From the NCBI GenBank assembly GCA_003971905.1, contig RSEE01000015.1, positions 186,001-250,000 of the forward strand: a DNA stretch of 64,000 nucleotides, given 5' to 3'. The notes beneath the pieces are model-generated. The model did not search any database, was not told the DNA's origin, and saw only the letters and a list, made by a program, of their open reading frames with translations. Position 1 is the first letter of the stretch; every line of letters begins with the position of its first letter. The stretch is from Moniliella sp. 'wahieum'. Taxonomy: Eukaryota; Basidiomycota; Moniliellomycetes; Moniliellales; Moniliellaceae. Shown in pieces: positions 1 through 64,000 of the stretch. Position numbers and translations under genes: made by a program.

Positions 1-760
1 TACTGTTGTTGCAACGGCGCCTTCTTCTTGCTTTTGCGTGGCTTGTCCCCCCGCCGTCGAGTCCGCTGGTGGAGCCACTGCCGCCAGGCACGTTCGGCTG
101 CAACTCCTCCTCGCTTTGAATCCACGCGCCCGTCACGCTGTCCCTCCTGCCTGCCGGGGCAGGATTGCGAGCATTTTTGCTGCGAGCAAACCGGTCCTCC
201 TGCTTTTCGGGGGCCAGGTCATCGTCCCAGTCGCGGCCGTTGGGCGCGTTGGGGTCCGTGTTCCACGGCGCGGGGGGCAAGCCGGTAGCCACCGGATGCT
301 CCCGCCTCGTCTCGCCCGACACGGGATCGACCACCACTTCTTCATTTTCCCAGCGCTGGCGGTCGTAATGCGAGGTGCCACCCACCATACCATCGTCGTC
401 GTATCGGCCAGCCCATTGGCGCTTTTGGGCCTTGTCGCGGCGGTAGTCCTTGATCAAGCCGTTGCGTACGGCCCAGGCGGGCGAATGGTTCTTGTTCTTG
501 TTGTTGCGGATGTTTTGGATCCAAAAGTTGTGGATGTGGCCGGGGATGTAGCCGCAGCAGGTGAGGATGACATTGATGAAGAAGTCAAGGCCAATCCCAA
601 AGCGCACGGCGACCGCAAGCGGTGGCAACAGCCAGCCACACAGAATGATCAGACCAGTGTACCAATGGCGGCGCTTCATTGGGTTGGCCGCTCGCTTGCC
701 GCGGCGGTAGTTGACGGTCTGGCGCGTGGGATACGCAGGGGCAGGGCGCCCTTCAGACAT
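1..760 (-). CDS. Pmp3/UPF0057-type small membrane protein with long C-terminal tail (3' end cut by window)
   Basis: The minus frame opening at the ATG at 760 runs unbroken to the window edge (more than 250 codons, no stop). Residues about 35-85 hold two hydrophobic segments joined by the UPF0057/Pmp3 signature: LLPPLAVAVRFGIGLDFFIN, then a stretch ending GYIPGHIHNFWI. Pmp3 proteins are small plasma-membrane proteolipids affecting membrane potential and salt tolerance; most are about 55 residues. This one has a charged N-terminus (about 35 residues) and a long hydrophilic tail rich in Asp, Glu, Arg and Asn, a layout known from several fungal UPF0057 proteins. The family call rests on the motif; a role in ion homeostasis is inferred. 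No frame break is visible, unlike most other genes here. Confidence 0.8.
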   Translation of the reverse strand, partial: MSEGRPAPAYPTRQTVNYRRGKRAANPMKRRHWYTGLIILCGWLLPPLAVAVRFGIGLDFFINVILTCCGYIPGHIHNFWIQNIRNNKNKNHSPAWAVRNGLIKDYRRDKAQKRQWAGRYDDDGMVGGTSHYDRQRWENEEVVVDPVSGETRREHPVATGLPPAPWNTDPNAPNGRDWDDDLAPEKQEDRFARSKNARNPAPAGRRDSVTGAWIQSEEELQPNVPGGSGSTSGLDGGGTSHAKARRRRRCNNS

Positions 761-1660
761 GGCGGGAAGCGTAGGGGAAGATGGTGGCTGAGGGAAGGTG
801 GGCAGAGCGGAAAAAGATGGGATCGAACGCAGGCTGGCTAAGTTGTCGCAAACTCACATGGTTGCTATCTGCGGGTGGATGTTGTGGCCCAATGGCCACC
901 GGCGCCAAGCTAGGCCTCCGCGGCGCAAGCCCGGCCGCCCTCGGAGCGCATCCACGATCAGAAAAGGTGCCTGGCAGTGCCTGGCAGGGCCCATGCCATG
1001 CGCCCTCGCCTTCTGACACACGCCCCGCACGGGGGGCAGTGCTGGTGCCCAACGGTGGGCAGCCTATCACCCAGCGGCCACACTGCGCTGGTGCAGGCCC
1101 ATGCATCAACTCGGTTTCGGCGATAGTTGACGCGTGATGAACGACGCATGTGCACTCGGCTGCCGCGATGGCAAGGAAGAACGCGTCATCGAGCGCTAAG
1201 ATTGGGGCCGCCAGCTGCGGCCAGGCGCCGGCCTGCACTGCACGGGGCAGTGTCATGCATGTCATACATCATGCATCATGCACCTGCCTGCATGGGCTGC
1301 GCTGGGCTGCGGCAGGCTACGGCCGGGCCTACTGCGGCTGCGCCCCCAGCAGCGGCAGCACGGGGGCAGCCGAGCGCGTGGCTGCGCAGTCCGACCCCCC
1401 GCCGCGTACGCTTCAAGGAAGCTTCAAGATAGATGGAAGGCCTGAAACCAATGGCCCTATTTTAGTCGCCGCAAAGAAAGCGGCACGCCGGCAGCCTTCA
1501 TGCACTTCATGCATCTGTTCGGGCCGACAGCCGAAGGGCGTCGTAGCACGCGCGCCAACGGAAGCCCACTCTCTAGTCTTCCCAGCTGTGTTCTTTGCCA
1601 TAGCAACACGCCAATTGTGGGGCAAACGCAGCCTATGACGCACATGCTCCCCTCCCCTCG
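761..1660. other. Intergenic, divergent/tail region with a CAT-rich heptamer run
   Basis: No convincing gene. Open frames on both strands are short and of low-complexity composition. It holds the start-side flank of the Pmp3-type gene and the 3' flank of the SDR gene. A 7-bp-periodic run of CATACAT/CATGCAT/CATGCAC lies at 1263-1283. Confidence 0.5.
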
Positions 1661-2672
1661 TCATTTCGTCTGTGTGTTCTGAGCCTCCGCCGCCAGCCAC
1701 CGCGGCAAGTCCTCAACCATCGACGGGCCCTGGGGCGTCCACCCCAGCAGGCGCACCGCCCGTTCGGCGCGGGAAAACGAGTCGGTGCCGAGGACAAAGC
1801 GAATGTAGGGCTGACGCGCCTCTGCCTCCTCCACCGACACATGTTCCACCTCGCTCGTGTCCAGCAGCCCCATCGCATGCCCCACTTTGGCCCCACGCGC
1901 CACATACTCCCCTAACACAATTGCCTCGCTTTGGCCCATGAACATGCCTCCCTCGGGTGCCCAGAGCCCTGTAGGAGTGGACGAATCAGGGCTTGCTGCT
2001 TTCTCGGCCAGACCAAGGTAGATCCGAGCAAGATCTTGGACATGTACTGCCCCCCACCGGTTCGTGCCTTGGTCAATGACAAATGCCTTGCGCTGATCCA
2101 GGGCGGCAGCCCAAAGTGGGTATGTCTCCTTCTTGCTGGGGCCAGTGCCTTGCCCGCACACCACACCGGGAAACACGATCGCTGCTCTCAGCCCCTTTTG
2201 GGCGGCCGAGATGACGAGGTGGTCGACAAAGCTGTGTGGTGCTTCGGGCGGCCGGTCGAGGATACGCTGAACACCGTGCCAGTCATCGTACGCCTCCTGA
2301 CAGGTCGGTGCACCAAACTGGTTGGCAGCTAGCGCCGCTGCTGCCCATGCCAGACCTCCGCTGGTGTGCAAGTACGTCGTCTCGCCTCTTGCCGCACCAC
2401 GAAGCAAAGCCGGGTGCCGACTCGGTCCTCGTCACTGCCAGCAGTGTGGATCACCACCGTGGCTTGTTCCGCCTGGGACTCGAGTGTGGTTGTCGCTGCA
2501 ACGTCGCCAAGGACGGTGCGGACCGTGGGATAGGCCTTCTGAACCATCTGCGCCTTGGTCTCGTCGCGCACCAAAACCGTCACGTCCCAGTCGGGATGGG
2601 TGGCCACAACGAGGGCCAGTACACTACCGCCAATGTACCCCGTGGCGCGCCCGTAAGAAACAGTCGGACCAT
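1661..2672 (-). CDS. Extended short-chain dehydrogenase/epimerase-like NAD(P)-binding protein
   Basis: Reads from ATG 2672 (MVRLFLTGA...) into a Rossmann motif, TGYIGGS, followed by VLVRDETKAQMVQKAYP and a strand ending VVIHTAG. The second half (HTSGGLAW..., GVVCGQGTGP, TNRWGAVHVQDLARIYLGL) matches fungal atypical extended SDRs of the YLL056C/dihydroflavonol-reductase-like group, about 330 residues. These bind NAD(P) and act on unknown small substrates in the cytosol. The usual Tyr-x3-Lys pair is not obvious. The frame is broken twice: at a GC dinucleotide repeat (about 2645-2650, two extra bases) and near 2410 (one base short, Arg-Ala junction). No GT-AG intron explains either. Both look like sequence errors, although decay of a dispensable gene cannot be excluded. 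Confidence 0.75.
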
Positions 2673-2811
2673 AGCGTATAGCTTGGGAAAATCGGGCGGG
2701 AGAGAGGCTCAGGCGCTCGGGATCAGATGACTTGGTGCACTGAAGAGAGACTGCGCAAGTGATTTTAACGAGCCCCTCCTCGACATCCAAAGCGATTGGA
2801 GGCGTGGGCAG

Positions 2812-2839
2812 GCTTCAAGCTTCAAGCTTCAAGCTTCAA
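2812..2839. repeat. Heptamer tandem repeat (GCTTCAA)4
   Basis: Four exact copies of GCTTCAA. The same heptamer recurs as shorter runs at 32367-32387 and 32661-32681. Confidence 0.95.
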
Positions 2840-3628
2840 AAGCCAAACTCGATGATCGATGTCGATGATCTATGAGGCCTGAAGCCTGCGGTGACTCGGT
2901 GACTTCGATACCACAAGGCAGACCATCAGATATACGACGGTCGATAATCGATAACTAGAACTGGCCGGGAATCGGGTTAGGCCTTAGGTAAGGCCTTAGG
3001 TAGGCACATGGTGCGTAGCGGACGCGTGCGTTGCGTCGTTCCGCCCACGCCTTGCTCGATTCCGCTCTGGGCCCACGGGGTCGGTAAAGGCCAACGGAAA
3101 TGGAGGATGGTGGGGCCGGTGGGGATAGTGATGCAAGTGATGTGCGATCCGCCGTGTGATGCACATGTGATGGATGATGGGTTCAACGCGTTCAGCCTTC
3201 AACTTGAACGTTCAACATTCCTTCGCTGCATTTTCCATCGATCATCTCGGTTCTTGTCCTCTCGTCGACTGCCTTTTTCTCCTGTGACACCACCATCACT
3301 CCCAAGGCCCAAGGCCTAACCCCGCTTCATTCATACCCGCAGCATGGCCTCCTCCTCCCCTTGATCTGGTTGGCTCCGTCTTACTCGTGTCCAAGAGTCT
3401 CTCTCTCGTTCCCGTCATCGCCTCGCGCCGAGCACACCGTCCAAAGGATATATGCGTCCAACAGGGTATATATTGAGCGTTATTGAACGCGTTGATGCCA
3501 AAAACCTTTGATGTGGGCTCGAGAGCGTCCTAGGCTGGGAGACTATTACGCCAGGGTGAGCGAAAGAAGCAAGCGAGCCAAGTTTGAATCCTACCGGTGA
3601 GGCATGTGCATGACCGGATGATCTGAGG

Positions 3629-3670
3629 GCCTGTTGAGACGTTGAGGCTAACGCTTTTGCCTCAACAGGC
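3629..3670. repeat. 10-bp perfect inverted repeat
   Basis: GCCTGTTGAG (3629-3638) is matched exactly by CTCAACAGGC (3661-3670), with an alternative nested 8-bp stem GTTGAGGC/GCCTCAAC at 3641-3648 and 3659-3666. The two stems are mutually exclusive in part. It lies about 280 bp upstream of the GH79 start. Function unknown. Confidence 0.8.
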
Positions 3671-3951
3671 AGGTGCCGAGAGGCAATAGAGTTCCGACAG
3701 TGGGGTACAGAACTTACAGAGGCATTATAACGCTGTGATAACAGAGTGTGGTGCAATATAGCACAAGTGGCAGCACATATCAAAGGAGGGAGACTCCGAC
3801 TGCCTGCCAGATACGCTGGACAAGGAGCACGGAAGCATACCATCTCAAGCCACTATATCTTCCTCCTCATCCTCATCCGTCGCCAAGTGTGTGGATTACC
3901 AGCGCCCACTACCCCCATCCCCCTGTGGGCACCCCCACGTTCTCCTCCACC

Positions 3952-5664
3952 ATGTCCTTCACAATCAGACCGTCCTGCCAGCGTCGAACCCGCTGGGCCG
4001 CGCTGGCCACCGCCCTCCTCCTTTCCCCGTTGGTGCAAGGCGCGCTCACAAGCGTCAGTCTCTTCCCCAGCTGGAAGGCAAGCCATGCTGGAGCCAACCT
4101 CTCGGCTGTCCTCTTCCCGAGCTATGCCGAGATCGGGATCGAACCGAGTAACCTGCCTGCCATCGTCGGGACCGATTCCGTCAACCCGCTGACGTATGGA
4201 TGTATGGAGGCACTCCAGAACCTGAGTGGGTCATCCCCTCACGTCCGTATTGGTGGTAATACGGGTGACAATGCGCTGTGGAATTCCTCGGCAGAAGGAT
4301 ATGGGTATAGCACCAACACAGCCGCATCTGCTGGGCCCAGCTCCAGTCTTTACTTTGGCCCTGGCCTCTTCAAGGCCATTGATCGGTTGCCCCGAGATAC
4401 CCCAATCACGTTTGGACTCAATTTGGCCTACTCTGGCTCCGATGCGGTAGAGCGGATTGTAGAGACGGCCAATGCGGCCATGGATCACCTGCACAGAACG
4501 TTGACCTGGTCGGGTTTGAAGTTGGGAACGAGCCCGACTTGTACGTTAGCAATGGCTACCGCAAACCAGGCTACACAAAGCAAATGTACGGGAAGGAGTG
4601 GATCACCCGCGTAAAGGCCATCTATCGGCGCGCTCTCAAGCCCCGGGGCAAGCCGGCTGCCATGTTTGAAGCCGCTGTCACGGCCACGACGGCCAACAAG
4701 AATGGCCACCCCTACCGTGTGGTCAATTTGACCCAGGACACACATGGCGTTGGGTACAATGACAGTATGTTTGTGAAGTCACGATCTGACCTTTTTCGTC
4801 TTCTCCTATCCTAAGCTGTATTACATTAACGTCTCGAATTTCCCCATCACGTCCGACTGGTTGCTCTCTCTTCCCAATACCGTGTCGCAACTGTACGAGT
4901 GGCAACAACAGTCCTACCAGGCGTTGGACATGGGCAAACCCTACTACCTGCGCGAAATGGGTTCGATCGGTCCCGAAGGCATTAAGGGCATCTCCGACAC
5001 ATTCCGCACCACGCGCAGCATGTGCAAGTGCGGCGTCATGTCCTCGCTGGAACACATCATGTCCTGCACCCGCACCCAGGCCAAGTTTGGTGCGTTGCAT
5101 GAGGCAGTGCGGGAGCCCATTCTCCAGCTCCTCCGCTCCATCCCCGACACCCACGTCCACAACGAACCTATGGTGGAGGAAGAGGATGGGACGAGGCGCG
5201 GACGGAAGGCACAGCGCACCGATTACCGCGTGATGGGGCCCGGAGCACTGGGAGGAACCGGAATGGAGGTAGACCACACGCTGCGCGACACGGGATCGCA
5301 GGAGGCGCAGAGCGCGTACCGGCGGGTGGTGCATGAGAGCACTGCGTCGCCTTTGGAACGCCGGGAGAAGGAACTGCTTCGGCTGCTTGAACAAGCAGAA
5401 TGCGACAAGAACGCCAAGTACCAGGGACGCACTCAAGAACCGTTTTTCCCCCTGGTTTTGACGACGCGAGGATACTACGGCACCAAGACGGCGGGCAAGT
5501 TGTTCGCGCATTGGAAGGAGTTGGCTACTAAGTCTCAGTGGAAATGGTTCCTCGCTCGTATGTCAACCACGTTCCTCCGTGTCCACACGCGCTTCCTAGG
5601 GTACGGGACCGGATGGCGTGAGCCGGAGGGTCCTGATATCCTGGCGATCCCCCTGGTCCCTTAA
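3952..5664 (+). CDS. Secreted GH79 endo-beta-glucuronidase/heparanase-like enzyme, 3' end replaced by retroelement sequence
   Basis: Starts at ATG 3952 with a signal peptide (hydrophobic ALATALLLSPLVQG, cleavage likely before ALTS). The body matches fungal glycoside hydrolase family 79: HVRIGGNTGDN, the acid/base segment VGNEPDLY, and the nucleophile segment YYLREMGSIGPEGIKGISDTF. GH79 enzymes cleave glucuronides, for example on arabinogalactan side chains, outside the cell. One base is missing near 4496 (AGGAAC read as AGAAC). A short intron lies between about 4765 and 4815; its donor is uncertain. Right after SDTF (about 5004) the protein switches, in frame, to a sequence unlike any GH79: a CKCG...EHIMSC zinc-knuckle-like motif and a nuclease-like domain. 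About 150 GH79 C-terminal residues are therefore missing. Both catalytic Glu are present, but the lost C-terminal beta domain makes activity doubtful. Confidence 0.75.
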
Positions 5665-5760
5665 TCTTGGTGGCGCTACCAAGTAACCCCCGCAAGATGA
5701 ACGGTTCGGTTTAGACGTAGCGTTCCCCCTGTCCCAGCCTTAAGCTCTGTCAATGATATG
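5005..5760 (+). mobile_element. 5'-truncated non-LTR retroelement: C-terminal zinc knuckle, nuclease-like domain and 3' UTR
   Basis: The translated part (5005-5664) has a Cys-x-Cys...His...Cys knuckle (CKCG, then EHIMSC), then RTDYRV, GMEVDHTLRDTGS, AECDKNAKYQ and FFPLVLTTRGYYG. This order (Asp-x-Tyr, Glu-Val-Asp, Lys-x-x-Lys-Tyr, Phe-x-Pro...Gly-x-x-Gly) is that of the PD-(D/E)XK-like domain following the reverse transcriptase in many LINE-like elements. No RT domain is present, as expected for a 5'-truncated insertion. The 3' UTR (5665-5760) ends in TTAAGCTCTGTCAATGATATG. A diverged copy of that UTR lies at about 43739-43831, which supports a mobile origin. No target-site duplication and no GH79 remainder is found downstream, so a deletion or recombination event is also needed. 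Confidence 0.6.
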
Positions 5761-6988
5761 AATTCAAAAGGGAGATAAAAAGGGAGATATCTTTATTTAT
5801 CTTCTTCACTTGAGCTTCATGCATCAGGACTCCAGGTCTCATCAGGCCCGTGTGCCTGTTTTGGCCCCACACAGCCCTCTCGGGCACGACCGCTATAATC
5901 ACTCTCGTCTTCCTGTGTGCCCGTGCTGCGTGTGCGTGCCCCGAATACTATATTGTTGGGAGATTTCGGACTCTCGCCCGCTTCGTAAAGTCATGGCGCA
6001 CCTGCATCTACTTTTACTTTTTGAGGGGGGGGAGTGGTATGTTATGTTGATCCACAGTCGCTGCTCAATGCGCTTAAGCGGAGCTTCCTTTCATCCGGGT
6101 CCCCTTGCACATTGGCCTCGCTCGACCCTTTCTACGTTATTCTCGTGCTCAAGCTGAAATGGGTTGAACAAGAAGATGAATGTTGTGCATAATGTGTACC
6201 CATACTCTTTTCTCCCTTCCGAGTCGGCATGGGGGTCGCTTCACCATAATAGCTGCGGTCGATTTTGTGCAGATCCTAAGGCTTGCTGATTTGTTCTCTG
6301 CAATGGATCCAAACCCTTCTCCGTCCCCTTCCAAATGATCAGAGCTCTGCTTTACCCACAGCACATCGATGGATCATGATATATACTCCACTTTTTTTCA
6401 CTCACACCGGTACTTGGCTTGCGCAAAATAACAAAATAGATGGACTCCTATCGCAACGTACTTCATCCAAGACTCGAGCACCACTCCCCCGTTCTGGTCT
6501 CCCGCGCAGAATTTGTGATGCATGATAGGGAGGTAGTGGATGCTGCGTTCAGTGAGTATGGGAGTACAATCCCGGCCAGCACACTCTCCCCATCCTTCCT
6601 TTGCCCTTGATCCCATGAGTTAATCCCTTCCAAAAACCTTAATGTAAAGTGTAATGCAACTTGTCATGCGTTTGTATTTCCCCCTTTCCTATTCCACCGT
6701 GTGAGCGCTGAGAGTCTCACATTTGGACCCTTCTGCACTCATCCCAGCATAAAAAACGTACCCCGATTCGATCTCCCTGTCACTTCCTTTGGTTCACTCC
6801 GTAATGGCCCAAAGGCGGTGCCACCAACTTCGTGCTGACTTGGCTTGATAGCATGGGATAAGCCGAGCAAAAACGACACAAAACCCTATCCTTCGTCTTT
6901 GCGCATTTTGTCTCGAGGCCCTGGAAGCAGTCCCTTGAATCGCGTATGGCATACGATGGTCTTTTATTCCTCTTCGTCGTCTCTTCGC
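5761..6988. other. Intergenic between retroelement tail and USO1 3' end
   Basis: No gene seen. Lower GC than the flanking genes. Short open frames only, none with recognisable features. Confidence 0.5.
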
Positions 6989-9908
6989 TCACTGGCTCCC
7001 CCAGGACCGTAGAAGTTCCTTCTCTGCACTTCGCTTGAGACTCAAGTCCTCCAGCAAGACCAGCAAGTCCTCATTCTCCGTCTCGGCCTCTTGGACCTGC
7101 ACTGCCTCACGCAGCAAGAGTTGCAGTCGCTCGATCCGTTCCAACAGAACCGGATCAGGCGAAGGAGAAACAAGTGCTTCTTCCTCTCTTTCTTCCTCCT
7201 CCTCCTCAGACGAAACTTCCTTCTCGTCCGCCGACTCCTCCTCGGCCGCCGCCGTCCCAGCAAGCGGCCAGGCGCAAGTCTGCCCACCTCGTCCCGCAAT
7301 CGCCGGATTTCGGCCGCTGCCCCAGCCGCTCCCATGGCGCGAAGGTGCACCTCGGCCTCGAGCTTGGTTCGAAGGGCGGTTAGATTGGCAATGGCCTCGT
7401 CCTGCTTTCTCTCGGCCTCAACATGGGCTTGACGAGCAGACTGTACTTCAGCACGAAGGAGGTGGAGGGAGGCTCGGCTGGCCTCCAGCCTGGGGGGAAG
7501 GGAGGAAGGTGCGAGCGGCCGTGTGTGGGCCATCAGACTCATCGCCCCTTGCCACCACAGCACAAAAGGCCAATCGAACCATTCCCCACCCCAGTCCGGA
7601 CAGCCGGGAAGAGCGTAGGATAGAGGCAGCGGTCCGGGCGTGGGAAGTGCGCCCCCAGCCGGACGCAGACGGGCAAACGTCACATGATCCCGTAGGAGCG
7701 AACTGATCTGGACCAGTTGAGCCAAGGGCGGGACCACCGCCTTGCTTTCTTCTCCCATGGGAGAGGGGGGAAAAGTGGCGTTCACGCCCAGTGCCAACGC
7801 AGCCAGAGCCGGGAGCAAGTCCTCCTTCTCCAGCATTTGGGTGAGCACGGCCATAAGGTCCGGTGAGAAGGGTAGGGCGTAGTCCCACCCCCATTGCGAG
7901 AGGAGTGTAAGGACGCCCACCTGGGTCCGGGGCGCCGGAGCCTGAAGAAGCAATAACATAAACTCCATGAAGGGGATTCTCTTCACGTCAACTGGTTGGC
8001 CTTCCTTCTCAGGCTGGCTCTCGGAGGGTGACACGGGAAGAACGAGGTTGCGGAGAACATCCTTCGCTTCGTTGGAACCCCTCAGTAGGTGGGAAAGAAT
8101 CTGGCAAGCTCGCAATCCTTGTGCATCCAATTTGCCCGTGGCCAAGACGCTGTGCCAGATGGAGAGGATCTGCCCTTCCTGGCAATAGGAAAGATAAACC
8201 TTCTCCACGTCTGGGTCGAGAGGGTCGATTGGTGCCATTGCATCCCCATTCTCTTCAGGAGGAAGAAGCAAACAGTGAATAAGAGCTTTGCGAAGAGCGA
8301 TGTTCTCCCCCAATCGGTCAAGGAGGCTGAGGAAGGCGACATACAGACCCCAGAGCGCACGTGGGTCCTCTGAGCTCTCTTCCAGCCCGATTGTCAAAAG
8401 GGCATGTAGAAGAGGTGGGATGGCACGGGACTGGACGAAGGACGCCTGCGCTTCCAGACACCCTTCTGCCAGCGTCACGACTACCGCCGCGTGCACACGC
8501 ACGTTCAACGGCGAGTCCAAAAGCAGCGTCCCCACCCAAGGAAGTAAGGTGGCGGCAATGTGCCGTTGGACCTCCAATTTGGTCTCATTGAGCTCCTTCT
8601 CCTTGCCCGTCTCATCATTGGCCAGTTCCGACTTCTCTGAATTGTCCGTCTCCTCCTTGGGTGTTTCCTCCTTGGGTGTTTCCTCCTTGGTTGTCTCCTC
8701 CTTGGTTGTCTCCTCCTTGGTTGTCTCCTCGGTTGTCTCCTCCTTAGTTGTCCCTTCCTTCGGCGTCTCATTGTGAATCTCCTTGGTGGTGGGTTGCAAC
8801 GACTCAGGTTCGGGATCGGCCAGCAAGACCTGCAGCACCCTCAGGCCTGCTTGTGCTGTCACCTCCCCTCCTCGTTCAAGGACAGGCCGGAGAAGGGTGC
8901 CGAGGCGCGCTTGGGAGAAGTACTTGCGTGCGCCCTGAGCACGAGTGAGGATGGCCTCGCAGGATTCGAGCGCGTCCAAATCGGTTTCCCAGGGAAGGGG
9001 GATAGTCTCCCGTGCCTGCGCACGAAGAGAGGAAGCGGAGCAGAACGTCCAATCCGCCCTCGTACAGGGCCAGCTGGGCCAACGGCGCACTGTGTCCGAC
9101 CAACGAAGGCAGCAGCAACAACGTTTCCCCCCGCAAGGCCGCACGTGCATGCACCCCCTGTGGTTCTTCTTCGTCCGGCTCAAATTGCGCTTCGTCTGGA
9201 GAGATGCAATGGAGCAGAACGGCCATTCCACCGCCAAGGGACAGCAGCGCTGCTCCCGTTCGCTCCGGCGCCGAGTGAACCAAAGTGCGAAGAAGCGCAA
9301 GGGAGGCCAGCGCGACGCTAGGCGCGTAATCCAAGTCGGGCGAAACTTGCTGCTCCGAAAGGTGCACCCCGGGTCCGAGCAGCGACAAGGACCAGGCCAA
9401 GCCTTCTTGTTTCAAGAACGCTTCGGCCCGCGCTGGGTCGTCGCACAGCGCAGTCAAGGTATCCAGCAACGCCGTCAACACTTCCCCGCGCGCGCGTTCG
9501 TGTACCGCGCGACGAACTTGACGCATGCGCGCGGCCTGGCGTGCCCGTTGCCGCGCCAGGTCTTCCCCACCGGAGGGGGAGGCTATGTGGCCCATGTCAA
9601 GCGGAGGCAGAGGGGCAGGGGCGGGCAAGGAGGGGGAGGGCGTCGAGGAGTGCGGCCCAGGCATCGGCAGCAACGAGGGCGGGCCGACTGCGAGCGAGGC
9701 TGCGGAGACTGTAGAGGGCGGCGCGGACGTCGGCCAGCGCTTGGTCCTGGTCCAGAGGCGGGGACTGGGACTCGGGCGCGGAGGACTGGGGGTTGGCGTC
9801 GGCGGCGAGGGCGAGGCGGGCGGCGAGGGCGCGGACGGTATCCTGCTCGGTGGTGGGCGGGTGGGCGGCGTGCCAGCGCTGCTGCAGCCACGAGGCGGTG
9901 GTGAGCAT
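6989..9908 (-). CDS. USO1: General vesicular transport factor Uso1/p115
   Basis: About 970 residues. The first roughly 680 residues are helical armadillo-type repeats (LARQRARQAARMRQVRRAVHE..., LALYEGGLDVLLRFL, HAAVVVTLAEGCLEAQ), ending in the p115 head signature SLLRDHVTFARL. A coiled coil follows (EVQSARQAHVEAERKQDEAI), then an acidic run and the C-terminal motif ETENEDLLVLLED, which matches the conserved end of p115. It tethers COPI/COPII vesicles at the cis-Golgi. ATG 9908 (MLTTASWLQQRW) is the most likely start; no canonical MDF-type start is seen. Frame breaks fall at about 9611-9640 (C-rich run) and 9017-9024. A 68-nt GT-AG intron at 7220-7287 restores the frame before the acidic tail. 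An unusual Lys-Glu-Glu-Thr repeat sits inside the armadillo region (8650-8760). Stop at 6989-6991. Confidence 0.85.
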
Positions 9909-10016
9909 GGGCGCGACGGGGCAGACGGCGGGCAGGCCAACCAGCGGGCGGCGCCTGGCGTGTTGGGGAGCAGCCAAGCAAGTGGAGCAGCCGCCGCGGC
10001 CGGAAGCGGGTGCTGC

Positions 10017-10217
10017 TTATGTCAGCCCGCACGTGCCGTGCCCTTGGCTGGCGGAGCTGCGGGGCGGAGAGAGTGGCGAGTTGCTACGCGAGTCGATCAG
10101 TTTCGCTACGCAGAACACCAACCAACCCAGGGACCAGCAGGCTGCAACGAGAGCAAGAGCAAGAGTACGAGCATCGGTAACAGTGGCAGTAACAGTAACA
10201 GGGAAACGAATGTCCAT
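10017..10217 (-). CDS. Possible small single-pass membrane protein (66 aa)
   Basis: ATG at 10217, starting MDIRFPVTVTATV, with one hydrophobic helix (about residues 19-42, TLALALVAACWSLGWLVFCV) and a Ser/Pro-rich tail. It sits between the TVP38-type stop (10240) and the USO1 start (9908), all on the same strand. It could be a real small gene, an upstream reading frame of USO1, or chance. No homology is recognised. Confidence 0.2.
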   Translation of the reverse strand: MDIRFPVTVTATVTDARTLALALVAACWSLGWLVFCVAKLIDSRSNSPLSPPRSSASQGHGTCGLT

Positions 10218-10239
10218 CAAAATGTCCTAAGCGTGCGGG

Positions 10240-12013
10240 CTAAGCCGCGACGGCGTCCTCCTTCCCCGCCCCAGGGACATGGGGAGACGAGAGGGATGCA
10301 CCAGGGGAGGAAGGGGCCCGGAGATGGCACGGCGGGAGGCCACGTAGTGTCTCGCCCGGTGCTGAGGCCGGTTCTCGTTCCGGGGGGAGGGGGAGGTATT
10401 TCTCTTGAGCCCATGGCAAAGACGATGACGCGAGAAAAGGCGGGGGAGGAGAGGAGGGAGCTGAGGCCAAAAGCAAACTCGAACCTGAAGCGGAGGCAGA
10501 AGGAGCGGGCAAGTCGGTGTCGGACCAAACGGGAGACAAGGGCGAGTGAAGCGGGTGGAACTCCTCCTCTTGCTCCAGCTCGTCCACCGCCTGACGTGCG
10601 ACCGAGAGAAGGTAGAAAAGATACCAACGCAGAGGAACAGACCGCCGATGCCCATGGCCTCCTTGGCCCAGAGGGTGGTACGCACAACTGGTGCAGCGTC
10701 ATCCGCCGGTGCTGCCGGCGCGGCAAAAGTCTTGGTCATAGCACCCACACCCACATGAATCAACAGCTTGGGGAGGGCTAGCGCTGTGCAGAGGGTGTAC
10801 GTCCTCAATGTCAAGGTGGGAGCGGCGGCCAGAACCGTGTTGAGCAAATTAAAGGGATAAGGGGCAAGGCGGATGAGAAACAGCAAGCGCGGCTGTTTGT
10901 CGATCGCTCGAACAATCTTTTGCAAACCTTGGGATTTGGACAGGAGACGCTGCATCGGCCCCTGGAGTAAGGTACGCGAAGCAAGAAAGATAGCGATGCT
11001 GCCCACGAGCGCACCGACATAAGCTGTGACAAAGCCGGGCCACAAGCCAAAGGTGTAGCCGCTGAGGACGACCAGGGTGGAATAGAGAGGAACGGGGGGG
11101 ATGGTAGTAAGAAAAATCAAGCCGGCCATGGTTGCGTACCCGAACCAGCCCCACTGCGCCAGGGTCTGAGCCAGTCGATCGAGTGTGGAAAACACAAGAG
11201 AGCGATGGGTGAACAGGAAGGCGGTGGAAGTCAGTGAGATGAGGAGCCATATGAAAAAGGGTATGTAGGCGTAGAGCCAGGGCGGGCGCCAAATGCGTTG
11301 GCCGGTAGATGAGTCACGAAATGCGTGATCGGCAGTATCAAAGGTGCGATGCACACCCCGTCCCGCCAGTCTTACAGCCGCGCATGGATGGAAAAGGACC
11401 CAGGCGAGGGAGCGCAGGGACAAGAGGAGAACAGCGAGCAAATGGCCGAGCGGAGCCGTGCGCTGAGCATGGTGGCCCGCGTATGTCCTCTCAGGGGTGG
11501 GGTACCCAGCAAGACGGCCTCAGAGGATCGGCGAGGTGGGCGGACTTGACGTGGGAGGGTAAAACTGTGCCTACTGTAAGCCTGGGACTGTTGTGTGGGG
11601 ACAAAGGGTGGCTCGGGGGGAGGTGAAAAGTATTCCTCAGCAGGGGCCAGAGGAGTGCCGTCGGGGAAGGAGTGGGAGTGCGAGTTAAGGGGAGCGGGGG
11701 AAGAAGAAGGAGGAGGGGCAGGGGAAGAAGGAGGAACGATGGTGTCGAGAGCGGTGGTGGTAGAAGAGGAGCGGGGCGGCACGCTTCTCGCCACTTGGAT
11801 ACTTTGAGTGCGGCGGTGCAGGACGTTGGGGACGGGGCCCTGGCAGGTGGAATAGGAGGGGCCACGGGGGAGACGGGAGGTGGGGCGGTAGCAGGTGGGG
11901 GTGGTGCGACCGTCGAGGCTGTCGCGTGTGGGCAGCAGCTCCGCCTCATCCGGCTCGCTCACCAACGCCGACGCAAACAGAGGCTGCGCCATGCCGACGA
12001 CGGGGCTGTCCAT
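10240..12013 (-). CDS. TVP38: TVP38/TMEM64-family Golgi membrane protein
   Basis: ATG 12013 (MDSPVVGMAQPLF). A cytosolic Ser/Pro-rich N-terminus of about 190 residues precedes five or six membrane helices containing the SNARE-associated/VTT domain: LTTIPPVPLYSTLVVLSGY, TFGLWPGFVTAYVGALVGS, then IRLAPYPFNLLNTVLAA and ALALPKLLIHVGVGA. Tvp38-type proteins sit in Tlg2-containing Golgi membranes; the VTT fold is linked to lipid scrambling in related proteins. After the last helix (about WYLFYLLSVARQAV) comes an acidic/Ser-Pro tail of about 115 residues. Frame breaks at about 11438 and 10630 are each one base. The long N- and C-terminal tails are typical of basidiomycete members. It lies head-to-tail upstream of USO1, another Golgi gene, but shared regulation is not shown. 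Confidence 0.85.
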
Positions 12014-13142
12014 CTAGCTGGCAACAGGTCGTGGTTGGAAGCGGGACGTGCCAGGTGGCCAGGCGGCGGGAGAGGCGGATGGTGCTGCGGGGGTGGGAGG
12101 GATGCGCAGGAGGCGCAGGTGGTGGTGATGCGGACGGGGACAATCAAGTCACAGGGCACTGGGGGCATCTCTTTTCCTGCTATATCAGCATCTGCGCTAC
12201 GCCGCACAATCGGCCGAGCGTCGCGAGCTTAGCGAGCTGCGAACAGGTTGCATCCACTGCCCCCCTGCCGCGCATCAGGCGCAGGACGCTCGTTGAACAC
12301 GTTGAACATTGGACGTACGTACTTTGAACGTTGAATATTGAACGTACTTGGTTCAACATTCAACGTTCAACGTTCGCGTTCACCGGTCGCCAAGGACCAA
12401 GTACCGAGGCACAGAGCATAGGACGTCGATTGTATTCCCTGCACCCTGTCGCTTCGCCACCACACCATCACCCCGAGCCCATGCGCTCGCGTCACTAGCG
12501 CCACTCTACTTCTAGTCAAAGTAGCTTCCATCTTCACTCTTCACAAACAGCTTCTGCTCTGGGGGTCGGTTATGCTGTGGGCTGTCCTCTCTCTTTTCTT
12601 TGCCTTCACGCCTGGCTGCTCGCGAGAATGCGCTTCGCATGCAACCCATATGCAGACGGGGGAGGGCATATGTATTGTGCATGATGAGGGGAAAGAAGAG
12701 AGAAAAAAGATAAGAAAAAGAAGAGGAATTGATATGCGGGGGGTGGGCGTGGGGAGAGGGGGGACGAAGAAGGCATGTGGACGCAACTGGTATAGCGAGA
12801 CGCAGTAGCATAGACGTTGCTTTCCCAGTGGAGTGACATGGCGAATCGATGTCCGTGTGTACGATGCAGAGGATTGGAGATGATTGGAGAGGAATAGGGG
12901 TGAGGGTGGATGAGAGGAAAAGTGGAAGAAGCCGGAAAGAGGATGTGGAGAGGGTAATGGGGAAACGGGGTAGTGTTCGATGCGGAGCTCAACCCGTTAC
13001 AGAAACCAAAATAGACGGAGCAAAAGTGAGTGGAGAAGAGAAGGCGAAAAAGTCCAAGATGAATCGCATGATCCACAAGAAAAGAGGCAAAGGGGAAAGT
13101 GAGTCCGCCGCAGTCCGTGATCGGAAAGTGAGGGACCAGGGA
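12014..13142. other. Intergenic with TTGAACG/GTTCAAC heptamer block
   Basis: Upstream region of the TVP38-type gene and downstream region of the peptidase gene. Contains CGTTGAACA twice (12291-12308) and two opposed heptamer runs at 12324-12371. Long purine runs at 12640-13090 create long but unconvincing open frames. No gene supported. Confidence 0.5.
12324..12371. repeat. Opposed heptamer runs TTGAACG and GTTCAAC
   Basis: TTGAACG, TTGAATA, TTGAACG (12324-12344) are followed by GTTCAAC, ATTCAAC, GTTCAAC (12351-12371). The two runs are reverse complements of one another in register, giving an imperfect inverted repeat about 310 bp upstream of the TVP38-type start codon. Confidence 0.9.
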
Positions 13143-15009
13143 TCAATGGACCCCAAATACCTCCATCAGACCGGTCAGGTTGGTCGGGGTGCCTAACCCG
13201 CTCACTGCATCCCACCCCTCCGACGCAGCAAAGCCTACCCCACCACAGCCGTAATTTTGCCCGGCCTGCACATCGTACAGCACGCTCGAGTTGGCATACA
13301 GAGTGGGATGAATGTAACCCACCCGACCCAAGCCTGCCGCATGACGCGCATCGTTGATGAGCGAGATGAGGCCAGCCCAGATGGGTGCACTGGCTGAGGT
13401 GCCAAACGCGGTGACGGGGGGCCGCCTTGGATGACGGTGATGGGTGTGCCGATTGCGCTGACGTCCGGGTAACCGCGGCCGGTCTGGTTGGCCTTTTGGG
13501 TGGCAGTGGGAAGAAGAATCTTGTAGTTCTGCAAGGCAGAAGTTTGGTAGGAAGGAGAGGAGAACAAGTTGCTGTACCCACTTCCTGACCAGCTTGCCGC
13601 CCACTCCTCTTCAGCGTCGACGGTGGCGCCGACCGAAAGCACATATGGACATCCGGAGGGGTATGTAGGCAAAAACTTGCCCGATGGGCACGTCGAATTG
13701 CCACTGACCGAATCCACACCGCCATCACCGGCGGCAAATCTGGAACGTCAAACCGATGACGACCATCCTGGTAAGCTGAGTGCCAAGAAGAAACGGGGAC
13801 GGAAGCATAAGAAGGGCGACTTACACGACGGTCGTGCCTTGGGCGGTCAGCTTTTGAATCGTGTTGCACAGGTAGGTTGCCTCGGACGGTGAAAAGGCAG
13901 ATTCAGGCGCGGCAAAGGAGATGCTAATCACACCTGGGTCAAGACTGGGTGTCCAAAACATAGTTGAGCGATTGAGAAAAAGTGGAACCAGACTCGGAAT
14001 AGTAGAGATAGGTGTTGTTCAAGGGATACCCTTGCGCGGCAACCACCATCTGAGTGTCCAACGAACCTTCCAAGCTGGGCTGGCTTGCAGTGTTTGTCCC
14101 GCTCACGCCGTCAATAAGGTGCATGGCGGTTGTGCCGGAGGGCACAAAGGACGAGTACTTAGTCATGTAATCCTGCACGTCGTCCAAATTAATGTTGGAT
14201 CCAGTGTAGCCCATAATGAGCACATCCAGCCCCGAACCACCCTTGGAGGTGTAAGAGGCTGACCCATACAAATGTTGAATGCACCCAGCTTCGATTGCAG
14301 TCCCATTGCTTCCACATCCCGTTGTAGGTTTTCGTGCGGGCAAAACGACAGAGTGCTGAGCTTGCTTCGCCGAAACCTGAGAAGAGACGGGGGGCACGGT
14401 AGTCAAGGCCGGTCGCGTCCAGGAGGGAAAGTTGGTAAGACCGTCAACGTGCTGGACGTAGTCCATGTCGCTGGGAATGGCGAGGGACGTAGTACGAGTG
14501 TACCGGGTAGTTGCCCTACCGCTCTCCTCGTTGGCGGTCGCGGTATACTGGTGGAAGGGGTGGGAGCCAGGAAACAAGCGCTGAGTATGCTCAACGTCCG
14601 TCTTGATCGTAACCCTGTCTTGGTGGGGGCTCCAGACCAGATCCGAAGCTGGAATGCCACTTTGGGCGAGTGCGGCAGAAAGGTGGGCGACATGGGCGGG
14701 CTCAGGGGCGGCGAAGTGGGCGAGCTGGGCAGAAGACAGCCAGCGGCCTTGGCCCTGGCTTGCAATCTCTTCCATGTGGGCAGCGAGTTGGCTAAAGTTG
14801 GCGCCGTGAAGAGAGATGGTGAAGGTGAGAGGTTCATCGTCGGACACGAGCGTTTGGGAGCGCTTCCAATGGGGGGCCAAGGCGGCAGGCGCCTGCAGCA
14901 TACGTGGTGTTGCCGCCCCACGCTGCTGAGGGGCCGCGATGGGCCGGGCAAAGCCAGGGTGGACAGAGACGCATGCGGCCAGCAGGGCCAGCAGGGAGAG
15001 GACGCGCAT
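13143..15009 (-). CDS. Secreted sedolisin-family (S53) serine-carboxyl peptidase, tripeptidyl-peptidase-like
   Basis: ATG 15009 gives a signal peptide (MRVLSLLALLAACVSVHPGF). A pro-kumamolisin activation domain follows (about residues 60-190). The catalytic Glu and Asp are in SLEGSLDTQMVV, the oxyanion Asp in AAGDGGVDS, and the nucleophile Ser in AFGTSASAPIWAGL. The C-terminal calcium-site motif EGWDAVSGLGTP is present. These enzymes work at acid pH, releasing tripeptides or cutting internally, outside the cell or in vacuoles. An 89-90-nt GT-AG intron lies just before AAGDGG (about 13739-13828). Frame breaks are at about 13940 and in a G run at 13416-13421. Length about 590 residues is normal. 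All catalytic residues are intact, so the gene is likely functional. Confidence 0.85.
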
Positions 15010-16255
15010 GAAGCCGAAGGGGCGATGGTGGGAAGGTGGAGGAGGGCGGTGCACCGCGGTAGCAGTGCTGTTGCTGCAGGTGTAGGGTACTGTAGTCGTC
15101 GCACCAAGCAAAGCCCCCCTGTGCTGAGCGGCTGAGGACGGCTACGGGGCTGCTGGAGACGGCGTGCGCATAGCGCTGTGCTCAGCAGACGGCTTGGGCG
15201 GCAGGCGGGCAAAGGCGGAGAAAGGTAAGACAGAGCTGACGCACCACCGTTGTACAATACGACGATGCCTGCCGTGTGGGCAGCAGTAGAACACGGCACC
15301 ACCATCGCCTGTCAGATCTAGACGGAAGAGGGCCACGGCCGCGTGTGTGACACTTGACGGTGACCATATGCTGCCCGAGGGCGGGCCTGCGAGGACAGGC
15401 AGAGGCTCTGCCCCGTAGTGTGCTCTCACTCAAGCTCAACGTACAACATTCGGCTCAGCGCGGTGAGCCTGGCTTGAATCGCATGGGTCACTCACTAGTC
15501 AATCATGAATTAGTCGCGATTGTTGGTGCAGCCACAGCCAGCATCAGCGCTCAGCCAGTGCTCAGCCAGCACGCAGCTCAGCAGCAGCTCCCCTTCTGCC
15601 GTGAGCGCGTGAGCCCCCCTCTATTAGGTCGCATCTGATGGTCTGGAAGGCAATGCCAAAGAGAGGCAATGCGGTCATCGAATCACACCTGTTTTTCTTG
15701 GCGTAATATATCAATGCGTCCGCGCAACATCCATCGGCTACACTTTGGAAGTAGTGTTGTGTGCGTCATCCTCTCTGTCGGGTGGCCACCTCTTCATCGG
15801 CCACTACTAATCACTCCCTTGCTGCGCAGCGCGCGCCCATCCAGTAGTGTCAGCGCGTCAGCGTCACCGTCTGCGCCGAAAGGCCGCGCCGTCAGGCTCA
15901 GGCGCTCAGGTCAGCCGGCCAGGCCGGTCATGCGGTCATCGATCAACGGCAGAGGCACTGTTGCGACGCTGACGCTGACCGTCCTCGATGACATGGCCAG
16001 TGGGTGAATATGAACGGTGAGAATGCGGACATGCCATGGGTCAATGTGACATGGAGGAGCTAGACGGCTGGTGCCGGCTGGCGCAGCCGCTAGGACCTAT
16101 GTCCTCTGCTAGGTCCCTGGGCCCAGGGTCCTCTCCGAACGGCAGTGGGGTAATTAGAAGGAAACGGGCCATATGATGCATTGAGTGACCATGAGTGTCA
16201 TGCCGTGAGCCACTCCATACAATCGTGTGGGGTTTTTGGCATTCCCATATAGTCG

Positions 16256-16330
16256 GTCACCAGTGTCACCAAAGCGTCACCACAACGTCACCGTGGAGTC
16301 ACCACAGCGTCACCACAGCGTCACCACAGC
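16256..16330. repeat. GTCACC repeats phased at 11 bp
   Basis: GTCACC begins at 16256, 16265, 16276, 16287, 16298, 16309 and 16320. Five successive steps are exactly 11 bp, close to one DNA turn. The dominant unit is GTCACCACAGC. Spacing is constant while spacer bases vary, which suggests that the hexamer position matters or that the array is recent and decaying. Confidence 0.9.
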
Positions 16331-16603
16331 TTTCTGGCCGGCCCGCCGCGGAAGCCAGCTCCACACACTCCACCGCCAGCCTCTCACTCTGGAGCGGAGC
16401 ACCAATCCACCGTTGTCGCTGTGCTGCCACCGCTTCCTTCTTCTACCGCCAAAACCCACCCGTTTAAGGAACCAGGCGGATCGCCAGAAGATCAGGTCCT
16501 CTGGCAGAGCACGAGGGTACGTGCTGAGCGATCGATGGGTGAGGACGAGGAGTCGGTCAACGGAGAGCGCTCGGAAAGCTGTCGTCCGGTAACGCGAACG
16601 CAA

Positions 16604-16684
16604 GGATAGCTACCAGCTTCCAATGGGTTAAAGACTAAGAGATTGTCGTCCGTTGAATCCGGGATAGCTACGAGCTTCCAATGG
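16604..16684. repeat. Direct repeat of a 23-mer, 58 bp apart
   Basis: GGATAGCTACCAGCTTCCAA plus TGG at 16604-16626 recurs with one mismatch at 16662-16684. A short flanking word, TGTCGTCCG, is also repeated (16580 and 16644), so the duplicated unit was about 60 bp. Confidence 0.85.
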
Positions 16685-18124
16685 CCAAGGACTTGTGCAA
16701 CAGAGTAAACTGTGCACGAGAGAGAAGGGAACAGTCAGAAATGGCTTCTTATAAGTTCCTGACGCTAATAGTCCAATATTGAGAGCAACAGGGAGAAAAG
16801 GAAAGAGGGGAAGAAGGCGGGAGCGCAGCTAATGCTGCGCACGCACATGTGCGGAAAGTCGAGATGGCTTCCGCTTACCAGTGGCGTGGCCGATGAAGTC
16901 GATGGCCTGTGATGGAAGATCACGCATCCTCTAACACCCTCTGTGGTGCCCGCCATCCGTTCCCATACCCGCCGAGGAAGCGGGTGTGGAAACGGATGAA
17001 CGATGAACGTGTGGTAGACATCCGAGCGGTGAAAACTATTATCTCCATTGAGACTCAGTAGTCAATTCCTTCAATCCATTTCCCAAGCATCTTGCCTGCT
17101 GTCTTGAAGGCATAGTATCCGTTCCAGCAGGCGAAGCAGCTTATACACCTTCGAACAAAATCAGATTACTGTGTTTGTGCACTTTTGATGCTCTGTGCCA
17201 AACCCTTTTCCACAAGGGGAGAGAATGACTCTTGAGTGGTTCCGTCCGGTACTATATTATATATGTACTCGACGTTCTTGTCTTCGCATTCCACTTTTGC
17301 TCGAACAGTGGAGAAGAGAAACAAACTCCTTCTCCCAGTGTTCCGCACATCTCGTTCTTTATGTGATGGAATGATTGATGACCAACAAACTTGGTACGTG
17401 TATATGAAAGAAAGCGCTTTTCCCTTCACAGGCTGGCTCCTCTGGCCTTCGGCCCCGCCTACTGGGGATGACGGAGACATGGAGGCACCCGGATAACGCT
17501 GCCCCCATGATTCTTTCCTTGCCGATACACTGGACCACATGATTCGGTGCTCGATAATTAGATAAAGAAAATGGGGCCGAAAGGGAGGTTTTTCGGGAAG
17601 AGTGTGGTATGCTAAGCTATTTAGCATCGACTGAGAGGCGGTGATAGGCCTCGTGGCGCACCATGTCCTGCTAGACCCGGGCTTGGAAGATGGCAGACGA
17701 GGCCGGTAGAGTGGTAGATGCGGATCCATGCGGCCCCGTTGGGGGTAGAAGCGCCCAATGGGAGGTGCATCGATGTTGGATGAGAAGAGTACCAACATGA
17801 GTGTGCCTCTCCGGCATCGTCGCGGTCATAGCAAGGGGGGTGGGCCATCGGTGCAATGCATGGGATCGCATTGAATGTTGATCGATGATCCCATGCCCAT
17901 GATGCATGATTCTTCACCCTGGCAAGAGACGCGTGGCCATGTGATGGGGTGGTGTTAGCCACATCACGCGCACGTCGTGAGTGCGAGTGTGGAAGGGATG
18001 CGGATGTGATGTGGGGGCTGTGGTGGGACAAGCGATGGGCCGAAGGGGCGTTTCTTATTTGGGACGGGTGGGTGGTGGACAGGACGGTCGAAGGACAAGC
18101 GCACGACGCATTTATCAGCCACCC

Positions 18125-21100
18125 GCCCCTCTGCACCGCCCCCACCTCCGCCCCCACCTCCGCCCCCACCTCCTCCTCCTCTCCACCCCTCCCAGCGGCC
18201 CGGGATGCGACCACACGCTGGCCGTCGTCGCTCCCGCTCGCCCAGCCGCCCACAGCACCAACAAGCGCCCCGCCCGCCCCCGCACCCACAACGCCCGCCA
18301 CACCGCCGCCACCGCCGCCGTCGTCGTGCCCTTGCCGCGCCCGGTGGATCCGCCTCCACCCCCAGGGGCCCTCCCCCATGGCGTCCCTTGCGTTGTCTCG
18401 AATGGGTGCGGACGCCTATGGCCGCTTGATGAGCTGGCCTGGATCCGAGGCTTGCGGGGCCGCTTGCGTCCTGCCGTCGCCCCGCCATCGCCCCCACACC
18501 CTTCTGGTCCTGTCTTCCCCCTCTACGAACAACGCCAAGCACCGTTCCAAGGCGAATGACACGTCCAGAGAACGGCGACTGACAGCAGCTTTAGCCTACC
18601 GCTGCTTTCGAGCAAGACCGCCTTCACTTTGAACCAATGTCTCCTCGCATCCCCTCTACCCCCTTTCACAGTCGATTGCCACGTGCGCGGCCTGATGATC
18701 AAGACAACAAAGCGTGCACCACGGAAGCGCTCACGCCTTTCCATCTCGGCACGCCTGCTTCCGTTCCGGTGGAGGGAGATGGTGTTCACCCTGATTTTTC
18801 CGTTAGGTGGCCTGAACGGGCTGCCACGCGGCGCCCGGACCGGCGCGAGGTGCAAGTCCAGTCAGTGCTGTTACTGTGCCAATGGAGGTAGAGCAACAGT
18901 CCATCTCGTCCTCTCCTCCCGCTCTCGCCCCTATTTCGCCGGAACAGGTGAAGGATATGTCTGCTTCTCGTCAGATGGAAGGAGACGTGTCCAGGGCGTG
19001 TCTGTTACAGGAGAGCCTGGAATACAGCAACGCCCAACCAGACCCTTCCGAGCCTCAGTCAATGGATCAAGCCCTGATTTGGTCCTCTCCGCCTGTTCTG
19101 GTCCATCCTGCTCTGGAGGATGGACCGGTTTCCGCTGGTTTGGATTCGCTCGGTGGAGAAGAAGCAACCTTGTGTTTTCGGGAAGAGGAGCAGGGGGACA
19201 GGAACCTTCATGTATATCCTACTGAGCATCAAGCGGGTGTGCAGGACCCCACCCTGGATCGCCTCGTGATGGAACAGTCTGACCGCCTCATTCCCGAACA
19301 TCCTCCTCTAGAACTGCTGCCAGTTGAATCCAGCTCGGATGAGCTGGGAGGGGAGCAATTAACGGATCCGGTGCCGGATGTATCTGGTTCAGATCTACTG
19401 GGACGGGAAGAATCCTTGGTGTCGAATGATGGCGATGACAATCGGGCGAGTATCAACGTGCAGCGCCACGCCCCCCAATCCGAGCAAAACCCCGCCCTGT
19501 CCCCCCGCCTCACCTTGGACCACCTGCTGGATCAGTCATCCCACCTCGTTCCGGAACATCCTCCTCTGGAACAGCCACCGGATGAGCTGGGAGGGGAGCA
19601 ATTAACAAATCAGATGCTGGTTGCCTTTGGCTCAGATTTACTGGGAAGGAAGAAACACCATGGCGTCGAGTCACTTGGATGACACCCCAGGGAGCAGCAA
19701 CGTCCAGGAACACATTCCTGAGCACCAGACGGTGGTGCAGGGCCCCACCCTGCCCCCCCTCACCCTGGATCATCCCGTGGAGGACAATCCTCTCATCTCG
19801 CTCTGGACCCCCCTCCTCTGAAACAGCCACCTTATGAAACAAGCTCGGGTAAACTGGGAGGAGAGCAATTGACGAATGAGGTGTCGGTTACATCTCCCTC
19901 AGATCTACTGAGACGGGAAGAGTCCAAGGCGTCGAGTGATTGGGATGAACCCCCGGAGAGCAGCAACTCCCAGGTACACCATCCCGAGGCCGAGGCGGTA
20001 GCGCAAAACCCCACCCCCCCGCCCTCTACTATACTCCGAAACAGGGCCCGTTGACGGATTCAACTAGCTCAAAAGAGCTGGAAGGGTGGAAACCATACCG
20101 CATCTTTTGGAAGCGGAGCAGGGGAACAGCAGTGTCCAGACGAGCTCTTCTAAACCTCTTGCAGTCGTGGAAGAGCCCATCGAATCTCCTTCCCTCGCTC
20201 TCGATCATTCTCCCCTGGAGCAGGCACCGGTTACAACTGACCTGGATGGACTTGGAGAGGAGGAGTTTATAGCTCGTCTCTTGGAAGGGGATCCGGAGGA
20301 ATGCAATCCTCGCATTGGACCTGTTGAACAACAGGTTGGGGAGCAAGAGCTCGTTCTGCCCACCCCTTGCTCCGGGGTCACCCGGCGTGGATTCGATCAT
20401 CTTCCCGGGGGCAGTCGCCAGTTACGACGGACCGGATGAACTGGGTAACTCATGGGTGCAAATCCTAACAGAGGATCCTGGGGAAGTAACAAGAAGAACG
20501 AGCAAAGTCCCAGCACTACTCAGCCTCCTGAACCCTACCAGCGCCACAACCACAACACGCCACCCCCACCACCTCCCAGAAGGAGGGCCACAAAATCTGC
20601 AACCCGTCTCCCCCTCTAAACACTTCTTGGCCCACCCAAAGGGGTGGCCATTCCCATCGCATCGCCTCCAATCCGTCGTACGAAAACAAGGGGCCCGTGA
20701 CGCGCTCGCAGTACGTGAGATTTCTCCACATGATTGTTTGGAGACTTGGGTTGGCTGACTGCTCGGGCTGTCTGGTACAGGTGCCGGTATCATGTGGTTC
20801 AGATCAACACGGCTCACCCAGGACCAGAGGCATTCCTCTTGCCCCAGTGCACACTCTACGCACCTGCTCTCCAGGCCGAGGGGGTGACGGATGCGGGTCC
20901 TGCCTCCAAAGAGCAGCTGGACCGCCGTGTGGATCTTTCCTTGGTCCCACTTTCTGCTGACATTCAGCAGCTCTTGGCTCGCCTTGTCGATCCCTCGATT
21001 ATTCATGAAGTTTATGTGCTGCCCCGCACCCCGGGGGAGGAGGAAGCTGAGGACGTGGCACCACCAACCCAGGCGATCAGTCCCGCCTTGCTTTCGACCG

Positions 21101-21569
21101 GCCTATCCTCCCCGCCTTGCCTCGTGCCGATAAGGACCCCGATGACCTGGACTTATCTTCCTCCTATGCCTATCTGGGCGCCCACCGTCTGTTTTCTCCC
21201 GGCACCACAAGCCCCACTCTAACCCCCGGTCCACCTCCGGCGTTTGGTTCGTCTTCCACTGGACCCCAGTCTGTCGCATCCTCCCATTCTGCCTCCCACC
21301 GTGGCCGGCGCAAAAAGACAAAACCGCCGCAATCGGCCGCATCTCCCTCGACGGGCCTCGATTCCTCCCTCTCCATCCAAGAAGGGCCCGGATGGACTAC
21401 TACCACCCTCGCCACCCCATACCCGCGCCATCGACCCCGTGTCCTGCCCGATGCTGAAACGCCTACTGCGGCGCCCCCTTTGCGCATGCGCCTGCGTTCC
21501 CAACGTTTTTCTCCTTCCTCCCGCACCTCCCTCAGCCCGGCTCCTGACCAGGCCCCTTCCTCGTCCTGA
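18125..21569 (+). CDS. Unrecognised Ser/Pro-rich protein with ~80-residue internal repeats (boundaries uncertain)
   Basis: A chain of plus frames connected by one-base breaks. The N-terminal part is Pro/Ala/Ser-rich, partly from a (CCCCCACCTCCG) DNA repeat at 18139-18170. From about 18876 to 20440 the protein has three or more units of about 80 residues built around DELGGEQLT, GSDLLGREES and LDHLL...PEHPPLEQ (unit starts near 19338, 19581 and 19848). A Pro/Arg-rich linker leads to a 64-nt intron (about 20710-20773, GTACGTG...TACAG), after which a more ordered segment begins: QCRYHVVQINTAHPGPEAF, LLPQCTLYAPALQAEGV, ADIQQLLARLVDP. The tail is Ser/Thr/Pro-rich and ends DQAPSSS at 21569. I do not recognise the family. 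The repeats suggest a disordered nuclear or scaffold protein, but no function can be assigned. Start codon unknown. Confidence 0.45.
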
Positions 21570-22011
21570 TTCGCCTTGGGCCTGCTGTTTAGGCTGGGCC
21601 CGGGCCTCGCTTCCGTCCCCACCCACAGCGCAGTACTGCCCCCAGGACTGCGCCAGTTTCCTCATGTGGTGATTCGATCTCCATTTTGCACGCGTCAACT
21701 TTCTCAACCCCTTTGAACTATATTCATCCCATCCTGTTGCATATGCCATCATGGTGTGCCTTCCCCCATTTCCCTATCCCCGCCGCTCCCCAACTTCTCC
21801 CCATCCAATTCTCTCTGCAGCCCTGCAATCGATTCGTAGCCGACGCGGATGCAACCGGTGGACGCAGCGGTTGACCACAGGGGAACCGATCAGAACTTTG
21901 GATAAGGTCGTCATCCTGGTCACCAGCCCACCTGATGAGGTCAATCCATCGGGTGCCAGACACAGGCCCCGGACGCAGGGAACGGCGCGGCGAAAAAGTG
22001 CCAAAAATACA
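21570..22011. other. Intergenic, 3' of the repeat protein and of the tRNA
   Basis: No gene seen; short pyrimidine-rich stretch downstream of both converging genes. Confidence 0.4.
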
Positions 22012-22098
22012 TGCCTCTTGGCCGAATCGAACGACCGATCTTCTCATTCCAGAATCACAAGATACTAGTGAGATGCTTTACCACTGAGCCAAAGAGGC
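22012..22098 (-). tRNA. tRNA-Thr(AGU) with 15-nt intron
   Basis: Read on the minus strand: acceptor stem GCCTCTT/AAGAGGC with discriminator A, D arm GGCTCAGTGGTAAAGC, anticodon stem TCTCA/TGAGA, T arm GGTCG-TTCGATT-CGGCC. The anticodon loop begins C-T-A-G-T-A, placing anticodon AGT (AGU) at positions 34-36, so it reads Thr ACU codons (A34 normally becomes inosine). Twenty-two nucleotides lie between the anticodon stems instead of seven, giving a 15-nt intron at the canonical 37/38 site. B-box-like GGTCGTTCGATTC is intact. Confidence 0.93.
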
Positions 22099-22265
22099 TT
22101 ATGGGGAAGCAGATTGCAATTGGAAACCCATGCAGATACTTCAGAGACCGAATCACGTAACGCGCAACTGCCCCGCTTTCTTGGCCACTGGGCGTAGGGA
22201 TCCCGTCGGGGACAACCTTGCGCCTGGCGGGCCCGCCAACTTGGACTGGCGATCGTACTGTGGCC

Positions 22266-23163
22266 ATGTCGAAGGACGCACTGCTACCGGTACCTGGCAG
22301 CGAGTCAAACGGGGAAGGTCGCATTCAGTGCGCCTTCCTCTTTCCTCGCCTCTGGTCAGTCCTGGGCTCGCCATGGCACCTCGTCCGACACCTTTGGGGC
22401 TCCCCCGATACCAGCGCCAACTACGCCAACGCCGTCCACTCGCGCTGTCCATTTTGCCACGTTTCGCCCGAAAAAGGGTTTGCCGTGGTGCTGCAAGACG
22501 AACGGTTCATTGCGTTTCACGATCGTTCCCCGGCCGCGCGCATTCACCTGCTCGTGGTGCCGCGTCAGCACTGGAACAACGTGGTGCACTGGCCAGTGTC
22601 GCACGAGAACGCTGAACGTGTACGTGCGATGCACGCGTTTGGCCAACACGCTTTGCGTATCGCCCGGGCCCAGCGAGCGGACCCAGAAGCTGGACTGCCA
22701 TCGCTGCTGGATTCGCAATCTGGGCCTGACCAGGAGACCGAGGCGGGAGAACGGTTTGGGTTTCATGTACGTTCCATCCCCGGTTGCTGGAAAGAGGATG
22801 TGCCGAAGCCGCAAGGCGGGAAAAAGGACAAAGAGGGACGTTGCTGACATTGATATTGCGTCCGCGGGAACGGGTGGGTTGGAATTCGTTGGGTTGGGTT
22901 GCGTTGGGCAGTTGCCTCCATTTCGTTCGGTCGAGCATACCCACCTCCATTGCCTCGAATTGCCATTCCGCAACCGGTGGCGCGCAGCCAAATACTTTAT
23001 TGTCCCGGACTACCTCAAAGGGTGGGGCTGGTTTTGTACATGGTCCCAGGCGGTGGCGTTGTTGGAACCCCGCCCAGACGGATGTAACGTCCATGCGGGC
23101 TGGAGGGCCATCCAGGAGGGGGCGCAATGTACTTTTGTGGTATTCAAGGTCTTCCTTTCGTAA
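22266..23163 (+). CDS. HIT-family nucleotide-binding protein (HINT3/aprataxin-like branch)
   Basis: ATG 22266 (MSKDALLPVPG). A CPFCHV motif begins the HIT domain, followed by AFHDRSPAARIHLLVVPRQH (alpha-helix and strand bearing the first conserved His). The catalytic triad HxHxHxx appears as EHTHLHCLEL after an intron at 22767-22911 (145 nt, GTACGT...GGGCAG), which joins GFH to LPPFRSV in frame. HIT proteins hydrolyse or transfer nucleotidyl groups, typically from AMP conjugates. The CxxC start and the trailing NRWRAAKYFIV segment resemble the HINT3/aprataxin branch rather than HINT1, whose last motif is HVHLH. No frame break is seen. The C-terminal 40 residues are less certain and may include another splice site. 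Confidence 0.8.
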
Positions 23164-23957
23164 AGCACGTATCTGCTCCTTCTTTCTGTAGTCTACTACC
23201 CCGTGGAAACTTTTGCACATTCGCCATGCCCAACAGCAAAAGCAGTTTACCCCATTACAGCTCGGTGCCATTACGGCGTCCACACATCTTCCTTGCCTCC
23301 CTCACGCGTACCTGGGCAACAACAAATTATGACACCTATCAGCCCCATTGCAACTCGACCATCCTGGGGATTTGGACGCAAGAGCAGATTGATGCTAGTT
23401 GGAAACCGATCACTTCCCTTATCCATACTAAAGGGAAGTAGAGTAACAACAATGCAATTGGTGCGGGATTCTATACTAGGCTCAAGCAAGTTCAGAGAAT
23501 CGCCTTACGTATGCCGTTAGGCCTTCGGCGCTTCGGCCACTAGGTGTGCCCTTAGATCTGGACTGCAGCGCGGGCATTTCGCATTTCACGTGACCCGCCC
23601 CCATTCGGGTGCAAGCACGCATTCCGAAGGACGGCGGATACAGCCACGTGGGGGCAGGTGCTCCCTGCGCGCGACACGGAGGACTAGGGTTGTGTACACC
23701 GCCTGGCTGCATGCGGCGGCAGGGGGGCAGCGAGCAGAGGCTGCTCAGCGCAGGCGTTCGATTCAAATTAATAACCCTCCACCACCACGACTGGCGATCC
23801 AGCCCCAGGCTGCACACCCAACCAGTACCCAATAACCCTTGCCCACGCGTACAACCCTACCCCACCACCCGCCATCGTCGCGTCCCCCCGCCTGCAGCTG
23901 CCGCGTTCAACGCCCAACACGCAACGCTCCACGCACAACACCCCCAGCGCGTTGGCC
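23164..23957. other. Intergenic
   Basis: Downstream of the HIT gene and upstream of the SANT-domain gene. No supported gene; possible extra 3' exon of the HIT gene after an AG at about 23190 cannot be confirmed. Confidence 0.4.
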
Positions 23958-26130
23958 ATGACCGACATGCCCGTAGCCACCGCGCCCGACGCGTCCGATC
24001 ATGCGGCCCAGCCCGACCCCCCGCCCAACCTCCCTCCGCCCTCTCCCCCTCCTCCGCCGGCGGGCCATGTGGCCCACGACGCGTCCCCTCCAGACAACGC
24101 GTCGAACCCCGCTCCTCAAGGCGCGTCCGAGCATAACATCGAGGCCGCCGTGCAGGATCAATTCTCTGACCCCCAGTTGGGCCCAGCCCCCGAGCCCCAG
24201 CCTGCGCCTGCGCTTGAGCCGGCGCATGAGCAGCAACCTGAATTCCACGTCAAGCCTGAGGCGCCGCAGCACGTCCCAGCTTGCGCATGGGCATGAGGCC
24301 GAGTCGGTTCCCAAGCCTACCTCCGAACTTGAACCTCATCCCGTTCCTGAACCTGAGCCAGCACCTGAGCCTGAGCCCCAAACCCAAGAGGCTGCGCAAC
24401 CGTACGATCTCAACGTGCAGATGCACCTGGCAGCAGCTGCAGCTGCCGCAGCCGCCGCGGCGGCCGCGGCCGCTGACTCGGGGCAAGATGAAAATCATGC
24501 CAATGAGGTCGGTGTTGCACCTGTGGCTGCCCCCAGTGGCTGGTCTTTCCCCCTGGCTTTGACGTTTTGCAGCAACAGGCCGGAATGGCTGGCTATGGAG
24601 CGCTCCCGCCCAACCCGACACTCTACAATGAGTTGAAGCCTCACCAGGACGCCACCAAGCGTTCTCTTTACAATACTGGTGGCAACACCAATGGCCGCAA
24701 GCCGTGGCAAGCCGAAGAGACCGCAGCGTTGATCGAGTCGATCGAGGAGATTTGTGCGTACAAGCAAGAGTACACTGGAATTCAGCCCTATGCGCTCGTC
24801 CTGCGCTGGCATGGACCTTCAGGCGAGCGCTCCACTTTGCTGGCTGCACGCAACAATATGCAGCTTAAGGACAAGTCGCGCAATGAGCTGTTGCGCCTGA
24901 AACGTGCGGGCAAACCCATTCCCTTTTGGAAGAATATTCTCCACAAGACTCTATGGGTACGTGTTAACTTTTCCGTGATCCATTCTTTGGTCCCCTTTCG
25001 TTTGCACTAACGGTGGTATATACCGGGCAGAATGATGCAGTGGAGGGTGTTATGGTCGAACCCGCGCCAATGGTTCCCTCACTGGAAGAGGCGTTGCAAC
25101 ATGGCTGGCACGCGAGCGACTTCGGTGGACCGGAGCCGAATTCTCGTGGCGTGGCACCCGCAACAGTTCTTCTGGCCGCAGCAGAGGACGTCGGTCCCAG
25201 CGTTCCGACGGCCAAGGGGACGCAGAAGAAGAGCGCACGGTAGATGCGCCATCCCAAGTTCACGACCCGTTGTCGCAGCTTATCCCGCCTCCGCCCCTCC
25301 CAGCCACGGATCCTATGCGCATCTGTCCGAAAAGAAGCGCAAGGGCAAGAAGCGCAAGGCGGATTCGGACGAAATGGGCGCCCGTGCCGGGGAGGATGAA
25401 GCGGCGATGATGCGACAGCAGATGGAGGCCCAAGCTGCTGCGTCCGCTGCAGCCGCAACGCAATTGCATTTGCAGGCCCAGCAAGCTGCTGCTGCCTACA
25501 CGGCTGCGGTCAACGAACATGTGCCTGGCAGACGCAACGCGGGCTCGCAACGCCGTCACAATGCCAAGATCACCCAGTTGCATGCCACGGCCCACCAGAC
25601 GGCCCAGGCGGCGGCCCAGGCCAGTATGCATGCTTGGCAGCTGCATATGCAGCGCTTCATGCCCGACCCATCCCAAGGCCCGTCAGCAGCCGCGATGGCA
25701 GCAGCCCATGCGGCGGCTGGGGGTCAGATGCCGGGCGGGATGGACATGGTACAACTGCAAGCGCAGATGCAACAATATGCTGCCCAGCAACAGGCCGTGC
25801 TGCGGTGGCCAGTGTAGGGGAGCCCCACAAGAAGCGTCGGCATCACAAGCGCAAGCATCGACATTCCGAGCACGCGTCTCCGAATGCCGAGACGAGTCAG
25901 GCTCAGGTTCCTGTCACGTCCGATGGCGCATCCGATTCGACGGCCCAGGCGGCCAACCAGGTGCTGCAATCGTTGGAAACGGGGGCCTGGGGCTTTTCCT
26001 CCCTGGACCCGGCACCGGCACCGCCGATTCCAGCTCCGGAACCAGCGCCGCCTATGCTGCGCCCGAGCCAGCGCCGCCTATGTCAGCGCCGGAACCAGCC
26101 TCGGGCGAGGGTGCAGCACAGGAGGCCTAA
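23958..26130 (+). CDS. SANT/Myb protein with telobox-like motif, Ala/Pro/Gln-rich
   Basis: ATG 23958 (MTDMPVATAPDASD). The N-terminus is Pro/Glu-rich, with a run of 15 Ala near 24430-24475. A Myb/SANT domain follows: RKPWQAEETAALIESIEEI and, in the third helix, AARNNMQLKDKSRNELLRL. The LKDKSRN segment resembles the telobox (VDLKDKxRN) of telomere-repeat-binding TRF/Tay1 proteins. A GTACGTG...GGGCAG intron (about 24957-25031) follows KTLW. The rest is low complexity: KKRKGKKRKADSD (likely nuclear signal), Ala/Gln/His-rich coiled stretches, KKRRHHKRKHRH, and a Pro/Ala tail ending at 26130. A nuclear DNA-binding role is well supported; a telomeric role is only suggested. Frame breaks at about 24290, 24570, 25245, 25815 and 26050. 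Confidence 0.65.
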
Positions 26131-26537
26131 CGTCAAAAGCAAGGCATTTCCGATCTGCTTTATCCTGCCCCTTCTAAGTAGATGATCCCTCCAGTCATCC
26201 TTCCCGCCCTCGGACTGCTGCACGGGGTGGAGAGGGGACGGATCGTGTTGTTGTTCATGAATCTATTTGCCTCGATGGTGGTGGTGAATGGTAGCGAGTG
26301 GTGGTGAATGGTGGTGAATATGGTGGTGAATGGTGGCGCAGGCGAGGCGGGGGCGGGGAGGCGGAAATGCACACTAGAGATGCGCATCCATTCCGCCCCG
26401 GTGCGCTCGGGTTAGTAATGGCCCCCGGCACCTGCCCCCCGCGAGATGGAAGCCCAGCCCCGCCTGGTCGAATCTGCCCGGCGCAGGCGGGCGACGGCCA
26501 GCCACCACCCCCACCGCCCCCGCCCTGCCGACGCCCC
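26131..26537. other. Promoter-side intergenic with TGGTGAA repeats
   Basis: Between the SANT gene and NDUFS3. Contains repeated GGTGGTGAATGG words at 26276-26335. No gene seen. Confidence 0.5.
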
Positions 26538-27462
26538 ATGGTGGCCCTTCCTGCCCTCGGTGTCCGCGCTGTCCGCGCCGCGGTGCGTGCTGCGCCCCAG
26601 GTTGCCCCTCGCCTCTCCGCCCGCGCGCTCTCTTCCTCGGTGCGTGTGCTGGCCCAGCCCCCGTACCCCGCCGGCGGTGACCGCGTCAACCCCGACTCGC
26701 CCTTTATCGAGCCCGCCGGCATCAACCCCGCAGAGAAGTACCAGGCAATCAGCCTGCCGCTTCATGACTACGGCGCCTACCTTACGAGCGTGCTGCCCAA
26801 GTTCATCCAGCAATTCACGGTGGTCAAGACGAGTTGACGCTGTACATTGCCCCAGCCAGTGTCACCCCCGTCCTCGAGTTTCTGCGCGACCACACCCAGT
26901 GCCAGTACACCCAGCTTCAGGACCTCACCGCGGTCGACTTCCCTCGCGTTCGCAACGCTTTGAGATTGTCTACCACCTTCTCTCCATCAACTTTAACTCG
27001 CGGATCCGCGTCAAGACGTACGGCGACGAGGTGACACCCATTCCTAGTGCCACTGGTCTTTTCCGTTCGGCGGACTGGATGGAGCGTGAGGTGTATGATC
27101 TGTTTGGCATCTTCTTCGTTGGCCACCCGGACTTGCGTCGCATCATGACCGACTATGGTATGCCCTTTCCTGCCTGGTTCTGGATAGAGTTTTTTTATCT
27201 AACCTCGGTTTGTTCGATGTGCAGGATTTGAGGGCCACCCGCTACGCAAGGATTTCCCTCTGACTGGGTACACCGAGCTGCGGTACGATGAAGAAAAGAA
27301 GCGCGTGGTGCAGGAGCCATTGCAGCTGACCCAAGCGTTCCGCAACTTTGAGGGAACGTCTCCATGGGAGCAGGTGGGCGAGGGCGTGTCGTACCTGCCC
27401 AACGAATACCAGCTGGTTCCGCCGCCCAAGGAGGAGGAGCCACCCAAGGACGCCAAGAAGTG
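26538..27462 (+). CDS. NADH:ubiquinone oxidoreductase 30-kDa subunit (complex I, NDUFS3/NUO-30.4)
   Basis: ATG 26538 ([18 protein letters not shown]) gives an Arg/Ala-rich mitochondrial presequence. The mature protein contains [50 protein letters not shown] and, after the intron, [20 protein letters not shown]: the complete NDUFS3 signature. It is a core subunit of the complex I matrix arm, next to the quinone site. The intron is 27158-27224 (67 nt, GTATGC...GTGCAG), splitting the Gly codon of DYG-FEG. Two single-base losses break the frame: AAGGAC read as AAGAC at 26828, and CCCC read as CCC at 26941-26943. Restoring one base each gives a normal full-length protein of about 285 residues, so the breaks are almost certainly errors. 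Confidence 0.93.
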
Positions 27463-27696
27463 ATTGTTCTTGCTAATGCACCAAAGGATCCAGGTCTAGG
27501 TTCCCTCTCCTATCCCGGGTGCATATTATCATCTCTACCAGCACAATGCAGGACAGGTTGGGAAGTCGTGTGCGCCTCCGTAGTGGCAGACAGGACGGTT
27601 CGACGGTGTTTTTGGATAGGTAGTGAGAGTCATGTTACGGCGGAGACTGACCAAACTCGACGGTGCCGTCAACTGAGTTCGGTCAAAGTCATGCAG
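27463..27696. other. Shared 3' region of convergent NDUFS3 and SEC22
   Basis: 234 bp separate the two converging stop codons; no gene in it. Confidence 0.6.
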
Positions 27697-28444
27697 TTAG
27701 AAGAACTTGATGTACACAATAAACACAAACAGAACCCCAATAGCACCCACTCTGACCGAAAGAAGAAGTGTTAGTATGACGCAGGTCACGCTCCCACCAG
27801 CCTAAGCCCAAAGGATTACGTACGGGGCCCATTTGCGGATCATAGCATCAATGTTGATTTGCGTGCCGATCTCCGATACCTCAGCGACTCATCCCGGAGT
27901 GAGCTCGACATGGTGGACATTTGATCCAAACTGTCCCCGCGCCAGAGAAGGTCCTCCATGTTTTTGGTCATGATGCGTGTTACATCGGCCAGGTCCTCGT
28001 TGAGTTTGTCCAGGTTGCTCGACTTGGCCGATTGGGCGGTGCGGGCATCGGCATAGAGTCGGGTGGTGCGTTGGATAAATGTGTCAAACGCGACAAACGC
28101 ATACGGTCGAAGGGTGCGCTGGGCCACTTGGGGTCCATGCGATTGGCCAAACTCGACAGCCAGCTCGTCGAGGTAGGCGAAGGCCAGCTTCCGCGGATAC
28201 GATTTTTCGCAGATGGCCACATATACTACCGCCGCTGGGTCGGGAGCAGGAGGACGGACAAGGTAATGAAGGGTCATGGCACCGCTTTCGATGCTGCACC
28301 GAGGCTCGCTCCCGGGACCGAGGCGGCGACGACAAGCTTGGCCTGGGCCGCGTACTCGGCGAGCTGGGCCGAGTTCTGGTCATCACTGCTCTGCGCAAGC
28401 GGGAGGCCGTCGCTGACACGCGCGATGAGCGTACCACGCACCAT
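27697..28444 (-). CDS. SEC22: R-SNARE Sec22 (ER-Golgi vesicle fusion)
   Basis: ATG 28444 (MVRGTLIARVSDGLPLA). A longin domain includes SEPRCSIESG, VYVAICEKSYPRKLAFAYLD and RPYAFVAFDTFIQ. The SNARE motif has the conserved zero-layer Arg in ITKNMEDLLWRGDSLDQM, ending RYRRSARQINIDAMIRKWAP. The last exon encodes the tail anchor VGAIGVLFVFIVYIKFF. Sec22 drives fusion in both directions between ER and Golgi. The intron (27752-27823, 72 nt) has donor GTACGT and a perfect TACTAAC branch site at 27770-27776. Single-base losses at about 28330 (CC run) and 27862 break the frame. Complete and probably functional; about 220 residues, as usual. Confidence 0.93.
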
Positions 28445-28716
28445 GCCAGGACAGGGGAGAGGAAGCGGCAATGGTGTGGGGTGCCGCTTCCACGTCGCCC
28501 GGCCCGTGGACTGTGAAGCGCGGGCTGGGGGGCGTCGGGGGCGCCGCGGGCGGGAGATTAGGTAACGTCTCACATCTCAAATTTCACCCTGTCCCAAACC
28601 AGCTATCGCCAGGTGGCAATTGGGGCCCCCGGATGCCCCATGGGTTTATGCTGGCCGCGCAGGCTCGTTTATCGGTCGTCCTGCTTCCACCTCGCCTCTC
28701 CCCCACGTCGGCCAAG
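28445..28716. promoter_or_regulatory. Divergent promoter between SEC22 and the 28.7-kb gene
   Basis: 272 bp between two divergent ATGs, with no other open frame that makes sense. It must hold both promoters; no specific element is recognised. Confidence 0.5.
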
Positions 28717-29364
28717 ATGATGGCATTAGCACTGCGGCACGTTGCCACGTTCTCCTCCGCTCAGGCGCATGCCCAGCGTGCACTATCCCAAGTGCGCAGC
28801 AACCTTCTTCACACGTCGCCTGTGGTGTGCGGACCCGCATCCGGCGCGGCTGGCAGCCAAGGTGGATCAGGGCAAGACGAAGCCACGTCGGACGCGCCTT
28901 GGCTCGGGGCAGGGATCCCTCTCGGTGCCAATACCTTCTCTGGTGCGCCGATCCATTCCGTCACCGGTATGTTCGCTACCGCATACAATGATCCGCTGCG
29001 TCAGGATGATACGGATGACTGGGCCTTTGGCGGTGGCGCCAAGAGCAAGTCGGGCCGCCAGGGGGTAGCGGTAGCAGCGCAGTGGGACTCACCGCCGGGG
29101 TCTTTACTGTGGATGGCACGAATCTGTGGGAGCATCAGGGTCATATCCACGCCTCTCCTCGAGCCCCGGGTGAGGAGGCATCCCTTGCGGCCCACACGTA
29201 CTCAGGACCGACTGGAGGGCGGTCAGTTTCTCCCTTTGATCCTACACCTGGCGTTCCTCGTACCACCCTGGGGGTCCCCGGCTCCGATGGAGAGCGAGTC
29301 GGACATCCTGGGCCAACGCCGGGTACAAAAGCAGAACTCTTCCACCAAGAATGGGACCAAGTAG
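28717..29364 (+). CDS. Unrecognised protein with a probable mitochondrial presequence
   Basis: ATG 28717 (MMALALRHVATFSSAQAHAQ). The first 45 residues are rich in Arg, Ala, Ser and His, lack acids, and end RSNLLHTSPVVCG, a typical matrix-targeting presequence. The rest is hydrophilic and Gly/Ser/Pro-rich (APIHSVTGMFATAYNDPL, DDTDDWAFGGG, GVFTVDGTNLWEHQGHIHA, GTKAELFHQEWDQ). A one-base loss in the G run at 29061-29065 splits the frame. The end is uncertain: a GTAGGT donor at 29362 may lead to a short last exon beginning near 29423. I do not recognise a family. The convincing presequence and divergence from SEC22 make it a likely real gene. Confidence 0.5.
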   Translation: MMALALRHVATFSSAQAHAQRALSQVRSNLLHTSPVVCGPASGAAGSQGGSGQDEATSDAPWLGAGIPLGANTFSGAPIHSVTGMFATAYNDPLRQDDTDDWAFGGGAKSKSGRQGVAVAAQWDSPPGSLLWMARICGSIRVISTPLLEPRVRRHPLRPTRTQDRLEGGQFLPLILHLAFLVPPWGSPAPMESESDILGQRRVQKQNSSTKNGTK

Positions 29365-31914
29365 GTCGACCAGTCTTGTCCCCTTTCCCATTGATTCCGG
29401 CTTCCCCTTGTCCCATTCGTAGCAGTCCAACTGTCCTCACCATATATCACAGCAACCACACTTTCTCATTGTCATCTAGGATTCTTTGTCTCCTGATTCT
29501 GTCGACCTCGCACGGGCCTGTTCCCCCGGAAAACTCTATGGGCCTCCATCCATGGAAGATCCATGACCCAGACCAAACGCCAATGATAAGCGCTGAAAAG
29601 CGGTACACAATTGATCGGGTAATTGCATAGAAGCGCCCTCTCTCGTAGCCGACAGTGTTGGAAAAGAGAAATAGCGCCATGGGTGGTCGTGTTCTGCCTT
29701 TTGATTGGGGTCTTCCGCACCAGCACTGACTACCTGTGCCGCATCTTTTTTGCACGAGTAGACCAAGGCACATGGCCTACTAAGGCTGGTAGGATTTTGG
29801 CGTCTCGTGGGATCGCAGACTCTCCAGAGGTGAAGCAAGTATTTTCTTTGGTTCTGAGGTCATGAGCCGAATCAAGACAGGTGGTAATGCGACAGTTCAA
29901 TGTTCAAGGTATGATCGGTAAGTGGGAAAAAGAGACGCGAAACATGAAGTTCATGCTAGTATTAGTATAGAGGGAAAGATTGGATTCACCACCCTTGCAA
30001 AGGCTGTAAAGAAGATGGCAATGACTAGGTTTGTTTTCGTCTCTGCTGGACAATGATCTCGGGAAGAACAGTGGCTAACTGTCGCTCGAACACTAGGGAT
30101 GGACCTTTGCCTCATGTCTTTCGGGCCCACGGGCCTTTTGGATAAAGAGATCAGACTCATGACCTATTATCATCGATTAGGCGATCTTTTCCTATATGGA
30201 CTTGGGTGCCTACCGTTTCCACGGATTATGCAGGGACTCAAGGCAATGCCATACCATCATTGAACTGTACTATGCGATGCACACAGCTATAATGAGAAGC
30301 TAGATCCATTTCCGTGAGCTTAAGACACAGGTCTGCTAATGATCGCTCCTTTCACTGCAACGGTGCAGTGGTGCAATCTCTCTCATCCCCAAACAGGACG
30401 CCGGCACACAACTCGTCAGATCCCCAAAAGTCGTTCGTATAGATTAACTGTTTCTCAACCAGCATTACAAGACCATCATACCTTTCGGGCTGATCCTCTC
30501 TTCTCCCATTCATCGCAATGGCCAATAAAACAAAAAGCCGCAGTGCCTAGTGAGAGTCTCAAGATCCTTGATCCCTCTCAGTTCTCACTCTCTCACCTCT
30601 TCCTTTAAAGAAACCAACGATAGTCTTCATCATCCTCACCAATAGTGTTCATGCATCAGTATATGACATCTTGCTTTCGCCACTCATCATCTCCAAGGGC
30701 AATTGTCGGGCCCTGATCGCTCCCGTGTACATCCGCTGTGGCAATAGTCCCATCAATAAAGCAGAGAGTCATGTGGGGTGCTCGTACCGATCATTGACAA
30801 CGGATTAATCGGGTTGTTCTAGGTGGGATGAGCAAAAAGAGTGTGTCACGAGAGACATAAGAAGAATGAGAATGGAAAAGGAGAAGAAACAATCTATATA
30901 CATCTATACGTTCACCTATTTACGTCCATGTACTACCCACCAGAGGTAGCCCACCAGAGGCAGTATATACATCGAGAGGAAAAAAAGAAAGAAGGCTGAG
31001 ATGTGGGAACAGATAGTTCTGGAGCTGTGAATGAAAAAAGGTCTTGCCTTTTTATCTAGTAACTAAGGACTGTATACTATGCATGGTGAAGGCAAAGTGT
31101 TGATGTTGTCAGCAGGCCAGCACCTTTCGGTTTCGCCATCCCCTTCCAAACGTAATGTAGCGTTCGCGGATACACTGAGAGTAGTAGAGTGGTAAGTACA
31201 TGTGAACGTTCAGAGTTCAGATGAACCATCTGATCTCCAATGACAATGTACAGTAAGTTTCTTTCTCTATACTCTCAAACAACGTGTTTTGGTATACAGT
31301 CCTGCTAAAATACAGTACCCGCGTCTTGTCTGGGCAAAGGAAGATCGACTATTGATTGCGTTCCTGTTATACTTTGGGCATTTTTGTCGCATTCCGCTTG
31401 CTCCACAATCGATGCAGTTTCTTCTCCAAACGGTCCATTGCACCCCGGTGTCGTCATCTCTCCTCTCTTGTGTCACATTCCGTTACTCAACCTTGGCCTC
31501 ATCCTCTGTACTAGAGTCCCTCACAAGTATTGTGTGCACTCCTACATCTTTGCCACAGCAAACACGTCCGACCCTATCACATCTCGGCAATCCGTATGCC
31601 TTTTGCTCTGCACCCCCAACACCGCGCTTTCTGTTCTTTTTCCACAACCGGCTCATTGTGAGCATGAGTATATTCCGCACAGCAGAGCACACAAAAGCTT
31701 AGCGCACAAACTTGAGGGTTGGCTCTCGCAAGACCTCTTGCAACGCGCCAAACTTGAAGGCAATGTGACGCTGTGGCAAGGCCTTGCAGCAATAATACAG
31801 CAAAGGTATGCTTGCGTTGGAAGGCGCTAAAAAAACGATAAACGCGTTACTGTTAGAGGGTACTGCTAGGGTTCTCCTGCGCGGCCCTCAATGGATCGGT
31901 GACGCTCGCCTAGC

Positions 31915-31935
31915 CGAGCGGAAGCGTTCCGCTCG
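31915..31935. repeat. Perfect 9-bp hairpin
   Basis: CGAGCGGAA, loop GCG, TTCCGCTCG. Stable stem with a three-base loop, just upstream of the duplicated 56-mer. Confidence 0.85.
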
Positions 31936-31995
31936 CAGGCCGCGCACGCCCTGCTCGCTCCATCTCCCTTCTCTCTCTCCTTTCTCCTTCCCTTC

Positions 31996-32149
31996 AGACG
32001 TTGCTTGAAGACTTGTGGCTCACCACTTTGCCTTCACGCCTTGTCTGAAGGTACGCCTCTGCTTCCTTTCTTGACCTGTTGCTCCTCACAATGAGACGTT
32101 GCTTGAAGACTTGTGGCTCACCACTTTGCCTTCACGCCTTGTCTGAAGG
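31996..32149. repeat. Duplicated 56-bp unit
   Basis: Two identical 56-bp copies at 31996-32051 and 32094-32149, separated by 42 bp of unrelated sequence. Each begins AGACGTTGCTTGAAGACTTG and ends GCCTTGTCTGAAGG. The copies contain internal partial inverted words (CTTCAGAC/GTCTGAAG). Confidence 0.95.
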
Positions 32150-32366
32150 CTGCTTTGCAGCTGATCCATAGGATCGCGAGTGCTCTCAAGTCGCACTCTA
32201 GCAGTTACACGTTAGACGTTGAACGTTTTGACCTTAAGATCGTTGTTAAAAAGATTTTTTACACCAAAAAATCGCTCGCCCACTCAGTCTAAGTACCACC
32301 CTCAGCTGAGGGCTCAACGAACGCGCTCAACCACTCAACTCCATTGCTGGAGCGGAAGCTCTTCAC

Positions 32367-32387
32367 GCTTCAAGCTTCAAGCTTCAG
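32367..32387. repeat. Heptamers GCTTCAA x2 plus GCTTCAG
   Basis: Three consecutive 7-bp units, the third with one change. Confidence 0.9.
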
Positions 32388-32600
32388 TAACTACAGTAAC
32401 TCAGTACACTCAGTATATGTTTTCGAGATCACTCTTCGATCTGAATCTGAGATCCGTGCCTCTGTTGAATACGATCGCGCCTCGAGATCTGAGAGCTTGA
32501 AGAGCTTGAGCGCCTGAGCAGACTGGCCTGACAGCTTGAGCGTACTCGATGCAGGACTTGGGCCGGGCAAGGGTGTGGAAGGGTCCAGGAAGTTCAGGTA

Positions 32601-32681
32601 CGTTCAACGTTCAACATTCAATTTCAGGCCTTCAGGCCTGGGGCTGGCCTCAAGCTTCACGCTTCAAGCTTCAAGCCTCAA
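32601..32681. repeat. Heptamer runs CGTTCAA and GCTTCAA
   Basis: CGTTCAA, CGTTCAA, CATTCAA at 32601-32621, and GCTTCAA, GCTTCAA, GCCTCAA at 32661-32681, with duplicated 8-mers TTCAGGCC between them. Confidence 0.9.
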
Positions 32682-32724
32682 GGCCTGAGGTCTCAGGACT
32701 TGGCGTGTGTGGCATGTGCGATGA

Positions 32725-32758
32725 TCGATAATCGATAAGATGAGCATGTGACATGTGA
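32725..32758. repeat. Heptamer pairs (TCGATAA)2 and (CATGTGA)2
   Basis: TCGATAA twice at 32725-32738 (the same pair occurs at 2941-2954), then CATGTGA twice at 32745-32758. Confidence 0.9.
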
Positions 32759-32893
32759 CATGACCTCATCGATCTCAGACCTAACATGTAACGCCTACAA
32801 GGCCGACTATATATGCGCTCTATAGCAGCACATAGCGCAGCATGAGTGCATGATGCATGTGCATGAGCCATGCACTGAGCCTCAGCGCTAAGC

Positions 32894-32970
32894 CTTAGCG
32901 CTTAGCGCTACTACGCAGGCATAAGACCATTCCTGCATCCTGCATCCTGCATCATTAATCATTAATCATT
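32894..32970. repeat. Heptamer runs (CTTAGCG)2, (CCTGCAT)3, (CATTAAT)2
   Basis: CTTAGCG twice at 32894-32907, CCTGCAT three times at 32932-32952, directly followed by CATTAAT twice and a partial third at 32953-32970. Confidence 0.9.
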
Positions 32971-33196
32971 CCATTTCGCAAGTTTTGGTTGGCCAGTGGG
33001 GAAGGGCAGGGGGTGTACTGGAGGGGCCTGCTCAGAAAACGTTACGCTTTCTTTTTTATCATCACGAGCGAGAATAATCTTATTTTGGCAAAATAGACTG
33101 CTATATCTATAGCAATTGGATCCCTGTGGTGGGGTGGGAGGGCGCATAAGTTTGTCGCTCATGTGGCTTGCAGCTTGTGGCTAAGCGCTAATACAC

Positions 33197-33210
33197 GCTA
33201 CTAGCTACTA
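33197..33210. repeat. Heptamer pair (GCTACTA)2
   Basis: Two exact adjacent copies of GCTACTA, embedded in further CTACTA-like words. Confidence 0.85.
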
Positions 33211-33562
33211 TTACCTACTAATAGAGGCTACTGTATGGATCACTATAGGGTACGTAGGTTTGGGAGGCAGCTGTATTACGTCCATCGGGGAGAGAAAGGA
33301 GAGGACTGTTGGGGAGACTCCCTCCAGACAAAGCAGAGGGTATAGAGCATAGGGGCAGAGCGGAGAAGGGCACGTACGGCCTGGCCATAAGCCTTAGGTT
33401 AGGCCCTGGGAGCCAGGGAAGCTGGAAGCCGGCCGGAAGGTGATTTCGGTATGGAAAAAAAAAGCAGCATTGTGACATGCGTGACATGTGAGAGAGAGGT
33501 GGCGGAATCTAACGTGTCACAGTAGTTAACGCGTTAGCGTTTAACTATAGGACCGTAAGGAC

Positions 33563-33648
33563 CGTAACGCGTAACGCATAACCGCGTGACCGGTAACCAG
33601 GCGTAACGCGTAACGCGTAAAGTTAACCGCAACCGCGTAACGCGTAGC
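33563..33648. repeat. Heptamer cluster CGTAACG / GCGTAAC
   Basis: CGTAACG, CGTAACG, CATAACC (33563-33583); GCGTAAC, GCGTAAC, GCGTAAA (33601-33621); GCGTAAC, GCGTAGC (33635-33648). All are 7-bp units sharing GTAAC. Confidence 0.92.
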
Positions 33649-34060
33649 CTACCGTAACTCGGCACAGGTAGTGCGCTTGGGCGTAGTGCCAATCATTTAT
33701 CAGCGCATCAGCCGTCCGCGCGTCAGCGCTCAGCCGTCCAGCGTCCTGGAGTACGCAGGAGCCGGCCCCGCGCGGCGCCGCACTAGCACGGGGCTGGATG
33801 CATGTCTGAGTGCGGCGTGCACAGCTGCCCCGTCGAGACATCCGCACATGTCCAGCACCAGCAGGCAGGCACCGCCTGGCACCGCAAGCCCCGCGTGCCA
33901 GCACATGGCCAGCCTCTTGCCGAGGTGCTCGCTTCTCTTCTGCAGCGGCTCCTGCACAACACGGTTAAGCGGTTTAACCTGCTTAACGGCAGGAAGTACC
34001 AGCTGTACATAGGTACACCGGACCCTGCGTAATCGACGTAATCGGCGTATCCATGTAGTC

Positions 34061-34105
34061 GTGACCTGTGACTGGCGTGACTGGTGACCGGGTGACCCAG
34101 GTGAC
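34061..34105. repeat. Six GTGAC words at 7-9 bp spacing
   Basis: GTGAC starts at 34061, 34068, 34077, 34084, 34092 and 34101. It is the complement of the GTCAC core phased at 11 bp near 16.3 kb. Confidence 0.85.
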
Positions 34106-34600
34106 CTCGGTCTTGCGGTGGCCAGGCAGCAGTACACTTGAGCGCCTGAGCGCCTGAAGTTGGAGGGGTCCATCGGACGTCTGAGACGACAAACGACGCC
34201 CTTGGACCAAAAGGGGATGCCCGTCCTGGAGATCGGCATTGGCAAGGCTCCCTGCCGCCACCTCACCGACGCCTGTGCTTCTTCATCGGCCTGCTCCCCT
34301 CTCCTCTCGGCAGGTCTTTCTCCTGTCCTGAACCTCAGGCCTCGTATTCCTCTACCTCATCAGGCCCTTCAATATCTCCTCCCTCTTCCCTCTCAGTTTG
34401 AGTCCATCCCACCTGGTCCAAACACCCACCACCCGTTCCCCCGCCCTTGGGCCTCAGGCCTCACTAGTCAACCCCCATTCTGAACACCCAGTACTAGTTC
34501 GTACTTAGTACCCAGCACTCTGTACTCATCGGACTGATCGGTCACCTGAGCCCGTACACCCCGCTCCCTAGCGTAGGCTTAACTTGTCTGTTGCTTACGA

Positions 34601-34621
34601 CTAGTCACTAGTCACTAGCCA
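34601..34621. repeat. Heptamers CTAGTCA x2 plus CTAGCCA
   Basis: Three consecutive 7-bp units about 170 bp upstream of the forkhead gene start. Confidence 0.9.
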
Positions 34622-34786
34622 CTACTACTGGTCATCTGGTCATCCCCCGATATCCATCCGCTCGATCCACCACGTCCCTACCACCGCAAACCGTCACTTA
34701 CCCCGCTTAGCCCCTTCTTGTCCCATTACGGGTTACCGGTTACCCCTAGTAGTCATACTCCCTTGACTTTCCCCGTTCTTCCAATC

Positions 34787-36843
34787 ATGACTTCGTCTGA
34801 TTTTGCTTCCGCGGCTGCGACTGCTCCTCTACCCGAGCCCTCCCTCTTCAGTCAGGCGAGCGTACCCCTCCATTCACCCTCTACCAGTATGACAGCTCGC
34901 AGCCAGTACTTGCCCCTCGCTGCGTCTCCCTCTGGTACAACGTTCCTCTCGCCTTCCTCGGCTCCCTTGGCGCCCGCTCGCGCTGCCTCGTTCGATGTTG
35001 CGCCTCCCCCAAGTTCCCAAGCCCTTCTCACACCCGACTGGACTCCCCCTGGTTTGCCCTCTGTCATCGGCCCAACAGTAAACAATGCACCGTCAGGGCA
35101 GCGCCTCATTACGCCTCCATTCCTCATGCAATCACCTGCGTGCATGTTGCCAACCTTTCCTCTGCCTCTTCCGCCACCTCCCCAGCAGCTTCTTGCTTCT
35201 GCACCACCTCGGCCCCTCATGAACCCACGGGCAAGCTTGTTGGTACTCGGCTCAACTGGTGCGACATGATTTGCCAGACTCTCGCTGAGCTCGCCGAACC
35301 GCACATGGTGGTCCAGGATCTCTTCCTACGCATGTGCCAGCTCTTCCCTGAGATTCGCGAATGGGCTGTGGGTAAAGATTGGGAGGTATGTGCCGTTTCA
35401 TCGTCTTCTCCTTTTTGGGGCAGTATTAGGTCGACTAATTAACAACCTCTTTCCTTTCTCGTCCAGGGTAAAGTTAAAAATCGGATCAAGTCAACGCTGT
35501 CCATCAAAAACGCAGTGTTTACCAAGATTCCGCGACCGTCCCATGTGCCGGGTAAGGGGTCCTGGTGGACTCTTAACCCGGAGGCTCTGGCAGAGTGGCG
35601 CACAGGAAAGAAGGCTGTCGTCGTTCGTGTCCAGCCCGGCCACATTGACGCCTCTCATCGGCCTACGACAACCACAACCCAGGCTTCTATGACAGGAGGG
35701 TCGACGAGGAAGAACCGGAAAGTGCGACAGACCGGGTCTTCACGGTCTCCTGGTTCCAGTCGCGAGTCGAGTATGTCCGTTTCCCGTCCCTTGATCAATA
35801 GCGCTGGCCCTACACCATTGCCCCCTGGACTTGAGCTTCTCGATGAACAACACACTGGGGTGCAACATGTTTATGCCTCCTATGGTCACCTCGCCTATGA
35901 TGCCCGGATCAGCACCTTTGCCAATTACATCCATTCCCTCGCCTGAGATGGCGACAGCTCCACCTTCTTCTACTGTACTGGGTTTGCAATTTGGCCCCCC
36001 CGCTTTCGACACCGTAGCACCAACACACACCACTTCCCCTGATGGGCCCCAACCAACCGGATCTGGGATTCAATAGTGGTCTGTTGACCAGTTGGACACA
36101 TCCATCTACAACGGAAGAGCCTTCTCTAGCTCATTGTCCCCCACAGCAACTGTAAGCATGCCCCCCCTTTCTTCCTCGTCTTGTTTTTTTTATTGAATGT
36201 TTGTCCTTGCTACGTCTCGCAACCTATCTCTCTCTCCAGCCCAACCTATGGGTATAAGATCGTGCTGACCTCACTATTTTTTTATCTTTGCCCTTTCCAG
36301 ATCAGCCGATGCAATTGGCACCAAGCCTACCTTCGTCAACTTGCCTCCTCCAAGTCCAGCTGACTCCCCTGCCCAAAATCGGCTCAACCCCATTCGGGCT
36401 GAGATGGACATTATTTTTGGCTGGTGCGGTGACGACGAAGCACCAAGGGGGGAGGGTGTTGAAGCAAGAGATCCATCGACAGGTGCAACACCCCTTTGGT
36501 GGCAGGCAACGCCGTCGCAAGCGGGCCAGCTGATCGCGACGGTATCCTGAGCCCCACCCCGTCCGACTCAAGTGGTCTTAGTCTACAAACGTCCCCTGAG
36601 GAAAGCAGTGAGGCACCGGAGATGACCGGACGGAGCCTTTCCTTTCTTGGTGTCCCACCGGACGTGGTGTTCGCCCCCATGATGGAGGAGGTGAATGACA
36701 ACAAGCCCTTTGATCCACCTTGGCCTCTCGCTTCCCATCCCGGATTAGCCTAAGTCCAAGCACGACCTCGACCCATTGCTGATGGACATGGACATGGCAC
36801 CACTCCCTTTTGGGCCTGATTCCCTCCCACTTGCGTGGGTCTA
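34787..36843 (+). CDS. Divergent forkhead-domain transcription factor
   Basis: ATG 34787 (MTSSDFASAAATAPLPEP). A Ser/Pro-rich N-terminus of about 150 residues leads to a forkhead-like domain: NWCDMICQTLAELAEPHMVV (helix 1), VQDLFLRMCQLFPEIREW (helix 2), then WEGKVKNRIKSTLSIKNAVF (helix 3) and GKGSWWTLNPEAL (wing 2). The wing motif GKGSWWTLNPE is classic, but the recognition helix has KNRIKSTLSI where most forkheads have N-S-I-R-H-N-L-S-L, so the DNA-contact residues differ. Two introns: 35386-35466 (81 nt) and 36152-36300 (149 nt), both keeping frame. The C-terminus is acidic and Ser/Pro-rich, ending LPLAWV at 36843. Frame breaks at about 35220, 35805, 36062, 36520 and 36755. A nuclear regulator; its targets are unknown. 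Confidence 0.72.
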
Positions 36844-37784
36844 GCAACCCATTCCATGCTGCGCCCCGACCTCCCTACTATAGCCATGCATGCTTTGCCC
36901 TGGCCCGGAGCAAAGAGAGGCTTTCCCTCTTTTCTGATGCCCTTGTTCCGGCTTTTCTCCGAAAGTTCTGATCTTTTGTCCAGTCTGTCTCGTACGTTCT
37001 TCTTGTTTCACGTTGGTTCCTGGTTCTTCTCTCCTATACACCACGAGGGCCTCTTTCTTTCTTATTCGCTGTTGCCGTGGGCAAGCAGCGTTATGTTTGT
37101 TGGTCTCGTTTTGGGTCTGCGACAATGACCTCACTGTTATGGCCTGCACCTTATCATCCTGTCACATATACACCGCACAATGAAAATGTCCGTTGACGTC
37201 GTCATCCACCACTTCTTCCCAGCTTCATGTAGCCACAGGTGCATAGCTAATCGAAAATGCCGGTAACAAGGTTCCGGATAGATATGTGAGGACTACGTAC
37301 GAAATTCAAGGTGGGCAAGGCCCACAAGATTGGGCACCAGAAATTTCGATTAGCCATGTGCATATAAGGGCGAGGGTTTGCTTCATGGTGTGCCACGCCA
37401 TACATTCACCTGCGACTATCAAGGCCCAAGGCTGCATGTCTATGTACACATTGACAAGCACGTCCGGTTACATCACCGTCTTCTTCCAACACCTGACTAC
37501 CTCCATAGGTGAAGAGAATTACCTACACTTTCTGTAAGATGGCTGAGGTGTCCACCGTAACGCTCCTCAGTTTCTGATCCACATCATAAAATGCATCGAT
37601 AGCCCCCCATCTCTCCGTAGTCCGTATGCTTGCGGCTTCTCCCTCTCTGCCCTTTCCCCATTGCTTGCCTAATAGCTTTGGACAGTACGCAACCAGTGCC
37701 ACATGTCACTAATGGTGGTAAAATGTGTTGACATTCATGCTGCAGTGGTGTCATTTTCTGCAGAGGGAATCCAGGCACCGGCCT
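36844..37784. other. Intergenic between convergent forkhead and CipC genes
   Basis: No gene seen. Lower GC, short frames only. Confidence 0.5.
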
Positions 37785-38172
37785 TCATACCATGCAGGCG
37801 CCTTTAGTTGTATCCAAACTGCTGGTAACTCTGGTCTCAGCATGACGCTTGGCCTTCTCCCGATCAACGAAGTCCAGGCCCTTGGTCTCCGCAAGGCGAT
37901 CGACTCCAGCACCGGCCAAACCAGCAAGGATTTCTTTAGCATGGGCATGGTCTTCGGGCTCGCCATTTGTGGCCTTGTGGTCCTCATACGCTGTTCCGCG
38001 TTTTGGTCAGGTGTTGCTTCCCTTATTAGTACACATGAGAACGAGACGTACCCTTCGCAGCGGCAAAGGCGGCAGCACCGCCCAAAACTTCGTGGGAGAG
38101 CTTGGCCTTGTGCTCGTCCGAGCCGTCGTAGTTGTTGACGGTGTCGTAGTGGTCTTGGCCGAAGAAACCCAT
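37785..38172 (-). CDS. CipC-like small stress protein (DUF3759)
   Basis: ATG 38172 (MGFFGQDHYDTVNNYDGSDE). Exon 1 ends AAAFAAAK; a 61-nt intron (37991-38051, GTACGT...GAACAG) joins it in frame to AYEDHKATNGEPEDHAHAKE. The second exon continues ILAGLAGAGVDRLAETKGLD, FVDREKAKRHAE and ends GACMV at 37785. The protein is about 108 residues, usual for the family. CipC-type proteins were first noted in Aspergillus under concanamycin and are strongly induced in many fungi under stress or during hyphal growth; the molecular role is unknown. No frame break is seen. Confidence 0.9.
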
Positions 38173-39114
38173 GGTGGTTGAGTGGGAGAGAAGAGAAAGA
38201 GACGTAGGAGGTGGTGGTGGTAATGGAGCAACAGCGTACAGGTGTGGTGGGAAGAGAGGAAAGGATTCTGCTGTCTTTTATGCTCCAGCCAGCTGCCGGA
38301 GCGAGCCAAGAGGTACCCCTTAGTAGTTGCTCTACACATCACGACGAGAATCTCCGCCCGCGGACAATGATCCGCGAGCTGTGCAACCCCACATTTCATC
38401 GTTTCGCTCGCCTCCACTCATAGCAACACCAGGCGACAGTACTAACGTATTGTCCCAACGATGGCATGCACTCGAGGAGCGATTGTTGACGTGTGAGGTG
38501 AATCCGGTGAGGCGCGAGGTGGAAGCTGTTATGATTGTGAGTTGAGAGCCGAAGACTGGCCCGTGCACTATACCATGGAGAGAGGTCGTTTTGAGGAAAC
38601 CGAGCGAAAGCCACACCATAGAATGATGTCGCCAACAAGACAAATGGGGTGACATCGTCCAGGGGTTGCTGTCCGACGGGGCTTTGGGAGCGACGGAGAT
38701 GAAATCGCTCGCGAGTACCTAAGGCGAACAGCCAGGCTGTGTGGCAACGGAGAGCAAATTTCCCACTAATTTCCACCACGGAACTAGTCGGACTTTCGTT
38801 ATGGATCGAGCGCGTTTTATCCGACAGCGCGTTAGTAACACTCTTCGATTTGACATTCCAGAAACTATGTTTACGCGTCTACGTGGGAGCCTGTGGAGGG
38901 CGGGCAGTAGGGCATACAATAATAGCATCGCAACGATGAATTTTGAGGGACCGAGTTCAGAAGTGCCCGCTCAGTGAGCGCTCAGCCTGAGCGCTGGCTC
39001 AGACATCGGGGCGATTGCTGCCTCGCATAGTTTACAACTGAAAGAAACTGTTGGCGTTTTGCTAGAGCCCGAGGTCTGAGGTCACAGGGTAGCGACCGGG
39101 ATGCAAATCACCAT
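38173..39114. other. Intergenic
   Basis: Upstream region of the CipC gene and 3' flank of RPS20. No gene seen; GAGCGCTCAG-type palindromic words near 38975-39000. Confidence 0.5.
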
Positions 39115-39542
39115 TTAGGCGTCGATGATGGTGACCTCAACCTCAACACCGGGTTCCAGGTTGAAGCGGGTGATGAGGCGGACATCCTCCGACGTGCCGG
39201 AGAAGTCAATCAGACGCTTGTGAATCTTCATCTCGAAGTGGTCCCAGGTCTTGGAGCCCTCACCACAGGGCGACTTGCGCACAACGTGCGAAAGAACCTT
39301 CGTGGGGAGACGGACGGGGCCCTTAACGGGCAGGCCCTTGTCCTTGGAGCGCGTAACAAGGTCCGTGCAAACTGAAAACAAGGTGTTAGTGTTACTGGGT
39401 AGTATTTCACGTGGCACCAAAGGAGGCGAGACGTACCCTTCTCGAGGTTCTTGAGGTTGCGGCTGGTCAGCGTGATGCGAATCTTGTGCTTCTGAGCCTG
39501 GGTCTGGGCATCGCCCTTGGGGTCCTTGGCGACGTAACTCAT
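39115..39542 (-). CDS. RPS20: 40S ribosomal protein S20 (uS10)
   Basis: ATG 39542 ([17 protein letters not shown]). Exon 1 carries [16 protein letters not shown]; a 65-nt intron (39372-39436, GTACGT...TTTCAG) splits a Val codon. Exon 2 holds [40 protein letters not shown] and the C-terminus [12 protein letters not shown]. This is the full uS10 protein of the small-subunit head, about 119 residues. No frame break. The ATG choice follows family length; the frame is open further upstream but that sequence looks like leader. Confidence 0.95.
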
Positions 39543-39780
39543 GTCGGAATCAGCGGTGACCAAGAAGACGATCAGGAAAAGCTGGTGGGTGGGGGTAGAA
39601 CATCGCACCAGCATCCCACTTTGACAGGCCGGCAAAAGCTGCGGCGCATTTTCGTTAGGGTTGTGTCATCTGCCGTGTAAATAACCCCGCGCTCTTTGCT
39701 CAAGCTGAAATGTCAGATTGTTTTTCATTTCAGATTTTACTTTTGACAGCACGTGACCGGCGACCGCTAGGTTCTCTGCA

Positions 39781-39808
39781 GGTTGCCGGTTACCTGTTAC
39801 CGGTTACC
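39781..39808. repeat. Four heptamers GGTTGCC-GGTTACC-TGTTACC-GGTTACC
   Basis: Four adjacent 7-bp units; GGTTACC is self-complementary around its central base. Related runs (ATAACCG, GTAACCG, GTAACCC) occur at 49694-49714. It lies 240-270 bp upstream of the RPS20 ATG. Confidence 0.95.
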
Positions 39809-39950
39809 CAGGAGACTGGGCTTATGTCAGCCCGCGGCTTGTCGCGTGACGCATGGCGTCACGCGTGAGGGTCTGGGGCACGGGGCATGCTGAGGCGCTG
39901 AGGGGGGGTTAGGCGACGATGTGTGACTTGTCCGGTGACTGTGCGGGGTG

Positions 39951-39964
39951 TGACGGGTGACGGG
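39951..39964. repeat. Heptamer pair (TGACGGG)2
   Basis: Two exact adjacent copies followed by TGAGGCT. Confidence 0.85.
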
Positions 39965-40025
39965 TGAGGCTCAGGCTGAGCAGCTGCTGACATGTGACAC
40001 CCAGACCGAGTATGGCTTGAGTCAT

Positions 40026-40053
40026 GCATCATGCATTATGCATCATGCATCAG
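40026..40053. repeat. Four heptamers GCATCAT-GCATTAT-GCATCAT-GCATCAG
   Basis: Four adjacent 7-bp units, about 120 bp upstream of the FYVE-RING start. GCATCAT pairs recur at 59043-59056. Confidence 0.95.
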
Positions 40054-40175
40054 CATCAGCATCATCCCAGCCAATGTGCGGCTCAGGAATTGCAAGCAGC
40101 AATCGAGCAACCCTTTATCGGCGCCACCGCCGCCACCACCGCCACCGCCGCCACCCCCATCCACTTGTCATTGCC

Positions 40176-42135
40176 ATGAGCGCAGTCGGTGATCTCCCAC
40201 GGCTGCCCCCCCTCTGGCTGCCACAAAGTCTTCTGCTATGTCTCCCGCATCGTCTGCCATGCCTATTGACCAGGCAGCCGCCTCATCCTCCCGCTCCCCC
40301 TGTCCCCATGCCCAACTCCAGCCATCCGGGTCTCACACTGGACTATTCAGCGACAACACGGGGTCTGGTCCTCAGGATGTCCCCGCCGAGATTCCTGGCG
40401 CCGACGTATCGGCCTATTCATCTCCTTCTTCTTCATTGCCTGTTAGCGATTCCTCTTCCGACTCGGATCCCAACGCCCCTGTTGCAGCCAGTTTGACGCA
40501 CCGCACTTCACCAGCATTTGTTGCTCCCTCGGCCGCAGATGCTCCCCATGTGAATCCCAATATGGCCCATAGCCGTTCGCTTCCTCCCACTCCCGTGGAG
40601 GATGGTTTGGCTTCGCTCTCTCCGGACGGCTTGTCACTCAACTCCCCGCTGCGTCTTGTACCAGCCTCTGCCCCCTCGGATGAGACTCGCGCCTTCTCTC
40701 ACTCCAGGCCAAATTCCCTCCATCCAGAGTCGCCCCGCAACGCTGATTCCTCATCTCTCTCTCATTCATATTTGGACTTCGCACCTCCCGCTGAAACCAG
40801 CGCTCCTTGCCCTTCTCCAGGCCCTGCAGGACTGGCCATGTCCGCTCCTCAGGCTACCCAGTCCCAGTCTGAATCGTCCCTTACTCCGAGACCGATCACC
40901 GCAGGAGTGTACCAAGGAGTTCGCTTACATCTACGGCACCTGACTGGACCATTTCGGTACGCTTGCTGGTGTGGATGATGCAGATGCAGGTCGGCGTTCC
41001 TCGCGCTCCCGCCCAGGCCTCAGAGGCCATACCAGCGCCAGCCCTACTCGCCCCCTTGATCCCTCCCCCAGAGTCAGGACAACCTTCCTCTGCATTGCCC
41101 TCGTCTTCGGCTCCTTCTCGTGCCCCATGGTTGGAGGGCCGTGCCACATGGGAGCCCGATTCGGCCACACCCGAGTGCCATTTATGTCATCGTCTTTTCA
41201 CCCTCTTTACTCGGCGGCACCATTGTCGTTCGTGCGGAAGGGTGTGCTGTGCACAGTGCACCCGTCGCCGCGCCATCATCCCTCAGCATCTGATTGTGCT
41301 CCCTCCCAATATGAGTTATGACCCACGCATGGCGAGGCCTCCTGCTGGATCGAACCACTCGCGCAGCATCTCGGTACCGCCTCCTACGCCGTTGCCGCCT
41401 GACGACACCGAGTCTGATCCGGTGCGTGTGCGATGAATGTGCCTTGGTTTTGGGTCAGCAGCACATTGAACAAGGGTCTCATTTTACCCCGGGCGCCCCT
41501 TACTCACTTCCTGGCCCCATGCGGACAACCCCTTTCCCGGCACCAGTGACGGCACGGAGGATCGAGCGTTCCACCAGCTCAAGGAATCCTGATTCGGGAG
41601 AACGCATTGCCTTTTCGCAATATGTTTCCTCTTACTTTTTTGGGTCACCTTCGCCCCTCGTTTCTCGTTCACTTCCCGCGCACGTTCATTCGTCTTCGTC
41701 TGCGCTTCGTCAAGCACCTCCGTCTCGGCCCGGCATGCTCGAGTGCCCAGTGTGCACACTCCCTGTTGCGCCAGTAGGGCAGACTGAGGTGCTGGAGGCA
41801 CACGTGCGAGAGTGCATCGAGTCCCCCACCACTGCACTGTTGGCGGCGAGTGGGATTCGAACCCTACCTCGTACCCAAATGGCGGTGCCCACACCGGCTC
41901 GCCCGCACCCGCATACACACGAGTCGATCTATTCCCGCTACGCGCGAGACAAGTTGGCCGAAGGCAACCACTCTTGGGTGACGAATGCCCAATTTGCATG
42001 GAAGACTTTGAGATCGGCGAAGCGGTGGCACGAATGGCGTGCTTGTGCGTATTCCATGAAACCTGCCTCCAAGGATGGCTGGCTCGTGGTGTTGGCTGTC
42101 CCACTCATCGTCCGCCGTCGCCCACCGTCGACTAA
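40176..42135 (+). CDS. FYVE and RING domain protein, probable endosomal/vacuolar E3 ubiquitin ligase
   Basis: ATG 40176 (MSAVGDLPRLPP). A Ser/Pro-rich N-terminus of about 300 residues precedes a FYVE zinc finger at about residues 325-375: ECHLCHRLFTLFTRRHHCRS, then CGRVCCAQCTRRR, including the R(K)HHCR PI3P-binding motif. A second cysteine pair (CDECALVLGQQH) completes the finger. After a Ser-rich linker and a CPVCTLPV...HVREC C2HC-like motif comes a C-terminal RING: DECPICMEDFEIGEAV, CLCVFHETCLQGWL, CPTHRP. The order FYVE then RING matches yeast Pib1-type ligases that ubiquitinate endosomal cargo. Frame breaks at about 40207, 40910-41000, 41430 and 41985. The stop is at 42133-42135. Confidence 0.82.
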
Positions 42136-43556
42136 ACTACCTCTTTTGTAGTGGTAGCCGGTGAAGATGGGCTCCTTTTCCTAAATCGCTGGCCACCACG
42201 ACCTGTTCTGATGCCTGCCCATCCTTGAGGAACGCGAAGGTGATAAGAGGGTGAAGGCATGCGGGCACTACCATACACGTACACCTCTACTATACGCATG
42301 ATATATCCTGACCAATTCATGGTAGTTGTTCGCGGGTAGGTGTGATGGGTGGCTCACCCGCTCATCTTCTGTCGTGATATGTGACAGGGGATTTTGTACG
42401 GGGCCGCATGGCGGATGGCGGACCGTGCTAGTGCTCCAATCCTTTCGCGTCATCTCGCCAGCGTCTCATTTGCTGAGTTGTCGAGCAAGAACATTGAGAC
42501 TTCGGCCTTCTCTCCCCTGTGGTGTGGCGACGGCGAGACCAGCGATGAGATCGAGGGCTCTCCCCTCTCCCGGACCTCAAGCAGGCAGTCCGGAGGTGTG
42601 TGATGTAGGGACAGAGTTTACGAGACCGCGGTAGTAGCGTGCTCGTTGAATAAGCACATCAGGAGCACAACCATACCAAAAAGAGGGTAAGCTGAGAAAG
42701 TTATGAAGGGCTCTACTAGAGACAAACGTGGTTTGGGTGTGGTACAGAAATGTATTCATGACCAGGTAGTGGACGGCATTCGAGAGAGGGGATACGTACC
42801 GGGAAGGAGTGAAGCTTGAAGGTAATTGTAGAAAGTTTATCGCATTAGGGCAGAACGAATGGATGTGCACATGACCGCGATATAGGTGAGGGCAGTAGTT
42901 GCTTGACAATTGATACTCGACGCCCGATTCCCACTTAAACGTTAAACCCTGGGGAGGGCAGCAAAGAATAGCAGAAAGAACAGGGAGTCAGCGACCAATT
43001 CCGGTACCATGAAAACAAAGCTCAGTGAGGTAACTATTGTTCTCATTGCCGACTCAACTCTCCGAGGAGAGGAATCAGGCGTGCGAAGAGCTGGGTTAGA
43101 AGTCAGGCGTATCGCCTTTTGTCATCTTGAATGCCAGATGGGATCGGATGTAAACTTACCTGTTTAAGAGGGAGACCAAAGGGAGACAAGAGAGGCGGTC
43201 ACGAGCCGAGCCTTAATGTCGGTAGGATGCTCGTTCGACGTTCTTTGGTAATGACGATGGTGCAGAGCCACAAAACAGCTACCTGCAGCAAAAGTTTCCG
43301 TGTAGAAACGAAGTGCGGAACAGGTATGATAGAACATCAAACTCCGCCTCCGCCTCCACACGCCACATCAAGTATCGAGTCAAGTCATTCACTGGGTCAT
43401 TGACTAGTCAGTTTTAAAGCGGACGTGGAGGGTGGAGTGGAGCGGAGGTGGAAGGGTCGTGCGACGAAGTCATTGGTAACCAGTAACTGGTTCTAGTAAA
43501 GCTAGTAACTAGTACCAGTAACTCTGGTCGGTGTCTCGTCGATATTAAACCTGAGG

Positions 43557-43634
43557 GGCCTGAGGCCTGAAGCGTTGAAGCAGCTGACCAAGAGCCTCAG
43601 GAGTGACCTCACCCGTGACCGGTGAACGGTGAAC
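43557..43634. repeat. Heptamer pairs (GGCCTGA)2 and (GGTGAAC)2
   Basis: GGCCTGA twice at 43557-43570; GGTGAAC twice at 43621-43634. Confidence 0.88.
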
Positions 43635-43738
43635 GCAACGAACATGAACGTTCAACGTCAACACGCTGAAGTTCAGCGACACCTCTTCAAGCATCCAGCT
43701 GACGCTTCATCGACCGATAGCTTCATTTCTTAGCTTCA

Positions 43739-43831
43739 TACCAACAAGCAACATACGCCGGATGAGCAGGTCAGTTGAGGCGCAGCGTTTCTTTGTCCCA
43801 GCCTGAGCGCTTAAGCTCTGGCAATGATATG
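43739..43831 (+). mobile_element. Solo 3' UTR of the same non-LTR element as at 5.7 kb
   Basis: Aligns with 5680-5760: shared words include TACCAA, GATGA, AGCGTT, TGTCCCAGCCT, TTAAGCTCTG and CAATGATATG. This copy has GAGCGC inserted after CCAGCCT. Homology ends at exactly the same word, CAATGATATG, in both, marking the element's 3' terminus. No coding part is attached, as expected for a very short 5'-truncated insertion. It sits about 180 bp upstream of the peroxin gene ATG. Confidence 0.6.
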
Positions 43832-44006
43832 GCTACAAATACCTAGAGAGGTTGCAGAAACTGGAGAAATCGTTGAACATTTAATTGCTCTGGGCTTTCA
43901 CTCAGGTATCAGCCGTCAAGGGCGGAGATTAGGTCAGAGTGTGGGGAATGCCGGCATCGCCAACCTGAGAGCTGGACGGCTGTCTCTACCCCACCACTCT
44001 GCCACT

Positions 44007-46211
44007 ATGGCTTCCATCGGAGCCCCTCCCAGAGCCGTCGAGGCATTCAACCAGGCCGATTCAAGGTGCGATGCGGATCGGGCGCCACACGCAACCGCTT
44101 TGCATGCTCTGGAAACCACTATGCCCACACGGAAGGATGTCATGGGCGAGAGCCAAGCTGAAACGGAAGTGGAATCCGAATCTGAGACCGAGACCGAGGG
44201 TTACGAGAGAATCTCCGGCCATTGTCTGACCGTGATGTGATTAACTCCCCACGGGAGTCGTAAGGCTGCTATCTATCTTCGCCCCCGTCATTGCCGCGCT
44301 CAATGGGACTGTTCGATTGGCCACATGGACCGCCGGCCCTCATAGCGCTCCGCTGAGTGTGCTCCTTGTTCTGGCGTGGTGGGCAGTGTGCAAGTTCGCG
44401 TACCCTCTGATCCGGTATGCACCGCAAGTTCTACTCCTCGGATCGATCGGGTGGTATTACCTCAAAGCCCACTGGGCCCCACTGCACGGCGCGCCCCCTC
44501 CCAAGCAGATTGGGGACGTGATGGGTAGCAAAAGGGTCATTGTTCGCGGGGCGCAGGAAGATCAGATCATCACTGTGGCCAGTGCCGCGACATTGGCCAC
44601 CACATTGGCTCAGCTGGACGAGCTCGCTGATTTTGCGAGCGCGTTCTATTCGCACTTGATCCGTCCATGCCGCCGCGCAGTCGACTGGTCTGACCCGCAA
44701 GTCACCCTAGCTTTGGCCGTCTTCTTAGTCGTTACGTATCCTCTCTACTTGATCTGTGTGCTCCCATGGAGCTATTTCGGTCCCCCGGATCGCATTCGTC
44801 TTTGTGCCTACCGGCACGCGAGCGACGGAAACCGCGTGTCTCACCTTGTCCTGGGTCTGGCGCCATTATCCTTCTCACCACGGCGGGGAAAGAACATGCA
44901 CTCCATTGGGTCTCGCAGTATGAGAGGGCCGAACAGTTTATTCAACATGCTCGGCCTTTTATTAACACGGCGACGCAGTACTGGGCCATCGTGCATCCCT
45001 ATATTCATGCTTTGAGCAGGCAGGGTATTGCCTGAGCCGAAGTGTAAGCCTCCGAGTGCTCCACACGGTGCATGGGAACGATGCAATCGCTATTCCCATT
45101 GTCCGCCTTTCCCTTTCTTCAGCTTGGACGTGTCGACAGGATTTCTTATTGGGGGGACCCTCGTGCTCACCTGGTGCTCTCCCGTTTTTGTCCTCATCCG
45201 CCATGCCTTGTGGAGCAGTGCCTTTGTCCGCTATGTGACTCGTCGGGTGATATGTGCCTTCACCCTAGGCTATCTGGAGCAGGAGAACATGAAGTACTAC
45301 AATCTGCATGCCATTTTTGTCAAACGGGCGTGCAATGTGGCTGGCCCATTGAAGTCTTCGCACCTGGTTGAGGGGCTGAGCCCGCGGGAACGGCGAGATC
45401 CGTTCCATCTCGACGACCAAGAGCAGCCGAGTGTGGTCATTGGCCCAGTCTTGTCGGAGGGTATTCTCAAGCCCATTTCCGGTATTGGAGGACGGGAGAT
45501 TGAAGAGTTCCGCGATGTGGTTTACCAGTTCTCCATTTTTGAAAACCAAAGGTGGTGGATCGGGTTGGATTGGACCGCGGCGCTCCTACCACAAGAGCGA
45601 GCAAGCTGGTACGTCTTTTTCTACTATTATTCAGTGTGCACTCTGACTCGTTCATTTCTCTAGGTCGGACGAACAAGACAATGTGCGCTTCCTCCATCTT
45701 CCTTTACCCTCCCACAAGCTCAGTTACAACTTAACCCCGTTGGGGTTGGTGGGGTGTACGTCAAGCGCCTTTCTCGCTGGGAGTGGATCGATCCGAGTGG
45801 ACAATCGCCGGGACGGGGTACCTTTCGGCTATGCCGCAATACGCCTCCCATCGAGAATGACGATGGAGCTTCCACTATCACCGGAAGTGTAGCGAGTGGT
45901 CTAGCCGGGCAGGCGGCTACGCTGGCAGGGACCTTGAGCGCCTCGCTCCGAGCTCGGCTGTCAGCCACCAACCTACTTGCCCTGTCCACCTTTGCGCAGA
46001 GGCACCTACATCGGCCCCTGACACTTTGGAAGTCGATGCCGAGGGCTGGCAATATGGCGGCAACAGCTGGGAGAACATGACCCTCCCGCGCAGAAATGGG
46101 CAAGTACACCCGTCGTCGCAAGTGATTCGGCGCGCCGTTTTGGTCGAGGTGGTGCAACGTCAATACTCTCCTTCGCCCGGAGAGATTGAGGCATTACAGA
46201 GTAAACGGTAA
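44007..46211 (+). CDS. Peroxin of the Pex23/Pex30 family (Pex24p/dysferlin domains)
   Basis: ATG 44007 (MASIGAPPRAVEAFNQAD). An acidic N-terminus leads to several membrane helices (LLSIFAPVIAALNG, FLVVTYPLYLICVLPWSYF, STGFLIGGTLVLTWCSP) followed by FVLIRHALWSSAFVRYVTRR. The DysF-N part begins EFRDVVYQFSIFENQRWWIG LDW and, after a 55-nt intron (45609-45663), the DysF-C part contains DAEGWQYGGNSWENM and ends near 46211. These proteins sit in ER subdomains that make pre-peroxisomal vesicles and lipid droplets. Frame breaks at about 44215, 44260, 44770-45110, 45740 and 46015 are each one base. Length about 715 residues. The retroelement tail lies in its upstream region. Confidence 0.75.
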
Positions 46212-46659
46212 TACAAGTGCTGTTCTAATCAAGGTTTTTGGAATCCATTCAACTCATTGTTGTCGGATGCCACCAGTCATCCTTGGTATAGACGCTGTAT
46301 TACATGGTGCAAATGGGCCACAGCGTGGTTGCGGGATGGAGCATATCGAGCTGCCGAGGACAGTCCTGCTGGCAATGACAATGAACTGATGGAAGGTGGC
46401 CGGTGAAAGTGCACTCACTCCGATCATCAGCATATCGAAGCTACCAAATTCCGTGGGGTAAACTTGTTGGCAAACGCAGAAGTCACGTGAGAACCCAACC
46501 CCAACCGCTTGCATCTGTAGCTTGCTGCGGTATACCACGCACGGCCACTGTTCTTCTACAATATTGAGTCGCCCCCAACCCTAACATCATCCGTCTTCCA
46601 CCTTCATCTTCCGCCAAGCCAGGCTAACTTCTTACCAACAACCTCTCTAGTTGACCAAG
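46212..46659. other. Promoter region of the ribosomal P2 gene
   Basis: Contains the 3' flank of the peroxin gene. No gene seen. A pyrimidine-rich leader precedes the P2 ATG. Confidence 0.5.
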
Positions 46660-47056
46660 ATGAAGCACGTCGCCGCTTACCTCCTGCTCGTTTCCGGTGG
46701 CAACGCCGCCCCCTCGGCCAAGGACGTCACTTCCCTCCTTGCCACCGTCGGCATTGAGGCTGACGCTGAGCGCCTCGAGAAGGTCGTGGCCGAGCTTTCC
46801 GGCAAGACGTCTCGGAGGTACGTTACCCCTCTCGTCATTGATAGTACCAAGAAGGGAAGACTAATTTATCTTTGCAAAGCTCATTGCCCAGGGCGCCGAG
46901 AAGCTTGCCTCGGTTCCCGCTGGTGGTGCCGTGGCCGCGGCTGCCCCCGCTGCTGGCGCTGCCGCTGCCGGTGATGCCCCCGCCGCTGAGGAGAAGAAGG
47001 AGGAGAAGGAGGAGGAGGAGTCCGACGACGACATGGGCTTTGGTCTCTTCGACTAA
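46660..47056 (+). CDS. 60S acidic ribosomal protein P2
   Basis: ATG 46660 ([19 protein letters not shown]). Dimerisation helices [20 protein letters not shown] and [10 protein letters not shown], then after a 62-nt intron (46818-46879) [20 protein letters not shown], an Ala-rich hinge, an acidic run and the universal C-terminus [12 protein letters not shown] that contacts elongation factors. It forms the ribosomal stalk with P1 and P0. One G is missing at 46806: AAGGAC would read Lys-Asp, restoring GKDVSELIAQG across the splice. As read, exon 1 ends out of phase with exon 2. This is an essential, highly expressed gene, so the break is almost certainly a sequence error. Confidence 0.94.
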
Positions 47057-47536
47057 ACGCAACTCATTTCGTTGCTCATTCCCGCCCCTGCTCTCTCGTT
47101 TCATTTTCCACACCCGGATCGTTGGAGCATCCCAAAAGTTGGTCTATCTGCCCAAGACTGTCTATCGCCTGCATATGCATATCTACGGTATTCGACCTTC
47201 CATCTTCTATTCGGCTTGTAGATTTGGTGAGAGATGATACACAGCTGGGATGGGACTGAGACGAGCAACCTTCACCCTGTTGGGATCGCCAGGAGACCAG
47301 AGCAAATCAGCCAGTGATCCATTCTGTGGAGGCAGTTATTGAATGATCGAAACGATCAACCTTGGGGAGAGAGAATAAACAAGTGGCGAACAAGGTGTGG
47401 CATGTAACGAAAAGCTAGACAAGCAAGGACGGAGAGAGGCGGTGCGCCCATCAGTGGGCTCGAGAGTATACACAACAACAACAAAACCTACAGACGACGA
47501 TTTTGGCAACGCGACTGAGGCGTTTCAGGAGATAGC
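47057..47536. other. Intergenic between convergent P2 and LEA-2 genes
   Basis: 3' regions of both genes; no gene seen. Confidence 0.5.
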
Positions 47537-49388
47537 TCAGAGGGAAGGAGCAGTCCGACGAATTGGCATGCTTCCCACAGAGAGGAAACTGAGGATGCCA
47601 CTGAGAGCGTTGCTCACGCCTTGGGCGTTGCTCACCAATGAGTTTACCGTAGAATCGCTCGAGTCACCCACATCGGTCGTTGTGACTGTCGACGGGGTGA
47701 AGATACTAGCGGATGTAAAGTGGGGGTAGGAGTGGGCGTGGGCGTTGGTGTAGAAACAAGGGAGTAGGTAGTAAAGTAAGTAGGCGACGGATTCTGGATT
47801 GTTGTGGTTAGAGGTGGGCTTAATGTCGGAATAGCCGAGAATGGTAAGTGAGGAGGCGCGTATAAAGATGGGCGGACATAAATGAACCCCATTCAACATA
47901 TGAAGAAGCGAACACATGCGATGGGTCAGCATATGTTCTCGTAGATGGATCAGAGCACGGACGTACATGTAAGTAGTGCTAGTTGTAGGACTGGATGGCG
48001 TACTCGCGGTACTGCTGTGAGTGCTGTAAGTCGGTACCGCTGTCACACTATTGGTGCTCATGGTAGTCGAACTTGCTGAGCTGGTTGCACTGCTCGGACT
48101 GCTGGAAGGCGAACTAGAAGCACTGCTGCCATGACCGCTCCCGAACAAGGGACAAATTGGGACAAGCAACATCCAAAGGACATTGCCTACTGAGGTGTGG
48201 AAGCGTACAGCCATGACCGATACCTTTATGTCCAAGTTGACGAGCAACGGGATGGTTCCTGTTTGCTGCTCCAAGGCATGGAAATTCCCACCACGACGAT
48301 CGTAGTAGGATATGGTCTCATGCGAACCAACAAGGACATTCGTGAAACCGGACAAATCCCATCCGCAGTTGTGGGCCACGTCTTGGATTGTTTGCGAATT
48401 GGCAGTCAGGTTTTCTGCAGAGGCCAGTTGAAACTGGACCGGGATGGCGAGCGTGGTGTTAGAGTGCGAGTTGATCTGAAGATTTTTGTCTTGCGAAGTA
48501 CCCAGCACAGCATCTGGTACGTTGCGCTCATAGATAGAAGCGTGCAGGTTCTTTACCTTTACCCCAACTGAGTTGGGATTTGACGCTTGCGTAGACAGTA
48601 GTGTTGAGCATCAATGTTTGATTCTGGATGTACGCGGTAGGCGTCGTGTAGCCTGCTAATCCAATGTTGGGTGGACGAATAAACTGCAGGAACATGAGGC
48701 AAAGAAGAGGATTAGCACTTGTATGAACCAGTCTATGATAGGTGCTTACCACCACAGCGAGCATGACCCCGCAAACAACGCCAATGCCTGCCAAGATCAA
48801 AACACAAAATGCAGTCCTTGTTCACAGGGGAAAACGATGTTAGGAACAGAAAGTAGATAATGGCCGATGCAGTGCGATCAGGACGTACCCGAGAGGGCGA
48901 GTTGTGAGCGTGTCGTCACGGCCACGGGAGTGACCATGGCTCGCATCTGATGTCCAAATGTCCTCTAGGGTGGAACGACTTAATGCGTGTCCAGCCCCAT
49001 AGGCAGCAGCACTGGTATTAGACGTGTTGTCGGCACCACTGGCCAATGGGGAACTGTAACCTCTCTCTCCCATTTCCCGCGGAGGAACAGCAGCATCATG
49101 ATCTCCGTAAACACCGTAGGAGGGCTCAGCCGCCTGCCCAACGGAATGAGTCGCATAGCCATACTGATCTTGGTTGTAAGCGTACTCGGCTGGGGTGAGA
49201 ACATTGCGAAATCGCCTGTTTTGCTGATGTTGGAGCGGGTATTCATATTGGTGCCGACCATATGAATGGCTATTGCTGACGCCGTAGTCGAATTCGTATG
49301 GCCCGGCTGCATCTTCGTCTTCCGCATGCCGACCATACGTGTCATGCGGATCGTAGTCCATGGTCCTGTCGTCGTACGCGTAAGCCAT
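47537..49388 (-). CDS. Single-pass membrane protein with LEA-2 (LEA14-like) domain
   Basis: ATG 49388 (MAYAYDDRTMDYDPHDTYGR). A Tyr/Asp/His-rich cytosolic N-terminus of about 170 residues is followed, after an intron, by the helix ILAGIGVVCGVMLAVVV. A second intron leads to PPNIGLAGYTTPTAYIQNQT and LNTTVYASVKNPNSVGVKV, the LEA-2 fold as in plant NDR1/HIN1-like and many fungal cell-surface proteins; the repeat half is TTLAIPVQFQLASAENLTAN. After a further hydrophobic segment (LWMLLVPICPLFGSG) comes a Ser/Thr-rich tail, probably interrupted by an intron starting GTACGT near 47966. Function in fungi is not established; osmotic or desiccation tolerance is often proposed for the fold. Exon ends after residue 170 and the C-terminus are approximate. 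Confidence 0.68.
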
Positions 49389-49693
49389 GGGGGATAGCAC
49401 AAAAATGTACACGAGAAGCGGACCGTGGATGTTGGAATCTATATGGTGGTACTATTGAAAGAGCCATCCAAAAAGAAGTCGATGGTCATTGGCCTTCTGC
49501 CCCAGAAAGATAGTCACAGTTGGGGGTTGTGGGGAACACAGAAGGCTTGAAGAATCACTGTCTGGCTTTTGTGAGGAGCTCTTCTGCTGGAGGGGTCTCT
49601 CGATCCGAGGGTGTGAATCAAAATCGGGCACACTGAGAGATGTTGTCCCGCGCGGACCATCTACACATGGTATCGCAAGTCATTAATTTCGGA

Positions 49694-49714
49694 ATAACCG
49701 GTAACCGGTAACCC
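49694..49714. repeat. Heptamers ATAACCG-GTAACCG-GTAACCC
   Basis: Three adjacent 7-bp units, reverse-complement relatives of the GGTTACC run at 39781-39808. Confidence 0.9.
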
Positions 49715-50001
49715 TCGACCATATGTAGGCGAGCGCAGAGGCGGTGGTTGGCGCGCTGGCTGAGCGCTGAGGCTCAGCACTAAGCGCTTGGAGCGGGATA
49801 ATGAGAACCAGACTGTCCGAATCCCTTGAAGATATGTTAATCGTATTCACATGATAAGTGCAAAAGTGCTGGATAAGAGCGCATGTGATGGATGATGAGG
49901 GCTAGACTAACTATGCCGTACAACTATGATCTCATCGACATCACACATGCAGTATATCTCTGGATCGAGTGGTAGGCCGTAGGCCGTATCGCTACAGGCA
50001 T

Positions 50002-50015
50002 CAACGTTCAACGTT
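50002..50015. repeat. Heptamer pair (CAACGTT)2
   Basis: Two exact adjacent copies, the GTTCAAC word in another register. Confidence 0.88.
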
Positions 50016-50444
50016 CGAAACGTATATTCAAAACCTGGTGTGTGGATGTGTGTGGATATGAGTGTGTGCGTCCTCTCTACAGGACGTGCCCAAAGCCCTA
50101 ATCTGCCGCATGACAATGACGAATGAGTATAGCCAAGAGGATGCTGATGGCGCTGACGCGCGTACGAAGATATAAGCCTGTTGAAAGCCTGCCATGAGTC
50201 CTTCCCTCGATGGTGATGCAATCGCACTGGTGGTGGTGGTGGTCTAAGCCAATAGCAAGGCCTACAGAGGAACATCAAGCAGCGAGTCGCCACCAGGGGC
50301 TGAGCTGTGGAACAAGGAAAAACAGGAGAGAGAAAACAACGGAACTCGCAGGCCTGAGGAGGAGAACTGAAGGGGCATTGGGCAAAGCACGAGCCACCCG
50401 ATGGCTCAACACTTTTTTCAAAAGCTCTTCAAGTCGTCAAGGAC

Positions 50445-50536
50445 AGATGGAGTGCCCTATGTTAGCTGCACTAATTGGGCTCGCTTGTCGAGATGGAGTG
50501 CCCTATGTTAGCTGCACTAATTGGGCTCGCTTGTCG
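50445..50536. repeat. Exact 46-bp tandem duplication
   Basis: Units 50445-50490 and 50491-50536 are identical, each starting AGATGGAGTGCCCTATGTTA and ending GCTCGCTTGTCG. The second copy is followed by AA where the first is followed by AG. Perfect identity implies a recent event or an assembly duplication. Confidence 0.95.
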
Positions 50537-50961
50537 AACATTATAGGGTGGCGCCGCAGAGATTCATTTAGTGCATGCACACAAGACCTTTGTGCGTAGT
50601 AGGCTCGATTCCTTGCATTATAGTGCAACGTCATACATATTCGCCCGTGGTGTCGCCACATTCGCCTGCGGCGTTGTATACGCGTAGGCCATACAAGAGA
50701 AGCAAAACAACTGAAGACCACGCATCATCGATCCATCATCGGGAGATCGGAAAGTAATGCCAGTATCCAGTACCTCTGACGTAATTTTCCGTAAAGTTCG
50801 ACATCTCATTGGCTGGTGCGACATCCGTGCACAGTACAACACTTAGTTCATTAGACCATCCATCAAACGAATCACTTGAAGCTAAGGAGCTTCAACGTCG
50901 CCACCACCACCACCAGCACCATCACGCCTTCTACTATTTTCGCCCCCTGTGCCCCGCCATC

Positions 50962-51487
50962 ATGGATCCTCGCGCATCCTTCCGCTTCAACCACACCATG
51001 ATCCGGGTCAAAGATCCGAAGGCATCGCTCGCATTCTACAAGGACGTGTTGGGCGTGGACCTTTTGCGCGAGTCTGACAACGGACCTTTTGTCCTCTACT
51101 TCTTGGGCTACAAGCATGGGACACAAGAAGCGTCCGTTTTTTCTCGTGAGGCCGTCCTGGAGCTCACCTGGAACAAGGGTACTGAGAAAGAGGAGGGCCA
51201 TATATGTGAACGGCAATGAGCAGGACAAGCAAGGTTTTGGCCACATCTGCATCGCTGTTGACTCGCTCGAGGAGGCTGTCAAGCACTTTGACGCCCATGG
51301 CGTGCGCTTCAAGAAGGTGCGTTTCCATCTCATCCTATACCTCCTTTCCGTTCTCCACCGCCTATGTGTGATCTAACCACGTTCATCTTGCCTACAGCGT
51401 CCGGAGGACGGCCGCATGCGCCACATCGCCTTCATCTACGACCCTGACCTGTACTGGGTCGAGATTGTGGAGGCAAAGCGAAGCTAA
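50962..51487 (+). CDS. GLO1: Glyoxalase I (lactoylglutathione lyase)
   Basis: ATG 50962 (MDPRASFRFNHTMIRVKDPK). The metal-binding His is in FNHTMIRVKD, then ASLAFYKDVLGVDLLRESD, AVLELTWNKGTE (metal Glu), GFGHICIAVDSLEEAVKHFD (metal His) and, after an 81-nt intron (51317-51397, GTGCGT...CTACAG), MRHIAFIYDPDLYWVEIVEA with the last metal Glu. It isomerises the methylglyoxal-glutathione adduct to S-lactoylglutathione in the cytosol. About 155 residues, one glyoxalase module pair, like the human type rather than the fused yeast type. A one-base loss in GGGCC (51195-51199) breaks the frame just before VNGNEQ. All metal ligands are present. Confidence 0.93.
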
Positions 51488-52667
51488 TCAATTCTCCTTG
51501 AAGCTCAGAGCTCAGAGCTGAGACTCAACGTGAAGAGAAGCAAGGCACGCTTTGTTTTCCCACCCGCCTTCACGTTTAATCCTCAAGAATATGACCACAG
51601 ACTTCTTGATCGAGAACCATGCCAATACCAAGGGTTGGCCCCCCCAGAGCACGATGCCATTGTAACACCTTGACAACCTCACAATACAGTTTCAGAAGAA
51701 CGTGCCGATTAGTTGTATAATGAATCTATTGTAGTCGCAAAAGTTAAACAAGGACATGAGGGATTCACTGATAGCAGCATAATATGCATGCGATTGCCCA
51801 GTGGAGTTCGCTCTCTTCGACGCTATCTCGAAGGGTTGTTCGGTTATTAGGGCCGGTAATTCGAGTTGGCCAACTTGCACAATGTTATCCAAGCCCAGAA
51901 TCTCAAGAAGGTTTCCATCAGCCTTTTTTTATGCTTTTCTGTCAGGCCAGCTAGAGAAGGATGGAGACGTTATGCTATGATCAAGCCGCCTATAAGGGGA
52001 AGAGGAAGGAGCGATGTGTGATCTGTGGGTCAAAAGCACCAGGAGACGGTCATGCATACACAGTGCTCCGTTCACGCTCACTCAAGATGCAGGACACGTT
52101 CCATGCGCTCTTCCGCGCATTATGTTCGGCGGGACTATAAAGGAGGAATGCTCCTCCTCCCTGAGATTGACTTCTGCTAGGAAAAGGCATTCCCGCATCT
52201 GTCGAGACCCTTCGCCGCCGTCCCGACGAGTACGGTTGCGACCGGAATCTGCGTCATTCGGGCTCAGGCTTTTGCAAGGAGCCTACCGCGAGCGGTCGCA
52301 TATGTTGCTGCGCATCATCTCTTCTTCGCCAACGTCTCTGAAGCCTTCTGTGCTCGCTTCAGTCAATTTCGCCACAAGTACATTGCCAAGTACGAATGAT
52401 GTCTCTTGCCCTTGTTGGTTCTGGTTGCCTCCTGTATCTGTAACATTTTGTGATCTGCTCTCCCCACTGAAGTTTTCCCTGTTGTCGGGCTCAGGTCTCA
52501 ATATCTTCGCACCAATATTACCAGTGAGACTCCTTAAACCTCCCACGATTCTGACAATGTTACGAGGGAGCCACTCCTTCCTCCTCTTTCCCCATCTCCC
52601 CCTCTGAGTCTGCATATCCAAGAAACGAATGAGGACGCGTAGTGTGAGAGGGAGAACAAGAATGAAT
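51488..52667. other. Intergenic between convergent GLO1 and VMS1
   Basis: No gene seen. A Ser-rich plus frame at 52014-52607 has no recognisable domain and an unlikely composition. Confidence 0.5.
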
Positions 52668-55257
52668 TCAATTGCCCTGCAGCCTACGCATCCGTTCCTC
52701 TGCCGCGCGGGCCCTCTTTTCGCGTTCGATGCGCGCCCGCATGGCGGGGGTGATGGAAGTATCAGCGAGCTGTTGACGCAATGCACGAGGCACCGCAGGT
52801 CCGGGCCCACCCAGCCGATTTGCACGATCGCTGCTAGGCCGGGCCAGAGCTGCTTCCCGGGCTGTAGGAGGCGCCGCTTCCTCCTCCTCATCGTCCGAAG
52901 AGGAAGCCACGACGGTAGTTGCAGCGGCAGCTGCGGCTGCGCGGGCCTTAGCCTTGTCCCGCATTGCGTTGCGGCGTCCTTTGGCTGCCTCAGGACGAAG
53001 CTGGGTCTTGCCTTGGTCCGCCTTGTCCTCCGCAGACAGGGGTACGACGCGTGCCCCGCCAGGACCCATGCCGGCCCAATCCCACCACGTGGGCTGGGAC
53101 GCTTGCATGGTCAAAAATACTTCCTTGACTGCCTTGGAGGTGGCCAAGTCGTAGGCGGTTCGGTGGTTACTCGCAGGTCCAGGCACATCCGTCGTGCCTG
53201 GTTCCACGCCCGTCTCGAGTGCGGGGAGAGTAGGATTGGCTTTGTGCTCAACCAAGAGGGACTCGACTAAATTCGGCAAATCGTTCTCTGCGGCCAACTG
53301 AAGGAGGGTGACCGGGATCAACGTGTGGGGCTTGGTCGCAGCCTTGACCTGCTCTGCCACCCACCACGCGGGCAAGGGAGAATCCACAGTTGCCTCGGGC
53401 GTCTTGGCCTTCTTAGACTTTCCTTGGGGCGAGGCAGTACCTTCGGTAGCGCCATTGTCATCGGCGGGGGGCTCCAGCGTATCCCACTCGTGTTTGGCCA
53501 AGAATCCCATTGCAGCACCTTCTTTGCGCTTGGTTACCATCTCCATAAAACGCTCCCAACGGGCACGACGCGTCTTCTCCTCGGCCGAAATCTCAGCCTT
53601 GACTTTCTTGGGGACGGCGGCGGCGACCTTGCTAGCCTTGGCCTGGGCAGCCAACTTGCGCCGCGTAGCGCGCACCTCAGCCTCATTGGCCGTCTGCTCG
53701 CGTACACGCTGCATCTCCGCGAGCTGGTCCGAGGTGTAGTGGGTAGCACGGACGCGGGTCAGCTCAAAGAAGCATCGAATGCACTCCTCGAGCGTAGGAC
53801 GACGAGTGGCAATCGGCAATGCCGACACACGTCCCTCTGCCCGAGCTGCATCCAAGGGTGACGCCTGGCTCGCCGCCTCCCACGACCACAGCACATCCTT
53901 TGCGGCGCGCATCGAGGCACGGAACCAAATCCGTTCCGAGCGCGCCAACAAGGCGCGCCATCCGGGGAGGTCGAGCAAGTCACGAATTTCCCGCTTCAGC
54001 GCCTCCTCCCCAGCACGACGCAGCTGCGCACCGGCCGATTTGGCAAATTTGCCCGATGCATCTTGCGCGGCCTGTCCGCCTCCTTGTTTGCGACGGGTAG
54101 TGTAGCGATGGAACGTGCGATGGGCCAAGACGACAAGACTGCGTTCGTGTCGTTCCCCGCGCCGCTTGGAGCGGGTCACAGTGACATACGGGTTCAGCAT
54201 CACCACCGTGGCGGCAAAGTGGCCACCGCCCATCATGATGATCGTCCATAGACGCAGGGGAGGATCGGCGGGCAAGAGAGGGGAAGAGATGGTGTCGACA
54301 AAGGCAGTGTCCACTCCCCTGTCCTTGCCCCGCATAGACGTGGAAGAGGAAGAGGAAGAAGAAGAGGTGCTCGAGTCGGATTGGGCTGCAGCTTCTTCCT
54401 CTTGCGCCGTGAGACGCAGCCCGGGAATGAAGCCATGGCCATCCAAAATGGCAAACTGCGCACGCTTTCCTACGTCTTGCACACCGCCTTGGATCCGCTT
54501 GCCGCGGAACGCAGCCCCGACCGAGGTGGGGCCCAGGCGCGGTCCGATTTGGCCGCTACCGAGCCCGGGGGGTAGCGCAGCAGTTGGCCCACGTGCATGT
54601 TGCGCACCATGTACATGGCGTAATCCATCGGGTTGGCTTGCTCGGTCAAATCCTCAAAGAGAGCACGATGAACGCCGATTTGGGTGTCGGCCCATTCCCC
54701 GTTCTCGCCGCCTGCGGACGGCGCAAACCACAGGTGGGCCGCCTCGGTATCGATCAGGCCCCCCTCCGCATCGGGATCCTCGTCGGACGAGGAGAGGGCT
54801 GCGTCACCCGTGGTGGATGCCTCGCCAGCAGGCTTGGCAAGGCCAAGCGAACGAAGAAGGCGCACCACCGGGTCCCATCCAGACGCGTCGTCCCACTCTT
54901 CGTCTTCGTCCTCCATCTCGTCCAGTCGGTCGAGCGCCTGCTCGAAAGGCGCAGCAGCCATGCGCTGCTCGTTGTGCCCCCGCGCAACAAGCAGCGCGTT
55001 GAAGCGGTGCCAGTCCGACTGGTAGTGCAGCCGCTGGTCGCGAGGCGAGGCAAAGGTCGGGGCAGAGGGGCAGGTGGAGCACGAACGGCCTGCGCCCGGA
55101 GTCACGCCGGGCCCAGCGGCGGTGGCGCTGGCGGCAGCGGCGGGAAGGCTCGACTTGACGCGGGGGTCAGGGCATCGCAGGGCTCAAGGCGGGCGACCAG
55201 GTCGGCGGGCAAGTCGAAGGCGTAGAGCGGCGCGGCTGCGAGGGCGGATGTGGACAT
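52668..55257 (-). CDS. VMS1: Vms1/ANKZF1, peptidyl-tRNA endonuclease of ribosome quality control
   Basis: ATG 55257 (MSTSALAAAPLYAFDLPADL). A C2H2 zinc finger lies near residues 55-80 (CSTCPSAPTF, LHYQSDWHRFN). The VLRF1 domain begins near residue 340 with MMGGGHFAATVVML and RSLVVLAHRTFHRYTTRRKQ, whose Gln and following GGGQ form the release-factor-like catalytic loop. Ankyrin-type repeats follow (LLQLAAENDLPNLVESLLVE, HRTAYDLATSKAVKEVFL). The C-terminus, ARAAEERMRRLQGN, matches a Cdc48/p97-binding VIM. Vms1 cuts the CCA end of tRNA carrying stalled chains on 60S subunits, protecting mitochondria. Frame breaks at about 55110 and 54480 are single bases. About 860 residues, larger than yeast Vms1 because of low-complexity acidic and Ser tracts. 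Confidence 0.9.
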
Positions 55258-55926
55258 GGTAGGGGCCGGCAGGGGGCGGGCAGGCAGAGCAGACGGACGG
55301 AGGAGGGGCCAGCTGGGCCGGCAGGCGGAGGAGCGGAGGTAGGAGAAGAGTGTGCGGGCACACACAGGGGGCATGGGCCTTTAGAGGCGGGGCGCTGCTC
55401 CAGGCCGAGGGGATGCGCTCTCGCTGGAGCGTTTCTGCGGTGGCGAGGCCGGCTGACTCGACCGACTCAGACGCTGCCGAACGAAGACATGAAAAAGCCG
55501 GCGGTTACGCAGTTACGTGGTTACGTCAGGCTGTCACCCATCTACGTCATACGCACTTGATTCCGCACCCACACCACACTGCACCCACCAAATAGGAGCT
55601 ATGTCAGGCCTCCCTCAGGCCTCAGGCTTGAGAATCGAAACAGCAGCAAAATGCATCGGAAACAAGAGACAGGTTCACATGCGACAAGAGGAGATATACG
55701 AAGGCGATATACAAAGGCGATATACGAAAGCGTTCAGATGAGGGGGCAACCCATCAACAAGGGGACGAGGCGACGGGAGGCCAAGAAGTGATAGCAGGGT
55801 ATCGACCAGGAGGGATAAGCGGGCGAACAGGGGTGGGGAAACAGTCTTGCTTTAAATGGCGAAAAATTAAAAGTTCTTGCAGTAAACGGACATCAGATCA
55901 GTCGTCGACAGAGGGACAAGCCACAG
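55258..55926. other. Intergenic between VMS1 5' end and F-box 3' end
   Basis: Same-strand spacer holding the VMS1 promoter. Repeated GTTACG words (55503-55527) and a repeated CGATATAC(A/G)AA unit (55690-55735). No gene seen. Confidence 0.5.
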
Positions 55927-58322
55927 TTAGGCCCCCAGAAGGATCGGCGTTTCCTGCCCAGGGAGCCGATCCGCCTGTCCCTGGGCTGGCAGGGGGGTCG
56001 GAGCGGCCGACGCACCTGCCTGGTGGGATGGGCGCGGGATTGAATAGGTATCCACGTCCATAGGGGAAAGGACGGTGCGGGAAGACAAGGCCCGGGCTGC
56101 AGCAGAGGGGTCGACAGCCAACAAGGCAGACGAGGCCAAGTCCCATACCTGTACCACCGCATGTCGAGCAGGGTGGCCATCGACCCGGACGCTGAACAGG
56201 TAGGCTGCGCTGGGCGTCAGGGCCACCGCAGCGCAAGGTCGACCGGGCAGGATGCCGTACAGGCGCTGGAACATGCGATCCTGAGCGGCACGGTAGAGCG
56301 ATAGGCTTAAGTCGGTCGCGGCGGCCTGACCCTCGGCATCGGGGTTGAGGGTAAATTGGCGCACCTTGCCCTTGGGCCCAATGTCTTCCTTCACCGTCCC
56401 AGCCGCCATGGCGCGCAGAGCAGCCAAGGGAGCCGGTGCCAACCCCGATGGCGGCGAGATACCGAGCGCGACGCCCGTCGGGAGACCGAGGCAAACGAAG
56501 GACGCCGCGACAAGGGTTGCATCGAGGGGCGACGCTGCGTCATAGCTAGCGCCAGAGTTGAGGCTGCAGGGCCGGGAGTAGGGGGCGCAGTGGTACGCCC
56601 GGAGGGGGCAGGTGCCAAGGGAAGGGGCGTTGGTGCCGACGGAGGGGGGCAGGCCGAGATAGGCGCAAAGGGGACGGGACAGTTGGTCTTGGGTCCAAAG
56701 GGCCGCTTGGCCGCACTCATATCCAGCACGCGAACTTGGCTGGGACTGACAGCATTTTGATAGTCCACAAGCAGTGTGCGCCCGGTAGAGAGAAACGTAC
56801 AGCCCCCGGCCGTCGCACAGAGATAGCTGAGCGTGGCCTGCCCCAGGCCAGTGAGTTGGCACGCCACCAGACTCGTCATCAGTACCGAAATCCAGCATCG
56901 CCACCAAAGGCGGCGATGGCGCGGACGCTTCGGACCTGTCATCTTCTTCGTCCCCCTCTGCTTTATTAAGGGAACTGAAGAGGGAGGAACAGCCTCGAAT
57001 AATCAGAACCCCACGGCCAGTGGCGATCAAGATCGCATCGTTTGTGGCGTCACGAGCAAAGACAGTATCCAATGGGGTCATGCGACCGACAGGAGGACCT
57101 TGAACAATCCGTGCCTCTGGGGCCATCTCGGACGAGGCAGGGGGCGAATCGAAAACAGCTGCCCAAACGGTAGGGTCGGAACCAAGGAGCGAGCCAGAAG
57201 CAGTGGCTTCTCCAAGGGACCACACCAACTTGGCCGCCTCCCCTTGCTTCTGGGGACGACGGATGACAAAAAGATCATCCCAAGTAGCAGGCGGCCAACC
57301 TTGCCTACCAAAGGGGAGGAGAGTAGCAGAAAGGTAAATATACTGGTCGTCATAGTCAAACGACCGGGGCGTGAAGGTCCCCAGAGCAGGCGAGAGCGTG
57401 TCGGCAACGAGAATGGTATTGGTGCACTCCATGCTCTCCAGGTCCCATTCGACAAACGTTCGCCCCCCGGCCAAGATGGCAGCCGAAGTGGCATGTGTTT
57501 TCAGCATGTTGTGGTAGCTGTGTTCCAGCCCCTCGGGCATGGGAAGTTCCCCTATGTGTACAAAGTAGCCGCGTTGACCAGACGCATCGTGGGCACGGAA
57601 GACGTCGAGTTGGCACGTATCCAAGCCCCAGACATGAGAAGTGAGAATGAACTGATCACCATCCGAGTCAACAGAAGCGACGAGGGGGGAAGTGGGAGCC
57701 TGGTCTGCAGCGGCAGCCAGCGTGTCATTGTCCAGCTGCGCAGGAGGGGCGGGAGGCGGGGCACCCCAGAGAAGCTCTTGGGACTGGGTGTCTACGACCC
57801 AGGCGTCGCCTTGGACACCCGGCACCAACAGGGCCTGGTGGCGGGGTAAGGGAAGGATGTGGCGTTGGAGGCGGTTGCGAGCAATGCACTCACGAAACGT
57901 GGCAACAAGCTCCTCCGACGGGCCTCCAATGGTTGCATCGGAGGGCTGAGGGCCATAGAGCGAGACAACATGACGGACCGCCGGCAACGGAACAGGGACG
58001 CGGGCGTTGCGGGCAAGGCCAGTACCCCACTGGCGGGCTAGGGCGTGGCGGAGGGAAACGAGGGTGCGCCAAGAGCGAACAGAGGCAAAAGCACCGGTCT
58101 CGTCGTGCTCACGGATGCAGGCTTGGGGGCCTTGGGCGGGGGCGGACGGGGGGGGAGGAGGTGGTGGCGCTTGGCGATTTGGTACCAGACAGGCTCGGAC
58201 AGGGCAATGGCGTACCAGGCCTTGGAGACACGAGCAGCAACCGCCACGTCGGCGGGGGACAGCACACCGCAGGCGAACACGTCGCAGGCAACGTCAAAGG
58301 GGAGTGCGCTGAGCACGTCCAT
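55927..58322 (-). CDS. F-box protein with beta-propeller-like C-terminal region
   Basis: ATG 58322 (MDVLSALPFDVACDVFACGV). The N-terminal F-box is clear: LPFDVACDVFACGVLSPADV, AAVARVSKAWYAIALS, EPVWYQIAKRH. It should bind Skp1 and present a substrate to an SCF ligase. The remaining 700 residues are strand-rich with propeller-like phrases (LLWGAPPPAP..., FILTSHVWGLDTCQL, DDQYIYLSATLLPF, AVVQVWDLASSALLAVDPS), the last close to a WD repeat. A possible VIRRP and acidic insert lie in the middle. One frame break near 58045. The substrate cannot be predicted. No good match to a named fungal F-box protein is recognised. Confidence 0.75.
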
Positions 58323-58473
58323 GGGTCTTGCGAGTGGCGCCGAGAGGCGATGCGGGAGAAAGCAGAGGGAGGGATGTGGACGAGAAAAAGGAAATGTCGA
58401 GAGGCTTGGGGCGCTCTTTTCTTTTATTGCCACCGCAGCCCCGTTGCGCCCAGATTGGGCCGAATTGGGGGAT

Positions 58474-58529
58474 GATCGATGATCGATGATGCATGATGCG
58501 TGATGTATGATGTATGATGTGTGATGCAT
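58474..58529. repeat. Eight-unit degenerate heptamer array GAT(C/G)NNT
   Basis: Units in order: GATCGAT, GATCGAT, GATGCAT, GATGCGT, GATGTAT, GATGTAT, GATGTGT, GATGCAT. Period is exactly 7 bp over 56 bp while bases 4-6 vary. It lies 150-210 bp upstream of the F-box gene ATG. Confidence 0.95.
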
Positions 58530-59042
58530 GATGGGCCCGGCGCTGCCCGGCCTCACCCGACCAGATAACCGGCGGGTGCTGGCTGGCGTCAGTGGGCCAG
58601 TGCCGCTGCATCCACCAACATAAACGCCGAAGCGTGGGCGTGCGTGCGTGGGGCCAGGGCGCAGCAGCCGAGGAGCCGAGGAGCCCCGCCTGGGCCTGTT
58701 CTTGATTCCACACGGTCGCTGGCCCGTCGCAGGCCGCAGCTGGCCCACTGTGGCATCTTCCGCCCGCCGGTCCCAGCCACTGACCAGCCCCCACGCACAG
58801 GTCACCGGTCACACCAGTGCGCTCTAGTGCCCCACCACCGCGCCACCCTCCCCGCCCTTTGGTGCGGCTGAACCCGGCTGAATAGCAGGCCTGAGCGCCT
58901 GAACTGCTGAGCCTCAGCCGCACCGTCCTCCCTCAGTGCCTCAGCGCCTCAGCTGCAGGCTGCACTGGCTCACCGGTCCCAGCCTCGAGCACACAGCGCT
59001 AGCACAGTGCCCCTCCTGCCACGCCACCCGGCAGTCCACCAT

Positions 59043-59056
59043 GCATCATGCATCAT
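59043..59056. repeat. Heptamer pair (GCATCAT)2
   Basis: Two exact copies followed by GCATCGC. Confidence 0.88.
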
Positions 59057-59973
59057 GCATCGCCTGCATCAGCATCACGTGGCAACGCAGTGCTCCATCC
59101 GAGTGCTGTCGGTGTTCCCCGCATGTGGGCGGGCGGAATGAGACAAGCTGCGGAGATTATCCATAGCATCGATCATCGATTACTTGATTCTTGCTGGGTC
59201 GCCGGTCGTGTGACACATGTGGCGGGTGGTGGCATGCATGACATGCGACGGTCACGTACAGTGGCTATTCCTTGCCCGCTGTCTCCTTTTGCGCTGAGGA
59301 TCTTGCAGAGTCGGTTGGCCATCATCCAATTCCCCATGCACCCATGCTTCCGATTGCACGCAGACGCTGGGGGCGCTTGTCCTGATCAATCTTGACTCTC
59401 CAACAGTCATCCGGCCCCCACAGCCCCTATGAGCTCTTCGTACCGCTGCAACGACTTGACATCTCCTTCATCAGGCCTCAGCGCCTCAGAAGGCCTCACT
59501 TGAGGCCTTAGTAGTTCTTCTCAGATCTCACTAGTATTAGTCCCTAGTCGTAATAGGTATAAGAGAGAGGGAGAGAGGCTGCGAACCTCTGTCGTGGCGT
59601 ATCAATTTAGAGCCCCCACCACCCATCAGAGGCTATACCTTCGGGGAGAGAGGCAGCAGCCCTGCGGTGTGCCGAAGCCAAAGTCCCCTTATCTGCCGTT
59701 ATATACTCACCTATATGGAATCTCATATCAGCGGGAAAGGGGAGAAAGATCAAACATATAGGTATTTTGTTTTTTTCATGGAGAGGAGAGTGTGTAGCAG
59801 AATGCACCCCCCTCATGTTGGTCCTGATGTGAATGGTCTTCAATCACGAGGCCTGAGAAGGGCTGAAGTTTGTGGGGGGGGGACAATCGAAGCAAAATCA
59901 GGACGGAATCAGACAGGGAGAAGTATGGAGATATCAGAGGCGACGAGACCGGTGGTGTTACAACCCGTTTTTC

Positions 59974-61764
59974 TTAACGGTTCAATCGGCCGCGTCGCCA
60001 GATCAGGGCAGAAGCCAAGATGCAAGCCATAACCGAGCCCCAAGCAGTGACAACGAATGTAGACCGGTAACACTCTGCTCCTTGGAGGCAAACGTCCGAG
60101 CCCGGGGATTGACGCGCATGTTGATCGTACACCCGACCAACACAGCAGATTAAACACATTTCCCGCCACAACCGGTGAGATTTGCAACACCCCCAATTGC
60201 CGCTGAAATGGGCCAGGCCAAAGAATTCGAGCACGAGAGAAGGGCAAAGACCAAACAAGGTGCCATACATCAGCCCCGTCACGCTGCTTAGCATCAGCAG
60301 CATCGGCACCGTCGTGACAACCCCCCGGACGGCTGCAAAGACTTGAGATGTCACTGCCAAGCAGCACACCACAATCAACAACCACACCCGAACGACCCCC
60401 TGACCATGCGCCATGCTGACGGCCCAGTCGGCCAGCACCCCAATCGCAATCCGTCCGACTGCATTGCCAATGGAGATGGCACTGACTTGCTGTGCTTGGA
60501 GGCGGTGTACCTCGGCTTCGCGGCGCGCCCGCTTTTTCCCCTTTTTGAAGAGATGTACGCCTGTCAGAGCCATCACATCTGAAGGTTCCTCCATCAACGA
60601 GATTGTTCCTTCGTTCCCTCCCATCCATGCCTTGGGACGTTTGAGTTCCGACCAAAACAGCGTACGCGTAATGGTTCCCACATTGTTGATCAGCATTAAA
60701 CCAGCTCCGGATAAGAGGGCCATGACAACAAAGAGTAGGATGAAATCCGACTCCAAGAACAGGCGCCAGCCCGATACGGCTGTGCTTGGTTCGGTCTCCG
60801 GATCGTGATGGGCCGTATTGGTGGGAGCCGCTGAATCCATCGTGCCGTAACTTCCTGCGACTTCCATATCGCCAGCAGGCAGGATGGCGTGGTCCTGTCT
60901 CGCCTCTTCGCTAGGAGGATGAGGTGCAGCTGAAACACCCTCCGACCAAGGCAGGGCGCTCATCTCCGATGTGGTGCGTGCGCGGAGGCGAGGCTGATCC
61001 TGATCAGAGCTGTGGGCAACATCGTGCATCGGTCCTTGTTCTACCCCCTCCTGGGAGTTGGAAGGCGGGGTGGCACGAGGGTCTTGATCCGGAGGGTGGA
61101 TACGGACGATGAAGATGCCCGCGAGAAAAGTGAAAAAGGAAATGAGGGCCATGGCGCGTAGGTAGGCACGAGCGCTCTCGGAAAAGAAGGCAGAACTTAG
61201 GGCCGAGTAGAACGCAGCACTCAACCCGAATCCAGCCAACACAATCCCGGTCGCTGTGCCCCGCCGGTTGCCACCCCAAGACTTGGCCTGGACGTTCAAG
61301 CTCGCAGCCAGGGCTCCCGAGTTGCCCAAACCGGTAGAGCAGGAAAACAAGACGGGACCGACAACTTGCCAAGCTCCCACTTGTGGAGAGGGCTCAGCCA
61401 GGGCGATCCCCATGTATGCTTTCGACAGCCGCCCCGGAGCATAGAAGGACAGACCACCGTACCCAAGCGCGACGAGACCCGAAGCGACGAAGAGGGCACC
61501 CGACGGACCGTGCTTGTCAATCCACGTACCCCAAATCGGGCCAGAGAGGTACACGCCCATGTTGCCTGCTAGGCCGATCAGATTGATTTGGGTTGAGGTG
61601 AGGTGCAGGGCCGCTTGAAGTTGGGGGGCGAACGTCGAAAAGGCGTAGTTGCTCCCGGCACTCAGTGCTACGATCGCACCACCCACCAAGGCCGCCAAGC
61701 GGGCCCACTGGTGATTGGCCGGCCGCATCACCTGTACCGTCAATGAACGAGCAAGAGCAGGCAT
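59974..61764 (-). CDS. MCH1-like major facilitator (nodulin-like domain) transporter
   Basis: ATG 61764 (MPALARSLTVQVMRPANHQW). Twelve membrane helices, starting ARLAALVGGAIVALSAGSNY, AFSTFAPQLQAALHLTSTQI and NLIGLAGNMGVYLSGPIWG, the nodulin-like start of Mch1 proteins. The central hydrophilic loop (about residues 250-350) is long and Asp/Glu/Ser-rich. The second half has SAISIGNAVGRIAIGVLADW and a C-terminal helix ending LIWRRGRLNR. Mch1 resembles monocarboxylate carriers but yeast Mch1 shows no such transport; it sits in the vacuole membrane. The frame shifts one way at a G run (60190-60194) and back about 45 bases later (near 60148), so only the short part between is altered. The substrate is unknown. 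Confidence 0.85.
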   Translation of the reverse strand: MPALARSLTVQVMRPANHQWARLAALVGGAIVALSAGSNYAFSTFAPQLQAALHLTSTQINLIGLAGNMGVYLSGPIWGTWIDKHGPSGALFVASGLVALGYGGLSFYAPGRLSKAYMGIALAEPSPQVGAWQVVGPVLFSCSTGLGNSGALAASLNVQAKSWGGNRRGTATGIVLAGFGLSAAFYSALSSAFFSESARAYLRAMALISFFTFLAGIFIVRIHPPDQDPRATPPSNSQEGVEQGPMHDVAHSSDQDQPRLRARTTSEMSALPWSEGVSAAPHPPSEEARQDHAILPAGDMEVAGSYGTMDSAAPTNTAHHDPETEPSTAVSGWRLFLESDFILLFVVMALLSGAGLMLINNVGTITRTLFWSELKRPKAWMGGNEGTISLMEEPSDVMALTGVHLFKKGKKRARREAEVHRLQAQQVSAISIGNAVGRIAIGVLADWAVSMAHGQGVVRVWLLIVVCCLAVTSQVFAAVRGVVTTVPMLLMLSSVTGLMYGTLFGLCPSLVLEFFGLAHFSGNWGCCKSHRLWREMCLICCVGRVYDQHARQSPGSDVCLQGAECYRSTFVVTAWGSVMACILASALIWRRGRLNR

Positions 61765-62146
61765 ATTCTCGGTTGCGGGGTTCAAAGGTGGTGTGGGTAC
61801 TGTAGGTCCGGAGCGGGGAACCAAGAGAGAAAAGGACGGTAGGGAGACGCATTGTGTGTGTGTACTAATATATAGGTACGGTTCGTTATTAGGTTCGTTA
61901 TTAAACGCTGGGAATATTTACCTGCTGCCACATGAGGCTGAGTGATGCCGCTCCGCCACATCCCACGCGATCTTGAACTGTGGAGTTGGCTATGACATTA
62001 TCGTGACCCCACACCAGGAACGATACTGTTAATGCAATGCGCCAGTAATGCACCAGTCTAGATGCTTACGGATCGAGTGTTACGTTTAGGCTGAGTACCG
62101 AACCCCAAAGCCGGCAAAGGAAGTGGATCAAGGGGCGCCGCATGGC
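61765..62146. other. MFS promoter region and OTU 3' flank
   Basis: No gene. A 12-mer GTTCGTTATTAG is repeated at 61881-61904. Confidence 0.5.
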
Positions 62147-63178
62147 TTACGCAGGCTGATGAGGGCGTAGAGAATTGTAGTGCTCTCCTAGGCCGTAGGC
62201 GGAGCGGTAGTAGGCAATGTAAGCGGGTGGAGAGCTAAACTCTTCCCCAATCTTGAGAGGGGTTGTCTCAGCCTGTACAACGACCATGGGCGTTTGATAG
62301 GCCCGGGACAATGCGAGGATTTCCAACTGACCACCCCACACAGCCGAGTTTTCCACCGCATCGCAGTAGGCTTGGAAAAACTTGGCCGGATCAGTACTAA
62401 TACTAGCGTCGGTAAGACCCGCCAACTTCTCATTTGGATCGATAAAGGGCAAGTACGAATCAGGATCGGCCCGCATGGTGGCAGCAGCGGCCTTGCGGTG
62501 TCCTTGTAGGTCAAGTCAGGGTTCCGGCCAGCCTTGGCAGAGTCCGCTTTGGCTAGCGCGTTGAGCTGGTCGGCGACCGCGGCGTAAAGACAATGCCCAT
62601 CGGCTGGATCTCAATCATGTCCACATTGAGATTCTTGCACTTCCATTCCATCTCCTTCCATTCCCGTTCGGCAGGGTCCATGCCGTTCTTGGCGCGCAGG
62701 TCGGCCACCTCCTTCTCGGCAGCAGCACGGGTCGCCGCCTCCTGCGCCGCACGCTTTTCCAGTCGTTGCTTGGCCTTGGACTTTTTCTTTCCGCTTGGAG
62801 CGCCATGGGAATCTTGCTCACCTTCTACAGCCCCAGTTGGATTGGCCTCTTCGGTGGGAGCAGAGTAATAGGAGGAGAGAAGTAGGTTGGGTAGGCTCCT
62901 GGATGGATCGAACACACGTGAAAGCAAACAAGGTAAGCGGACTGGCAGGGCTGAAGCGGGAGCTGGAAAAGAGGGTGGACGTGATAACGTACCTGGGGAG
63001 GGACGGATGCTGCCCCCTCTGGCTTGTCCTCCTGCGGTTGGGGCTGCGTCTTGCCAGCGTCTAGGGCCGCCAGGAGCTCGTCGGCCAGGTCGAAGCCGGC
63101 GTCCCCGTCCATGTCGGGCAGAGGCGGCAGCTCCTCCTTCTTGGCCTGGCTGGCTTTTTTCTTCCCTTTCTTGGCCAT
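62147..63178 (-). CDS. OTU-domain deubiquitinase, OTUD6/Otu2-like
   Basis: ATG 63178 (MAKKGKKKASQAKKEELPPL). A Lys-rich N-terminus and a charged helix (KQRLEKRAAQEAATRAAAEK) lead to the OTU domain: IQPDGHCLYAAVADQLNAL with the catalytic Cys after DGH, then AGLTDASIST-DPAKFFQAYC, WGGQLEILALSRAYQTPMVV and the catalytic His in YRSAYGLGEHYNSLRP. This is the arrangement of OTUD6B/yeast Otu2, linked to ribosomes and translation initiation. A donor GTACGT at 62992 starts an intron of about 90 nt ending near 62912. One-base losses at about 62602 (inside the DGHC motif) and 62497 break the frame; restoring C in each CC run heals both. About 310 residues, as in the family. Confidence 0.88.
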
Positions 63179-63799
63179 GCTGCACAAAACAAGGAGGCGG
63201 GGCGGGGGGGGGAGGCAATGCGTGCACAGCAGGCCGAATGGCGGGAGGAGAGCTTCTCAATCTGGTGGCCAGTGCTGTTCACCCAGAGGAGCGCGTCTTG
63301 GGAGCACGCACGCTGCTTTGTGCGGCCGCAGAGGCAGGGCCATTTAGAATGCGGGAGTTCGGACGGCAGTTGCAATTTCAATGCGGCCAAGCCAGGTGTC
63401 CTTGTTCCGCGCCTCAGCCATGGGATGTGGATCGATGATCGCAGCGCGGGTGTCCGTTCCGCTCGGGCAGACGCAAACTGCGTGGCTGAGCTCAGCTGCA
63501 GTTCGGCGTTCGGCGTTAAAGCTTCGGACGTAGGGTTGTGCTCGGGCGTGCGCTGGCAGGCCGGGCGGGTTTGGGCCACAAGCGCACAGGCGCGCGTCAC
63601 GCGTCGTACACGTCATGATGCGCGTGTCAGCACGGAGCCCGTCGGCCGCCCGGGGATGGTGATGCAGATGCAGGCCGTCATCGTCATCCGCCATGACGAC
63701 ACCACGCCAGCGTGTCGCCTGCACGTGACGCCTCTTCTCGCCTCGCCTCCTCGCGCCACAGGCACCGGCGAGCGTTCGGCGACGCTGCTGCCTCCATCC
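63179..63799. promoter_or_regulatory. Divergent promoter between OTU gene and the last gene
   Basis: 621 bp between divergent ATGs. No open frame with sense. CGTCACGCGTCG and other CG-rich palindromes near 63595-63605; no specific factor site is assigned. Confidence 0.4.
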
Positions 63800-64000
63800 A
63801 TGTCTGCCTCCGCTGCTCCTGCGGGCAAGCGCGACGGCCTTGCTGCCGCCAGCAAGGACCAGGCCCAGGCAAAGGCAAGGCCACCGCCACCGCCACCGCC
63901 AAGGCCTCCGCCAAGACAGAGATCGCCCCCAAGTTTGCCGACTATGGCTCGGGGGACATGAGCAAGCGCATCGGCCGCGCCAAGGCTGCTGCTGACCTGG
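63800..64000 (+). CDS. 5' end of an unrecognised gene (cut by window)
   Basis: ATG 63800 (MSASAAPAGKRDGLAAASKD). Ala/Lys/Thr-rich start continuing, after a one-base loss near 63870, as KASAKTEIAPKFADYGSGDM and SKRIGRAKAAADL to the window edge. The low-acid, Lys/Ala-rich start resembles many ribosomal or nuclear protein N-termini but also unstructured leaders. Too little is present to name a family. Confidence 0.45.

What the first reader, a model, noticed from the sequence alone, without database searches (positions are those of the whole stretch)
2812..59056. Intergenic tandem repeats of many unrelated sequences share a 7-bp unit
Between genes I count at least 20 short tandem runs (2-8 units) whose unit is exactly 7 bp although the words differ: GCTTCAA, TCGATAA, TTGAACG/GTTCAAC, CATGTGA, CTTAGCG, CCTGCAT, CATTAAT, GCTACTA, CGTAACG/GCGTAAC, CTAGTCA, GGTTACC, TGACGGG, GCATCAT, GGCCTGA, GGTGAAC, CAACGTT, GATGNNT. 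Some 8-, 9-, 11- and 12-bp units exist but are fewer. Random slippage should not favour one period over unrelated sequences. A shared 7-bp step hints at one generating mechanism (a template-switch or repair footprint, or an integrase/nuclease stagger of 7) or a protein that needs 7-bp spacing. I know of no named fungal element with this property.
Basis: seen in the sequence. Interest (0 to 1): 0.75.

Follow-up and report, generated by a model that had tools for sequence, protein, structure and literature searches.

The report
Self-complementary seven-base insertions fill intergenic DNA
Between the genes of this (probably fungal) genome, thousands of short stretches follow one seven-base copying rule, in which a five-base word of the form NNTNA is doubled with the reverse complement of its first two bases in between, a mutation pattern for which the searches made here found no description.

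Summary
The 7-bp excess is real. Outside long ORFs the window has 39 period-7 runs of two or more perfect copies (6 for period 8; 36 for period 6), and 13 with >=10 matches against 3 and 1 for periods 6 and 8. The primary product is a 12-mer, pqTNA-q'p'-pqTNA, where q'p' is the reverse complement of pq: a 5-nt direct duplication with 2 inverted nucleotides between. The window has 62 such 12-mers against 0-2 in 20 Markov controls; 0.6-1.2% of NNTNA sites carry it against 0.02-0.03% of sites with neither T nor A. Genome-wide, CTTNAAGCTTNA occurs 11,845 times against 18 for its reversed control; with the wrong spacer 77. Haplotypes differ by such units. Best explanation: a micro template switch. 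A 3' end just after TNA folds back, copies two nucleotides, then returns to its template. Rival: joining scars of a hairpin-ended break with two P-nucleotides. Plain slippage, regulatory motifs and LTR integration do not explain it. Why TNA, and why exactly two nucleotides, is unknown.

The parts
1267..1280 (.). CATCATG array
2812..2839 (.). array (CTTCAAG)n, 4 copies; 14 bp longer than in the C39 haplotype
2943..2954 (.). GATAATC array
2977..2988 (-). isolated 12-mer CCTAA-GG-CCTAA
12360..12371 (.). GTTCAAC array
15544..15555 (-). isolated 12-mer GCTGA-GC-GCTGA
17879..17909 (.). GATCA-TC-GATCA and CATGA-TG-CATGA, counted as one array; inside an ORF >=250 aa
32368..32386 (.). CTTCAAG array; first of the densest cluster (32368-34744, 13 of the 35 arrays)
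32602..32615 (.). GTTCAAC array
32662..32675 (.). CTTCAAG array
32727..32760 (.). GATAATC and TGTGACA arrays side by side (one array in the count); one GATAATC unit absent from C39
32895..32906 (.). GCTTAGC array
32952..32970 (.). AATCATT array
33180..33191 (+). isolated 12-mer GCTAA-GC-GCTAA
33563..33620 (.). two CGTAACG arrays (33563-33576, 33602-33620)
33723..33734 (-). isolated 12-mer GCTGA-GC-GCTGA
34452..34463 (.). CCTCAGG array; region 7 bp longer than in C39 (the inserted bases fit the rule only with 2 mismatches)
34603..34616 (.). AGTCACT array
34731..34744 (.). GGTTACC array
39797..39808 (-). GGTAA-CC-GGTAA; region 14 bp longer than in C39
39988..39999 (-). TGTCA-CA-TGTCA here, TGTCA alone in C39: the clearest single difference in the window
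40022..40052 (.). CATCATG array
42810..42821 (-). isolated 12-mer CTTCA-AG-CTTCA
42936..42947 (-). GTTTA-AC-GTTTA; one unit shorter than in C39
43559..43570 (.). CCTGAGG array
49695..49713 (.). GGTAACC array
49759..49770 (+). isolated 12-mer GCTGA-GC-GCTGA
50001..50012 (.). GTTCAAC array
55613..55626 (.). CCTCAGG array
58471..58533 (.). GATGATC and CATGATG arrays (58471-58498 and 58522-58533 in the count); inside an ORF >=250 aa
58800..58811 (+). isolated 12-mer GGTCA-CC-GGTCA; start inside an ORF >=250 aa
59044..59057 (.). CATCATG array; region 7 bp shorter than in C39
59519..59530 (+). isolated 12-mer TCTCA-GA-TCTCA

Best explanation
Each unit is the product of a very short intrastrand template switch, a micro inverted triplication. 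A DNA 3' end stands just after a TNA triplet (...pqTNA-3'). It frays by five nucleotides and folds back with TNA as loop; a polymerase adds two nucleotides copied from pq (q'p'), making a 7-nt mini-hairpin. Synthesis then returns to the original template at p and copies pqTNA again. The result, pqTNA-q'p'-pqTNA, is a 7-bp insertion whose unit NNTNANN is dyad-symmetric. The product keeps its own TNA, so the same site can be hit again or slip, giving arrays of several units. Shown: product anatomy, its TNA dependence, exact boundaries, genome-wide scale (for the arm pairs counted), and that haplotypes differ by such units. Inferred: the nick or 3' end after TNA, the fold-back, the polymerase, and that insertion (not deletion of old units) made the polymorphisms. 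Not explained: why only T-N-A, and why the inverted part is always two nucleotides.
For: Repeated 5-mers two bases apart (174 kb, both strands): NNTNA 228, of which 160 have the reverse complement of the first two bases between; all other 5-mers 1,484, of which 96 (6.5%, chance 6.25%). One inverted base 21 of 65 NNTNA repeats (chance 25%), three 2 of 76. Runs with exactly five period-7 matches and a TNA dyad: 24 of 30 have the 5-2-5 phase, in either orientation (uniform expectation about 10, my arithmetic). Five data sets: 6.4-11.9 products per 1,000 NNTNA sites, 0.00-0.74 for the other six centre classes. Genome-wide, both strands: CTTNAAGCTTNA 11,845 v 18 reversed; GCTNAGCGCTNA 2,788 v 77; wrong spacer 77 v 64; A-N-T centre 180 (its reversed control is itself a TNA array, so no clean control); three-base arms 28 v 0; first letter not T 1,333 v 748, third not A 1,721 v 1,115, each of these two covering nine letter combinations. 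7-bp haplotype indels: 17 of 40 fit exactly, 12 of the 17 with TNA; in 9 of these 12 (counted by eye) the two bases after the short allele's pqTNA differ from q'p', so the inverted pair is not part of a direct copy. Arms of A/T only are poorer: 4 arrays on 2,263 sites v 61 on 6,534 and 29 on 4,083, as expected if the two-base stem must pair. Differences between copies are not concentrated at N.
Against: C-N-G, G-N-C and A-N-T centres would pair as well or better but show next to nothing, so TNA is not mere pairing. G/C-only arms are not better than mixed ones (7.1 v 9.3 per 1,000). Three-base stems should be more stable, yet 9-bp dyad units are absent or rare. In minor forms one or two extra bases follow TNA, so a T-A closing pair cannot be needed there. 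The same TNA 7-mers also recur 8-31 bp apart more than controls do, which the simple model does not predict. No enzyme, nick or intermediate was seen. Polarity of the indels is not known: between the two haplotype pairs only gene-like pieces align. The indel test is noisier than the sequence test: controls on the same 40 indels gave 3 (reverse), 9 (complement) and 6 (identity) fits against 17, and 5 of the 17 have a triplet other than TNA.
Confidence: 0.55

Rival explanations
1. Footprints of a hairpin-ended double-strand break: a nuclease or transposase cuts with a 5-nt stagger (fill-in duplicates pqTNA), one flank is sealed as a hairpin and reopened two nucleotides from its tip, leaving two P-nucleotides (q'p').
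For: [quoted passage not shown] Minor classes with 6- or 7-nt duplication keep the two inverted nucleotides.
Against: P-nucleotides would be expected at both ends; the excess is on the NN side only (reverse complement of the last two bases in 24 of 228). No element of 50-6,000 bp with 14-bp inverted ends (up to 2 mismatches) and a 7-bp direct repeat in 304 kb. Of 12 large haplotype-specific insertions examined, 4 have an NNTNA direct repeat (either strand) near their ends; two of these are solo LTRs whose target duplications are other words (window 31850, C90 37438), the other two (C39 3001, C90 13765) were not resolved. A target word lying off the centre of its own duplication is unusual.
Confidence: 0.2
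2. A sequence-specific nickase that recognises TNA starts each event (a dedicated or domesticated enzyme), the rest being ordinary repair synthesis; a sub-case of the best explanation, or of a distinct unknown system.
For: Strict T and A, N roughly following composition (per 1,000 sites A 6.5, C 9.0, G 6.9, T 4.2), and in the 6- and 7-nt variants TNA mostly still directly after pq (19 of 28 and 12 of 16 of those that hold a TNA).
Against: No gene was sought or found.
Confidence: 0.11
3. Plain replication slippage or microsatellite growth that happens to favour 7.
For: Arrays of several copies and length differences of 7, 14 and 21 between haplotypes suggest that slippage acts on existing units.
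Against: Slippage copies; it cannot create the reverse complement of two bases, nor require TNA. Odd periods other than 7 show no dyad excess, for instance period 9 with 0 of 39 runs in five data sets.
Confidence: 0.07
4. Selected binding sites: a dimeric protein needs repeated palindromes 7 bp apart.
For: Arrays are mostly intergenic (4 of 35 in long ORFs that cover 46% of the window).
Against: 15 of 16 possible arm pairs occur, so no sequence is read except T-N-A; TNA palindromes outside short tandem repeats are not clearly enriched. Frameshifts alone would keep 7-bp insertions out of genes.
Confidence: 0.05
5. Traces of LTR-retrotransposon integration (5-bp target duplications).
For: Two abundant LTR families with 5-bp duplications are present, and the two local solo LTRs sit at GTTAC and CTCAG.
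Against: Of the 14 clear target duplications of other copies (9 of 10 copies of family 1, 5 of 10 of family 2), 2 (TTAGT, TTACC) have the NNTNA form on the reverse strand and none on the forward, about what chance gives; two family-2 copies were misread by my script and three did not match.
Confidence: 0.02

Closest known systems
Short-range intrastrand template-switch mutations (TSM; PMC8794818, passages seen)
   Same: Nascent strand folds into a hairpin, copies itself in reverse and returns; creates perfect stems in one event.
   Different: There the outcome depends on four free switch points; here the inverted part is 2 nt, the loop TNA, the return point p, and the event recurs genome-wide.
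Small inverted triplications, DUP/IN/DUP, linked to FEN1/Rad27 loss (PMC13334657; abstract, sections 2.4 and 3 read)
   Same: Same topology (direct, inverted, direct) and, as one of two proposed routes, a fold-back 3' flap that switches back to its template.
   Different: Median 148/160/148 bp with 30-bp spacers and 6-bp junctions in that paper; here 5/2/5 with a 3-nt loop.
P-nucleotides of V(D)J joints (PMC3528771, passages seen) and hairpin-forming transposases (recalled)
   Same: Usually two inverted nucleotides at a joint.
   Different: Needs a hairpin-ended break; here there is a fixed 5-nt duplication and an off-centre TNA, and no element was identified.
Microsatellite / minisatellite slippage (general knowledge)
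   Same: Tandem units, copy-number polymorphism.
   Different: Units obey a complementarity rule and one central triplet.

Membership tests
Short-range template switch (intrastrand) | Reverse-complement copy of adjacent sequence created in one event | tested here: inconclusive
   The reverse-complement copy is there: 160 of 228 NNTNA repeats at gap 2 v 6.5% for other 5-mers; that one event made it rests on 17 of 40 indels of unknown polarity
Short-range template switch (intrastrand) | Return to the original template (four switch points) | tested here: met
   5-2-5 product with exact phase in 24 of 30 minimal runs
Short-range template switch (intrastrand) | Variable length and position of the copied part | tested here: not met
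   two inverted nucleotides, not one or three; the one three-base pattern tried has 28 matches genome-wide
Small inverted triplication (FEN1-linked) | DUP/IN/DUP order | tested here: met
   pqTNA-q'p'-pqTNA
Small inverted triplication (FEN1-linked) | Size range (duplications 7 bp to >10 kb, inverted part 20 bp to several kb) | tested here: not met
   5 and 2 nt; range from PMC13334657 section 2.4
Small inverted triplication (FEN1-linked) | Dependence on FEN1/Rad27 loss | not testable with these tools
   needs mutants
DNA-transposon excision footprint | An element flanked by the same target duplication | tested here: inconclusive
   no element with inverted ends and 7-bp repeats in 304 kb; 4 of 12 large insertions have NNTNA repeats near their ends, two of them solo LTRs with other duplications, two unresolved
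Microsatellite slippage | New unit is a direct copy only | tested here: not met
   spacer complementarity and TNA dependence
LTR retrotransposon target duplication | Same site preference at real insertions | tested here: not met
   2 of 14 clear duplications have the NNTNA form on either strand

The most novel reading that the evidence does not exclude
The genome carries a dedicated micro-insertion activity: an enzyme that recognises T-N-A, nicks beside it and drives a fixed two-nucleotide fold-back copy, so that any NNTNA can be turned into a 7-bp dyad unit and amplified. Intergenic DNA of this lineage would then be partly written by a sequence-triggered, size-fixed generator of palindromic heptamers, a class of endogenous mutator unlike slippage, transposition or known template switching.
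Probability: 0.3. Interest if true: 0.9.

Novelty: new variant of a known kind. Interest (0 to 1): 0.78.

Why it matters
It is a mutational signature so strict that one sequence rule predicts the product, at very high copy number genome-wide. It gives a natural and still polymorphic record of what look like the smallest template switches, which single events would be too short to reveal, and so a handle on how a nascent 3' end folds, primes on itself and returns. It would also explain how palindromic repeat arrays can arise without selection, a warning for motif searches in such genomes. If a specific enzyme is behind it, it would be a new kind of endogenous mutator.

Tried and rejected
Dispersed TNA palindromes as a feature of their own: enriched in the raw window, but near expectation once short tandem repeats are masked (ratios 0.74-1.33 for arms 3-5 in three data sets, the highest in C90 and the other contigs). 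7-bp target duplication of an element with inverted ends: none in 304 kb; the same search with 4-, 5- and 6-bp duplications gave 82, 18 and 9 hits, which were not examined. I first took the 353-bp insertion at 31850-32204 for a miniature element with a TTA duplication; pairs of copies about 4.2 kb apart and 5-bp duplications show it is a solo LTR. A 204-bp insertion in C90, first read as a TCA-targeting element, has paired copies about 2.5 kb apart and TG...CA ends. Fixed unit boundary from arrays in general: phases vary in longer runs; only minimal runs show 5-2-5. Coding test through homeologs: only 5.8 of 64 kb and 5.7 of 70 kb aligned, too little (0 of 62 and 1 of 66 12-mers in those blocks); coding-like stretches judged by haplotype changes held 0 of 75 arrays, but cover only 9.7 of 134 kb. 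Strand preference of isolated 12-mers: mixed, not pursued. Literature: of what eight searches listed (listings capped in 63, 68 and 71 at 5 of 6, 8 of 18 and 12 of 48), no title or start of abstract describes this pattern; the library holds open-licence papers only.
Full report
OBSERVATION. Period-7 runs are in strong excess in the window (43 v 4.0 expected; >=10 matches 16 v 0), mostly outside long ORFs (39 v 4). The same excess holds in C39, C64, C90 and four other contigs.

THE WORDS SHARE A FORM. In the window 28 of 43 period-7 units are dyad-symmetric (random units 10-13%), 26 of the 28 with T.A round the centre; C39 29 of 41 (27 T.A), C64 17 of 43 (17), C90 26 of 53 (25), other contigs 6 of 16 (5). 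Odd periods 5, 9, 11, 13 and 15 show no such excess; the even periods were scored by a looser rule and have few runs above 6. Examples: CTTCAAG, GTTCAAC, GGTTACC, CGTAACG, CATCATG, AGTCACT. When short tandem repeats are masked, TNA palindromes are near expectation (0.74-1.33 for arms 3-5, three data sets), so the symmetry belongs to the repeats.

THE RULE. Comparison of haplotypes (C15 v C39, C64 v C90) gave 16 and 24 7-bp indels, more than 8-bp ones (8 and 9) and slightly more than 6-bp ones (14 and 19). Many read, on one strand, short L-pqTNA-R and long L-pqTNA-q'p'-pqTNA-R. A formal test found 17 exact fits of 40 (8 of 16, 9 of 24), 12 of them with TNA, against 3, 9 and 6 with the two bases reversed, complemented or copied. 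In 9 of the 12, R does not begin with q'p' (by eye). The stronger test is on the sequence itself: of 228 direct repeats of NNTNA two bases apart, 160 have the reverse complement of the first two bases between them; of 1,484 repeats of other 5-mers, 96, which is chance. Inverted parts of one or three bases are not enriched. With exactly five period-7 matches, 24 of 30 TNA-dyad runs have the 5-2-5 phase. Window: 62 12-mers, 0-2 in 20 Markov controls. Per 1,000 sites: 6.4-11.9 for T.A in five data sets, 0.00-0.74 for the other classes. N roughly follows site composition. Minor forms duplicate 6 or 7 nt, with one or two bases after TNA, and keep two inverted bases: 24 of 76 repeats at gap 3 and 24 of 74 at gap 4 have spacers ending in q'p'.

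GENOME-WIDE. Both strands summed, 69.5 Mb: CTTNAAGCTTNA 11,845 (reversed control 18); GCTNAGCGCTNA 2,788 (77); TNATCGATNATC, which came up as the reversed control of another pattern and is itself a GATNATC array, 7,650. Controls: wrong spacer 77 (64); centre A-N-T 180 (no clean control); first letter not T 1,333 (748); third letter not A 1,721 (1,115); three-base arms 28 (0). Counts include several matches per long array, and an array can match on both strands.

POLYMORPHISM. Of 35 window arrays 8 are identical in C39, 6 differ in length by 7 or 14 bp, 21 differ otherwise; for C39 v window (40) 8, 8, 19, with 5 not alignable; for C90 v C64 (40) 13, 5, 11, with 11 not alignable; for C64 v C90 (35) 12, 7, 16. 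Length differences were measured between flanks and need not all be whole units. They show that lengths changed since the haplotypes split (SNP divergence 2.5-3.2%).

MECHANISM. The product has the order direct, inverted, direct. The simplest path is a fold-back of a 3' end placed just after TNA, two-nucleotide synthesis on its own strand, and return to the template. Fold-back of a 3' flap with a switch back is one of two routes proposed for small inverted triplications in Rad27-deficient yeast (PMC13334657, section 3), and intrastrand template switching for perfect stems is described in PMC8794818 (passages). Poor yield of A/T-only arms (4 on 2,263 sites against 90 on 10,617) fits a stem that must pair; that G/C-only arms are no better than mixed ones does not add to it. 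The strict TNA and the fixed two bases are not explained by pairing and suggest an enzyme that reads TNA. The P-nucleotide rival explains 'two' better but not the one-sidedness, and no element was identified. I hold the rule as established for this genome and the mechanism as inference.

KNOWN OR NEW. It works like a template switch or inverted triplication, but fails their length or size features; it is filed as a new variant, not a member. Eight literature searches listed no description by title or start of abstract (some listings capped).

LIMITS. 304 kb were read (two haplotype pairs and four other contigs), 174 kb of it in the counts meant to be non-redundant; the rest is by pattern counts for two arm pairs plus one accidental. 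No relative was available, the taxon is not named, polarity of indels is unproven, and coding was judged by ORFs, homeolog matches and haplotype changes only. TNA 7-mers that recur 8-31 bp apart are not accounted for.

Noticed in passing
   Followed up: partly
L023:2360-2563 (C90:247030-247233): Solo LTR of a second family (TGTCAG...CTGACA, about 196 bp), two pairs of copies about 2.5 kb apart, suggesting a short element.
   Followed up: partly
window 37245-37355 and C64 about 94952-100342: A small insertion and a 5.4-kb insertion share inverted ends GCTAATCGAAA(TTTC), the large one apparently with a TA duplication: possibly a mariner-like element and its short derivative.
   Followed up: no
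G000 C15/C39 and C64/C90: Two haplotype pairs (aligned pieces about 85-98% identical) and between the pairs only gene-like pieces alike at about 74-83%: a diploid with an old duplication or hybrid origin.
   Followed up: partly
G000:C2, C21, C33, C83, C103, C178 near base 1,300-2,800 and others: 5.8S rRNA genes lie near several contig ends and differ in score (120 to 149 bits), so rDNA units seem dispersed and some diverged.
   Followed up: no
window 50445-50537: Perfect 46-bp tandem duplication; the alignment with C39 lacks one copy there.
   Followed up: no
window 34083-34106, 15896-15910, 58938-58953: Some 8- and 9-bp repeats hold the same NNTNA word with one or two extra bases (some are the minor 6+2 and 7+2 forms).
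   Followed up: partly
window 32368-34744: A 2.4-kb intergenic stretch holds 13 of the 35 arrays, of many different words, so the process clusters.
   Followed up: no
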